Part shown: positions 1 through 64,000 of the stretch, piece after piece
How the letters are laid out: each line of letters begins with the position of its first letter
How positions within the stretch are numbered: position 1 is the first letter of the stretch
Source: Siphonodentalium dalli
Taxonomy: Eukaryota > Mollusca > Scaphopoda > Gadilida > Siphonodentaliidae
Direction of reading: 5' to 3'
NCBI GenBank assembly: GCA_032622095.1
Contig: CP136064.1
Coordinates: 256,721,863-256,785,862, forward strand
DNA: 64,000 nt
Notes under the pieces: model-generated
The model's database searches: none
The model's input: only the letters and a program-made list of their open reading frames with translations
What the model was told of the DNA's origin: nothing
Position numbers and translations under genes: made by a program

Positions 1-499
1 TTTCCAAATTTTGGCGGCCATTTTGGCGGCCATTTTGAGTCAAGGTAACAATTTATTGTTCCAGTGAGTTGAAATATTCATAGGTAATGATATGCCTCAC
101 CTATATTACAATATTTGGCATATTTCTTGTTGAAATATGACTAGAATCCCAATTGTGATATTTTGTGAAATGTTATACCGCATTCTGTAAACGTCATATT
201 TTCAACTTCCGGCGGCCATTTGGGCGGCCATTTTGGATGGGGAGTTTCAATTTAGTCCTATATAAGTGTCATTATGTCTTAGCTTCACGAAAATGTATAC
301 ATTTGTATTAAATTTACATGATTTTCCCGCTATAATTTGCATCAAACTGACTTAGGGCCATCTTGTCTGGAGTCTACACGGCCACATTTTTTTTCTTGTT
401 AACATTACTTAATATATATCTTTATTGCCTCCATTAAGGAGAGTGGTTGTTTATACAAAGTTAAGTCCCAGGGGGGTGCAAGGGCACCCATATTAGCTA
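1..499. mobile_element. Right end of a foldback-type element (copy 2, cut by window edge)
   Basis: This stretch matches the right arm of the large inverted-repeat element at 57859-62666 in order and orientation. Shared landmarks are the 'ggcggccattttgg' runs, 'ttttcaacttccgg', 'agcttcacgaaaatg', 'ctggagtctacacggccac' and 'taagtcccagggggg'. The match ends at TATTAGCT (491-498), which is also the terminal motif of the 62 kb copy. About 100 bp around 390-460 differ. The left part of this copy lies outside the window. It has no coding capacity here. Confidence 0.85.
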
Positions 500-560
500 A
501 TTTCCAACTGATGGTAATTTCAGTCCAAGAATTTTACCAAAAAGTACGAAAATATATTAA

Positions 561-851
561 TGTTGGCATAAAAACCAACACTCAAAGGCTCCCAAGTATC
601 TCTCTGAACACTTTACCAGAGTTAGCTCTTACTGCAAATATGAATTAAGATCAGAGCAACAAAAAATCACAATCCCTCATGTAGGTCCTTTTGGATCGGA
701 CGGTTTCTGTTATACAGGAATAGTACTCTGGAATGATTTTTCTAACAAAATTGACCCCAAAGGTAACAATACAGTTTGGACCAAGGCTATTCACTCAGAG
801 TGTTTTAATAGATATAACAAATCTGAATGTTATATCTGTAAGTACTATTAA
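561..851 (+). pseudogene. LINE reverse transcriptase C-terminal remnant
   Basis: A frame from 561 to the stop at 849-851 has no internal stop but no start of its own. It reads KAPKYLSEHFTRVSSY early on and GIVLWNDFSNKID later. That is the usual C-terminal pattern of LINE polymerases: a 'P-x-Y-L' box, a conserved 'G-P' segment, then a 'LWN' box. It begins about 60 bp after the end of the foldback element, so the element may have interrupted this LINE too. Frames before 561 are broken. Assignment to a LINE polymerase tail is inference from pattern; the family is not determined. Confidence 0.6.
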
Positions 852-970
852 CAAAGTAGGTGATTGTGTAGTTTCATGATACACTTAGAAGAGTTTGCTT
901 TGTATATAACTTTTATTTAATGACAAGGGTGAGGGTAGCCTTTGACTGTGGTGTCATCCAGGTCGAAGGG

Positions 971-993
971 AATAATAATAATAATAATAATAA
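971..993. repeat. (AAT)n microsatellite, 3' tail of the minus-strand LINE
   Basis: About eight AAT units lie immediately downstream (minus-strand sense) of the LINE at 1194-3392. On the minus strand this is an ATT repeat following 'aaatgctatacatt', a typical microsatellite tail of CR1/L2-like LINEs. The tail orientation agrees with the direction of the open frame. Positions 852-970 hold nothing else recognisable. Confidence 0.7.
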
Positions 994-1193
994 TGTATAG
1001 CATTTTTAAAGCGCCTTATCCCATGAGGCCCAAAGCGCTCAATGATACAACAGATGACCGAGCTCCAGCACATTTAAACACATATACGCATGTACACACA
1101 AACAATAACTACAATGAAATAAATCAAACAATTCATATACAAATCAGGATGAAGGCTGTGTGTATTGTATAAAACAATGCAGGAAATGTGTGC

Positions 1194-3392
1194 TCAGCTT
1201 TGGTCGTCGTCGTTGCCATAGTGAAGTTTAAACAGATACGTTTTGAGTTCTGTTTTGAAAGAGTCCAAAGTAGCAAAATTCCTAAGTGTAAGCGGGAGTG
1301 AATTCCAAAGGTTTGGGCCGTAGCATTCAAAAGATCGACGACCATAATTAACAAGGTCACGTTTGGGGACAGCAAGTAATATTTTATCAGCTGACCTTAA
1401 GCCTGGTTTACCAGGTACATAGCATGAAAGAAGAGATTCGATATATACAGGGAGGGGCGAGAGACAGTCAAATTTCTTACAACATAAGACAGCAATTGTA
1501 TAGTCAATGCGGGCTTGAATTGGTAGCCAGTGCAGTTCTTTGAACATTGGTGTCAGGTCAGAAAATTTAGGCTTCTTAAGAATCACACGAGCAGCAATGT
1601 TCATCATACGTTGAAGTTTATCAATTTCTGTCTTTGGTAAGCCAGCCAGAAGTGGGTTACAGTAGTCAATCTTGGAAAGAACAAATGACGAAACAAGAGT
1701 TTTAGCAGCATCGGTGGTTATGAATGGCCTGATGTGAGAAATTCTCCTTATATCCAGAAATAGACTTCTGCATAAATTGTTTATGTACACTTCCATTGAC
1801 AGAGTACTGTCCAGGTGAATGCCCAGATATCTGGCACACGACGATGGCTTTATGTCGGAATCACCTATACGAATGCAGTCCAAATGGGTGTTCTTAATTC
1901 TGTGATCAGTTCCAAATAACATTATCTCGGTTTTGTCATCATTTAAACACAGTTGGTTTGCGCCCATCCAGTTCTTCACTGCCGTTATACATTGCTGCAT
2001 TTCTGAGATATTGTTTGCGAACTCTGATGGTGAGCTGGGCGTATAAATCAGTGTATCGTCTGCGTACATGTGGTATTGTAGATTTCTCTGTGTGATGATT
2101 TGCCCCAATGGCTTAGTGTACATGAGATAGAGCACGGGCCCAAGGACTGATCCCTGGGGGACACCAAAGGATAGTTCATATGGTTTGGAACAGAATTCTC
2201 CACACTGAACAGTCTGGATTCTGCCTGATAGATATGACTTGAACCATTGGAGAACTTTCCCTGAAATTCCGAATGTTTTGTTAAGGCGTGAAATTATGAT
2301 GTTGTGATCCAAAGTATCAAAGGCAGCAGAGAGGTCGAGAAATGAGGCTATAGTGACATTGTGGTCATCTGCTGCACAAAGCAAGTCGTTGGTGACGCGG
2401 ACAAGCGCAGTTTCCGTACTGTGGTGTCGTCGATAAGCTGATTAGAAAGGTTCATTCATGTCATTATCCTCCATATGTTGTCTGAGTTGATAGAGTACCA
2501 CGCGCTCAAGAAGCTTGGATATAAAAGGAAGGTTAGAAACAGGTCTATAGTTCTTGAGATTGTTCCTATCCATGTTTGGCTTTTTCAGCAGTGGTTTAAC
2601 CACAGCTTGTTTGAAGCAAGTGGGAACTATACCGTCTTCCAGGGATGTATTCACTATCCTCGTAAGAAAAGTTACTAGTTGGTCGTTATGCTGTTTAAGA
2701 ATGAGTGATGGTACAGGATCCAGAGAACACGATTTTGATGGCATTGACATGAGAACACGTTTGACCGTCTCTGTTGTAACACTTTCAAACTTAACAAATT
2801 TGGTTCCGGTGAATTCCTCAAACTCAGCTTCTCCTGCAGACACTTGTTGTATATTCGCACGAATTTTGGTAACTTTGTCTTGGAAAAATGTGGCAAATGT
2901 TTCTGGGAGTGTATCCATGGGAATGTCACTGGGTAGAGTAGAACATTTACCTTTGCCCAGCATAGTGTTGGTAATGTTGAACAGTTTCTTGGTTGATTTG
3001 CAATTTGCTAATTGTTCACTATAAAAGTCAGATCTCGCATGCTTTATCAACTCGCTTACACATGTATTCATTTCCTTGAAAATTTCGCGGTGAACAGTTA
3101 ATTTAGATTTTCTCCACATGCGCTCCACCTTTCTGCGTTCTCGTTTCTTATTCAAAATTTGGGAAGTTAGCCATGGTGCAGATGTCCTGTTGGTAATCTC
3201 ACGTGTCATCGTGGGTGCATGCTTATTAAGAATAGAAGACAGCTGGTCATTGTAATAAACTGCCAAGTCGTTGCAGGAGTTCAAGTTTGTGGAAGATAGG
3301 AATGCTTCACGGATCTCCGATGAGAATTTACTTAACACGATGCTTTTGAGATTCCTTGAAGTGACTTTACGTTTGGGTGCAACAGGTTTCAC
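1194..3392 (-). pseudogene. Near-intact LINE reverse transcriptase with one nonsense codon
   Basis: Two minus-strand frames, 3392-2442 and the continuation to 1194, are the same frame separated by one TAA at 2442-2444, where a glutamine is expected in 'NEPF-[Q]-SAYR'. The upstream part is the linker and RT N-terminus (PWLTSQILNKKRERR, then NNLKNYRPVSNLPFISKLLE). The downstream part has motif A (FLDLSAAFDTLDH), the PQG box (GVPQGSVLGPVLYLMY), the catalytic YADD (YHMYADDTLIYT) and a C-terminal region ending in a LWNSLP box. The product would copy element RNA at the insertion site. About 730 codons are otherwise open, so the copy is young. The endonuclease domain is missing or unrecognisable above 3392, so it is 5'-truncated. 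The ATT tail at 971-993 fixes the 3' end. Confidence 0.9.
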
Positions 3393-3654
3393 ATTCCGGA
3401 AAGAAAATCACATGTCCATGGTGCACTGCGATAAGTTGGTGCTACCCTTATTATCACCACATAGCCACCGAACCTACACAGTTGTCAAAGACACCCTCTC
3501 ACCTATTTTATTCGATATATCTCTCCAGTGTTTTTTAACTCTAGTGGAATATTTGCCGTTTAGCTCACTGTCACCTATCGTGACTTTAATTTCAACTAAC
3601 AATATGCATTTCATTTGTTAAATAAAACATAATATATTTTCAATCCAGTGGTTT
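3393..3654 (-). other. Open but unrecognised stretch upstream of the LINE frame
   Basis: The minus-strand frame of the LINE stays open for about 40 codons upstream of its first ATG (ending in TCDFLSG), so that ATG is probably not the true start. Farther up another frame reads EIKVTIGDSELNGKYSTRVKKHW, which is protein-like but not recognised. The 5' boundary of the LINE cannot be placed. Confidence 0.3.
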
Positions 3655-4091
3655 GTGATGGTAGGAAGCGTATGGGTGTGTTCCGGTCTCTCGTGTGGCT
3701 TGAATCCGTTGGGGACCATAATGGAAATAAATGGTCTTAGGACTGTTTTCTTATGCTATCCCCGATGGGTTTTGTCACCTGTTAGTGTCGGACAACTCCT
3801 TTACAGTCTCATACCCTGTATAAACGCCATACCCATGCTGGGCATTGGTCAACTGCGGAAGTGGTGATGTACCACATGATACATCACATCCTTCCGCAGG
3901 TGACCTATGTCCAGTAATAAATCAAATAATTTGATATTCTACATCTTTACAATTTCTGTTAATCTGTTACTTGTTACATGTATATATCACATATATATAA
4001 TGTATTCCTGTTTATTTTTATCTGTATATGTAGGTTGTCCTACACCAATATGTGTCTTAAAGACCATCAAAACGTATCTTATCTTATCTTA
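3655..4091 (+). mobile_element. 3' end of a plus-strand LINE with (TCTTA)n tail
   Basis: The segment runs into 'gtgtcttaaagacc' and then 'tatcttatcttatctta' at about 4075-4091. This pentamer tail is the mirror of 'gataagataagataagat' at 53428 next to a recognisable LINE C-terminus, so the tail type belongs to a LINE family present in this genome. No polymerase motif survives here; the body is 3' untranslated sequence or very decayed. The 5' limit is arbitrary. Confidence 0.45.
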
Positions 4092-4777
4092 ACGCATTCC
4101 CCATTAATAATTCAATATACGAGAACACATTCAACCAATTTTATTATTGTATTATCCAATTCGTGTTTCATAATTTCGTGCACCTATATGTATTGTTGAG
4201 TAAAGTTTGGCGGATTTATTGCATGGCACCCCTATTCCGACAAGCGCGCTGTGTATGCGTATTGGCGTATAGTGGTCAGCTTAATCCGACATGAAAAATT
4301 CAGTGATGTATTGTCTCACTCCAAACGGTGGGTAATTACCTATTTCTCTGAACGGTATTGATGTTGTGAAACGACCCAAGCGCGCTCATAACACGTACGC
4401 GCTTCGCGCGTCGTTGTCATTCACGTGCTGGAGTCTTTCCACAACATCCATAACTCAGTAGGTAATTATTATATCAAAGTCTCAAACTAAATTTGGAATT
4501 GACTTATTGAGTATCAGTTGTCACCTGTTGATTTGTATTTGACATATACATGTTTTTACACCAAACAGTCGCCCATACATGTGATCATTTATTACAGATG
4601 CATCAATATTAAAGCCAGCGAAATGGAACACGAAGAAGTCGTTGGTATGTATCTGATTGGTCGAAATCACGTGCCGGTCCACAAATTCCATGGTAATCAT
4701 TCGTCCCATTCCCATCCCTACAAGTAAGAACCCGATAATAGAATCAGGTTGAAGGTAATGGACGAGATCTTATTTTA
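4092..4777. other. No gene seen
   Basis: This is AT-rich unique-looking DNA. There is a short GC-rich self-complementary patch 'acgcgcttcgcgcgt' near 4398, and overlapping short frames on both strands around 4520-4727 without recognisable motifs. I see no splice-site pattern that joins them. Confidence 0.4.
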
Positions 4778-5560
4778 ACGAACCAAAGCCGGACGCTTTG
4801 GGTCGTATATAGACCACATCTGATTTTGGGACGTCACCAATTATTACCCGCAATAATATGGGTGTTTACTGCTATGCTGATCTGGCCGTGCTAATGGATG
4901 GATGTGGTTATCTCGCAGGACAACACGTTTCAGGTTTCAGGCGATGCGATTTAGTTTAGGAAATTGTAGTATGGCTGCTCTGGCCGTGTCAATGGAGCTA
5001 TATTGATGGGGATATCTCGCAGGGCAACACATACATTTCGGGGTCCTTTCACTGATGTATCTTCACGGATGTCTCATTGTTGAAGTGTAACTTTTATGAC
5101 TGCGTTAATTGCTTTCTTCAGGTATGAACAATGGCTGGGCAACTCTTGAAGATTTTATTGTATGCGGAACACAATGAATATTATAATAACTAACTTTGCT
5201 GATGACGTATGTCTCAGGTGGAATGTAGATTAATAGAATTTTGGTCCGAATTTAGAAGCTTTCTAGACCAAAATTCTGGTGTGGTGAATGAGAAACCTGC
5301 AGTAATAAGCCGTAGTTTTTTAAGTAATTTGAAGGATTAGTTGTTTTATAAACGGAATTGTGAGGCGGTGCATTCATGAAACCAATATATTTATGTTATA
5401 ATGTATACATATGCCTAATAATATGATCTTGACTGCGTTACCATTTCTGACTATGGTTTTCTTGTTATCCAACACGACGCTGTTATTTTGAATTTATGCC
5501 AGCACTTTTGTTATACAGAAGATCGGTGGGTGTAAAGCATTAATGTCGTAATCGGAAAAT
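4778..5560. repeat. Dispersed repeat, full-length relative of 38014-38175
   Basis: 'aacgaaccaaagccggacg...cgtcaccaattatta' (4778-4850) and 'gttattttgaatttatgcc...gcattaatgtcgtaatc' (about 5468-5553) both recur at 38014-38175, where they lie next to each other. The copy at 38 kb therefore lacks the 600 bp between them, or this copy has gained it. No coding capacity and no clear terminal repeats are visible. Confidence 0.7.
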
Positions 5561-5585
5561 TTTGTTACTGTGTCTATCGATTACT

Positions 5586-6230
5586 GTGACACTCCACAGT
5601 TTCAACAGGCAGGGGCCCAGCAATGGGAGGGGGCATAGATTCATTGAAATTTATCTGGATTATGATTCCAAACCATATAGACAATATATATGTGCCTGAA
5701 ATTCGTACAGAATAGGCAAACAGAATTTGATACATAATGCCCATAATATATGGGCTATCAAGAGTTATGGCCTTTGATCTTCTGATCGAAAATGTGATTT
5801 TATTCAAAAAATGACAAAAATATTGCATTTTCATACCCAAGGGGCACGAATACCAGATTTTTCGAGCATGGTCACCCATGTTGGTTCAATGGCATCTAGC
5901 TTCCAACATCAACGTGAACAAATTTCAAACTTTCGCCGTTTACAATTCCAGAAAATCAATTTTTAATGCAGATGACAAATTTTTGGGTGCTAAAAAATTG
6001 ACACAGTATCTAGAGCCACTGTTTCGCAGAAAACGCTACTGCTGTCTATGAGTGGGGTCAGGGTCACTTGCACTTAAATTTTTCATCAGTCTAGAACATC
6101 TTCTAAACTTACACAAATTCATATCCCACCTTGTCTCAATATACATACCACATGAATTGTGCCAGAAACCACTAGCACTTTATATCTATAAAATAACCCC
6201 TACTGATCATTCGAAACTGTGGAGTGTTAC
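5586..6230. mobile_element. Inverted-repeat element with GTGACACTCCACAGTTTC ends
   Basis: The left end 'gtgacactccacagtttc' (5586) is matched in inverse at the right end 'gaaactgtggagtgttac' (ends 6230), giving terminal inverted repeats of about 18 bp. Positions 5586-5885 are homologous to 7473-7775 and to its mirror at about 14090-14383 inside the giant palindrome; homology stops abruptly near 5885. Flanks do not give an unambiguous target duplication. No coding frame survives. Confidence 0.65.
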
Positions 6231-6828
6231 CTTAAGAGATATGCAATATCATTTTCCGGTCATCGGGACTACATAACCATATTGCTGATTAAAATTATAT
6301 ACGACACCATGTATTACTTCAATTATTAGAAATTATAACAGTTGGGGTTTTACGGTCACCCCCATGCTTTTGCCCCATTTTGTTAAATTTCAAAGCCAAT
6401 GACGTCATGTTTAACGTACTGGCTAAATAGGAACGTTCCACCACCAATTCAAGCTTGAAAATGTTTTAAAATGTTAAAAATGCAGATGATAAATTACTTC
6501 AGAATGCTTTTTTTTTCTTCAATAATCATGTTACATCATAATAATTCATATGTCACTACTAAGTTAATACATGTATTCCCAAAAACACTGATTGGGTTCA
6601 GGTCTGATTCAATATAAAGAGAAAGCCATTTAAATTCTCTAAGACTGTGACATCACATAAACAATATGTTGCCAAGTGAAACACAGCTTGGACAACATAA
6701 CTTGATCAATCGCAGTCATTGATATGCTTTAAATTGAATATTCTGATAATTTCATTGTGTTGCGTCTTGTTAAATTTAGTTTTATCAACTATAAAACATG
6801 ATGCAATAAAGACACACATGTAAATGGT
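6231..6828. other. No gene seen
   Basis: AT-rich DNA with no convincing reading frame, tandem repeat or splice pattern. It ends where the giant palindrome begins ('gtagcctatgctgtgtcagc', 6829). Confidence 0.4.
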
Positions 6829-8818
6829 GTAGCCTATGCTGTGTCAGCAACTACATTGTCAGTTAGATACCAACATACATGATAGAGAGAGAAATGAAGG
6901 AACTTCCGGAATTAGTTGAAGTATTGGGTGGCTCCTCAGTGTGCCTAATGCTGCCTCTGAAGATAAATAGCTGTTATGATTATTAAAAACTGTCAGTTGT
7001 ATTGTGATTATCTAGGGGTAACAGCATATACTGACAATGACCCCCTCCCATTTCCCCAATATTCTTGACATGGTCTTGGTTAATGCAGATGTCCACCACT
7101 CTAACAACACCCCCACCCCACTGGCACTGGGCACAAAATATTATGTTTTGATGAAAACTCAACAAACTTGAATTTGACACTTATATAGATCTTTTTCATA
7201 AATACTAAAGTAGATTCACACAGAAAATTGCACCAGAATGTTGAACTTGATTTGTATAATTTTATACGGATTTCACTAAACACACACAAAATCTTGGCAA
7301 GTGAGATTGGTCACCCCCCACCCAATAGCCAGTCTACACTAATTTAGTAAAGTTTGCAACTAATATGGGCTATATGGTATTGGATGGGATATTTTACACA
7401 AAAGAGCTTTATTTAGTGAATTAAAGTGAAGCAAATGAAAAAATGGTGATATTTTAGGCAGATATTTAAGGTGACACTCCACAGTTTCAACAGGCAGGGG
7501 CCCAGCAATAGGAGGGGGGGCATATATTCATTGAAATTTATCTGGATTATGATCCCAAACCATATAGACATAATATACATGCCTGAAATTAGTACAGAAT
7601 AGGCATTCAGAATTTGATACATAATGCCCACAATATATGGGCTATCAAGAGTTATGGCCCTTGATCTTTTGATCGAAAATGTGATTTGTATTCAAAAAAT
7701 GACCAAAATATTGCATTTTCATACCAAAGGGGCACGAATACCAGAATATTTCGAGCATGGTCACCTATGTTGGTTCAAATGCCTCTTAGTCCATAAGCCA
7801 GGCTCCCCAAAAATGGGAAGTGGTACCAATTTGGAGGGCAAATTCTACCAAAAGTTTTCTGAAATCTCATAGTCTGAAGTTTATGTCAGTGTTGGGGCAC
7901 ACTGGGACAGTGTACCTTAGTGTGGAAAATGTGTGTTTCCATGGCAACGGAGTGTGTTTTTGGCCGGTATAAAACATATGCCTATAATGGTCTATACCAA
8001 GAACGTTTAATGCAGTAACTCTATCTTGGCATTGATATGGGGTGCTATCCTTGGTGGGCTTTAATTTGACACTGGAGATTTCATCACCATATGTCAAGGT
8101 CAAAAACAAAGGTCAAGGTCATTGACCAAAATATTAGCTTTTTTCATATCGGGTCATACATTTTCTACCCACTGAGTTTATATATCAGTTTTGAGTACGT
8201 TATCTTTACTCGGAAATAATCTAGAGCATATAGGCTACACGGAGAACTGTGCTATGGTTGCAACTGGCAAGCCAGTCATGAGATAACGTCCTCTAAACTT
8301 TATGGCCATTTTCCAAAATAGGTCAAAATCAGTTATTTCCCAAGATATCGTGCTTTTGTGTATATTATAGAGTTATTTACTTATATGGGGTCCGTTAGGG
8401 GTTGAATTGTGAATTTATTGACTAAAGCACGAAACTTATACAAATATTTACTTAGTTATAGGGAAAACTTTTTTGAGGGCGTGCCCAGGTGGGTGGTGTT
8501 GTTAATTGTTAACCCTTTGAACCCGATACGCTAAAATATTAGCGTAACTCCTATTTTACGTCAACCCGTTACGCTAATATATTAGCGTAGATAATATTAG
8601 CGTAGAGACAAGTGTTTTATTAATCTTTGTTTTCATATCCCAAAAAAACACTCTCAGAGGATGCTATGTTCAATGAAAGCGCTGCTAATTGGCAAATTAG
8701 CTATCGCAACACCACGTATTTCATACAAATAAAATAAAACGGCAGTTAGGCGGTTAAATTCACCATTACTATCACATGACAGCCATGTGACTGATATAGG
8801 AAGTAAAGAGTCGCTATA

Positions 8819-8821
<3 letters not shown>

Positions 8822-8864
<43 letters not shown>

Positions 8865-8897
8865 ACACGCACACTCACACACACACACACCCCTCCC

Positions 8898-8948
<51 letters not shown>

Positions 8949-8966
8949 CCTCCCTCCCTCCCTCTC
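8822..8966. repeat. (CT)n/(CA)n microsatellite
   Basis: Alternating blocks of CT and CA dinucleotides, with CTCC tetramers at the right end. The mirrored copy is at 12220-12369. Arm lengths differ slightly in repeat number. Low-complexity open frames here are not genes. Confidence 0.95.
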
Positions 8967-9214
8967 ACACACATGTCATAAACAGAGAATATATAACACT
9001 ATTGTAGTATCATTGTTTATGTTGGAAAATGTGTATTCATATGCATGTTCATCAGACAATATATTATGTTCATAAGTCCAATTAATGCCGATTCCATGCA
9101 GTTATAAATTCACCCTGCAAGATAATTATACACATTATTTTGTTATTAGAGAACATGTAGCCATACTACTATGTAGATTAAATGCTTCCGATCTGGGCGT
9201 GCATGCATGCGTCG

Positions 9215-9350
9215 GTGTGAGGCTGATACAGACCCTGACACATGCATACGGACCCTGACTTTTATACGGACGACCGAATGTTACGGACCCTGGCTAATAC
9301 GAACCTCGGCTCATACGGGCCCTGGCTTAAACGGACCCCATACTGATATG
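9215..9350. repeat. Degenerate ~18-bp tandem repeat (left arm)
   Basis: Successive variants of 'atacggaccctggct' ('atacagaccctgaca', 'atacgggccctggct', 'aacggaccccatact'). The mirrored set lies at about 11845-11985. Units are diverged from one another but equal between the arms, so the array predates the inverted duplication. Confidence 0.7.
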
Positions 9351-10571
9351 GACCTCAATTAAAATATGCAATTTTATTTATATTTTACTTTATTTAAATA
9401 TATTAACATAACAGTGTAGGCCTGTGATTGAAGGATACAATATAATGACACAGCTGGTTTTATCTAGTATCTGTACATGTTCGAATATTTGTCTGTCTGC
9501 ATGTCCACTATTTTTAGAAATAATGAGGCCATCTATAAGACTAATATAGGTAATATTTACCAGAAATGTAACGGTGTGGTTTATAGAACTAGCAAATGTG
9601 TCTCTATCGTGATGGCGCGGATGGGGTTCGGGGCTCTTTACACAAAATAATAAAAGAAATATTTGACGTCGGTTACCACAAAACATGTATATACACGTCG
9701 GGACACAATGAAAGAATACAAGTGTATCAGGCATTTATAAGACATAATACGTTTTACATTTACACTATATATGGATCGATATTTGGTCTCATTCATGGTC
9801 CACTTATCAATACCTGCTATTGACGTAGCAGAACACGTGCTGTGCACATGTAATTGCATTGAATTAAACAAAAGACACTAGCGAATTTGCGATACCCGTC
9901 TGATAGGACGGGAACGGGTACGGGTAAATCGATGAACATCGTCATGGTTACTTGTGTACTTTCAATGCAGCTCATAAAGCAATAGCGATTTGGAACGGGT
10001 AGATGTGTCCTGTTGACCGGTAACCTTTTACTACGATTTTCTCACTCAAAGGTTCATGAATTACATGAAATTCCAGTCAGCAATGCGTTAACCTATTTAT
10101 TGCAAGATGTCATGGGCACACATCATGCATTGATAAATTTATAAAGTTGTCATTTTAAACCAGGGTTCTATGTTCAAATTCTCGAGGCGGCTTCTAGCAC
10201 TTTTTTCACTAACAACGTTTTTCACTACATTAATGATAGGTTGTGGTTGATAGAGTTAGTAGATAGTGCTATAGACGCAGTTTCGACCAATTGCAGGGAC
10301 GTGTCTATAGATTGTATCCGCGTTAGGAGGGGCGTCCACCTTCTAACTACACCCCATTTTCACACACTCCCCATCCCGTTGGGCTTTGATTTTCCCAACT
10401 GGTCCCTCACATCGGCCTGGATGGTAGCATATTCTAAATGAATCAGTAGTTTTTTGTTACTAGCCGGGGGTAGGTATAATCCATTAGGCCGACCATTACA
10501 AGAAAATGTGCAGATCTGAGCCTGAACAATCCTAGTATGCTAATATTTAGTGGTCTAACGCCATGCAAATT

Positions 10572-10621
10572 GGCCAGTCAGAAACCGATCATTAATTTAA
10601 GAAAAAAAACAAATCGGGGTG
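10572..10621. other. 50-bp asymmetric centre of the palindrome
   Basis: The only non-symmetric bases between the arms run from 'ggccagtcagaaaccg' to 'aacaaatcggggtg'. A run of eight A lies inside. A short unique spacer like this is expected for a natural inverted duplication, or for a read-through chimera joined at one point. Confidence 0.9.
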
Positions 10622-10653
10622 AATTTGCATGGCGTTAGACCACTAAATATTAG

Positions 10654-10968
10654 CATACTAGGATTGTTCAGGCTCAGATCTGCACATTTTCTTGTAATGG
10701 TCGGCCTAATGGATTATACCTACCCCCGGCTAGTAACAAAAAACTACTGATTCATTTAGAATATGCTACCATCCAGGCCGATGTGAGGGACCAGTTGGGA
10801 AAATCAAAGCCCAACGGGATGGGGAGTGTGTGAAAATGGGGTGTAGTTAGAAGGTGGACGCCCCTCCTAACGCGGATACAATCTATAGACACGTCCCTGC
10901 AATTGGTCGAGACTGCGTCTATAGCACTATCTACTAACTCTATCAACCACAACCTATCATTAATGTAG
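10654..10968 (+). other. Protein-like open stretch next to the palindrome centre (mirrored in left arm)
   Basis: After an acceptor-like 'aaatattag', the frame from 10654 reads IVQAQICTFSCNGRPNGLYL, continues to HLEYATIQADVRDQLGKSKP, meets one TGA at 10831-10833, then runs on as WGVVRRWTPLLTRIQSIDTS to TAG at 10966. About 104 codons with one internal stop is more open than expected by chance in AT-rich DNA, and the composition is protein-like. I do not recognise a family. The same frame exists on the minus strand of the left arm (about 10225-10539). It could be a decayed transposon or host exon, or chance. Confidence 0.25.
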
Positions 10969-12219
10969 TGAACAACGTTGTTAGTGAAAAAAGTGCTAGA
11001 AGCCGCCTCGAGAATTTGAACATAGAACCCTGGTTTAAAATGACAACTTTATAAATTTATCAATGCATGATGTGTGCCCATGAAATCTTGCAATAAATAG
11101 GTTAACGCATAGCTGACTGGAATTTCATGTAATTCATGAACCTTTGAGTGAGAAAATCGTAGTAAAAGGTTACCGGTCAACAGGAAACATCTACCCGTTC
11201 CAAATCGCTATTGCTTTATGAGCTGCATTGAAAGTACACAAGTAACCATGACGATGTTCATCGATTTACCCGTACCCGTTCCCGTCCTATCAGACGGGTA
11301 TCGCAAATTCGCTAGTGTCTTTTGTTTAATTCAATGCAATTACATGTGCACAGCACGTGTTCTGCTACGTCAATAGCAGGTATTGATAAGTGGACCATGA
11401 ATGAGACCAAATATCGATCCATATATAGTGTAAATGTAAAACGTATTATGTCCTATAAATGCCTGATACACTTGTATTCTTTCATTGTGTCCCGACGTGT
11501 ATATACATGTTTTGTGGTAACCGACGTCAAATATTTCTTTTATTATTTTGTGTAAAGAGCCCCGAACCCCATCCGCACCATCACGATAGAGACACCTTTG
11601 CTAATTCTATAAACCACACCGTTACATTTCTGGTAAATATTACTTATATTAGTCTTATAGATGGCCTCATTATTTTCTAAAAATAGTGGACATGCAGACA
11701 GACAAATATTCGAACATGTACAGATACTAGATAAAACCAGCTGTGTCATTATATTGTATCCTTCAATCACAGGCCTACACTGTTATGTTAATATATTTAA
11801 ATAAAGTAAAATATAAATAAAATTGCATATTTTAATTGAGGTCCATATCAGTATGGGGTCCGTTTAAGCCAGGGCCCGTATGAGCCGAGGTTCGTATTAG
11901 CCAGGGTCCGTAACATTCGGTCGTCCGTATAAAAGTCAGGGTCCGTATGCATGTGTCAGGGTCTGTATCAGCCTCACACCGACGCATGCATGCACGCCCA
12001 GATCGGAAGCATTTAATCTACATAGTAGTATGGCTACATTTTCTCTAATAACAAAATAATGTGTATAATTATCTTGCAGGGTGAATTTATAACTGCATGG
12101 AATCGGCATTAATTGGACTTATGAACATAATATATTTTCTGATGAACATGCATATGAATACACATTTTCCAACATAAACAATGATACTACAATAGTGTTA
12201 TATATTCTCTGTTTATGAC

Positions 12220-12245
12220 ATGTGTGTGAGAGGGAGGGAGGGAGG

Positions 12246-12296
<51 letters not shown>

Positions 12297-12329
12297 GGGA
12301 GGGGTGTGTGTGTGTGTGAGTGTGCGTGT

Positions 12330-12369
<40 letters not shown>
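12220..12369. repeat. (GT)n/(GA)n microsatellite, mirror of 8822-8966
   Basis: Reverse-complement counterpart of the left-arm microsatellite, starting with GAGG tetramers and then GT and GA blocks. Confidence 0.95.
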
Positions 12370-12373
<4 letters not shown>

Positions 12374-15023
12374 TATAGCGACTCTTTACTTCCTATATCA
12401 GTCACATGGCTGTCATGTGATAGTAATGGTGAATTTAACCGCCTAACTGCCGTTTTATTTTATTTGTATGAAATACGTGGTGTTGCGATAGCTAATTTGC
12501 CAATTAGCAGCGCTTTCATTGAACATAGCATCCTCTGAGAGTGTTTTTTTGGGATATGAAAACAAAGATTAATAAAACACTTGTCTCTACGCTAATATTC
12601 TCTACGCTAATATATTAGCGTAACGGGTTGACGTAAAATAGGAGTTACGCTAATATTTTAGCGTATCGGGTTCAAAGGGTTAACAATTAACTAGTTTTCT
12701 ATGCAGGTCCGTGTGGACTTTCCACTTCCTAAGATTCATGTATTACCACAAAGTTATGCATGATGATGGGGATTGCTTTTACGACTAACATACTAGAGGT
12801 AGTGGAATATGAGCCAAATTATAAAAAATAGACCAAATATTACCTTTTTCCAATGACATTGACTGTAGCAATTGACCTTGACCCTATAATGCATATAGCC
12901 CAGTCCATTGATGGATTCTTAATGGCAATATGAGTTGACATCATTTTTTCAAACAAAATTAGGCTCAGGTTTCCAGCAGTTGGATTTTCAATAATAATAT
13001 TTGATGCCGTTGTCATGGAAACCAGATTTTATCTCGACAGTTTGTCAGACCTCTCACCGGGCATCCCCAAAAAGTGTCCATTATAACTACGGAACACATA
13101 CGTGAAGTTTCATGATTTAGTTACTAAAGTCACAAAATTGCAGTTATTTTGGTCTTGATGGTAATGCATCGTCGCTTATGTACTGTCACAATTACCACAA
13201 CAAGGTAGTACTTAAAATGCAGATTAAAATGTGACTAAAATGTGCCATACAAAAATAAAAAGGTTCGTTGATTCTCAAAAGCGGCATTGTTTTTATTTTT
13301 CTTCAAATATATTGTGTCGTTGTCACGGAAACCTGGGTTTATAATGACATTTGACACCACCCACCTGGGCACGCCCTCAAAAAAGTTTTCCCTATAACTA
13401 AGTAAATATTTGTATAAGTTTCGTGCTTTAGTCAATAAATTCACAATTCAACCCCTAACGGACCCCATATAAGTAAATAACTCTATAATATACACAAAAG
13501 CACGATATCTTGGGAAATAACTGATTTTGACCTATTTTGGAAAATGGCCATAAAGTTTAGAGGACGTTATCTCATGACTGGCTTGTCAGTTGCAACCATA
13601 GCACAGTTCTCCGTGTAGCCTATATGCTCCAGATTATTCCCGAGTAAAGATAACGTACTCAAAACTGATATATAAACTCAGTGGGTAGAAAATGTATGAC
13701 CCGATATGAAAAAAGCTAATATTTTGGTCAATGACCTTGACCTTTGTTTTTGACCTTGACATATGGTGATGACATCTCCAGTGTCAAATTAAAGCCCACC
13801 AAGGATAGCACCCCATATCAATGCCAAGATAGAGTTACTGCATTAAACGTTCTTGGTATAGACCATTATAGGCATATGTTTTATACCGGCCAAAAACACA
13901 CTCCGTTGCCATGGAAACACACATTTTCCACACTAAGGTACACTGTCCCAGTGTTCCCCAGCACTGACATAAACTTCAGACTATGAGATTTCAGAAAACT
14001 TTTGGTAGAATTTTCCCTCCAAATTGGTACCACTTCCCATTTTTGGGGAGCCTGGCTTATGGACTAAGAGGCATTTGAACCAACATAGGTGACCATGCTC
14101 GAAATATTCTGGTATTCGTGCCCCTTTGGTATGAAAATGCAATATTTTGGTCATTTTTTGAATACAAATCACATTTTCGATCAAAAGATCAAGGGCCATA
14201 ACTCTTGATAGCCCATATATTGTGGGTATTATGTATCAAATTATGAATGCCTATTCTGTACTAATTTCAGGCATGTATATTATGTCTATATGGTTTGGGA
14301 TCATAATCCAGATAAATTTCAATGAATATATGCCCCCCTCCTATTGCTGGGCACCTGCCTGTTGAAACTGTGGAGTGTCACCTTAAATATCTGCCTAAAA
14401 TATCACCATTTTTTCATTTACTTCACTTTAATTCACTAAATAAAGCTCTTTTGTGTAAAATATCCCATCCAATACCATATAGCCCATATTAGTTGCAAAC
14501 TTTACTAAATTAGTGTAGACTGGCTATTGGGTGGGGGGGTGACCAATCTCACTTGCCAAGATTTTGTGTGTGTTTAGTGAAATCCGTATAAAATTATACA
14601 AATCAAGTTCAACATTCTGGTGCAATTTTCTGTGTGAATCTACTTTAGTATTTATGAAAAAGATCTATATAAGTGTCAAATTCAAGTTTGTTGAGTTTTC
14701 ATCAAAACATAATATTTTGTGCCCAGTGCCAGTGGGTGGGGGTGTTGTTAGAGTGGTGGACATCTGCATTAACCAAGACCATGTCAAGAATATTGGGGAA
14801 ATGGGAGGGGGTCATTGTCAGTATATGCTGTTACCCCTAGATAATCACAATACAACTGACAGTTTTTAATAATCATAACAGCTATTTATCTTCAGAGGCA
14901 GCATTAGGCACACTGAGGAGCCACCCAATACTTCAACTAATTCCGGAAGTTCCTTCATTTCTCTCTCTATCATGTATGTTGGTATCTAACTGACAATGTA
15001 GTTGCTGACACAGCATAGGCTAC

Positions 15024-16780
15024 TATCCGAAATCATATCATGACTGTAAGATAATAAATTAGAAAGTCTGCATTTTATTTTGTAGTTTTTTTATAGCCAT
15101 TTTCACAACTATTTATTGTTTAAGGAAAAGTCATCATAAAACAACATAATGTCTGAAAAAATGAATCGATGTTGAGCGTTTATGTCTGTCAGATTATTGC
15201 AAACGTGGTTGAATAATATTTATGTTGTTTTATGTTGTTTTAGTTCCTTCACACGACAAAAAATGTTCTGCAAATGTCCACCAAAAAATTAAAATATGCA
15301 ATGAAAAATGTTTTATTTATTTTCTCCATGTCATTCATTTCAGAAATTCAGATAGTAGACCGAGTGTAGACCCTAATCGGGATAATAAGCTCGATAATGC
15401 AGTTGTTTTGCAGATACTTCCTATCAAACCAGGGGGTGGAAACAAGTTTTTTCCGGGCACGTATGGCGGGGTGGGTGGGTGGATCGATAGGACCAACGAT
15501 TTTTTTTTTCCGCAACTCAAAAATATTTTTCCTGCAAGTCTTTTTGACTGTTTTTGCAATAAATTTGGCTTAAAACACATCTATATGTCACTATTAACAT
15601 AAATGACAAATTTCATGATGATCAGACAAAAAGTATTGCCTGTAGCCCATGCTAACGGATTGAATTTTGAAATCCTAGATGGCTGCTGGCAGCCATGTTT
15701 TTTTTAACCGAATGACCCCAAAATGACTTGTTCCTATTTACATGTCAATGTTAACATCCATGACTAATAGTATTCACAGAAACTCATATACAGCTGTTTA
15801 CAGTGAATTTCCCCCCGCAAATCTCTGTTTTAGTGTTAAAAGGGGATGTCAAAAAATGGTGGGAAAAAAACTGCCGAAAACGGAAAAACATTTGGACGCG
15901 GGGGTGGGTGGGTCCCAACATGGGTCGATCAGTAAAAAATCAGTATACGTCCCTGCAAATTTTTTCCGACTCCCCCTGATCAAACTCTCTAATGACCTAC
16001 GTGACAAATGGTTTTTTTTTCGGGAACATTGATGATAATTTTTTGTCTTTGACCATTTTTGGGACAAACCCACCCCTTTACCCAATTTTCCCCCGTTTTT
16101 GGTAATGTTTGTCCAGCCATTCTTTGACACCAACCCCCTAGTAGCACACACACACAAGGATTTTCAAGAGAGAAAACAGTGAATGTTTTTCCTGGCATAC
16201 TATAATGATATAATTGCAGCATGCTGACTAACAAGAAGCAACAGTTGGCCACTTAATAAGACTAAATGATATTTTATTATTATTCTCTTCATTATATGCT
16301 TGACTTGAGTTATTAACTTATATAATAACTTTCTTTTCTTTTTTCAACCATATGAAAGTTAAGCATTTAATTACACGCACTAATTAAATTTGAACCTATG
16401 TTGTAAATGTGAAATGTCGAGAATGTTTACCACTTCCTCACTGAAATTGTTTGAAATAAATTTTATTACATCCAGAGCCATCAATGCAAAGTGTTGGTAT
16501 TTCAGTCAATCGCATTGTTGTGTGTGTGTAATAAATACAAAACCGCACAATAGTGTGAATCAAGAGAACGTTATTACACACTCATTTGTCATGCCGTAAG
16601 TTGCAACTCCATACATCTAAGGTTAGTATGTTGTGCTACAACAAACGTGTGTGATAACTCACCTCAATCAATGTGTGTTTTTTTTACTCGTATTCGCCTT
16701 ATGTATACGTAATACTATATTATGAAATATTATAAATATTCACCTTATTTTCATTGATGTGAACTATACTCTCCTGCAAT
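15024..16780. other. No gene seen; repeat-like patches
   Basis: AT-rich DNA. Two patches, 15430-15510 and 15895-15975, contain 'gtgggtgggtgg' motifs. 'ccgggcacgtatg' at 15463 recurs in inverse at about 17653-17666, so an old dispersed repeat is likely. 'gatggctgctggcagccatg' near 15680 resembles 'ggatggctgccggttgccatg' at 34132. No reading frame has recognisable motifs. Confidence 0.4.
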
Positions 16781-17452
16781 AGTCAGTGTTTCTGTCTACT
16801 ATTACAGGTTGTATATGTTATTAGTCAGTGTTTCTGTCTACTATTACAGGTTGTATATGTTATTAGTCAGTGTTTCTGTCTACTATTACATGTTGTATAT
16901 GTTATTAGTCAGTGTTTCTGTCTACTATTACAGGTTGTATATGTTATTAGTCAGTGTTTCTGTCTACTATTACAGGTTGTATATGTTATTAGTCAGTGTT
17001 TCTGTCTACTATTACATGTTGTATATGTTATTAGTCAGTGTTTCTGTCTACTATTACAGGTTGTATATGTTATTAGTCAGTGTTTCTGTCTACTATTACA
17101 TGTTGTATATGTTATTAGTCAGTGTTTCTGTCTACTATTACAGGTTGTATATGTTATTAGTCAGTGTTTCTGTCTACTATTACAGGTTGTATATGTTATT
17201 AGTCAGTGTTTCTGTCTACTATTACATGTTGTATATGTTATTAGTCAGTGTTTCTGTCTACTATTACAGGTTGTATATGTTATTAGTCAGTGTTTCTGTC
17301 TACTATTACAGGTTGTATATGTTATTAGTCAGTGTTTCTGTCTACTATTACAGGTTGTATATGTTATTAGTCAGTGTTTCTGTCTACTATTACAGGTTGT
17401 ATATGTTATTAGTCAGTGTTTCTGTCTACTATTACATGTTGTATATGTTATT
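16781..17452. repeat. 42-bp minisatellite, 16 units
   Basis: The unit begins 'agtcagtgtttctgtctact' and ends 'gttgtatatgttatt'. Sixteen head-to-tail units are nearly identical. One site alternates between 'acagg' and 'acatg' in the order g g t g g t g t g g t g g g g t. The unit length is a multiple of three, so one frame is open throughout as a 14-residue repeat rich in V, S, Y and L. That frame is a by-product of the period, with no sign of a real start or family. Confidence 0.97.
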
Positions 17453-18120
17453 TGTTCAGTTTGATATGGTAGTGATTGCTTGTGAATTTTTTCCCATGCG
17501 TTTTAAGTGTCAATGGACTTATAGTGACAGTAATTTACAAGATACTAAGTACTGACTGTTTGCAAGTAATATGGATCTTAACTGACATTATTTCCAAATA
17601 TTTAAGACTTAAAAGAGTAAAAAAGAAATTCACTTTGGTATCCCTTGAAACGTCATACGTGCCCGGAAGAAAACATTTTGACCCCCCCCCCCCCCCCCCA
17701 CCTGACGTTCACCGAATATTTCGGTAGCCAACTTATGGATCAGGCGTCAAATGTCAAACTCGGCGTGTTGGAGTAACGTTGCGATTGGTGGAAACTGTCA
17801 GTTCAAGGGTCATGCATAAACCCCTGATGTTCCACGTGCTCTTACACCCTAAATTTGTTATCTTAACCCAGCTGTCAATGGTGACGGTGACATGGTTATT
17901 TGAACGTGGCGTTGTAGCCAATCAGATCGATTGTTAAAACCAGTTGTGGGGACAAAATGTTATGTCACAAATATTACAATGCAGAATACGAATATAAAGC
18001 AGCCACACATATTCAAGAACGATGGAAATAAAAGGTCAGCAGACCACAGTGTCCCCCGAAAACGTGGCAAGTCGATGCCGCTTTGTTGAAGAAATTAAAA
18101 TTTGTTTTGAAATTTTCTTA
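17453..18120. other. No gene seen; poly-C tract
   Basis: An 18-base C run at 17682-17699 is preceded by 'catacgtgcccgg', the inverse of a motif at 15463. No recognisable gene. Confidence 0.5.
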
Positions 18121-18445
18121 GTTGAAAAGGGTTAATAACTCCGTAAAAAAAAACATTTCCGTCATCTATATACATGTTGCACATCTCCAATATGTGGGTA
18201 ACAATACTCTGAAGTTTCAAATATCTACGATCAAAACTGTAGGAGGAGTTGATTACACCACGAAGGTACCCTCATACAGAAAATTATAAAAAATGTTGAA
18301 AAGGGTTAATAACTCCGTCAAAAAATAATTTTTCCGTCATCTATATACATGTTGCACATCTTCAATAATTGGGCAACAATATTCTGATTTCAAATCTCTG
18401 GGATGAAAACTGTAGGAGGAGATGATTACACCATGAAGGTACTCA
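18121..18445. repeat. Two tandem copies of a ~174-bp unit
   Basis: 'gttgaaaagggttaataact' occurs at 18121 and 18295. Each is followed by 'tttccgtcatctatataca', 'gttgcacatct' and 'aaaactgtaggaggag'. The copies differ by small indels. The following 18445-18560 has three loose repeats of 'cttgtggggtg'. Confidence 0.85.
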
Positions 18446-18736
18446 AAGGTGTGACGGACAAACGGACGGATGTACTGGCCAAAGTATACTTGTGGGGTGA
18501 CTGCACATACCCATGAATACTTGTGGGGTGCGATCTTTTGTTTGAGTAAATTGTGGGGTGCAACCCACAACTGACGATTTTTTAAAGAGCGTATTTTTAA
18601 AGAGCGGCCCCAAACTCTTGGTATCTGAAAACATAATTTTCATTTCATAAACGTATAGTAAATGGGGTTATCCTTTATAATCGGTTGATGGTTCTGAGCC
18701 CTTCCGTGACTGGGGCTTCCTGGAATTTTGCGAAAA

Positions 18737-18912
18737 CCCTGTGTCAATGCATTATCTTATATATGCAAGTCTCCCACATGGATCCTCGCATGTATAAGAA
18801 AATACATGGGCCTAACAATATTTGCCTTCACCTTGTAAGCCAGTGTATTCACTTATATATATGCGAGGCTCCTTATGGGAGAGTCGCATATATAAGAGAA
18901 TGCACTGGCACA
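18737..18912. mobile_element. Decayed two-hairpin cassette
   Basis: A left hairpin (18737-18812, starts CCCTGTG-tcaatgcatt) and a right hairpin (about 18840-18910, ends 'gaatgcactggcac') are diverged versions of the 69-bp hairpin found in families A and B. Neither the TTAA/CCCTTT ends of A nor the GTGACCCGCC ends of B flank it, so it may be an old free-standing cassette. Confidence 0.75.
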
Positions 18913-19053
18913 ATCATGCTATTTAAAGGGTTTGATACAGTATCACAACAATCACTTGTATCAAATTTCAAAAAGAAATTCAGGACTGATTTTGAGAAAA
19001 TTCATTTCAAAATACCAGCAAATATTGGCAATACGTGCATCTGGCCATTCAAG

Positions 19054-19490
19054 GTACTCAATCCGATCAGACCGTCCCCATATCATCAAGATACAACAAC
19101 AACAACATTTCTGCAAAATACCCTTTAGTTATCAGAATCGATTTATTACAACAAAAATAATGCTAACCACTGTCAACTATGGTATCAAAACTATGGTATG
19201 TTAAAAAAAATATGGCCGTATTATCACAAATGTATCACAAATTTGACCGTACTACCACTTGATTTTATATAGAGTTATCCATCTTCATCCGCAATTTTGT
19301 CCTAGATCCTCCGTTTGACAACGTGTTTCTGTGCCCATATTATTACACATCTCGAGAAATAACAAACTTCAAAAATCGATATCTGATCACTCTGAGCTTT
19401 GATGGGTGGGTTCCTCGACTCGAATAAAATATTTTTTACCCCCAAAGCCAAAGAAATAGTAATTTTGGAGCGTCTGATCGGATTGAGTAC
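19054..19490. mobile_element. Inverted-repeat element upstream of the HtrL exon
   Basis: 'gtactcaatccgatcaga' at 19054 is matched in inverse by 'tctgatcggattgagtac' ending at 19490. Its right part (about 19397-19475, 'gatgggtgggttcctcgact') recurs at about 29003-29080, which confirms that it is a dispersed repeat. It ends about 30 bp before the splice acceptor of the HtrL exon. Confidence 0.6.
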
Positions 19491-19521
19491 ATTTAAGATC
19501 ATCCAATTCGATTCATTTCAG

Positions 19522-20421
19522 CTAAAGTTCAGTGCATCCAGTAATCTAAAGCATGATGACATCACTTTTGTGACAGCATTCTTCAACCTCGGGAGCTTCC
19601 AGAAAGGACCCAATATTGAGTACGTGTACACACCGGATATGTACTTAAAGTGGATGTCCGGATTCGCCAATATGAAAAATCCTCTCGTTGTGTACACTGA
19701 TGACGGAGTAACAGCATCCATGATGAGGGATATAAGAAGAAAGTTTCAACATATAACCAGGATTATAAAAATATCACGGAAATCGTTGTGGGCATTTGAT
19801 ATTTCTAAAGAAATTAAAGATATATATTCTCAAGAAAACTATCCAAAGTTTTATCCTAACACCGTGAATGAAAACTATTCTTGCTCTATGCATGCCAAGT
19901 ATGAGCTGGTTAACAGAGTTGCGCAAGAAAATATGTTCAAGACGAAGTACATCGGATGGATTGACATGGGATATTTGAGAGATATTGTTATCGAAGGGGA
20001 TGACGTCATGTTTCCGTTAGTACCGCTCGACGCAGACGACACAAAGGTATCCTTTTCCCAGATCGATGAACCGGAAGTAGGTGTGACTAAAGAAGAGATT
20101 ATTTTAACCAATAAATTTTGGGTAGGTGGCGGAATGTTTTATGGGATACCGGAAGTTGTGATGACGTTTACGAAGGACTACATGCGCGCGATAAACGAAC
20201 TTATCAAAAGACGACTAATAAACACTGACCAACAGGTTATATACTCCTTATATGCTGGTTGCCTAGATGTGAAACCGAGGGTGCAAATACACGCGCATAC
20301 TAGCCATAGAGATAATGTCGTCTGGAAATGGTTTTATTTGGGATATCTACTCCGAGAACCGTGGTTGATATCTACAAGGACTAACTTGTCACTCGCATAT
20401 TACATGCATAGCCAAATGTGA
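19522..20421 (+). CDS. HtrL/YibB-family protein, terminal exon
   Basis: The encoded 299 residues match the HtrL (YibB) family, which in animals occurs as variable-copy, glycosyltransferase-like proteins of unproven activity. With L at 19522 as residue 1: DITFVTAFFNLG (13-24) is the N-terminal family box. PLVVYTDD (54-61) is the 'L-V-V-Y/F-T-D' box. KTKYIGWIDMG (140-150) is the W-x-D-x-G box. FWVGGGMFYG (199-208) and NTDQQ (234-238) are the late conserved segments. The open frame extends upstream to an ATG at 19399, but those 41 codons come from a dispersed repeat. 'ttcatttcag' ending at 19521 is a good acceptor, so I start the exon there (phase 0). The upstream exon, probably carrying a signal anchor, is not seen. 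The frame has no break and ends in TGA. Confidence 0.75.
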   Translation, partial: LKFSASSNLKHDDITFVTAFFNLGSFQKGPNIEYVYTPDMYLKWMSGFANMKNPLVVYTDDGVTASMMRDIRRKFQHITRIIKISRKSLWAFDISKEIKDIYSQENYPKFYPNTVNENYSCSMHAKYELVNRVAQENMFKTKYIGWIDMGYLRDIVIEGDDVMFPLVPLDADDTKVSFSQIDEPEVGVTKEEIILTNKFWVGGGMFYGIPEVVMTFTKDYMRAINELIKRRLINTDQQVIYSLYAGCLDVKPRVQIHAHTSHRDNVVWKWFYLGYLLREPWLISTRTNLSLAYYMHSQM

Positions 20422-20586
20422 TATGGATAATAATCTGGACTCACCCCATTATTTTTGCGCTAACACTGCGCCAATGCATTCTCTTATATATGCGAGTCTT
20501 CTAAAGGAGGCATCGCATATATAAGAGATTATATTGGCCTAATGCATTGACAAATATGATATAGATAGTAATCTGGACACACCCCA
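20419..20586. mobile_element. Single hairpin flanked by ~30-bp direct repeats
   Basis: One hairpin (about 20470-20540; 'gccaatgcattctcttata' against 'tataagagattatattggc') has a different loop, 'tcttctaaaggaggca'. It lies between two near-identical 30-bp stretches, 20419-20448 and 20557-20586, both ending in 'caccca'-like sequence ('taatctggac' shared). The direct repeats could be an unusually long target duplication or a local duplication around the hairpin. Confidence 0.6.
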
Positions 20587-20589
20587 TAT

Positions 20590-20791
20590 GTGACCCGCCA
20601 TATCAAATCCAGTCGTAAGTCGGGATTTTTTTTACCCTGTGCCAATGCCAATGCATTATTAAAAATTGTTAGGCCAATGCATTCTCTTATATATGCGAGG
20701 CGACCTATGGTCGACTCGCATATATAAGAGAATGCATTGGCACAGGGTAAAATAATCCCGACTTACGACTGGATTTGATATGGCGGGTCAC
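20590..20791. mobile_element. Family B MITE, copy B1 (left hairpin lost)
   Basis: Terminal inverted repeats of about 45 bp start GTGACCCGCCATATCAAATC and end in its complement at 20791. The left hairpin is reduced to 'ccctgtgccaatgccaatgc'; the right 69-bp hairpin is intact with loop GCGACCTATGGTCGA. It has no coding frame and would depend on another element's transposase. Confidence 0.9.
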
Positions 20792-21434
20792 AAATAATGA
20801 AACTGGGGGTCCACCTTCACGTTTCATTAGGATTAACATGATTGTCATTTCATCCGCATAATGGCTTACTAAAAACAATATGATACCTTGTCTGCCTTCA
20901 AATTATCAAGGTATATTCAGCTAGTATATCTATAACTCTGTATGACTATATCGGATACTTTTTACGTGAAATTTTGCGTTAGAGTAATGAATAAATTTAT
21001 TTAAACAAATGTACATGAGGTCCCATTCAACCATTGAGTAGTTTTGTCTATATGTTTATTTTCTGGAATGGCCTGGAATGGCCTGGAATGGCCGCAATAA
21101 AATAAGCTGTGCCTGAGTTTTGTGTCCATTTCAGTAATGAATAAATTTATGTAAACAAATGCATATGAGGTCCCCAGAGGGTGAATTTAGTGATGCTAAG
21201 TAGCACAGCGGTCTATAATCACCAAATTCACCCTCTGTTGACCTATATCATTTTCAGTACAACCGTATTTAGATTTTAATGAATAAATTTATTTATACCA
21301 TAAGTGTCCATGTTAGTGTGTGTTGTAATGTTGTAAATTTCAGCTGTACACCCTATTATGGGTATAAATTTCAGCTGTACACCCTATTATGTGTATAAAT
21401 TTCAGCTGTACACCCTATTATGGGTATAAATTTC
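20792..21434. repeat. Cluster of short tandem repeats, no gene
   Basis: 'aatgaataaatttat' recurs at about 20985, 21135 and 21278, a degenerate ~147-bp tandem. 'ggaatggcct' is repeated three times at 21064-21094. 'agagggtgaatttagtga' at 21176 is inverted at about 21222-21238. A 32-bp unit containing 'cagctgtacaccctattatg' is repeated three times at about 21338-21433. Confidence 0.75.
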
Positions 21435-22478
21435 TACTATGGGTGTAAATATTCAAACGTCATTCCATGGGCTAATCGTTTATACATGCTGCGTGTAGGG
21501 TACTTTGTGGGTAGGCGCCCCATTATATGGGTGTGTGACTCCTATTCAGTGGGTGATTATATCACGCCTATTGTATACCCTTAAAGGCTCACTAAATTAG
21601 TTCTCCTTAATTGACAGGCATCTCCTGCACGGGTTAATAATCTGGGGGCACGTTTCAACTTTCGGGTCTCTCTTCGGATACAGAAAACAGCAATAGGGAT
21701 CTTATGCAATAAAAGATATCGCAGTCACATAGAGCCGGTGTTTAAAAATCCAACACCACTTAAATTCCATATGACCTGTATCATCTTCAAATCGCACTGT
21801 TCATGTACGATGGAAAAACAGAAATCTCCGGCCGTATTTCGAAAATGATTTTAAGAACGTGTATATTCCTATATCAACCACACGACAGTCCGGCAACTTG
21901 GCTACTACAATTCCATCTGGACAGTACCTATCTAGAGTCCGGAAGGCGACTTTCGTTTGGTTTTCTTTTTCTTGTCAGTTTATTGGGGTCCAATTTTTCG
22001 AAATTATGTTACTGGCACAGCTCAATATTATGTCATCTTGGTTTGGAACACTGTTGGGGACGTGCATAACATTTGCGATGGAATTTTCTTAAAACCTATA
22101 GTATTTCCCATTGCTGCAAAGATGTTATCAAACATAAAACACGAGAATAACAGAACACATACTGCTCATGAAAATATAGATGCTTAAATTGAGAATTTGG
22201 GCCGACGAATCATCATAGAGAGGGGTCTATTTTGATTCACCGTTATTAATGGATATCTGGAACGCAGGATGTTATGTAAAACTATCATACAAACATTCAG
22301 AGATTTTGTTCGTATAATCTAGCTCTTTCCAAAAGATCGATATTACGTTTTTATAACGGAATATAACAATACTTATTATATATGAGCATAAACTTTCGTC
22401 TAAAAGTCCCATACTAAATCATACGGAAAATAATTTGATAAATCACGATATCTACTTGATTTAATAGGCAAGATGGGT
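21435..22478. other. No gene assigned; overlapping open frames at 21803-22187
   Basis: Three short overlapping plus-strand frames lie at 21803-22187. One (21957-22187) contains RNYVTGTAQYYVILVWNTVG, which is protein-like but not recognised. I cannot join them with a convincing splice pattern. The rest is AT-rich DNA without visible structure. Confidence 0.3.
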
Positions 22479-22850
22479 TAAAGTGATGTGAAACACTCCG
22501 GTATGGTGAACAAATATAAATGGAGAATAATTTTGTTCAAAGTAGTAATTTTTACAAATAGTATATTCAAATTGACAACACACACCATCATTCTTATATC
22601 TGAATTAAATGCAGTGACTCTCGGTGGCGAAATCGTTTTCGTTAGTTTATCGCCGATATATGCGCCCCGGATCGAGTAGTAAATATTTACAATTGAGCGT
22701 AGTTCTGATGATGTTTTCTATGGAGTGGTACCGTCGATTTGCTTCAAATTTTCGTCGATGTTAGTAGAATGTTACATGCCTCCAGTTGCCGTAGCGCCCG
22801 AATACTAACTGATCAGTTTCACACACCCGAACAAGTACATAATATGTCTT
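22479..22850. repeat. Dispersed repeat F, copy 1
   Basis: Homologous along its length to about 47045-47395 in the same orientation. Shared blocks include 'gaaacactccggta', 'ttcaaagtagtaa' (tcaaagtagtaa in copy 2), 'gcgaaatcgtttt', 'gagtagtaaatatttacaat' and 'cacacccgaacaagtac' (cacgcacccgaac in copy 2). No open frame is common to both copies, so it is non-coding. Confidence 0.8.
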
Positions 22851-22890
22851 TAATACCAAGACTTTGTCAGGCGACGTACTGAGTTATTAA

Positions 22891-23282
22891 CCCTTTACCC
22901 AACATAAGGGCCCTGTGCCAATGCATTCTCTTATATATGCGAGTCGACCATAGGTCGCCTCGCATATATAAGAGAATGCATTGGCTTAACACATTAAAAA
23001 TTATAAAATTGTTAAAGAATGTAAGAAAAAATGGTAAAAAGTGTTAAAAAAAGATTTTGTTTAGGCCAATGCATTCTCTTATATATGCGAGGCGACCTAT
23101 GGTCGACTCGCATATATAAGAGAATGCATTGGCACAGGGCATAACTGTAACTATCACAATGTGGTCAAGGAGCCGGTTCCAATGATATCCATATTTGTAT
23201 GGTTCTATTGAGACAGACCGAAGATATTTTAGGCTGTTGAAGCTTTATTTGGCCGGTTTTGGCCGGTTTGTTGGGTAAAGGG
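22891..23282 (+). mobile_element. Family A MITE, copy A1 (392 bp, TTAA target)
   Basis: It starts CCCTTTACCCAACA after TTAA (22887-22890) and ends TGTTGGGTAAAGGG before TTAA (23283-23286). Inside are hairpin 1 at 22917-22985 (loop TCGACCATAGGTCGC), an AT-rich spacer with 'taaaattgttaaagaatg', and hairpin 2 at 23065-23133 (complementary loop). A unique right flank follows with 'ggagccggttccaatg' and two copies of 'ggccggtttt'. Length and TTAA fit a non-autonomous piggyBac-class element. Confidence 0.93.
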
Positions 23283-23765
23283 TTAATGGGAATTGTAAAT
23301 CACTGGGTTTTTCCAAGGATAAAGTATCTACATTGTTGTTCATTTGATGGATCCATGTATATATACACGAGTCAGTAAGGTGTTTCAGGCCTATATGTGG
23401 CTTGGCAACATTGGTAGATATAGAGGATTTCACATGAGTTTCTATTTTATACGGAATTTATCAACCGAGTTCACTAAATTCGATTTGAGCCGAGGTTTAC
23501 CGAGGCTCAAATAGAATTTAGAGGACGAGGTTGATAACTTACGCATAAAGTAGGACGAGTGTGAGATACCTTTTATCACATGATCAAATAAACCCGAAGC
23601 AACGCGAAATATTCATCGAAAACAACAATCATAAACTACAGCGATCGCAAGTTATTTGAAGAACGCCGTGACGTCATCGCACGCGCTGTTATTAAACGTG
23701 TCTATTACCGATAATTATGAAACTGCTTTTATGGCCAAATTATGTGATAAAATATAATAAAACAC
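23283..23765. other. No gene seen
   Basis: AT-rich DNA with a weak inverted pair around 23477-23520 ('gatttgagcc' and 'ggctcaaata'). No reading frame of note. Confidence 0.4.
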
Positions 23766-23879
23766 TTATTGAATTGTTTCGAGGTTGACATGAGGATTTG
23801 TCAATCCTTGGAAGTTAATATTCACTTCGGCCTGCGGTTGATAAATCCTCATGTCAACCTCGAAACCATGCAATAAATG
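23766..23879. repeat. Short inverted-repeat element
   Basis: 'gaggttgacatgaggattt' in the left arm is matched in inverse by 'aaatcctcatgtcaacctc' in the right arm. Arms of about 40 bp surround an asymmetric centre of about 35 bp. Outer bases 'cttattgaattg' and 'catgcaataaat' extend the pairing imperfectly. A MITE is likely but has no certain target duplication. Confidence 0.6.
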
Positions 23880-24722
23880 TATAATAACAAATTTTCACCA
23901 CCCTGCTTGACACGAGCAGTGTATGTCTGTTATTTCAGCACTGCGTGTAAACTTCGTTTAAAAAGTATTTATTCCATGTAATGTCATTATATATATACAG
24001 TTACAACTATAAGAAGAATCAAGATTTCATAGATCGGACCCGACAGCAAGTGTATGTGCTTATATTATTCGTTTCCGTGGATGATTTCGCCCATCCCACC
24101 ACGCGGCAGCAGCCAATATTAAAGGATGAGTCTGTGTTTGTGTTTTGTGATATCAGGTGTTGATAACGAGCACGTGGATACAAGAGATTACATTTTATCT
24201 ACCATTTCATACGAAATTCCCTGATACAATTGGCGATAACGAATTGGCGATAAAAACATTCGTATCGTTACTGCAGTTGCGATCCAAGGTGCTCGTGACG
24301 TCGTTGACTGGTTCAAAATCATGAATGAACTGACATCACATAAATCGCGTGAAAAATCAAAACGACATTCCAACGTATATTCTTGCGTACTATAAACAAA
24401 TATTTCCAAGGTTTTAACATTATTTGATTGCCTACCATCATGGGTATTATGGTATAACATATCACAGAGTAACTAATATGTTTTTGTTCAGTATTTATTA
24501 TAAGTGTAAGAGATTGTGTCCATTGAATACAATTTCCGTTAACTTGCAGGTTGTGAGAATTTAGCAAAGCGAGCTAATCGCGTGACACAGATACATTTGC
24601 AGGTTGTGAGAATTTACTCAAGAAAGCTAATCGTCGGACACAAATTCAGCAGTTTTTGGCATTTAAGAAACTCCTAAAATGTAATTTGTGCGGTGGATTC
24701 TGTCACACCAATGGTAGATAAA
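23880..24722. repeat. Two ~58-bp direct repeats in otherwise featureless DNA
   Basis: 'tgcaggttgtgagaattta' occurs at about 24545 and 24599, each followed by an 'aagc(g)agctaatcg' variant and 'gacacaga/gacacaaa'. The remainder of this stretch shows no gene. Confidence 0.55.
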
Positions 24723-24889
24723 TGTGTTATATACACAATGTGTTTGTAACGATTAATGTATCGCGACTCGGCTAGTTTCGTGGCCATATAGCGACTCGGC
24801 GACCAAGGTCGCCTCGTCGCTATATGGCCACGAAAACTAGCCTCGTCGCGATACATGAATCGATACAAATACATTGTGTATATAACACA
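24723..24889. repeat. Inverted-repeat element (167 bp)
   Basis: 'tgtgttatatacacaatg' at the left pairs with 'cattgtgtatataacaca' at the right. Towards the centre 'tcgtggccatatagcgac' pairs with 'gtcgctatatggccacga', with loop 'tcggcgaccaaggtcgcctc', itself partly self-complementary. The whole element is close to one long hairpin. Confidence 0.75.
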
Positions 24890-25249
24890 TATATATGCAT
24901 GCGTGGTGGGAAAGGCTGACGATAGGATACTGCAGTTTTCTTGTATAAACTTATAGTGTAGTCGTTGCGGTGATTTTGGAAGGTGAACCTAGAAATAATT
25001 GTTATAAAGCCAGTTTTTGTGTCATCTTGACCGGGAATGTTTGGACAATGTAACATAATGATGTCTACTAAACTTAAATTCGCTATCATTCGATAAGTAA
25101 GCTGGCAGTTTGAAAAATAAGGCTCAAATTTTGCATATTTCTAGGAAAACTAGGCATCAGCCTAGTACAGTGGAACTGTGGTGTCGGAATTATGCTGAAG
25201 TCACATTCTCACGACCAACAGTTAGAATTTAATATATAGAGGTCATGGG
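24890..25249. other. No gene seen
   Basis: AT-rich DNA; short frames only and no repeat detected. Confidence 0.4.
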
Positions 25250-25472
25250 TAGTTCGAACTATGTAACAGGGTGCTTTTATGTTAAGTATTGGTATGATAA
25301 GCTAATGTGCACCCTGATAAGTTGATCTGATGGTGCTGTTCCTGTCATTCTCAAATTAATCATTAATGTGAGAATGACAGGAACAGCACCATCAGATCAA
25401 CTTATCAGGGTGCACATTAGCTTATCATACCATTACTTAACATAAAAGCACCGTGTTACCTAGTTCGAACTA
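25250..25472. mobile_element. Near-perfect hairpin element flanked by TAGTTCGAACTA
   Basis: Two arms of about 95 bp ('gataagctaatgtgcaccct', 'gatctgatggtgctgttcct' and complements) meet at a short centre with 'attaatcattaat'. The 12-base palindrome TAGTTCGAACTA lies at both ends (25250-25261 and 25461-25472). Because it is self-complementary, it could be the outermost inverted repeat or a 12-bp target duplication. No coding frame. Confidence 0.85.
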
Positions 25473-28400
25473 TCCTGCCTGCCAAGATAGATGACTATTT
25501 TGACAGGTTGTGTGCCAACTCTGACACAGGATAGTTGGAACTGGTATGTCTAAAATTTATTATAATATGGGGACTTATGGTTGGTCATTTAAGTCCCAAC
25601 CCTTTTTCGTATATATGCTCGGTCGGGATTTTAGCCCGGCACTTCTAGTCTACTGCTCTCTCAAAAAGTATCAACTATATATATCGGTGCTGTTCAACTG
25701 GCTCGGTGTTTTTCCGAAAGTTAACTATCTCAGATTATTTCTTGAAAATAAAAATACCAAACACAACAACTCGACTACTTTGTGAAGACAACACGCGGTC
25801 ATACGTCCATATACAACGGGAAGAAGTTCTACTCTATCACAACAACAACATATCCAAAATCCGCTAAAATCCGCTTTGGGGAATTTTTTTTTACAGTCAT
25901 TTGAATACAGGGCGTTTCGTCATTATGCCACACAATTTCGTATTGCAGATAAATACAAACAGTTTATGTTAGCTCAAAAGTCACTTATGCGTGGCAAGTT
26001 CGCATGGATAATTGTCATATGATGATACGATAGCATGAGCCACCACAGTGTAAGCCATATGTTCCCCCACCAATAAGAGCGTTGAGTAAAACGCCAATGC
26101 ATGCGTGCGCACCATATGGGTGGCACTGTGTAGGAACTGTTAATTCGGAAGTCGTTCTATCGCCGGTTTGTGATGGATCTTGACTGATTTGTGACGGTTC
26201 TTTATGATCGAAATTATACATTTTCCCGAGATTTGACAGTTAAAACGTTGAGCTATCTAGCTGATAATTCGATTATTTGTCCATTCCCCTCATAATCCGT
26301 GGCCCCATTGGGCAAATTTCATTGTGCGAGTCATAACAACGACGAAAACCGGGAATTTTGATATCTGTTTGGGTTCTCTCCTGATCGAATCGGTTCTCTC
26401 CCCATTTCATCGGATCTATACGGATAATACTATGGCTAATATTTGGCAGGATGCATGGTTCAAACTGACCATGTATAGGTGCTAGAATTTGTTATTTCTT
26501 GATCGCACTTGTTCTGCTGTCCACGACAATCTGACCGGCAATCACTCAGGGTTTGCTCTAACTTTTAAGCGTCTATATAGACAGTGAAGCCATGCCCACT
26601 CAGAGTCATGTTATGAGATACCTGATTACAACCGATCACGCAATTAATTAAATAATTTTGTCATACTAGTAAAGGCTATCTTTTGTAATAATAAATTAAT
26701 TAAAATTGGATGAAGTGAAATCAAAAAGTATTTGATCACCAGTCATGCTTTGACTTACTAGTATAGTCGCCCCGAACATGCGAGATCACACTCGGTGCAA
26801 CTGGTCTTGGCCATGAGTAGTCACGCTTCCTCGGGGATATTCCGGAATGTAAATACCGGTACTAATATTACACCTTTAAAAGTGACTCAATCAACCATGG
26901 AAGTTTTACAAAGTCATGTGACCATTGGTCAAAAGAGTACAAGTGAAGTCGGGCCCATATAACGATGGCACAATAAGAAGACGACCCGACGCGAAGTCGA
27001 CCTGAAAGAAGTCGGCCCCGATGATTAGATAGGAATTGAATATTATTCATATTATTTTTAATGAGCGCGGTGGACAATTACACTTTAAACGAACATGTTA
27101 TTAACGACCCCGCTCGGCGCGCTTGTGCGCCCGAGCTCGGGTCGTGTATAGGTAACAGGCGGGCGTGCGTATTTGTGACGTCACACATAAATTACAGTAT
27201 ACCGTGAAGGAGAAATTTTTATTCACACTTCCGGCAGTGGTTTCACAAAATCGCGGAATCAGATATGAAACGAATTTTCTACTTCACAACTTCTGATATG
27301 TGGCAATGGACAACTTATGTATTTATTTATTTATAAACAGTAAGTTGTTATGAATATGTCCTACATAGGTTCATATTAGATCAGTTTCATTTGTTAACAA
27401 AATGAAGGCAGTTACGGCGTAATGACGTCAAAGCGTCATTTGTCTCTGCGGGCTAGAATCCAGACATGGCTGAACGTGTCATGTCGTCTTCGCGGACAAC
27501 TGATGTCACCTCACTATTGATCAGCCATATATTGATTGATGTATTGATTGATCGTTTAATCCGTGCTCATACACACGTAATCTGAGTTAATTATAATATC
27601 ACATCAAGTTTTACATGTAAATGCAGCGAAGTGTTGATTTTTTCTGAAGTCAGCAGCCAATACGATGTTTATGTTTACTACTTCCCACTTCATATCGGTG
27701 TTCATTTATATTAAAGGTTTAACTATATAATAATGATTATGTAAAGCACCCGTATTCAATAACAATAGAATTCTTACTATTATGACGGGGTCGTTCTATA
27801 TGCCTTGCATATTATCATATTACAATGTATGTATGTAGATAAGTGGAGATTTTCTTCAATCATTGTTCTAAAATCAAACTAAGAGAACAATTTCAACATA
27901 TCGTTGGTGTGAAATTTCCAACTAATCTAGTGCAAGGTATGAAATTTGTAACAGTTGAAAAATTTGACCAAAGTTGGGAGCAGATACCAATTAAGAACCC
28001 CCTCCCTGTACATGCCCCTCCCCGCCCATCACCATATCACACAGGCCACGTCATAACCCATCAATGATTCCGTTGAACGTGATTTCATAAGATATTTCCA
28101 TGTCTGGGCGACATACATGTGTAAATGTCTCTTAGTTGGGACTTTCGAGGAGGAAATATGTTTGTGCTTGCATCGAAACATTGTCCCACCTGGATCTTTC
28201 AACAATGGCACTGTATTAATTAAATGAATATAACATCTCATAATCTCCTGAGAGTAGATTTCTATTACCATTGGTCATTTATATAGGCGGGCATGATTAT
28301 GATATTATACCCCTCGGGACTTTCAATATTTGGTTTCTGCCAATCTAAAGTCACCTAATCTCCTGTATTGGGTATTTATTGTATTATATCTAAATATACC

Positions 28401-28998
28401 TTTTGTGTTATGTAAATGGCATATAAGCTACAGTCACTATCTGGTTTAAAATGTCAGATACACAAAACGATATTCGGACCAAAGTGCAGAAATCGTTCGA
28501 ATAAATCTCATGTATAGAACCGTCACAGCCATGATTGGCTTGAAATAGAACCATGACACGTACACGCGTTGAATACAAGGCTACTGTTCCAAATTCTCAA
28601 CCCCTACCGTAATATTTATTCAGCTATTTTACAGAAGAATAACTCGGTTATATTTTACACTCAGTGTTCGCCTTTAGAATGCGTTTCATATGGTATACGC
28701 CACCAAAACACAAAGGAAATGCGATTACGTGGCTTGATTTTCAGTGAAAACATGTTGATATTTACGCGTTAACTCGCTCATTCCGAGTTAATTGTTATCT
28801 AGAGTTCTGGTTTCGATAACACGGCAAGTCTGCAGCCTCTGTTCATTCAGGAAAGTATAATAAATTCAATAGATCTGTAATTATGCGTGATTTTGTCCGG
28901 AAAATGATTATTTTTTACTCATAAGCAAACCGTAACAAATAAGTCAAGAACATCACAATACCGGCGATAGAATGACTTCCGATGTAACAGTTCCTACA
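25473..28998. other. No gene identified (3.5 kb)
   Basis: Short open frames exist (for example plus 25546-25785, minus 26868-27077, plus 27843-28067), but none has recognisable motifs or good splice context. 'taggaactgtta...cttctatcgccggt'-type sequence near 26135-26170 recurs in inverse at about 28958-28995, so one old dispersed repeat is present. A GC-rich patch at 27107-27146 ('cgaccccgctcgg...gagctcgggtcg') is self-complementary. Confidence 0.35.
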
Positions 28999-29085
28999 TA
29001 GTGATGGGTGGGTTCCTTGACTCGAATCAAATATAATTTACCCCCGAAGCCAAAAAAATAGTAATTTGGGAGCGTTAATTCGGAT
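28999..29085. repeat. Dispersed repeat, copy of 19397-19475
   Basis: 'gatgggtgggttccttgact' and 'agtaatttgggagcgt' match the right part of the element upstream of the HtrL exon. The other end of an element is not visible here. Confidence 0.65.
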
Positions 29086-29404
29086 TATGCATCTTTATCA
29101 AAACTTGACGCTAAACATTGGAGACGCATGCACAGGAACGATACATTTGATTCATGTGTAAGTTTTCTAGTTGAGTTCCAGGGTGAGTGGTTGTACATGC
29201 AGTGGAGTGATAAATTAACCCTCTGTACGGTTTTTCCTCCACCCATAAATTTGACAGTGTCGTGATATGGACTGGCAGGACAATAAACCCCAATATAAAA
29301 CCAGACCATGCCATGGCATAAACTTCATGTAGGTATGCTAGTTTACTACACGCAATAGAATAAGGCGACAACGTTAGTACAATCACAAGCGACAGATTAG
29401 CCTT
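29085..29404 (-). other. Possible exon with a membrane segment
   Basis: A minus-strand frame preceded by 'gagtattttatag' (acceptor-like) reads NLSLVIVLTLSPYSIACSKL, then LHEVYAMAWSGFILGFIVLP, a hydrophobic stretch long enough to cross a membrane, and stops at 29085. The last 40 residues are polar and unremarkable. I cannot assign a family. It could be the final exon of a four-transmembrane or receptor-type protein, or chance. Confidence 0.25.
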
Positions 29405-29430
29405 TACCTATAAAATACTCATATCTTAAA

Positions 29431-29590
29431 GATGGATTATCTCTTTAAATAACAAATTTATAATAGTTGCGTGGGTATAACATAATAAAAATGAACTGAA
29501 GACCCCTGTCCGGAAAGGCTTCTATCAATTAATATTGATTTTATTTCGAAATATTATATTGGGACCGTTTATTTGTCTATTTTAGAACAG
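29431..29590. repeat. Left inverted repeat of an older element surrounding the LINE
   Basis: 'ggattatctctttaaa', 'cctgtccggaaaggcttcta' and 'attttatttcgaaatatt' recur in inverse at about 33540-33680 ('caaagagataatcc', 'cttctatcga'-complement, 'ggacagg'). The two copies face each other across the inverted LINE at 29735-33442. The LINE therefore probably inserted inside a MITE-like element with arms of about 160 bp. Confidence 0.6.
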
Positions 29591-29734
29591 ACCATTCGAG
29601 TGATACCATATAGCGATAGAGAGCATTATGCTGTCCCTACGTACCGAACCTCAAATGTTCCAGATTGATTGGTTGTATTGTTTTATTCCATAGTTATAAG
29701 CGATAATGAGTATACCTTATTATACCTTATGCTG

Positions 29735-31545
29735 TTAGTGGACGCTGGCTTGTGCCTCTATGTCCACGTCTTCTATGTCTGGTTCCCCGAATTCACCAAA
29801 TTCAGCCCCTATATTTTTGAGTCTATCCAACGCCCGACTCGTCTGAGAACTTGTCAACCCTAATTTGGCTTAGAAATCAAGTCTCACCTCCTGTTCTTTC
29901 CAATAATCGTCGAGTCGATTTTTGAAATGGTTTAATGTATCGGCGTTGACTACCTCTTCTGCTAGTTGGTTCCAGGGCTCCACAACTCTCTGACTAAAAG
30001 TATGTTTTCTTGTGTCTCTTGTTGCCCCTTCTAGAAACAGCTTGAAATTGTGGCCTCTGGTTTTGGATTCGGGGTTCCGTGTCAGTATATTTGCTACTTC
30101 CGGGTCGTATGTATTGAATATTTGTAGAATTCTATCATATCTCCTCTATGTCGTCTGTAGTGCAGGGTGGGAATCTTTAGTTTTTTCAAATCTGTCTTCG
30201 TATGGTAAATGTTTTAAAGTAGGAACTAGTTTTGTTGCTCTGCGTTGGACTTTCTCAAGTTGGGTGATGTGTTTGATCAAATATGGTTTCCATGCCGGCT
30301 GAGAGTACTCTAATCTTGGTCGAACCAACCCTTTATACAACTTTGTCATCATGCCTTCATCTAGATGTGTAAACGATCTTCTAATCATCCCCATCACTGA
30401 TTGAGCGCTCTGTGCTTTTTTCATTTATATGTTGTTCGAAATTCAAGTTTTTATCTGTGGTGATGCCTATATCTTTCTCGCTGTCGACCTGCTTCAGTGT
30501 AAAGGTTGTTCCATCAAGTCCTTTCAATGTATAATTTGGGGTATATCCTTCTTTTCCAATGTTCATCATTACACATTTCTCAGGATGAAAACGAAGAAGC
30601 CATTTATCAGACCATTTTTGTAGTTCATTTAGATCTTGTTGCAGAATTTCCACGTCATCTGGTGTTGTTATCTCTCTGAATATGTTGGTATCGTCAGCGT
30701 ACATCATGACATCAGACTTTGTTGATCTTGGTAAGTCATTTATATAGATGACAAATAGGAGGGGTCCAAGTACGCTTCCTGTGGAATCCCACTGATGACA
30801 TCATAGAATTTCGATTTCTCCCCATTAACAACTGCTCTTTTTCTTCTTCATCTGAGAAAATATTTAATCCACCCTAATATGTTACCTTTGATCCGTATGC
30901 TTCTGTTTTGCCTATCAGTCGACGATGTGGCACAGAGTCAAACGCCTTCATGAAGTCCATGTATATTACATGTGTTGGTTGATTATTTTCTATTGACTTT
31001 GTCCATCCTTCAAGTGTATTTAGTAACTGTAATGTCGTTGAGCGTCCTTTTATGTATCCGAATTGATTTTTGCTGAATAATTTATTATTCCTCATATGGT
31101 CCATGATCCTGTCTCTTATAACTGATTCTAATACTTTGCAGACTACGCTGGTGAGGCTGAGTGTTAGCTTTAGTGGCTCCTCCTTTTTTATATATTGCTG
31201 ATATGTTTGCATCCTTCCATTCGTTTGGTAATTGTCCCAGTCTGAGGCTGTTATTATATATTATTGCTAATGGCTTGCTTAATTCGTGAGATAATTCATT
31301 CAATATTCTCGGATGCATCCCACCTGGTCCTAGAGATTTGTTTCGATTTAGCTTCGATAGTCTGATCTGAATTCCTTCTGCTAACACTTCCAGATCTTCT
31401 ATTTCATGTTCTATTGTCAGGTCTTCAAGTTGTGGAATCTTTCCTTGTGGCTCGTTTGTGAAGACGCTAGAAAAGAATTCTGCTAGTACATCCGCTTTCT
31501 CTGCATCTGTTGTTGTTATGCTAAATGTTTTAAGGATCTCTGCAG
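29735..31545 (-). pseudogene. LINE reverse transcriptase, 3' half, decayed
   Basis: On the minus strand from 31545: linker and RT start (DAEKADVLAEFFSSVFTNEP), then NRNKSLGPGGMHPRILNELS and GQLPNEWKDANISAIYKKGG. After a frameshift come GRSTTLQLLNTLEGWTKSIE and the motif A region YMDFMKAFDSVPHRRL. After another shift, MMYADDTNIFREITTPDD carries the catalytic YADD (30690-30707). The thumb and C-terminus follow, including RPRLEYSQPAWKPYL and HNFKLFLEGATRDTRKHTFS (about 29980-30060). At least three frameshifts make it non-functional. The endonuclease half of what appears to be the same element lies next to it in opposite orientation. Confidence 0.88.
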
Positions 31546-31548
31546 AAA

Positions 31549-31879
31549 TATTGACGTAGAAGACCCACAAGAAATAAAAATGATACAGTTGGTGAGGTTG
31601 GGAAAGAAGACAGATGACCAAGACAGACCACGTCCCTTGAGAATAACATTTGAAGATGAATCTGCAAATGATAAAATACTGAGAACTGGGCCAAAGTTGA
31701 AAGAAAAGGGATTAAAAATCACCTTTGCAAATGATTTATCAAAGAAGGACAGAGAAGACAGGAAGAAATTAATAGATGAAGCAAAGAAGAAGACGAAAGA
31801 ATCAGATGGGGAGTGGTTATATCAGGTTCGGGGCCCTCCATGGACTCTGAAGAAAGTAAATAAAAAAGAAGCGAGGTAG
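31549..31879 (+). pseudogene. LINE ORF1 C-terminal region
   Basis: The frame reads IKMIQLVRLGKKTDDQDRPR and then RPLRITFEDESANDKILRTG, ending in a lysine-rich segment (LSKKDREDRKKLIDEAKKK) and a stop at 31877-31879. The 'R-P-R-P-L' box with a basic tail resembles the C-terminal part of nucleic-acid-binding ORF1 proteins of LINEs. It is 5'-truncated at the junction with the inverted RT half. ORF2 endonuclease follows about 60 bp downstream. Confidence 0.65.
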
Positions 31880-33442
31880 GCCTCAAAAAGAGGAAATTTG
31901 TAAATACGTTAGATGCACCAAATGCACCAAAACATTTGCACAAGGTGGAGGGACTAGACATTTTATCCCTAAATGCAGATAGTCTGTCAAACAAAATGAA
32001 TGAGCTCAGACACTTAGTTGAAGAAGAGAAGTATGACATAATCTGCATCACAGAGGTTAACCCTTTACCCAACAGAAGGGCCCTGTGCCAATGCATTCTC
32101 TTATATATGCGAGTCGACCATAGGTCGCCTCGCATATATAAGAGAATGCATTGGCTTAACACATTAAAAATTATAAAATTGTTAAAGAATGTAAGAAAAA
32201 ATGGTAAAAAGTGTTAAAAAAAAGATTTTGTTTAGGCCAATGCATTCTCTTATATATGCGATGCGACCTATGGTCGACTCGCATATATAAGAGAATGCAT
32301 TGGCACAGGGCATAACTGTAACTATCACAATGTGGTCAAGGAGCCGGTTCCAATTATATCCATATTTGTATGGTTCTATTGAGACAGACCGAATATATTT
32401 TAGGCTGTTGAAGCTTTATTTGGCCGGTTTTGGCCGGTTTGTTGGGAAAAGGGTTAAGTCGAAGAAAAGTAAGGACATCCTACCTGCGTTATATACCTTA
32501 GACGGTTACATCATGATCCACAAGAACTTAACCAGTAACAAAGGAAGAGGAGTCTTGATGTATGTGAAGGCGAATATCTCTGCAGAAGAGCAAATTATAA
32601 ACGAAGAACTGAGTGAAGCTGTACGGATAACAGTTAAACTAGAAAAAGGGACAAAATGCTGATATGAGTTGTATATAGCAGTCCTAACACAAGTACAGAA
32701 GAAAATGATGACAAAATAAACAAAACAATAAAGGAAATATGCAGAAATCGGGATTATTCACACATTCTCCTCGTGGGAGATTTTAACCATCCATCCATTG
32801 ATTGGAAAGTTCAGACAGCTAAAAACAAGAAAGGAGAAGATTTCATCAATACTGTAAATGAAAGCTTCTTAACGCAACACATCCTAGAGCCAACAAGAGG
32901 AAGATTAGGATAGAGGGCAAGTACACTAGATCTGGTACTGACAAATGAAGAAAATATGATTACCAACATAAAGATTTGCAGCCCACTAGGAAAGAGTGAC
33001 CACTCCATGATTGACTTCAACTTCAAGCAAGTGATACACACAAATAAATAACTTAAAGAAAAAAGTCTACTCGGCTGGAAACTAAACACAGATGAAGAAA
33101 GATCTTGACATTGTCTGGAACAATTTTTTAGAGGACTGCAAAGTTGAAAGAAATATACCAGAGAGAACAAAATCAACAAAATCTAAAAACAGAATGCCAC
33201 TTGACAAAAAAAACCAGGGAGCTTGTGAAGAAGAAACATAGAATGTGTACAAGATACATGGAAAACAGAACAGAAGAGAATTATAAAAAGTACACTCGCC
33301 TGAGAAATCAAGTAAGGACAGCAACAAGACAGAAACAGATAGTACACGTGAAAGACATTGCCGACAAGGCGAAAACTAACCCCAAAAAAATCTGGGACTA
33401 CATAGCGAGACGCTCAAAAACAAGAAATGGTGTGGGAGTATA
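31880..33442 (+). pseudogene. LINE endonuclease domain, interrupted by MITE A2
   Basis: Upstream of the MITE the frame reads GLDILSLNADSLSNKMNELR and YDIICITEV, the N-terminus of the apurinic-type endonuclease (N near the start, catalytic E in the ITE box). Downstream it continues KSKKSKDILPALYTLDGYIM, GRGVLMYVKAN, then in a shifted frame LLVGDFNHPSIDW (G-D-F-N box), STLDLVLTNEEN and KSDHSMIDFNF (S-D-H box). The linker ends with KIWDYIARRSKTRNG at about 33430. Frameshifts and stops make it non-functional. Removing 32057-32453 joins GAG-GTT to AAG in frame. Confidence 0.88.
32061..32453 (+). mobile_element. Family A MITE, copy A2 (in LINE endonuclease, TTAA target)
   Basis: CCCTTTACCCAACA at 32061 and 'tgttgggaaaaggg' ending at 32453 lie between TTAA 32057-32060 and TTAA 32454-32457. 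Both 69-bp hairpins and the AT spacer are present. The LINE frame before and after matches if the element and one TTAA are removed, which fixes the ends and the 4-bp target. Confidence 0.97.
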
Positions 33443-33499
33443 ATTAATGTTTATTTGTGACAAAATTACACCATAAAATTTCTGGTCTCTGTTAACAGT

Positions 33500-33685
33500 A
33501 ACCACTATTGTTCGTTGCTAAACAACCACACCTTTTCTTTTAGACCATAAAATATTCGAAATAAAATGAATATTAATCGATAGAAGCATTTCCGGACAGG
33601 AATATTCGATTCAGGTCTAATATTTTATACCCCGGTAACTATATAATACATGTTTACAAAGAGATAATCCACATTTAAAAGTGTT
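33500..33685. repeat. Right inverted repeat matching 29431-29590
   Basis: Inverse counterpart of the left repeat, with 'ttttagaccataaaatattc', 'cttctatcga'-type sequence in complement, 'tccggacagg' and 'caaagagataatcc'. The inner limit is diffuse. Confidence 0.6.
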
Positions 33686-33845
33686 GAACTTTTTTAACTG
33701 AACATTTCCCGGCAAAGAAAATGTATAATTATTCTCTTGTAGTGTCTGTCGTCCGCTTTATTTCCTGAACACCCCTTGAAATGAATAATAGATCATTCCT
33801 ATTATTACTTTCATAACTGGGTGGGAGCGTTACCTAGACTCAATG
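33686..33845. mobile_element. Decayed family C MITE relative
   Basis: 'ctgaacatttcccgg', 'tgtctgtcgtccgcttta' and 'aatagatcattcctattatt' resemble the family C copy at 45817-46073 and the scraps at 37245-37420 and 63405-63575. Ends are not identifiable here. Confidence 0.5.
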
Positions 33846-35119
33846 CATTCGATGGGGATTCATGCAAAATAACATAAACGTCTGTAAAAACACTACCAAC
33901 AAGTATATGAAATGGATGTGTCAATGACACTGTAGCGCACTGTGGAGAGGGGATAAGTTCATACATTAAAGTCACTGGAGCGATCAGAAATGCAGAAATG
34001 TTAAATGCTTAAGCTATACTAGAGATCACCCCAAAGATTCATATGATGTTTGTTGAGGGTTGTATCAGGAATCAGAATGTGGCCTGTAGGGTGTGCGTAA
34101 GGATTTAGTCATGCAAACAATAAACTCCAGGATGGCTGCCGGTTGCCATGTTTTTTAATAAAAATTTTACTTTGGAAGTTAAATTTTCAGAGATAATAGT
34201 AAAAAAAATTATAAAGTCGAATTTCTGAATATGAAAGCGAAAATTTTGAATTTGAAAATCAAAATTTTGACTTTGTTTCTTATCTACCATGTCCATAATA
34301 CGTCTCCGTAATGTGCGCATGTTCTTCGTAGTGGGTGCTGTTTTTACAGACTTTTATAATTTTTCACATTTACCCACTGCGAGTGCCTTGTGTCCCTTTA
34401 ATCGCCTTGCATTTATATCGACCGCGAAGGCGGTATCTTGAGAGTACAGTCGTACCCCACCTCCATAAACACGCTTAGTGCAGATATGACGCATAAAACA
34501 AACGTAATATGCAAATAAAACCCTCATACATTGTAATTGAGATAAACGTGTTCTCAATGTAATGTACATGTCCCCTCGTTTTATGTCGATTTAACACATC
34601 TGCGCATGCGGGTAAGCTTAAGGTGGTGTTGTGGTGATCCAATGCCTTTACCTCTCTGTTTCTCATAGAAGATTGGAAATACAAGATTCGATAATTTATT
34701 AAAATGTGTAGCGTCATATAGTACATACTGATCTAATGCTATAAGCGATGTAGCAGTCACATTATTAGCCAGGTTTAGCAGCACGTACATCTAACTTGTA
34801 CCGTGTGGCCACTGCCAACAAAAGTCACGTGACCATTCCGCGCACATATACACGGTTAAACTGTTAAGTTTTTAGCCATATGTGCAGCATAGGAAACGTG
34901 TATAGCACCGAAGAACGACCCAGTCTTCTAATGACAAAACGGTATGCAGGCTGAATGACAATGGGATTTGTCTGAGCTGGAAGAGCTTATTTTAGTTGAA
35001 GCATGCTAAGCGCATCGGAGATCACGGCTTGTTTTCACAGCCGACTATTTTTCATATGTGTTGTCCTACAGGTTGTGTTTGGTGACGTAAAATCACGTGA
35101 CGTTTCCCCACCAAGTATA
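33846..35119. other. No gene seen
   Basis: AT-rich DNA. 'ggatggctgccggttgccatg' near 34132 resembles 15678, and 'aaaattttgaatttgaaaat' near 34240 is low-complexity. No motif-bearing frame. Confidence 0.4.
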
Positions 35120-35247
35120 CAGTAATGCCCAAAGTAATTGACCACTTAACCACAGCAGAATTATGGGTAATTTTTCAGGATTTAGTCAGAAATATGGCTT
35201 GTTGCCATTCATCAGAGAGAAGTGGTCAATTACTTTGGGCATTACTG
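35120..35247. mobile_element. Tc1/mariner-type MITE (128 bp)
   Basis: The left end CAGTAATGCCCAAAGTAATT is preceded by TA (35118-35119). The right end is its complement ending CATTACTG at 35247, followed by TA. CAGT-type ends next to a TA dinucleotide on both sides are typical of Tc1/mariner. The repeats are about 28 bp, with a unique centre of about 70 bp. Confidence 0.88.
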
Positions 35248-35653
35248 TACCTCATTAGCAATACCATATAAACACGTTGGTTATACCACAGTTGTTGAGC
35301 AATAATGTCGGTTCTACTATATTTATATATACGTGCTGCATTTTACTTACTCTTCAACTTGTTCTCCCAAAAATCAGCACGTTATCCTCATAATAACTTA
35401 GTATAAGTTCATTGTGAATGAATGAGTTTATTGCTAGCCACGAATTGACATGGAACATGCAAACATATCTACATATATACAAAAGCACCAAAATATATCG
35501 ATGCTCATTAGGGAACATCAGCAAAAATACACATGTGTCCAATATACATTCAAGATATATACACTGGTAACTCAACACCGCTACACACAATTATGAGCAG
35601 ATGTTGATCTTGCACCGTCCATATACTTCACACCAACATCGAAATTCAAAGGA
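35248..35653. other. No gene seen
   Basis: Short frames only; no repeats or splice patterns recognised. Confidence 0.4.
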
Positions 35654-35681
35654 AATTGTGAGCGGACAATAACGGGAATAT

Positions 35682-36126
35682 GTGACCCGCCATATCAAAT
35701 CCAGTCGTAAGTCGGGATTTTTTTACCCTGTGCCAATGCATTCTCTTATATATGCGAGTCGACCATAGGTCGCCTCGCATATATAAGAGAATGCATTGGC
35801 CTAACAATTTTTTTAAATAAATGTTTCTGACAATTTTTAGGACATAAAATAAAAAACACCCATTACCCTGCAGGGAGCCCCACACATATATAGAAGCATA
35901 TAGAAGAGTGCCGTCTGCTCATGTTTGTCTGGGGCTCTGAGTGGGTGAAATTATAAAATTGTTAAAGAATACAAGAACAAATTATTAAAATTGTAAAAAA
36001 TTGTTAGGCCAATGCATTCTCTTATATATGCGAGCCGACCTATGGTCGACTCGCATATATAAGAGAATGCATTGGCACAGGGTAAAACAATCCCGACTTC
36101 CGACTGGATTTGATATGGCGGGTCAC
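35682..36126. mobile_element. Family B MITE, copy B2
   Basis: GTGACCCGCCATATCAAATC ends in inverse orientation at both sides. Two 69-bp hairpins lie inside CCCTGTG and CACAGGG. The spacer contains 'ctgacaatttttaggacata' and 'gagcccca'-type sequence shared with B4. A 28-bp sequence, 'aattgtgagcggacaataac' plus 'gggaatat', lies directly on both sides (35654-35681 and 36130-36157). Confidence 0.93.
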
Positions 36127-36157
36127 AATAATTGTGAGCGGACAATAACGGGAATAT

Positions 36158-36883
36158 ATCAACTCACGACTTACCAGATGTACGCTATTTAAAATGTGTT
36201 TCCATTGTGGCCCGCGCCATAAACGGAATAACGGATAAGAGTCCACTGTCGGCTTAATTCGGAATAAAAAAATCCAATAAGAATCTATGTTAATAGTGTA
36301 TAGGTCGTTTATTAACCTACGAAGATAAGTTTATATCTTTGCTGGAGCGGCTTTCTTGCCATGTCCCCATTCTACGTCTAGTGCGGCGAAGCGTACTCAG
36401 TACCAGTGGCTTTGCTGGGGGATCACAAATTGGCGCGAGATTTCAGTGGCATTCCACTCAGCAGTCACACGCCGCTTAATTCGAAACCTCGCGCTACTGT
36501 GGGAACAGGACCACCCGACACAGTGACAACCCGATCCGATCGACCCGAAAATAAATCGATCCGAGACAAACCGACACAGGGACAACCTTACCCAAATAAC
36601 TTCTGTATTTAATGTATTTAATTTAATTTAAAAAAATGAAACGTGGGATACACCTTACGGTCAGACAACAAACATATGAAGAGATAGTACAAATGCAGAA
36701 TGATTCACCACGGTCGTATGTTGAACTTATTATCTGAACATTTCCCAAGGGAATTACTCGTCAATTAGTATTTAGTAAAGAGAGGGTTAAATAAATGTTA
36801 TGCAACGTCAGCTACAGCATTGGCCCTTTCAAAACTAAAGCATCATGTATAGTTATTCCATAGGAAATGCTCAGATAATATAT
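36158..36883. other. No gene seen; family C scrap at about 36710-36790
   Basis: 'gttgaacttattatctgaac' (36720), 'atttagtaaagagaggg' and TTAA (36787-36790) match the right end of the family C MITE at 45817-46073. A matching left end is not clear. The rest is unrecognised. Confidence 0.45.
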
Positions 36884-37231
36884 GTGACCCGCCATATCAA
36901 ATCCAGTCGTAAGTCGGGATTTTGTTACCCTGTGCCAATGCATTCTCTTATATATGCGAGTCGACCATAGCTCGCCTCGCATATATAAGAGAATACATTG
37001 GCCTATATAGAAGCATATAGAAGAGTGTCGTCTGCTCATGTTTGTCTGGGGCTCTGTATTGGGTGAAATTATAAAATTGTTAAAGAATACAAGAAAAAAT
37101 TATTAAAATTGTAAAAAATTGTTAGGCCAATGCATTCTCTTATATATGGTCGACTCGCATATATAAGAGAATGCATTGGCACAGGGTAAAACAAATCCCG
37201 ACTTACGACTGGATTTGATATGGCGGGTCAC
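36884..37231. mobile_element. Family B MITE, copy B3 (right hairpin with loop deletion)
   Basis: Same ends as the other B copies, inside 'atat' on both sides. The left hairpin is complete apart from one loop change (catagctcgcc). The right hairpin has lost about 13 bases ('cttatatatggtcgactcg'), a deletion across the hairpin tip. Confidence 0.92.
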
Positions 37232-37590
37232 ATATAAGTTCAACAAACGACCGTTTGTTGAACTATCTAAACATTTCCCTCAATAAATAAATATGGCTCC
37301 TTTTGCACTAGTGTTTATCTGTCGTCTGCTTTTACCACATTAACATACCTCCAAAATTAATGACTAATCGACAATTCCAATGTATGCTGTTTATCTGAGT
37401 GGGAGAATCTATTTAGTTAGTATAAGAAATGGTTAATAATGAAAGGTATTTTCGTTACTGGTCCCTTCAATTCCGTGATTTCGAAGTCAACATAAATTCT
37501 TGCGTGGTCAAGCTGGCGTACCCGGATAAAATAGCTTTTGTTGTGTAATTTTTATAATCAACTTGCCTATTCTACCAGTGATATCATGTC
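37232..37590. mobile_element. Decayed family C relative, then no gene
   Basis: 'gttgaactatctaaacattt' and 'tgtttatctgtcgtctgctt' at about 37257-37330 resemble family C. No coding frame. Confidence 0.4.
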
Positions 37591-37594
37591 TTAA

Positions 37595-37985
37595 CCCTTT
37601 ACCCAACAGAAGGGCCCTGTGCCAATGCATTCTCTTATATATGCGAGTCGATCATAGGTCGCCTCGCATATATAAGAGAATGCATTGGCTTAACACATTA
37701 AAAATTATAAAATTGTTAAAGAATGTAAGAAAAAATGGTAAAAAGTGTTAAAAAAAGATTTCTTTAGGCCAATGCATTCTCTTATATATGCGAGGCGACC
37801 TATGGTCGACTCGCATATATAAGAGAATGCATTGGCACAGGGCATAACTATAACCATCACAATGTGGTCAATGAGCCGGTTCCAATGATATCCATATTTG
37901 TATGGTTTTATTGAGACAGACCCAAGATATTTTAGGCTGTTGAAGCTTTATTTGGCCGGTTTTGGCCGGTTTGTTGGGTAAAGGG
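37595..37985 (+). mobile_element. Family A MITE, copy A3 (391 bp, TTAA target)
   Basis: TTAA at 37591-37594 and 37986-37989, CCCTTTACCCAACA ends, two hairpins and the same right-flank block as A1. It differs from A1 by a handful of substitutions, for example one base in the first loop (gatcatag). Confidence 0.95.
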
Positions 37986-38013
37986 TTAAGTTAATTGTCG
38001 AAAATGAACTAAT

Positions 38014-38175
38014 AACGAACCAAAGCCGGACGCTTTTGTCGTATATAGACTATATCTGATTTTGTGACGTCACCAATTATTATCTAATACGACACTGCTG
38101 TTTTGAATTTTTGCGAGCACTTTTGTTGCACAGTAGATCGGTGGGCTTAAAGCATTAATGTCGTAATCTGAAATA
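38014..38175. repeat. Dispersed repeat, short relative of 4778-5560
   Basis: 'aacgaaccaaagccggacg' is followed after 'caattattatct' by 'gctgttttgaattt' and 'gcattaatgtcgtaatc'. It lacks the ~600-bp middle of the 4.8 kb copy. Confidence 0.7.
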
Positions 38176-39354
38176 AAAGTGTGCGTCTTTCAATGGCCGG
38201 CGTTCCAAAATGAGGGGAGTTACTATCGGAATTATGCACAGTGAAGTTCATTCGTAGCTGCGGTTTACATTTTGTTGAGAACATAATTATAACATATTAT
38301 GGACTGTCAAATATTTGCATTGGACTGGCTTAAAATATAAATGTCGCGTGCAATGGGAAAATCCCAATCATTCTGGCTGGGCTGGAGACAATACTGGAAT
38401 CGAAATCGAAATTCGTGATGCAAGCAGACGTTATTATATTGCGTTTAAATTATCCTAATATTACATAGTACATACGTGAATATGATAATCCTCAGATATC
38501 CTTCTATTTTCATGAATCGACAAGAAACACATACATATGAACAAAGCAGAAGATACATTCAGGTTATCGCAAATTCGGTCGATGGTGAAAGCTACATGCT
38601 GACGTTGTTCGTCGAGTTTCGTTGAAATCGACATAATGACATTTTATGAATGAAATGAACATGATGAAATCGACAAGCTTCTTCGTATAGTACACATCTC
38701 AATCGGATTGCGCACACAGCGTCAATAATATAATGGTTAATTTCAGTAAAAATACTCCCCTCTAGACAACAACCAACAGTCTTGAATTTTGAATACTTTT
38801 AGTTTGATGTTGGTAGTTTATATTCTGTAATAATTCGTACCAAAGGAACGGCTTTTAAAAGTTTTTCATTTAGGTTTTAAGTCTGAGTCGGTGAGCTCGT
38901 AGTCTGTTAGCATTGTGAATCTCTGGTTTCTCACATGCCTTGGTGTATGATATGATTGACCTAATTTATACGTGAAATTGCTATAGGACCCACTCTGTCG
39001 ATGAACCCGTGTGCATGTCTGCATGGAGTGTAATATATCATAATCACACCACGATATAAGGCATAACTTAATATTATTTGATGGGAATACGCATCTATGA
39101 AGTTATTATATAGGACTAAAAAGACACATATATATCCTAGCTTATGCGTGTGTTTAGCTGTGGTTCGTTAATTACGCTAGCGTCATATTATCAAAACGAT
39201 GTCACAGTTTTCGTGAGAATAAAATGAGAATTCCCGTTCTATAGGAATTTCTAAAAGTAAATTTCATCGTGCGCAGATATATATGACCATTTATTAAATT
39301 TAAATGCTTCCCCATTAAACAGTGGGAAATTGCCACAACGAAAATATCATATTT
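38176..39354. other. No gene seen
   Basis: About 1.2 kb of AT-rich DNA without motif-bearing frames or recognised repeats. Confidence 0.4.
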
Positions 39355-39812
39355 GTGACCCGCCATAACAAATCCAGTCGTAAGTCGGGATTTTTTTTAC
39401 CCTGTGCCAATGCATTCTCTTATATATGCGAGTCGACCATAGGTCGCCTCGCATATATAAGAGAATGCATTGGCCTAACAATTGTTTACAATTTTAATAA
39501 TTTGTTCTTGTATTCTTTAACAATTTTATAATTTCACCCATACAGAGCCCCAGACAAACATGAGCAGACGACACTCTTCTATATGCTTCTATATAAGTGT
39601 GGGGCTCCCTGCAGGGTAATGGATGTTTTTTATTTTATGTCCTAAAAATTGTCAGAAACATTTATTTTTAAAAAATGATAAAAAATTGTTAGGCCAATGC
39701 ATTCTCTTATATATGCGAGGCGACCTATGGTCGACTCGCATATATAAGAGAATGCATTGGCACAGGGTAAACAAAATCCCGACTTACGACTGGATTTGAT
39801 ATGGCGGGTCAC
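39355..39812. mobile_element. Family B MITE, copy B4
   Basis: GTGACCCGCCATAACAAATC left end and the matching right end at 39812. Both hairpins are intact. The spacer is shared with B2 in inverted orientation ('gagccccagacaaacatgag', 'cctaaaaattgtcagaaaca'). Confidence 0.93.
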
Positions 39813-40089
39813 ATGTATTGTCTAGACAGACATTAAAGATATCATATTAATATTCAAAAATGATATCTTCACTGTAGCTTTCTTCCGGTATAAGCAGCTG
39901 AACTGTAGCTTGCCGAGTGATGTTATGACGTCATCACTTGAAAGCGTTTTGCTACCTATCCGCTGATCAGTTTCCGTGAATTGTTTACTTTGTTGTGCTA
40001 TTATAATTGAAAATGCTACATAATGTATCAACTTTAACCATTAAAAATAATAATTATCGACATGGTTGAAGCATATAATAAATAGAACA
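39813..40089. other. No gene seen
   Basis: Short AT-rich stretch with a minus-strand open frame of 69 codons lacking motifs. Confidence 0.35.
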
Positions 40090-40215
40090 CATATGGTGTT
40101 TTGAGTGAATCGCATATTATTTCATTCGTGACTATAGTAGTGGAAATATAAATTTTGATATTTTCACTGCTAGTCACGAATGAAATAATTATGGTATTCA
40201 CTCAAAAACCATATG
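40090..40215. repeat. Inverted-repeat element (~126 bp)
   Basis: 'catatggtgttttgagtga' and 'attatttcattcgtgact' at the left pair with 'agtcacgaatgaaataat' and 'tcactcaaaaaccatatg' at the right. The centre is AT-rich. Confidence 0.75.
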
Positions 40216-40701
40216 TATCCTCTATATATCACACCTCCTTAATTCTTACAATACAGACTCGATATCGGATCAGACTGTCACGCAATTAGATGCCGCCAGC
40301 CAAGATCTCACAGCGTCGCCACCTCGCGCGGTTTCGATTTAACGCTGTTCAAACACGTATTTTACAACATTCCTGTAAATTGGAGAAACTAAATGTACAA
40401 TACTAATTTTTGCGCATACAACATCAGTTGGTTACGGTTATGTGAGAAACATGCTAACACAAGCCTTGGCGCATGTATTTTGCCGATAAGTACCAGCTCG
40501 ATGTGGAACTAGATTTTGTCCAGGTGTCAAATAGTGCCGTTAGCGACAAAGCGGCTTATACACACGTAAACAGTTTAATTAATTTATTTTAATTAAGATT
40601 AGTTAATATAATCTGTTCATCTCAGATCTATCGGTGACATTTAAATTGTAATATCACATTCAACGAAAGACAGCTGCTTTACATATCAGAAACTGGAGCT
40701 T
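40216..40701. other. No gene seen
   Basis: Unrecognised DNA between two inverted-repeat elements. Confidence 0.4.
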
Positions 40702-40705
40702 TTAA

Positions 40706-41097
40706 CCCTTTACCCAACAAACCGGCCAAAACCGGCCAAATAAAGCTTCAACAGCCTAAAATATCTTCGGTCTGTCTCAATAGAACCATACACATATGGA
40801 TATCATTGGAACCGGCTCCTTGACCACATTGTGATAGTTACAGTTATGCCCTGTGCCAATGCATTCTCTTATATATGCGAGTCGACCATAGGTCGCCTCG
40901 CATATATAAGAGAATGCATTGGCCTAAAAAAAATCTTTTTTTAACACTTTTTACCATTTTTTCTTACATTCTTTAACAATTTTATATTTTTTAATGTGTT
41001 AAGCCAATGCATTCTCTTATATATGCGAGGCGACCTATGGTCGACTCGCATATATAAGAGAATGCATTGGCACAGGGCCCTTCTGTTGGGTAAAGGG
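40706..41097 (-). mobile_element. Family A MITE, copy A4 (392 bp, TTAA target)
   Basis: The same element as A1 in reverse orientation, with the 'ggccggtttt' block complemented at the left. TTAA at 40702-40705 and 41098-41101. Both hairpins are intact. Confidence 0.95.
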
Positions 41098-41101
41098 TTA
41101 A

Positions 41102-41814
41102 AACTCGAAACTCTTGTTTGTTATTAATAATACCAGATATTTCGTGTTGTCATTATTGGATTGAATCTATTTTTATTCCCGGGAATTCCACCTGTTTCTG
41201 TCTGTGCTTTCACATAGTGAGTTACCATGGTTACGGCGAACAGAGGGATTATTCTGGTATAGATTGGCCACCAGATGCCTATAACAATATAGTTCAAACA
41301 GGATATATTTATTCTCAATGGACTGATTCGCAAAGGGAAGGAATCATTATAACTTAGTGATATATTCTTAGGTCCGTTCAACCACACAGTGTCAGTTACA
41401 CCGCACACTTCTTCGAATTCCATATAGCAGATTGGATCTGATTATTGATCGGGCGGTTGTGCGATGCAATTCATAATTTCTGTTTCGCCAATGATGTAGT
41501 TATCATGTGGTGTGCATTCTGACCAAGGATTTTTTTTAATGAATGTTGTGATGTATGAGTTGGCATGAAAATATCATTCTGGCAGCGACACACTGCCTTA
41601 CGTTCAATTATTTTACGCAGCAGAGAAACATTCTTTCAAATAATCTGTTTAAAGCGGCTCATAGTCTTCATCCTCGGATTGAAGCAGATATAGTAATATC
41701 TAGTTGTGTGATATTCAGGGTATTAACGTGCAATACCTACATACTGGGATTTACTATTTCGAGTAACAGGAACGGAACGAGGAACAGGAACAACTTCCGA
41801 GTAACATGCAGAAT
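41102..41814. other. No gene assigned; minus-strand open frame 41124-41423
   Basis: A 99-codon minus-strand frame reads VWLNGPKNISLSYNDSFPLR and then a hydrophobic run CLNYIVIGIWWPIYTRIIPL. It is protein-like but not recognised, and no splice context is clear. Confidence 0.25.
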
Positions 41815-42295
41815 GACTATTTCGAGTAACAGGAACGAGGAACAGATATATAAGCTCATATTTCTCGCGTTTTACGCTATGAAACAATCCATATTATACA
41901 TAAATCGAAAGGATAGCCCCTCCACTTCATGATTAATGCAATATTTAAACACTACTTTTGATAATTATGCGTATAATTGGCCAGGAACGTCGAGCGGTGA
42001 ATCGGAAATTAGCTAAAAACGAAAAAAATCCGATTACCGGGAATGAGGAACAGAGATATAAGCTCATATTTCTCACGTTTTACGCTATGTAACAATACAT
42101 ATTATACATCATTCGAAAGGATAGCATCTCCCATTCGTTAATATTGCAACATGTAGACACTACTTATGCGAACAAAGCGTATAATTGGCCAGGAACGGCG
42201 AGCATTGAATCAGAAATTAGTTCAAAACGGGAAAAAATCCGAGTAACAGGAATCAGGAACAGAGATATAAGCTCATATTTCTCGCGTTTTACAAA
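41815..42295. repeat. ~207-bp tandem repeat, 2.3 units
   Basis: 'agatataagctcatatttct' occurs three times (about 41843, 42055, 42261), each after a variant of 'cgagtaacaggaa(c/t)gaggaacag'. Units also share 'tataattggccaggaacg' and 'cattcgaaaggatagc'. A shorter 'cgagtaacaggaac' array precedes the first unit. Confidence 0.85.
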
Positions 42296-42440
42296 TAGTC
42301 AAGGCAACACATAAGATGGTGTGTCACCCGATCATCGAATTTATGGGACCATATTTTTCTTGAGGCTGAACTATTCCCTTTTGAGAATCCCGATTGGCCG
42401 ATCTCTAACAGGACGCAAAATAAATTTATTACCACTTTAC

Positions 42441-42875
42441 CCACCCCCTATTTGAGGGTATCACCCCCCCCCCCTTTGCGGTACGCGGGATTCAGGGTGT
42501 TTTGAAGCCGTACGCGGGATTCATACCCCCGAATTAACTGGTATTCAGGTTCAAGCAAAACATCTTGGACGCAGGTTTTGATGGCGCAAAATAATATTTT
42601 TGTGCTAGTTATCTGTATGAATGAGTGGGTAGAATAGTAGCTTCTTGGGCATATTCAACCACTATGCCATCATAAAGTATCATTAATCATATCATAACGG
42701 CCTCATAACGCCCATAACGTGACCGGCGTCAATTTGTATGTCATTTATCGCATATTATTTCTTAACATGTATTCAGGATTCACCCCCCAATATTAACTGG
42801 TATTCAGGATTCACCCCCAAAATTAACTGGTATTCAGGATTCATGGGGGAGGGGGTGATACCCTCCTATTTCGGC
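42441..42875. mobile_element. C-rich inverted-repeat element with internal ~30-bp repeats
   Basis: 'tatttgagggtatcaccccc' at the left is matched in inverse by 'gggggtgataccctcctatt' at the right. Inside, 'gaattaactggtattcagg' is repeated near 42531, 42792 and 42822, and 'gtacgcgggattca' twice near 42481 and 42509. No coding frame. Confidence 0.65.
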
Positions 42876-44061
42876 AATTTGTAACGAAACACCCACGTCC
42901 CTGCGTATATGTGTTTCTATGTATTTATCGACCCATTCTGATTCCCGGATTATATCAAATAGTTATTATGTTTAATTCGATGTTTTAAAATTATGAGTCG
43001 GTTAAACTATGCAGATCATATATAAGTATGTACAAACTTCACTGCTGATAGGAACATGGAGAGAAATAGATAAACTTCTTATATTCATTATTGATAGTTC
43101 TCCAATAACGAAATTTCGCGTGTTTAAACAATTGTTATGTAAACTAAACTGGTACATTGATTTGACAACAAACATCGCTTAAAATTCAAATATTTTATTC
43201 AGAATATGGATGATTTTCATAATATTGTTCAATGTTTACCGTAAACTTTCGATTATACATTGGTATCGTATTGAATAAATTTGACTTTTTCTGTAATTCC
43301 ACCGTACCAGTTATGTTTACATAACAATGGTTTTTAAATGAGAAATCTCATTATTGGACTGAAATCAATAATGAAAATAAGAACAACGTCAGTTATTTTG
43401 TTCATGTACTTATTGATGATATTACAGATTTGTATGTTATTTCGTATGAACCCACTTCGAATACCTTGAGTCCCTTTAAGAGTGCCACCAGATGCTTCTC
43501 TTGTCGTCGTGTAATTTCTTGTAACTATGGAAACGGAAACCGGAGATTGTGAGAAAATATGCCCGACTTCATTCATGCAAAAACGACGGAGAATGACGGA
43601 TGCGGATGCACAATGGCTACGATAACGATTCACATTGGATATTTGTAGAAAACCTGTTACATGTTGTCCAGATAACTGGATAATTCAGTGCACTATTGTG
43701 TGAAAGTCACAATAACACTTTGAAAGAACTATTGAGGTATCGATGCACGTTGGTTATTGTTACGGATTGGTAATTCATACTGATCATAAGGACATCAGAA
43801 TTTCAGGAAGGGCTTGAGAAATGTTTTGTCTTAACATATTATGCATCAAATACCAGATTGATATATCAAGTGCCCTCTAGTTGTAGTAATTTCTTGCGCA
43901 TGTCACAAACTTTAGAGAGTTCGGAAATAAAGGAATAAAAATAATTTCAATTGGATATTTGATCAATTTACCGCCGTCATCATCTAGCGAAATCTCTTCA
44001 GAAGAAACTAGAAAAGTTGCCGTGTTCGATAATGAACAAATAGTGCACTAAATTACATGTG
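42876..44061. other. No gene seen upstream of the glycosyltransferase
   Basis: AT-rich DNA. A minus-strand open frame at 43334-43633 has no motifs. Any distal promoter or 5' exon of the downstream gene would lie here, but nothing can be pinpointed. Confidence 0.35.
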
Positions 44062-44166
44062 TATCGTTACCATACCAGTGTGCATCGTTACCATACCAGC
44101 GTGCATCGTTACCATACCAGTGTGCATCGTTACCATACCAGCGTGCATCGTTACCATACCAGTGTG
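44062..44166. repeat. 21-bp tandem repeat, 5 units, in the glycosyltransferase promoter region
   Basis: Units of 'catcgttaccataccagtgtg' alternate strictly between 'agtg' and 'agcg'. The array ends 104 bp before the ATG at 44270, so it lies in the proximal promoter or 5' UTR. A regulatory effect is possible but not shown. Confidence 0.9.
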
Positions 44167-44269
44167 CATCTACTCGGTCATCCTCTGTGAAAACTAATTC
44201 TACTCATTCCTGTTTTATGTGACGGACGAGGATTGTTCGTGAAAATTAGTTTGTAATATAGGAGCGGAC

Positions 44270-45784
44270 ATGGAAGCGTATCTTCTGCCACTTGTGCTAT
44301 TTTGTCATTTCCACGCCACATTTGGCGCGAACGTACTATTAATGACGCCCCCACTCTACAGTCATTGTATGAAATTTGGACACATTGCTGACTCTCTAAC
44401 AGAACTCGGTCACAATGTATATGCCTACATCCCGACGAACTGGGACTCGTCGAAATGTTTGGACAATAAGAACATCAAGATTATAACATACCGATATAAT
44501 CATGAAGTTGTCGAAAACATATTAACTGATTTTAGTAAGAGTGGGACAGGAGTTGGACCACGGAAAATGTTGACAACATTGAGAGCATCAAGTAAAGAGC
44601 TGTGTTCTGGATTACTGGGCGATGGTGAAAGTTTAATTAAAGTTCGGGAATCTAACATTGACTTCGTTATAGTGGATGCTTTTCCTGGATCGCGTTGCTT
44701 TTTCCTGGTTCCTTATAGACTAGGAATCAGATACGCATCATTGTCGATGACTTTCAACTGGTTCGAATCTGGAAAACCTTTTCTGCCAAGCGTTGAACGT
44801 TTGTTCATGTCTACATACCCACCGCACATGACGTTCTTCCAACGCTTCAATAACGCCATCGGGACTCTTCTGAAGCCGTTCGTCTTTCCATATATTATAA
44901 TGAACACAGAAGAATTTGAATTCGCACCGGAACTCTCATATCTTCAGTACATATCCCTGATAAGGGATTCCCAACTATTTATTCAAGACGATGACGTCAT
45001 TCTGTCAGGGCCGACAACTGTGATGCCAAATACTGTTCATACCGGTGGATTCTCCCCGCGCGATGGCGGAAATCTGTCTGCAGAATTCAAACATTTCATC
45101 GATTCTTCGTCTAATGGTGTTGTTGTCGTGTCGTTCGGCAGTATGCTTGACCTTGCTGGCGACACGAAATTTGACATTTTCAAGCATGTCTTCGGCAAAC
45201 TCAAGGTCAAGGTCATATGGAGGACGAATGCTCCCATTAACTCACCAAACATTCTCGCTACATCGTGGATGCCACAAAACGCTATTCTTGCGCACCCAAA
45301 CGTCAAATTGCTGATATTCCACTGCGGGAGGAATAGTTTCTATGAAGCTCTGTACCACGCCATCCCCATGTTATGTCTGCCGATCGTTGCCGACGAGCTT
45401 TCAGTTGCAATTAACGTGGAGTATCGCGAGATTGGGCGTTGGATCCAAACAGACCATCTCACAAACGAAACTTTCGAGGCCACAATGAAAGACGTTCTAA
45501 GTAGACCTTCTTTCAAAAGGAATATACAGAGGTTTTCTCGGATATATAGAGACTTGCATAAAGAATCTGCTGGACGAATCGCCGCTCATGCATTAGATCA
45601 CGTGATTTCTCACGGATCCGCTCATTTGCGACCACATTCACTTGATATGTCGGCGTCAGCGGCCCTTCAGATAGATATTTTATTATCAATGTTCGTCATT
45701 GTGTTCCTGCTAGCAATTGTATCGTGCTATCTTTGCTGTTACTGTTGCAAAAGATTGATGGGACACAAATATAAAAACGACTAG
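44270..45784 (+). CDS. UDP-glycosyltransferase (UGT, GT1 family), single exon
   Basis: The 504-residue protein would transfer sugar from a UDP-sugar to small lipophilic molecules, acting in the ER lumen. Residues 1-19 are a signal peptide (LLPLVLFCHF core). H32 (YSHCMKFGH) sits where the catalytic histidine lies, and D136 (FVIVDAFPG) where its partner aspartate lies. VVVSFGSMLD (286-294) starts the C-terminal donor domain. The UGT signature runs from W333 (WMPQNAILAHP) through FHCGRNSFYEA to PIVADE (376). A transmembrane helix at about 468-488 is followed by a short cytosolic tail ending KYKND, a KXKXX ER-retrieval signal. Length is normal for the family. The frame is complete and intronless. 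Odd points: cysteine in HCGRN where HGG is usual, and DE instead of DQ at the end of the signature. The start is chosen because it begins the signal peptide. Substrate is unknown. Confidence 0.93.
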   Translation: MEAYLLPLVLFCHFHATFGANVLLMTPPLYSHCMKFGHIADSLTELGHNVYAYIPTNWDSSKCLDNKNIKIITYRYNHEVVENILTDFSKSGTGVGPRKMLTTLRASSKELCSGLLGDGESLIKVRESNIDFVIVDAFPGSRCFFLVPYRLGIRYASLSMTFNWFESGKPFLPSVERLFMSTYPPHMTFFQRFNNAIGTLLKPFVFPYIIMNTEEFEFAPELSYLQYISLIRDSQLFIQDDDVILSGPTTVMPNTVHTGGFSPRDGGNLSAEFKHFIDSSSNGVVVVSFGSMLDLAGDTKFDIFKHVFGKLKVKVIWRTNAPINSPNILATSWMPQNAILAHPNVKLLIFHCGRNSFYEALYHAIPMLCLPIVADELSVAINVEYREIGRWIQTDHLTNETFEATMKDVLSRPSFKRNIQRFSRIYRDLHKESAGRIAAHALDHVISHGSAHLRPHSLDMSASAALQIDILLSMFVIVFLLAIVSCYLCCYCCKRLMGHKYKND

Positions 45785-45816
45785 GTACATACAGATGTAC
45801 ATGTATAGTGTATTAA

Positions 45817-46073
45817 CCCTTTCTTTATGGTATGGTTTCTCCTATTCAGTAATAAATGTATAGACATTGGAATGGTCTATTATTCATCTCGAGGAATGTT
45901 CAGGCGACAGCAGACGACAAGCAGATGGACAGGTGCTAAAAATGCAAAAGAATTCATATTAATTGGTGGTAAATGTTCAGATAATAAGTTCAACAAATGG
46001 GCTATGGTTGAACTTATTATCTGAACATTTCCTAATGGAACCACTCGTCGATGGGTATTCAGTAAAGGAAGAG
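45817..46073. mobile_element. Family C MITE, copy C1 (257 bp, TTAA target)
   Basis: TTAA at 45813-45816 is followed by CCCTTTCTTTA. The right end 'gtaaaggaagag' is followed by TTAA at 46074-46077. The ends are imperfect inverted repeats of the piggyBac type. Internally 'ttcagataataagttcaac' is inverted about 20 bp later as 'gttgaacttattatctgaa'. It lies 33 bp after the UGT stop codon. Confidence 0.75.
45851..45856 (+). promoter_or_regulatory. AATAAA polyadenylation signal candidate for the UGT
   Basis: This is the first AATAAA downstream of the UGT stop (67 bp after it), and it lies inside the family C MITE that starts at 45817. If used, the mobile element supplies the mRNA 3' end. Use is inference; no T/GT-rich downstream element was confirmed. 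Confidence 0.45.
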
Positions 46074-46077
46074 TTAA

Positions 46078-47042
46078 AGGTCCATCGCGGTTTGAAGCCT
46101 TAAATTACTCTTTTGTTACAACTATGTACATGTAAATATGATAGAATAAAATAGACACTGGGTTCTGATTTGTTAACAGCTATTGTCACCTTTCGCTAAT
46201 TGAACTACTGCTGATAATAATTACGAATAGGGTACTACGTCAATAGAATTTGTGTTCTTTCTATCAGTTGTCGTTTTGCAATTTCCGTGGTTACGATTGC
46301 GGGTTCGAGAAGCCAATCATGGGCACGTGACCATTGCTTGCAATCATCAATCCAACCACTGACCTGATAACAACATTTATTAAGCTGTCATGTTAGATTG
46401 ACCAATCAGAATATAGATCTAATGACAGGAGATAAGGGCATGATATGTTCACCTTGATTGATACCGACTCCATATTGAACAAATTTGACTTACTAGATTA
46501 CTGAATTTCGTACAAGTAATTAAAATAATTCTCACCTGGAAAGCATGATAAAATCGTTGCAGGACTCTTTGAATCCATATAGTACAGTGTCGTGAAGTTT
46601 GAACGGTACTATTTTCTCATAAACTGACTCGTAGTCGTCAATTCTACGGACAGATTTTTGGGCCGTCCGAAAAAATTACGACTACTATTATAGCTATTCA
46701 CAATTCTGATTAGTAGTAATTCATTGTGCGAAAAATGTCCTTTGTCTGTTTTATATATATACGAAATAAAACACTATACACCTCTCCTCTGTAAATTATC
46801 ATGGCCAAATAACCTTTTGTATTGAAGTTTGATTTGTGTGGTGTGATGTGTGTGACGAATGTCAAAACATTTAGTACAGTTCTTTGGCTAGATACGAATA
46901 TACAAAATTTCAAGGCAGATTCGAGCTACACAATATTAATTAATTGTTTACATAAAATGTTACCCCAAATCTCAACCTTTCTTATTTTAAAGGCACGAAT
47001 GACCTTGGTTGTATGTTATAATTTAAGGAAAAAAGTTAACAA
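46078..47042. other. No gene seen
   Basis: AT-rich DNA with a small imperfect inverted pair near 46629-46686 ('cgtagtcgt' and 'acgactac'). Short frames without motifs. Confidence 0.4.
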
Positions 47043-47395
47043 ATTAAAGTGATATGAAACACTCCGGTAGAGTGACCAAATAGAAGTGGAAAATAATCTT
47101 GCTCAAAGTAGTAAATTTTACAGATATTATATCCATTTTGACAACACAGGCCGTCATTCTCATATATCAATTAAATGCTGTGCCGCTCGATGGCGAAATC
47201 GTTTTAGTAGTAAATCGTCCCGAATCGAGTAGTAAATATTTACAATTGAGCGCAGTTCAGACGATGTTTTCAGACGATGGTACGGTTGATTTGCTTCAAA
47301 TTTTCAGCTATATTAGTAGAATGTTCCATTCATCCAGTTGGCATAGCGCCTGAATACTAACTTATCAGTTTCACGCACCCGAACAAGTACATAAT
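47043..47395. repeat. Dispersed repeat F, copy 2
   Basis: Same orientation as 22479-22850, about three quarters identical by eye, with several small gaps. Neither copy has clear terminal repeats. Confidence 0.8.
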
Positions 47396-50300
47396 ATATA
47401 TTTAAGCATTTCCTCAAGAATATACTAACAGTATATAGTATCGTGATAGTATGAATCTGATATTACTCACAAAACACACTTTGTGTGAACCTATCATTTG
47501 TGTTTATATGCAACACACAAAGCGTGTGTGTTAAGCAAAACATTCAACACCGTGGCTATTTATTTTGGGAGAGTGAATCACGATGATCCATTAGTGTGTG
47601 CTATATCGGTATGTTGTAAACAATATGGTGTCAATTTTAACCACAATTCCGTTATTGGTGTCTCTCCGGTATTCAGTGTTTTGCGCAATCGCACACTCTT
47701 TAAGCACTGCACTGCAATATGGCTTGTGTTTACTAACAAGACGTACGATCTTGTCAATAACACGCTATTTACGCGATATATATGATCGGTATAAGAACAA
47801 AATATGTCTATATTCTAATATGCTTTATGTTTATGGCGGTTTAACGGGTGTGACTTTTTAACAAGAATACACATCGCGAATGCCATCCGTATCATTAAGT
47901 AGATTCAGGACCTGAGCTGCATGCTGAAAACAGTATACACTAAGGGTACGTAACACATCTGGCAATTATTCATGAAATTCCGCATAGATGTCCATCAATT
48001 GCACACTTCTGAATGATCAATTTTGAAAATACAGAATATGTGTATTGGATTAATTTACCGCTTATTAGACTATTGAAATGCAACGAGTTATTGCACAATT
48101 AATTCTTGTCATATATCTGAAGGTTAATTTTGGGCAAATATCAGTTGCATAAGATACTAAGGAATTACATATATATTACTGAGCATGTAGTAAGTTACCT
48201 ATTTGGGCATGCGCATTTTATAAATTGCTTGACGTTGATAACCTATCAGATTAAATCGATCTATATGACGAATTTGTAAAATTTTCAGGCATATTGTCTA
48301 GCGTCTGAACGCATCCTATAAACGTTTACACTGAGGCATATGAACATTATTTACATTATTGTACTCTAAACTTCTAAAGGAAATTTTTCAGATTTTGATT
48401 TAAAAAAAACTAATGAGAGCGACCAATTGAGCCATGCATAGTAATCGGTGATGCACGGTTATTTTATAAGCAGATTATTTAAATTGCATCCTACATGTAC
48501 CATAGCTCTCTGTGGTGGATTACATAAATAGATGTTAGTTGGTTACTTAGTTGGCTCGGGTTTAGCGCCGTTTTACCACCTAATTACACGTGTGATAAGT
48601 CAGGAATATCTGAAACAAATATAATCAACAAGTACAATTAGTATATGTAAACATATATATAATTATCAATTCTGTTCTTATGGTACGTTTACATTGTTAA
48701 ATTGTTACTCGGGCTTCTCGTGCGACTTTCATTCTTTCTTCGAACCATTATCAACTGGTGTAAGAATAAACTGCTTTGGTCTGCTGGTAGTTGATTATTT
48801 TTTTTGTCTGGCCTAAACTGACATGACTCATAGTGAATTGTCAATTGCCAGAGTACTGATAAGAGCGCGTTCACTATCAGTAATCATGTTGTGATCACAG
48901 CAATCTGCGACACATGACTTCACACAGATCTGTATAAAGATCTACAGCAATGTTAAAGTACCTAATATTCATTATCATTATATAACTCTGCAAAAACGAG
49001 ATAAACAAAAACATGACGGTGAGCATTGGAAACGGTCAAAGCTTTGCAGGATATTCTGAAAAACAGATTTAAATTAAAATATTTGAATTTACCTGCGCAA
49101 TCAGCGATATTTATTGGCAAATCAACCGGGGGGGGGGGGTCAGGTAGAAAATGGTGCAAAAACAAATATTTGTTTCCGCACGGTTTATGGGAGCCACCCC
49201 CAAACTCATTTCAATTGACTCTACCAAGCTTTTCCAATTAATTTCCAGACTGTTCTGGTATATTATATTATACTGTTCCGTTCCCTAGATGAATATTTAA
49301 TCCATATCCACTATCCACTCTGATCCTACCTAGATACATGTACATTTATAAATCGCTAGTAGGAAGTTCAAAGTTCAACATGACTGAAAAAAATGTCCCA
49401 ACAGCTTGTCAAAATTAATTTTATCCTCCTAATTCAGCTTGATTGAATATATATATAAGCTTCTCACATGCTCAGGTATGCCCATATGCACATGCAGTAC
49501 CTGTCTAATATACCTGGAAATACGAATATACCTGAACATACCAGAATATAACATGAATAAATGTGCTGGTGGTTTGCAGAGATGTCTCAGCCAAAGATTA
49601 ATGTTGTTGAATATTGTTCATCGGGTCCAGCACATCTACTGAATGGGCTGAATGTCTCAAATCATGATAAGATAAATGTGCCCAAGCGACGTAATGAAAC
49701 ATAAACAAACCCACATATATCTGCACATATGCGTTTACGGAAAATATACATATATGACTGCGAAAATGGGTCACATAAATTGCTGCTAAAAATAAATATA
49801 TTAAAACAAATTATTAAAAATAAATGACGTTGCTCACTGCTGAATTTCCCATATTACGAAGTCGAGACCGATATATCCGTCTGCCATGGTCAACCGGGTA
49901 GCAGTTTTATCCTATTGGTTACAATACACCAAATACAAATTAATAGAGTGATTTCCCCTGGCACTACCAAGCTAGGATCAGCATAAATCAAATTCTGGCA
50001 GCTGAATGGTCAATGATACATGGATGAAAAGTGCACGAAAAAATGCACAAAAATGTGTTTCCCGTCGAGAAACATCAAATATAACCACATGGTAAACGGT
50101 TATGGCTGTGCAAGTGGCGAATAATTTATGGGAGGTGTTTGTGTTTTTTTCGATGTCATTTTTTTCTCAATTTTAAGGGTAGTGTGACGTTACACTGTAC
50201 CACGCTAACAAGTACTTTTGGGCACATTGCTGTGTGTCTAAAAGGACGTTCTTTAATTTCAAATACTCGTGCAGGGTCAAAGCTTGCCTGCGAATATAGG

Positions 50301-50454
50301 CCAGCGGGATTTGTTAACACTGAGGCCTATGTAAATCATTTGGTGTATTGTAACCTTTTATCCCACTGCTGCGGTAAAAGGATTCGTAAAATTTCAAAAT
50401 GGGAACAACTGGCTATCTGCGTAAATTAACGTAAGTGAAATTGCACGGTGACAC
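47396..50454. other. No gene identified (3 kb)
   Basis: AT-rich DNA with short frames lacking motifs. A G run of 13 lies at about 49128-49140. 'aatatacctgga', 'aatatacctgaa' and 'cataccagaata' form a weak local repeat near 49507-49550. No splice chain recognised. Confidence 0.35.
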
Positions 50455-50540
50455 GCGCTTCGCATCAGACGATTGAAGTTAAGCAACGCCGAGCCTACAT
50501 AGTATTTTGATTGGGACATTTTCCCCAATCGGTAAATGTA
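50455..50540 (+). repeat. 5S-rRNA-derived fragment (pseudogene or SINE head)
   Basis: 'gattgaagttaagcaacgcc' followed by 'gagcctacatagtatttt' and 'gattggga' aligns by eye with the 5S rRNA segment containing the A-box and C-box promoter region (the 'gaagctaagc', 'ggcctggttagta' and 'ggatggga' blocks), with many substitutions. The 5' third of 5S rRNA is not clear. It is most likely a decayed 5S pseudogene or the head of a 5S-derived SINE. Confidence 0.55.
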
Positions 50541-50741
50541 ATGCCAAACATGGGCAATGCCATTGTCATTAAGAACATGTTTAGCTGTGATACCACATAC
50601 CGATGTAGATCACATATAGATGTGTACATATATGCTTTGAATGCATGATAGAGTCACGACACAGTTCAACTTACTTTGGTCAACCTGATCACTGGGACCT
50701 GTAACTAATATAGTTAGTATGTCATATAATTATGTGTTATA
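50541..50741. other. No gene seen; possible body of the 5S-derived element
   Basis: 'gggcaatgccattgtcatta' and following bases show no promoter or coding motif. It could be the SINE body, but no second copy is present in this window. Confidence 0.25.
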
Positions 50742-50904
50742 TATAAGGATTAACTGTCATGTGGACTGTTTTTATGGAGATGTAACCGTGAGGTAAGTGG
50801 ACATAACTTGTGTAAAACCCGAAGGGTTTTACATACAAGTTATGACCACTTACCTCCCGGTTACATCTCCATAAATATAGTCCACATGACAGTTAATCCT
50901 TATA
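50742..50904. repeat. Long near-perfect hairpin element
   Basis: 'aaggattaactgtcatgtgg' and 'tatggagatgtaacc' at the left pair with 'ggttacatctccata' and 'ccacatgacagttaatcctt' at the right. Even the centre 'gtaaaacccgaagggttttac' is self-complementary. Almost the entire 163 bp folds on itself. Confidence 0.85.
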
Positions 50905-51189
50905 TTTATATACATTTAGCGAAAAAGCCACTTTTGTAAATGTATTTAAATCGAAAAGTGTATTGTGACAAAAACAGCTCAAAATACCCATAGCACCCTT
51001 GGCAAAAGTTAATAGGAACAATTTCTCTTAATATTGAAACCCGATGATGTATTAAGTCAATCCTGCGCGAGTCCAAATGCGCCCAAAACATTACGCGTTC
51101 GTCTTTCCAAACCCAATGGCGTATCGATGGTGTTATGAGCTTGGTGTTATGAGCCGTTGCGCATTCACCGAGAAATAACTGCAACTAGC
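50905..51189. other. No gene seen
   Basis: A minus-strand open frame at 50906-51184 has no recognisable motif. Confidence 0.35.
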
Positions 51190-51480
51190 CACGTGGGCGC
51201 TCTTTAAAACACTTCTCCAAATATGTCCGTTATTTCGTCAAAGACACCTTTTCAAATATCTCCGTTATTTCGTTTATTAAAATAATTTCATATTTATATA
51301 TTTCGTTCTATATTTCTCCCTATTTCGCTATTTCGCTGTATGTTCCTATTTCGAGTTTTCGTTCTATTTCGCTATTTCGCTATTTCGCTGTATTTTCCTA
51401 TTTCGATTTTCGATGTATTTTCCTATTTCGCTTTTTCGTTTTATTTTATATTTCGATATTTCGCTATATTTGACATATTA
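51190..51480. repeat. TATTTCG-type simple repeat
   Basis: Repeated 'ctatttcg', 'gttatttcg' and 'gctatttcgctgtat' units, degenerate in spacing. Open frames across it are compositional. Confidence 0.85.
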
Positions 51481-52059
51481 TGGGATATGGTATTATATGA
51501 TACCCAACATTCTGATATTCAATCGAACATCACGTGCCTCCCGTGGTCGCGATTGTATACCAAGAGCCATCATATCGTGGACTCCGATAAGATATCTCTT
51601 GGTAGTCAAGCTTGTGCGTATTGCCTGCTTTCAACATATACAAAAATGGGATAATTATTTATAGTGAAAATAAAAGTCAACCTATTTGCCCACGTTTCGT
51701 GGTGATTATGGATTTACATACTATATATTATAATTTCTCACATCTATACCCGCGACGAATGCCTCACGTCCCTTTAGCAATCGGCGACATGTTCCTTGTG
51801 GGTGTGTGTAATGAGCTGGATTGTGTAGATAAGCTGATAACACGCACCCAATATACGGTAGAACTGATTATTGCATCGCTGATCGGGCTACGCGGTGATG
51901 ATGTAGTTACGACCTGCCCGATACATGTACAGCTACCGCACAAGTAAGTGGAGTGCTATGTTTCGTTGAAAAAGGACAATGTCGTCGGAGGATGGATGTT
52001 GCCGTCAGTTCATTCGCAAGCGAGGTGAAGTCACGGTTAGTTTATGTGTTACCAGCAAA
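51481..52059. other. No gene assigned; open frame 51612-51947
   Basis: The plus-strand frame ends with AIGDMFLVGVCNELDCVDKL and IIASLIGLRGDDVVTT. It is protein-like but not recognised, and no clear acceptor or donor defines an exon. Confidence 0.25.
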
Positions 52060-52185
52060 TAAAATAATTGAAATTATGCCCCTTAATTGGTATTTGTGTA
52101 GGGAAACTAGAGTCACCATAAAAAATTAGTTTATGCTGACTCGAGTTTCCCTACACAAATGTCAATAAAGGGGCATAATTTCAAT
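52060..52185. repeat. Inverted-repeat element (~125 bp)
   Basis: 'attgaaattatgcccctta' and 'tttgtgtagggaaact' at the left pair with 'agtttccctacacaaatg' and 'ggggcataatttcaat' at the right. The right side is followed by a second 'atttcaattattttatgaac' unit. Confidence 0.75.
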
Positions 52186-52558
52186 TATTTTATGAACGAA
52201 TTATTATTTCAATTATTTTATGAACGAAAAAAGAAATGCATAGATTGTTAATTCCGCGACCATTTGTGTGCGATTGTTCGCCAATCATATACGTTGGTCG
52301 CCAACTTGGGGAGGGTTGGTGTTACGCCGAGTTTTTGAATAACTGACGAGTTATGTCGTACATGTAGCTCACGATTTCTGAAATAACAATCGCTGAATTC
52401 TGTGGGAGCTCACGAGTTCTGTAGTAAATTCAACGAGTTATTTAGTAATATGAGGTCATGATTTCTGTACTTTTTTTTTCAAAAGACGCGTTTGGGCTTT
52501 ATACATTATTATATAGTAAATTCAATGTTTATTTGTGTAAGATTGTACGTGGCGGATG
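52186..52558. other. No gene seen
   Basis: Unrecognised AT-rich DNA up to the next MITE. Confidence 0.4.
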
Positions 52559-52562
52559 TTAA

Positions 52563-52954
52563 CCCTTTACCCAACAAACCGGCCAAACCCGGCCAAATAA
52601 AGCTTCAACAGCCTAAAATATCTTCGGTCTGTCTCAATAAAACCATACAAATATGGATATCATTGGAACCGGCTCCTTGACCACATTGTGATAGTTACAG
52701 TTATACCCTGTGCCAATGCATTCTCTTATATATGCGAGTCGACCATAGGTCGCCTCGCATATATAAGAGAATGCATTGGCCTAAAAAAAATCTTTTTTTA
52801 ACACTTTTTACCATTTTTTCTTACATTCTTTAACAATATTATAATTTTTAATGTGTTAAGCCAATGCATTCTCTTATATATGCGAGGCGACCTATGGTCG
52901 ACTCGCATATATAAGAGAATGCATTGGCACAGGGCCCTTCTGTTGGGTAAAGGG
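52563..52954 (-). mobile_element. Family A MITE, copy A5 (392 bp, TTAA target)
   Basis: Reverse orientation like A4. TTAA at 52559-52562 and 52955-52958, CCCTTTACCCAACA ends and both hairpins. Confidence 0.95.
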
Positions 52955-52958
52955 TTAA

Positions 52959-53427
52959 TGTTGTTGTATATATAGCTCAACTTGATGGTGGTCATTCGGC
53001 ACCCCGCCGTTTCTCGACTGATCGGGTCGTTGAAAACAATTGATATACAGGGATAAATTGTACCGATTGTTGTCACGGGATAAGTGCCGTTTACCTCAGA
53101 CGTCTTAAGTAGGCACTAATAAATGAATCATATAAAGAGCGTTCCTTGTCAGCTTAGAAAATATAAATACACAGGAGAACACGCGTGTGGCAGTTGGTTT
53201 GGTGATACGACACGAGTGTTCGCGTGGACGGGTAGAACGAGAAGCCGAGTCTCGAGTTGTATCCTTCCGTCATGGCACAAGTGACGCGTCGACAAACCTT
53301 ATTAACTCACGCTTCGTACTGTTTGGTAACACAACACCTGTCCTTGAATCTGAGAATTAAAAACAAACAGACTAACAATGTGTATTTAGGTAGATACACG
53401 ACGTGTTTTGGCATGTGTGCTGAGATA
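52959..53427. other. No gene seen
   Basis: No motif-bearing frame or repeat identified before the LINE tail at 53428. Confidence 0.4.
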
Positions 53428-53960
53428 AGATAAGATAAGATGATTTATTGCAATAGACCAATGGAGGCAGTTGCAAATAACAGTTAGTACATGAAAAGTT
53501 ACACATTAAAATAAAATACATGTAATAGGCATATGTACGATATATAATCCTTAGTATTATAAATTAATACTTTCAACGTGTATTTCCCCATATTGCCATT
53601 CTGTCTTTTTAGAAAGAATAACCGGATCATGTTACACAAGGAATTGATTATTTGTTTGTCCTTGTTTTTCATTATGAAGATGAACTTATCATCATCACTC
53701 ATGTTTATGAAATCTATGCTGTGCAATATTAAACAAGTCTATTCTAAAATCAGCGTACGCACTGCAATCCATAATAAAATGTTTTTATGTCACGGTTCAT
53801 CTCACATGTGACAAATTCTGTCTTTTAATGGCATTTTCGGTTGCGTTGTGTCGACCCTTTTCTATAGCTAAAATATGATTGCTAACACGTAGTCGAGTGA
53901 ACATCTCTCTTGCCTCTGACGATCGAACGTGCCTGAGGTACGGTTCTATATCATAATTGT
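53428..53960 (-). pseudogene. LINE polymerase C-terminus and 3' tail
   Basis: On the minus strand: EPYLRHVRSSEAREMFTRLR, RVSNHILAIEKGRHNATENA, then across small frame breaks KHFIMDCSAYADFRIDLF and SDDDKFIFIMKNKDKQII. This is the conserved LINE C-terminal arrangement: an R-x-R-x-S-x-H...E-x-G-R-H block, then H-F...C...Y...R, then a D-x-D-K-F box. The element ends with (TCTTA)n, seen on the plus strand as 'gataagataagataagat' at about 53430-53447. The rest of the element is absent (5' truncation), and stops make it non-functional. Confidence 0.75.
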
Positions 53961-54084
53961 GTGATGATGCTTATTTGTATAGGTGTGTCATAATAAGTAA
54001 TATACTGCTGTATTGTATTCGCTTTCATCGATAAATACATACTGGTTTTGACATCACACCTAATTGCTGTTATATATCGATGAA

Positions 54085-54190
54085 ATGAAAAAAATTAGAA
54101 TTTTATTTTTTTTAATAATAATGATTGCAGCAGCCTCTTATTGGATCACAGAACCGAAGACAGAGACCACTCCCCCGCAAAGATTACGAA
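54085..54190 (+). CDS. Candidate first coding exon with signal peptide or anchor
   Basis: ATG at 54085 opens a frame starting MKKIRILFFLIIMIAAASYW. The two lysines and one arginine followed by 13-14 hydrophobic residues are a typical signal peptide or type II signal anchor. A polar stem rich in T, P and E follows. The exon would end in 'ttacgaa' before a consensus donor, 'gtaagtg' (54191), in phase 1. Type II anchors plus stem are common in Golgi enzymes, including the kind of N-terminus that the HtrL exon at 19522 lacks, but nothing links the two. Downstream exons are uncertain. Confidence 0.5.
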
Positions 54191-54390
54191 GTAAGTGTAT
54201 CATCCTATGGATCATATTGTAACACTCTTGGTGCCTACATATTATGCACCAAGCTGTAAGTGCTATGGCAGCCTATACATTCTGAAACATTGGTTTATTG
54301 AAAACCACATTTCAAGTAACAAGGACCAGCCAATCCTGTTATGAATATTAGTTATCTCACACGTCTGACAAATTCGCTTTTTTTTTGCAG

Positions 54391-54428
54391 AATCGATGGA
54401 CAAACTGTTCCAAAATCATTTAAAATAA
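54391..54428 (+). CDS. Possible second exon (problematic)
   Basis: It follows a strong acceptor, 'cgctttttttttgcag', and is followed by 'gtatctt'. Joined in phase 1 it reads KSMDKLFQNHLK and would leave the correct phase for the 55412 exon, but its last codon is TAA. Either the donor is elsewhere, the exon is terminal in a short isoform, or the locus is broken. Confidence 0.25.
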
Positions 54429-54736
54429 GTATCTTTTTCCCGTATAACACCCCACCCCAATAATACATAACCGTGAATTGATTACAGGTTTGACCTCCTG
54501 GTCAAGTGGTCATTGATATGATACGTTATATTTTAGTCATTTTTGCGGTGTTCGGATAATCTGAACATATCTAGGAAAAGGCATGTTCGTGCATGTATCA
54601 AACATTTAACATCATATATATATTGCGAACTATTTTAATACTGGTTGCATTAGTTGTTCCAAAATCGAGTTCAATAGAGATGTCTATTCGTGTAGTTTTG
54701 CAAACACCAGCGCAGCCATTATTGATTTTCTTTTAA

Positions 54737-55180
54737 CCCTTTACCCAACAGAACGGCCCTGTGCCAATGCATTCTCTTATATATGCGAGTCGACCATATG
54801 TCGCCTCGCATATATAAGAGAATGCATTGGCTTAACACATATTAAAACTGATAAAATTGTCAAAGAATGTAGAAAAAGATTATAAAAAATGTTAAAAAAT
54901 GTAAGAAAAAATTATAAAATTGTTAAAGAATGTAAGAAAAAAATGGCAATTTTTTTTTTTAGGCCAATGCATTCTCTTATATATGCGAGGCGACATATGG
55001 TCGACTCGCATATATAAGAGAATGCATTGGTACTGGGCATAACTGTAACCATCACAATATGGTCAATGAACCGGTTCCAATGATATCCATATTTGTATGG
55101 TGTTATTGAGACAGACCGAATATATTTTAGGCTGTTGAAGCTTTATTTGGGCGTTTTTGGCCGTTTTGTTGGGTAAAGGG
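54737..55180 (+). mobile_element. Family A MITE, copy A6 (444 bp, TTAA target)
   Basis: TTAA at 54733-54736 and 55181-55184 with CCCTTTACCCAACA ends. Its spacer is about 50 bp longer than in A1-A5 because 'ttaaagaatgtaagaaaaa'-type sequence is repeated. It has more substitutions (loop 'catatgtcgcc', 'gtactgggc' in place of 'gcacagggc'), so it is the oldest A copy. It would lie in an intron of the 54085-55480 candidate gene. Confidence 0.93.
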
Positions 55181-55411
55181 TTAAATAATTATGTTCTTGA
55201 ATGATTCATACAGGCAATGGCTTTTCACCCAAATCGCTCGGATTAGTCAAACACCACAAAAATGACAACTTAATTAAACATAACGGTACTTTTTTCGTAA
55301 CGGCATCAGTTTGCCCTACCATCATTATAGCTAGTATGCAAGACCACAGCATCATAACAGACTAGCAGGATCACTTGATCAGGGTGTACTAGTTATTTTC
55401 CTTTGTTTCAG

Positions 55412-55480
55412 AGTCTCAATTACGATCAGGGACACAACAAGCCGTACGAGATTTACGCACAGAAGCAAGCTGAAGAACTG
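55412..55480 (+). CDS. Candidate internal exon (69 bp)
   Basis: It is bounded by acceptor 'tttcctttgtttcag' and donor 'gtaagaac'. In phase 0 all 23 codons are open and read SLNYDQGHNKPYEIYAQKQA-EEL, a hydrophilic, protein-like segment. The other two frames contain stops. Family not recognised; it probably belongs to the gene starting at 54085. Confidence 0.4.
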
Positions 55481-56424
55481 GTAAGAACTACCAGGCAGGC
55501 ATTGTTTGGGTCAAAATGAGTACCGAACGCTGTCGTAACCCCATAGTCAGTTACCGAGGTGCATGGCTACGGGTTGTTTCTGAGAATACAAGTGTTTTAT
55601 AATTCCTACAAGAGCGTTTGGTAGGGCTTTAATTATTCATCGCGAATTCAATGTATCGCGATACCCTTTCAAACAATGTGCGTATCGTATCGTGTCATGT
55701 GCATCGCGATGCATAAAATTAACTAATTCCTGAAGATGGGCGTATGCATAAGCAATGTACTCTCAAGTGTACATGTTTATTATGTGTATTTGAATCATCT
55801 AGCTAACTCCATCTCCAATTACTATACTAATCTGATCATTCAGGTCGTATTTATCTGGAAGCACTAATTTAGTGTATCGTGATATGTCTTGGACAAAAAC
55901 AAGGTACATGGCTATAAAAACGTATCGTTGGTCATGTATCATGTGTCGTATCGTATAGTGACCAAGTTACAGCCCTAGCGTTTGGCTCTTGTCGATTTTG
56001 TGAATAGTGGACAAGTGATTGACTCCAGTAAGTCAGACATGGGCATGTGGAGTAATTATGTAAGTACTGCACATAGTTAACGACATATTTTGACCCCATA
56101 ATATGACAACGTAAGAGTGTACTAGTCTTATTTGAAGTTTTTAGGCGTCGTGTCGCTTTAGGCAGTCATTACGGAAACAACCCTGTCATATGGACCAGGA
56201 CAGTTGATATGACCGATTTATAACAACACTTATCTTCGATAAACAAAGCTAAATAAACATATTCAATTGGACATCGGCAAATATTTGTTAATAATGAGCC
56301 GTTGACCCCAGATGAGCAACCATCTTACCGATATGTTGAGGTGATGATATCCCCCCCCCCTTTGGCGAGGAAGAGGCGGAATAGCACCAAGGAGTGTTAA
56401 CATAATGTCTGTACCAAATTACAA
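55481..56424. other. No gene seen
   Basis: Further exons of the upstream candidate gene could lie here (an acceptor-like 'gaagtttttag' ends near 56142), but none is convincing. A short C run lies at 56350-56359. Confidence 0.35.
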
Positions 56425-57858
56425 ATAGGATCGCTCAACGTAGGTGGTATTCTGATAAAAGTGATTGACCCTGAATTCCATGATTTTCTTTCCTCGTATT
56501 ATGATATATTTGATATATTATGATATATGTTTTCAGGAAAACAAAAAACCAATATACCTGGTTTTCAAATATTATTCATCCAGAATAGAAAAACTATTTC
56601 TAGATATAGATCAGGCGGAATTGCACTTTTAGCGAAAAGAGAACTACATGGATTAGTCCAGACAGTAGACGGTTTCTGTGATTATGTTGCTTGGTTCATA
56701 ATTAATGGAACTAACCCCGTTGTTGTCGGTAACGCGTTCATCCTACCAGAATGTAGTTTCTATAGCTCATCGGATTGCTTTCAGAAAATGTACAGCTCCA
56801 TTGTGGATGTTTAGTTGAAATGGAATACACTAATTATGATTGGAGATTTCAACCCCAGAACTGCTAAACTTATTGACCATATTCCTTCAGAAAATGAATT
56901 TGCCAAATCACTCGAGCCAAGAGCCTCACAAGACAAAAAAAAACGAATAAATTCGGATACCAGTTGATTGATTTATACGAACCCGCCGACCTATATATTG
57001 GAAATGGTAGACTGGGATCAGATAAAGGTATCGGCCATGTGACATGTAGGAATGTGAGTGTTGTGGATTACCTCCTATTCAACGAGAGCTCTCTGACCCA
57101 TAGCACAGATTGTTCGGTCCAAGACCATAACAATCTCCTGGCTTATGTACATGGATCAATCACATTCATAGTGTCTGTGTCCCAGAATTCTGGCGATTGC
57201 GGAAATGTCCCTGATGAAATAGCCGCATCTGACCATATAAAAAATATATCGCCTAATCAAATTACCCAAGGGAACCCGGAATGTCTGGTAATTTTGTAAG
57301 CTTTCTTGATTACGAAGCCATAGATAGACTGGTAGTTAATCTAGATGACCTTGAGGATAGATATTGTGTTGTACCATCGGACATTTCTGATGTAAATGAT
57401 AGACTTAAATGTTTATACATCAATGCCGCCTCTTCCACACTTGGCACACGAATTTCATCAAGCAAGAGATCTAAAACTAAAGGGCGTAATCATTTACCAT
57501 GGTTCTCAAAAGATTATAACAATTCCAGCCGACAGTATCGAAAAACGCGGAAACAGTTTAGAACTAACCCAACCGCCAATAATAACCATAATATGATTGA
57601 AGCCAGAAATAATTGCAAACGAATTTTGCGTCTAAATAAACGTAAGTTTGACTCGAGTATGACAAATAAGATAAAACAGTCAAAATCCGAAAATGTCCGC
57701 AACTACTGGAAACTGATCAATTCCGTTATTGGCAAAAATAGAAAATCAGAGAAAATGCCATCATTAACAGAGTTCTATGACTACTTTAAACATAAGAATA
57801 AGGCTGCCCCAGTCGTGAATGTAGGACATAGCCTGAACTCACAATCACTATATTCCGG
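56425..57858 (+). pseudogene. LINE endonuclease half, upstream of the foldback element
   Basis: It starts IGSLNVGGILIKVIDPEF, the N-terminal endonuclease box, and continues DIFDIL. Next come SGKQKTNIPGFQ, RYRSGGIALLAKRELHGLVQ, MIGDFNPRT (G-D-F-N box, about 56835) and NVSVVDYLLFNESSL (about 57050), then an S-D-H-like region and a basic linker (YRKTRKQFRTNPTANNNH, VRNYWKLINSVIGKNRKS). Several frameshifts are present. The frame is broken at 57858 by the 4.8 kb element and resumes at 62671. Confidence 0.85.
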
Positions 57859-60800
57859 GAGCTAATAGGGGTACCCTTGCACCCCCCCCCCCTCTGGGAC
57901 TTAACTTCACCCCACTCATTTTGTTCCTTATTATGTCCTTCAACTTTTAAGCAATGTTAACAAGAAAAAAAAGTGGCCGTGTAGACTCCAGACAAAATGG
58001 CATCCATCATGGCCGCCGTTTTTCAGCCCAGACCCTAAGTCAGTTTATGCAAATTATAGCGGGAAAATCTTGTAAAATGTATACAAATGTATATATTTTC
58101 GTGACGCTGAGACATAATGACACATTTTTTAGCCAAAATTTAAACTCACCATCCAAGATGGCCGCCAAAATGGCCACCGGAAGTTGAAAATATAACATTT
58201 TTTCACAAATATCTTCTAGATCAATTCATACTGTTTGGAACTGGTTGAGTAATGCAACTTAATTTTGTGTTTTGTATATTAACTGAGCATTGGAGCAACG
58301 AAATATGCAATTATTGGGGTCCTAACCCATTCCGATCCCTCAACAATTCGATTTTACAGAATGCGGTATAAAATTTCACAAACAATCCCAATTGGGATTC
58401 TAGTCATATTTCAACAATAAATGAACAGAACTTTGTAATGTAAGTGAGGCATATCATTAACTATTAATATTCCAAATCACTGGAACCAAAATTCTTATTT
58501 TGGCTCAAAATGGCTGCCAATATGGCCGCCAAAATATGGAAAATGGTAAATATTACACCAGCGTGTCCTGCAATCGCTTACAAGTTGTGGTTGATGTATA
58601 AAATTGGCTATTCGGCATTCTATACATTGAATACTAACATGTATGATGCACCATGGTTAATTGTTACTATTGTCACCCCTGACATCGTCAAAAATATTGG
58701 ACTTTTCTCTCAAAAAATTGACATAAATATGGGAAAAAATTCACTTTTCAGGTTTGGACCATTTTTTCAGGTAAAATATAACTATCTTTGGATTGAAAGG
58801 TGTTTATTGTTTTGGTCTATTTTAAATGTATCACACTACAGTGTTTATAGACTGAATTGCTCAAGATGGCTTCCAAAATGGCAACCAAATTTGTAGAATG
58901 TTAATTTTTTTTACATATATCCCGAACATTCTCTGCATTATCCGAAAAGGTAGCATATTGTGACTCACTTGGTTATTATACATGTTATCTAATTAACTGA
59001 CAACTACATGTTCTATTCTGGTTGTCGCAGTTCCTTTTGGAGCATGACAAATTCATTTTAAAGTATGCAATTTTGCTGAGAACCTCTTTTGTAATTTTGG
59101 CCACATTTATTGAAAGGAAATGGGCAGAACTTTGATACAGAACTGAGATGGACCATAATCTTTGGCTATTCTGGTCCATTATGATAAAAAAAAATGTCAA
59201 CATGATACAGTGTGGATGCCAAGATCATAGCCAGGGAGTTACTCTATGCTCATATGTGAGGTGAATAGGTATACAGGGAGTTATTGTATGTCATGACTGA
59301 TGTGAGTAGGTATACAATGCGTGACTATATGGTTATTAGTGGGTTGTCCATGGTAAGATGCATCTATGTATACAGGGAGAGGTCATGGTCAGGTGTGAGG
59401 TCAATCGGTATGCATGGAGTGACTCTATGGTGGATGATTGTGTATATTCAGTACGGGTGCAACCGGTGTACCTGTATGGTCATTGGTGTGGTGTATGGAT
59501 ATAGCTACATGGTCATCTATGTGTTGATTATGTGTATATGGAGTGACTGTAAGGTCCTGGGAGGTATGTGCGTGTGTTGTCTGTATGGTCATGGATGGGG
59601 TGTGTGGATAAATAGGGAGTGATTTTATGGTTACGGGTAATGTGTACAGGTATACATGGAATAACTGTACGGTCATGATTGAATATGAATACCTGGAGTA
59701 AGCTGGTGGACATTATCGAGGGTGTGGTTATATAGGGAGTGTCCGTGTGGTAATGGTGGGATGTATATTTATATATCTCGTGGATGTATTATCATTTGTG
59801 GGTGTATAAGGCTTAGCTGTATTATCATGGATGGCGTGTATGATTATGCAGTGAATTGCTGAATTGTCATGTGTGAGGTGTATATGCAAGTATGGAGTGT
59901 TTGAGTGGTCGTGTGTGCGGTTTTTTGTATATCTGGAAGGGCTGAATGGCCATTAGTGAGGTTTACATGTATACCTGGAGTAAATCTATAGTCTAGGGTG
60001 AGCTGCATATGTATATCGAGTGGTTATATGACTATGTGTGTCAAATAGGTATACAAGTAGTGACTGTATGGTTAATAGTGAGATGAGAACATGTAGGTAT
60101 ACAAGACAGTAGTGACTGTATGATCACAACTGTAATGAACATCTATACAGGGGGTGACTAAATGGTCATGTGTCAGGCGTATGAGTATACCTGGTGCTCC
60201 TGTTTGGTGACTCGTGGCGGTATGGTCATGTGTAGGTTATACCAGTATAACACGTGTTGCTTTATTGTCATGGGCGAGGGATATGTGTATATAGCGAGTG
60301 GCTATATGGCCATGGATGAGGTGCACATGCATACAAGGAGTGACTATAGTGACATGGATGGGGTGTATTAGTATATCTTGAGTGGCTATTCGGCTATGGT
60401 GTGACAAATAGGGATACAAGGAGTGACATGGCCAATGTTGAGGCGAATATGTATACAAGGATTGACCATGATCATGTATGAATGTTTTGAATAGGTTCAC
60501 ACGGGGTGACTATATGGCCATAGGTCAGATGAAGGAGTATACCAGGTGACATGGGTGAGGGTATGAGTATGAAGCGAGTGGCTATATGGCCATTGGTGAG
60601 GTGCATATGTATACAGGAATGACTTTATGGCCATTGTTGTGGTGTTGATGTAGATATTGATTGTCTATTTGACCATGCGTTTGGAGAATAGGTATTCAGG
60701 GGGTGACCTTATGGCCAATGGTGAGATGAATGGGTATACAAGGAGTGACTATATGGTTATGGGTCATGTTTAGGAGTATACCCGGTGTGCCTGCAATTGT

Positions 60801-62666
60801 GACGCATGGCTGTATGGTCATCCGTGGTCATGGATCAAGTGTACATGTATACAGTGGGTCACTATATTGTTATGTCTGTGGTGTGTATGTATATATGTAA
60901 TGACTGTGTGCTAATGGGTGGCTATCGCTTTCCACGCTTAACACCCCCATCTACATAAACATCATCAAGATGGAGAACTCTCTGACATGACCTCTTTATT
61001 GATTAACATACCCTTGAGTTATTGTAGAAAGCGATAGCCACCCAAGATACAACCCACACATTACCCAAGTCACTCCATATGTACATAAACACCACACAAA
61101 TAACAACATAGTAACCCACTTTATACACATACACCTGAGCATGCAGCCATACTTGGTTATACCCGTACATACCACAAATGACGATACAGCCACGAGTCAC
61201 CATGCATGAACACCAGGTATACACCTACACCCGACGCATGACAAAAAGTCACTCTATGTATACATATTCACTACATTCACGATCATACAGTCACTCATTG
61301 TATACATATTCACCTCACCATGGACCATACAGCCGCTACATGTATACCTATTCGCCATACACATGACCATAGCGTCAATCCAGGTAAACATATTAATCTC
61401 AGTTCCGTCTCAAAGTTCTGCTCATTTCCTTTCAATAATATGGCCAGAATCACAAAAGAGGTTCTCCGCAAAATTCCATACTGCAACTTTAAAATGAATT
61501 TGTCATGCCCCATACGGAACTGGAACAAATATAATAGAACATATGTGTCAGTTAATTAACTAATACGTAAAATAACCAAGTGAGTCACAATTTGCTATCT
61601 TTTTCGGATAACGCAGAGAATAATGTTCTGAATATGTTAACTTTTTACAAATTTGGTTGCCATTTTGGAAGCCATCTTGAGCATTTCAGTCTTTAAACAT
61701 CACAGTGTGACACACTTAAGATAGACCAAAACAATAAACACCTTTGATACCAAAGATAGTTGCAGTTTACTTGAACAAATGGTCGAACCCTGAAAAGTGA
61801 ATTTTTGCCAATATTTTTGTCAAGTTTGTGAGAGAAAAATCCCATATTTCTGGTGATGTCAGTGGTGACAATAGTAAAAATGATCCATGGTGCATTAGAC
61901 ATGTTAGTATGCAATGTATAGAATACAGATTAGCCAATTGTATACATCAACCACAACTTGTAAGTGATTGCAGGACACGCTGGTGTAATATTTACCATTT
62001 TCCATATTTTGGCGGCCATATTGGCAGCCATTTTGAGCCAAAGTAAGAATTTTGGTCCCAGTGATTTGGAACATTAATAGTTAATGATATGCCTCACTTA
62101 CATTACAAAGTTCTGTTCATTTCTTGTTGAAATATGACAAGAATCCCAATTGTGATTGTTTGTGAAATTTTATACCGCATTCTGTAAAATCTAATTTTTG
62201 AGGGATCGGACCCCAATAATTGCATATTTCGTTGCTCCAATGATCAGTTAATATACAAAACACAAATTAAAGTTGCATTACTCAACCAGTTCCAAACAGC
62301 ATGAATTGATCTAGAAGATATTTGTCAAAAAAGGTTATATTTTCAACTTCCGGTGGCCATTTTGGCGGCCATCTTGGATGGTGAGTTTAAATTTTGGCTA
62401 AAAAATGTGTCATTATGTCTCAGCTTCACGAAAATATATACATTTGTATACGTTTTACAAGATTTTTCCGCTATAATTTGCATAAAACTGACTTAGGGTC
62501 TGGGCTGAAAAACGGCGGCCATGATGGACGCCATCTTGTCTGGAGTCTACACGGCCACTTTTTTTTCTTGTTAACATTGCTTAAAAGTTGAAGGACATAA
62601 TAAGAAACAAAATGAGTGGGGTGAAGTTAAGTCCCAGGGGGGGTGCAAGGGTACCCCTATTAGCTC
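57859..62666. mobile_element. 4.8 kb foldback-type element with satellite core, CCGG target
   Basis: Long inverted arms run from 57859 to about 59155 and from about 61389 to 62666, starting GAGCTAATAGGGGTACCC and ending in its complement. The arms share 'caagatggccgcc' blocks, 'aatcccaattgggattc'-type sequence and 'aacctcttttgtaatttt'. Between them is a degenerate satellite in two opposite orientations. CCGG lies on each side (57855-57858 and 62667-62670). Removing the element and one CCGG gives TCC-GGA-CTA in frame with the LINE on both sides. No transposase frame was found, so it is non-autonomous. A second copy reaches the left window edge (1-499). Confidence 0.9.
59215..61388. repeat. Satellite core of the foldback element
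   Basis: Irregular 40-60 bp units contain 'ggtatacaggg(a)gtgactatatggtcat' variants from 59215 to about 60915. A small inverted repeat at about 60915-61050 ('gggtggctatcgctttc' and complement) surrounds a unique 100 bp. After it, about 340 bp of the same satellite run in the opposite orientation. Open frames here are by-products. Confidence 0.85.
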
Positions 62667-63405
62667 CCGGACTACTAGACATATCACTTGACATATCACC
62701 ACTTAACACTGATTTCGTGTTACAAAAACTAGAAGATGTGGTTAAATGCCTAAAAATCGGTAAGTGACCAGGTGTGGGTGGTGCATGTCAGATTATAATA
62801 AGATAACATTCGATCACTTGGCCCCAGTTTATTTTCGACTCTTCAACCTGATACTCAGGACCGGGGCGATTCCAGAAGAATGGGGTACCGGTATTATTCA
62901 CCCAATTTTCAAATCAAAGGTCGCAAAACAACCCGATAATTTCAGACCCATAACACTAATTAAATGTAGTTGTATTTCAAAGCTATTATCGGTTATCTTA
63001 AGCAAACGAATATATTCATTCCTCCAACTAAATGACCTTTTATCGGAAAATCATGCAAGTCAGCTTTCGAGAAAACTACTCCACTACGGATCACATTTTA
63101 CACTTCATTGCTTGATGGTTCGGAAGAAATCAAAACAAAGCCTATACTGCGAATTTATAGACCTTTCGAGCGCATCCGATGGTGTCTGGTGAGTAGGTCT
63201 ATGGACAAAGCTTCTTGATATTGGAATAAACGGCCGTATCCTCAGAGTGATCATGAATATATACAATGGAATAAAGTATTGTGTCTCCGTTGGCAATCAG
63301 TTTTCATCCCCCTTACCATGTGATACTGGAGAAAGACAAGGTGGAAACCTCTCCCCTATCCTGTCCTCGATCTACCTCAACGGTCTTGAAATATTTCTGT
63401 CCCGT
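62667..63405 (+). pseudogene. LINE reverse transcriptase half, downstream of the foldback element
   Basis: It continues the frame as LLDISLDISPLNTDFVLQKL and EDVVKCLKIGK, then after a stop and a frameshift DHLAPVYFRLFNLILRTGAI-PEEW. Next are DNFRPITLIKCSCISKLLSV, CEFIDLSSASDGVW (motif A; S where F is usual), RVIMNIYNGIKYCVSVGNQF and ERQGGNLSPILSSIYLNGLE (PQG-box equivalent). It ends before the YADD motif at about 63405, where family C-like sequence begins. Confidence 0.88.
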
Positions 63406-63575
63406 TCGAAACATTTCCAGCCATAGAATATGAATCACTCTGCTCTTGTATTATCTGTTTTTTCTGCCTTTTGTCTGCATTTTTCACGTGAACACTCCTC
63501 TAAATTAAAAATAGACCGTTCTCATCAATACTTTTATAACTGAATGGAAGATTACATTCAGTATAGAAAGGGTAA
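63405..63575. mobile_element. Decayed family C MITE relative
   Basis: 'cgttcgaaacatttccag', 'ttttgtctgcatttttcac' and 'aatagaccgttctcatc' match family C internal sequence (complement of 45850-45950) and the scrap at 33686-33845. It marks the truncation of the LINE reverse transcriptase. Confidence 0.5.
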
Positions 63576-63764
63576 ATTAAGAGTACTGTGTCAAAGCGCC
63601 ACCTCAATAAGAAATAAATTACTTCCGAATGCTTTGGACAAATAATTTGTTGATCCGTTTCATTTTCTTTCAGTCAGAGTTCAGGTTGGAAGTAATAAAA
63701 TGGGTTGTGACTTTCGCCGTCGGATTCCTGACAGCAATGGTCAGTTCCACGATGATTATTTATC

Positions 63765-63840
63765 CCTCTCTCTCTATATATCTCTATCCCTTTCCTCTTT
63801 TCTCTCTTTCTTTCACTCTCTCTCTCTCTCTCTCTCTCTG
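63765..63840. repeat. (CT)n-rich microsatellite
   Basis: Imperfect CT and TTTC runs ending in about 11 CT units. Adjacent sequence to 64000 shows no gene. Confidence 0.9.
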
Positions 63841-64000
63841 GAGAGTGTTTGGTGGTTTATGTGCCAACCGGTCCTGAAACAGTGATGTGGGGACACTACT
63901 TTCCAGTGGCGTTAGAAGCACGTGCCAAATTAATAGTAATGCCCCGACGCACTGTCTATCGGTAGCCCTTTTCAGAATATGAACTCTCTCCACGCAACCA

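Follow-up and report, generated by a model that had tools for sequence, protein, structure and literature searches.

The double-hairpin cassette that recurs in this stretch of the Siphonodentalium dalli genome, here called X, is probably a MITE core module that was transferred between element families and multiplied by its carriers, and not a transposon active today. X has the same edges in each of four carriers, called A to D, the last of which is represented by one copy holding half of X. Copies in carrier C are more decayed than those of the young type, and X is scarce outside carriers.

The window (the whole stretch of 64,000 nucleotides from contig CP136064.1) holds 22 matches to the hairpin family, spanning positions 18737-55037, in agreement with the roughly 22 copies counted in an earlier note on this DNA. 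The loop core CGACCATAGGTCG, allowing at most two mismatches, is found 18 times in the window against 0.55 times expected from shuffles, and 19 sites match the gapped hairpin core exactly, where 0 would be expected. A scan for hairpins with arms of at least 16 bp, no more than two mismatches and a loop of up to 12 returned 27 hairpins in the window, 21 of which belong to this family, and two base shuffles gave 1 and 0. A chance origin of the window's hairpin set is excluded. The window also encodes HtrL_YibB, UDP-glucuronosyltransferase and reverse transcriptase domains, as well as LINE-like reading frames.

The young hairpin consists of CCCTGT, a 27-bp stem, one T.C mismatch, a 5-bp stem and an ATA loop, with the apical stem reading CGACC-ATA-GGTCG. 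The earlier note had described a perfect 27-bp stem whose loop pairs again; the 27 bp stand, but in the consensus the mismatch interrupts the pairing before the apical 5 bp. It had also regarded all copies as the same hairpin, which holds for most of them but not for those at 18737, 18839 and 20466, which are diverged (81-85% identity). In X, two hairpins lie in inverted order, as CCCTGTG-hairpin, AT-rich spacer and inverted hairpin-CACAGGG. The termini are sharply set: carrier flanks stop directly at CCCTGTG (TCCTGTG at most C2 ends), and directly outside this motif they differ from one another. The spacers of A, B, D and a truncated copy, E, are homologous, with 76-93% identity over 32-79 nt. 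Together with the one hairpin sequence found in A, B and the D copy, this means that what is shared is the entire cassette and not a mere motif.

Families A and B bear out the earlier claim of the same cassette between different ends, with six and four copies, respectively, in the window (Table 1). Family A has 18-bp terminal inverted repeats, TTAACCCTTTACCCAACA; TTAA borders 10 of 11 copies at each end, and the eleventh (in locus L017) matches only part of its long end. In family B the end repeats are 46 bp long, TGTGACCC.., and TA directly flanks both sides in four of the seven copies that have both ends, a pattern that may but need not reflect the TA duplication of a Tc1/mariner-like MITE. 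We saw no likeness between A ends and B ends. Within each family, X occupies one internal position in all ten window copies (those at 20589 and 36883 are partly deleted), and this position does not vary among the 11 A copies or among the B copies found in 364 kb of surveyed sequence. This constancy suggests that each family received X in a single transfer and was amplified afterwards.

Table 1. Carrier copies and hairpin features in the window (positions of the whole stretch).
Feature	Position	Strand	X	Remarks
C copy, old, decayed	18695..18926	+	18737-18912	left end matched 18699-18736
Diverged single hairpin (85%)	20463..20545	+		left flank only loosely C-end-like; no above-chance carrier match
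B copy	20589..20792	-		X minus spacer and most of one hairpin
A copy	22887..23286	+	22911..23139 (+)	TTAA ends; 24-bp left end, 147-bp right end; 79-nt spacer between CCCTGTG + hairpin and inverted hairpin + CACAGGG
A copy	32057..32457	+	32081-32310	
B copy	35681..36127	+	35726-36082	
B copy	36883..37232	+	36928-37186	partial deletion of one hairpin
A copy	37591..37989	+	37615-37842	
B copy	39354..39813	-	39400-39767	
A copy	40702..41101	-	40849-41077	
A copy	52559..52958	-	52706-52934	
A copy	54733..55184	+	54757-55037	longer spacer, 131 nt, with repeated stretches

A check for carriers beyond A and B, as the earlier note had advised, revealed C and, from one copy, D. Family C is an old and decayed TTAA element of about 260 bp with the ends TTAACCCTTTCATGACTGGAGCTTCCTGAAATTTTGCGAAAA and TTAACCCTTTCATGACTGGAGC..CATTAAAGA and terminal inverted repeats of about 22 bp (judged by eye); its better copies hold X with a 27-nt spacer. 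TTAA lies on both sides in four of the eight two-ended C copies and on one side only in the other four, and twelve C1 ends differ from the query by about 10% on average. The window copy listed as C is assigned to this family by its left-end match; its right end has no above-chance match and its loop type is near CTCCC..GGGAG. D is a single 462-bp TTAA element (L008:2840-3301) that holds the right half of X only, with 26-bp terminal inverted repeats at 92% and TTAA on both sides of its one copy. E lies in L023 near 2000-2130, where a young-type hairpin adjoins CATTAAAGA, a nine-letter stretch of the C2 flank. CCCTTT tips are typical of piggyBac-superfamily MITEs, and A, C and D resemble these in having TTAA flanks and CCCTTT tips.

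How often X lies outside a carrier was surveyed in the window, which had been chosen for its repeats, and in 30 more 10-kb pieces of the 2.23-Gb genome (9 contigs), taken at round-number positions, together 364 kb. Strong hairpin matches (at least 50 bits) occur in 12 of the 30 additional loci. The 364 kb contain 65 hairpin pieces, 59 of which include the outer edge. For each edge, the 45 nt directly outside X were compared with the carrier ends, with a cut-off at the 99th percentile of 1,500 random pieces. A carrier end was matched at 54 of the 59 edges (B 15, C1 11, A2 11, A1 10, C2 6 and D 1), where edge positions are set by alignment to the query, the end queries come from members of the same set, and the D edge belongs to the very copy that defined D. 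Five edges fail: L011:2612, L023:2073 (E), L025:4800 and window positions 18839 and 20466. Two of them have a carrier on the partner side, namely L011:2612 (B, 17 bases) and window 18839 (C); the former keeps only about 10-17 B bases beside X, followed by other sequence. This leaves L023:2073, L025:4800 and window 20466 as copies without an above-chance carrier flank on any visible side, and among these only L023:2073 is of the young type.

Genome-wide counts point in the same direction. The exact young 39-mer (outer arm plus half of the apical stem) occurs 112,159 times (56,234 + 55,925). With any loop allowed, the 33-mer is preceded by KG, the A prefixes, 77,180 times and by Y 1,043 times. 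A copy at a random site would be preceded by Y about half the time, which puts young random-site copies near 2% at most, assuming that X has no preference for sites after A or G. The carrier flanks at the sampled edges and this bound are what lead us to read X as a passenger core. Part of the copies are arranged in tandem, as in an array on C1 that repeats about every 11,175 bp, so that the genome-wide counts do not equal counts of transposition. The earlier note had further proposed a search for A copies without the cassette. Directly joined A flanks gave 0 exact 25-base matches genome-wide, a search that would miss diverged copies and is limited by the possibility that A looked different before X arrived; no insertion into a pre-existing A was seen.

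The hairpins differ in age. Of 53 hairpins, 35 young and 8 C ones are ungapped over 75 bp; the young ones differ from their own consensus at 0-3 of 75 positions (mean 0.74) and the C hairpins from theirs at 4-16 (mean 9.75). The C and young consensus sequences differ from each other at only four of 75 positions (36, 37, 45 and 46), which form two compensated pairs. In 400,000 simulations of four random changes, every one of the 32 pairs stayed complementary 280 times. Unconstrained decay of the C type predicts 9.75 changes, and four or fewer then have a Poisson probability of 0.03, a modest departure. Conversion from arm to arm of the palindrome could also yield compensated pairs, and selection is therefore not proven. 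Among 18 of the 53 hairpins, the covariation score is 0.115 against 0.077 in shuffles (0/500) and doubly changed cells number 15 against 7.4 (0/500), both weak signals from related rows, and three doubly changed pairs are not above shuffles (403/500).

The earlier note had held that the cassette must have been captured or is itself mobile. As a discrete unit in different carriers it fits the first part of that statement. Self-mobility would make X a transposon, active now or recently, that has CCCTGTG..CACAGGG ends and inserts preferentially into other MITEs as carriers. In each of the four carriers the unit does stop at CCCTGTG, its inverted ends are long, and its place in B and C is close to the carrier centre. 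Yet we consider such a transposon unlikely. Its single internal position throughout the 11 A copies suggests one event over repeated insertion, and no target duplication is visible by eye around X in A (B is symmetric there and hence uninformative). Present-day mobility is further opposed, though three copies lack an assigned carrier, by the carrier flanks at nearly all sampled edges and by the small count of Y-preceded copies next to that of the exact young 39-mer, unless sites after A or G are preferred.

Alternatively, A, C and D may be diverged branches of one TTAA family that the core never left, in which case only B gained it from elsewhere, through nested insertion or recombination. TTAA and the CCCTTT tips are common to the three, a partial likeness between C and D tips is visible by eye, and the young-type hairpin of E beside CATTAAAGA possibly links C to the young type, the longer flank of E having no above-chance match. 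Past the first 6-8 bases, however, A ends show no seen likeness to C or D ends, whereas the adjoining hairpin consensus sequences are identical at 71 of 75 positions, and a transfer would still be required for B. We give this descent a minor but real chance. Much less probable is that selection made the hairpins alike and that they are nothing but palindromic binding sites of transposases. The accessible text on piggyBac ends describes asymmetrically placed, transposase-bound 19-bp palindromes (PMC11707139), and the conservation of the hairpin consensus except for two compensated pairs would suit such a role. Against it, the identity extends over 75 bp and takes in the apical stem, homology is also seen in the AT spacer, and the B flanks are TA-like and not TTAA.

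We therefore return to a transferred core multiplied by its carriers. X would already have served family C, which is old, TTAA-flanked and piggyBac-like, as its core. Later, a younger variant, with the apical stem CGACC-ATA-GGTCG and a longer AT spacer, may have become the core of A and D, with their TTAA ends, and of B, with its TGTGACCC.. ends and TA-like flanks. Each family would have received X in one transfer, followed by amplification, in which the transposases proper to each carrier presumably acted on its ends in trans, so that carrier and X multiplied together. The transfer itself may have proceeded by insertion or by a template switch during gap repair at hairpin-bearing ends. Our preferred guess is template switching during gap repair at the hairpins: the fixed edges favour a unit event, and ordinary cut-and-paste insertion is disfavoured by A, in which no duplication is visible. 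As a rather doubtful extension, the double hairpin may act in cis as a portable 'amplifier', a core that boosts the success of any MITE holding it. Selection would then have preserved it in the master lineage as individual copies decayed, and it would have moved as a functional module from one transposon superfamily to another.

If one non-coding core passes between MITEs with different ends and targets, MITE families do not simply arise by deletion from a single autonomous parent, and classifying them by internal sequence is misleading. The genome offers over 100,000 exact young 39-mers, which makes selection, transfer and host effect directly testable. Exact 25-mer and gapped-hairpin patterns had no match in viral contigs or prokaryote genomes, A and B tips were absent from the viral contigs searched, Rfam gave no match at gathering scores, and exact sequence strings were not found in published papers. 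A similarity search of the same genome with the greater part of the cassette returned no hit, which does not indicate rarity, as the method passes over very common words. A parvovirus-terminus reading was considered from the shape alone and dropped. A literature search over titles and abstract openings, with few subscription journals covered, returned no single hairpin core in MITEs with different end types.

The earlier statement that no such system has been described is nevertheless too strong, as modular precedents exist in Cg_HINE and MER6. According to the accessible part of the source, Cg_HINE of the Pacific oyster comprises abundant, modular non-autonomous Helentrons in which flanking and central modules are combined, some of them related between elements (PMC7492417). 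Like these, the carriers of X are non-autonomous elements built of flank and core modules. The Cg_HINE elements, as far as that text describes them, all belong to one superfamily and their core is a tandem array (PMC7492417), whereas the core described here is an inverted hairpin pair common to TTAA-type ends and TA-like-flanked ends. MER6/MER6A is presented in the accessible text as a mariner MITE with a V-SINE module, and here too a foreign module has spread through multiplication of a carrier MITE (PMC6887750). Unlike X, this module is SINE-derived, and the same text does not describe a hairpin pair or a second carrier superfamily (PMC6887750). Modularity of satellites and transposable elements has also been discussed for bivalves, as the accessible part of another source indicates (PMC5139131). 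The hairpins of X are far longer than the 19-bp palindromes that the accessible text reports for piggyBac ends (PMC11707139). What sets the present system apart is that one core is common to TTAA ends and to the different, TA-like-flanked ends of B.

Copies of the 39-mer that comprises the outer arm and half of the apical stem of the young cassette hairpin recur in a large tandem array on contig C1, where they are spaced ~11,175 bp apart, and a second recurring series on the same contig has a period near 7.9 kb.

In the window, one copy of carrier B, the MITE with 46-bp end repeats, is flanked on both sides by a perfect 28-bp direct repeat. This repeat is far longer than expected of a target duplication. 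The diverged single cassette-type hairpin at 20463 lies between the two copies of an imperfect 46-bp direct repeat (87%). In L011, a further 10-kb stretch of this genome, a solitary 37-bp B end occurs without the cassette. The same stretch holds a young cassette with B reduced to 10-17 bases on its sides, surrounded by sequence similar to another MITE, TTATTATCTGAACATTT, which is also present at window 36720 and 45967.

Two other foldbacks were observed in the window. One is a single hairpin distinct from that of the cassette, with arms of ~84 bp by eye and of 29 bp with 2 mismatches in the hairpin scan of the window. Its tip, GGCGACC-AA-GGTCGCC, is similar to the cassette's apical stem, and its internal mismatches fall at two comparable positions. 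The other, from the same scan, is MITE-like, with 91-bp arms (at most 2 mismatches) and a 1-nt loop.

Coordinates of the features (window positions unless a contig or stretch is named)
Feature	Position	Domains
39-mer array	C1, near 820-921 kb	
Second series	C1, 94.24-94.29 Mb	
B copy	35681-36127	
28-bp repeat	35654-35681, 36130-36157	
46-bp repeat	20404-20449, 20542-20587	
Solitary B end	L011 8125-8161	
Young cassette	L011 2612-2979	
Single hairpin	24718-24894	
MITE-like foldback	25270-25452	
A copy	32057-32457	
Interrupted C copy	L025 7468-8728	
Open reading frames	19399-20421 and 44270-45784	HtrL_YibB and UDP-glucuronosyltransferase

Read by eye, one copy of carrier A seems to be located within a LINE-like endonuclease reading frame. 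In L025, another such stretch, a copy of the old carrier C is interrupted by a ~1 kb insertion starting TAGAGATGGGCGGTA, which by eye is hAT-like.
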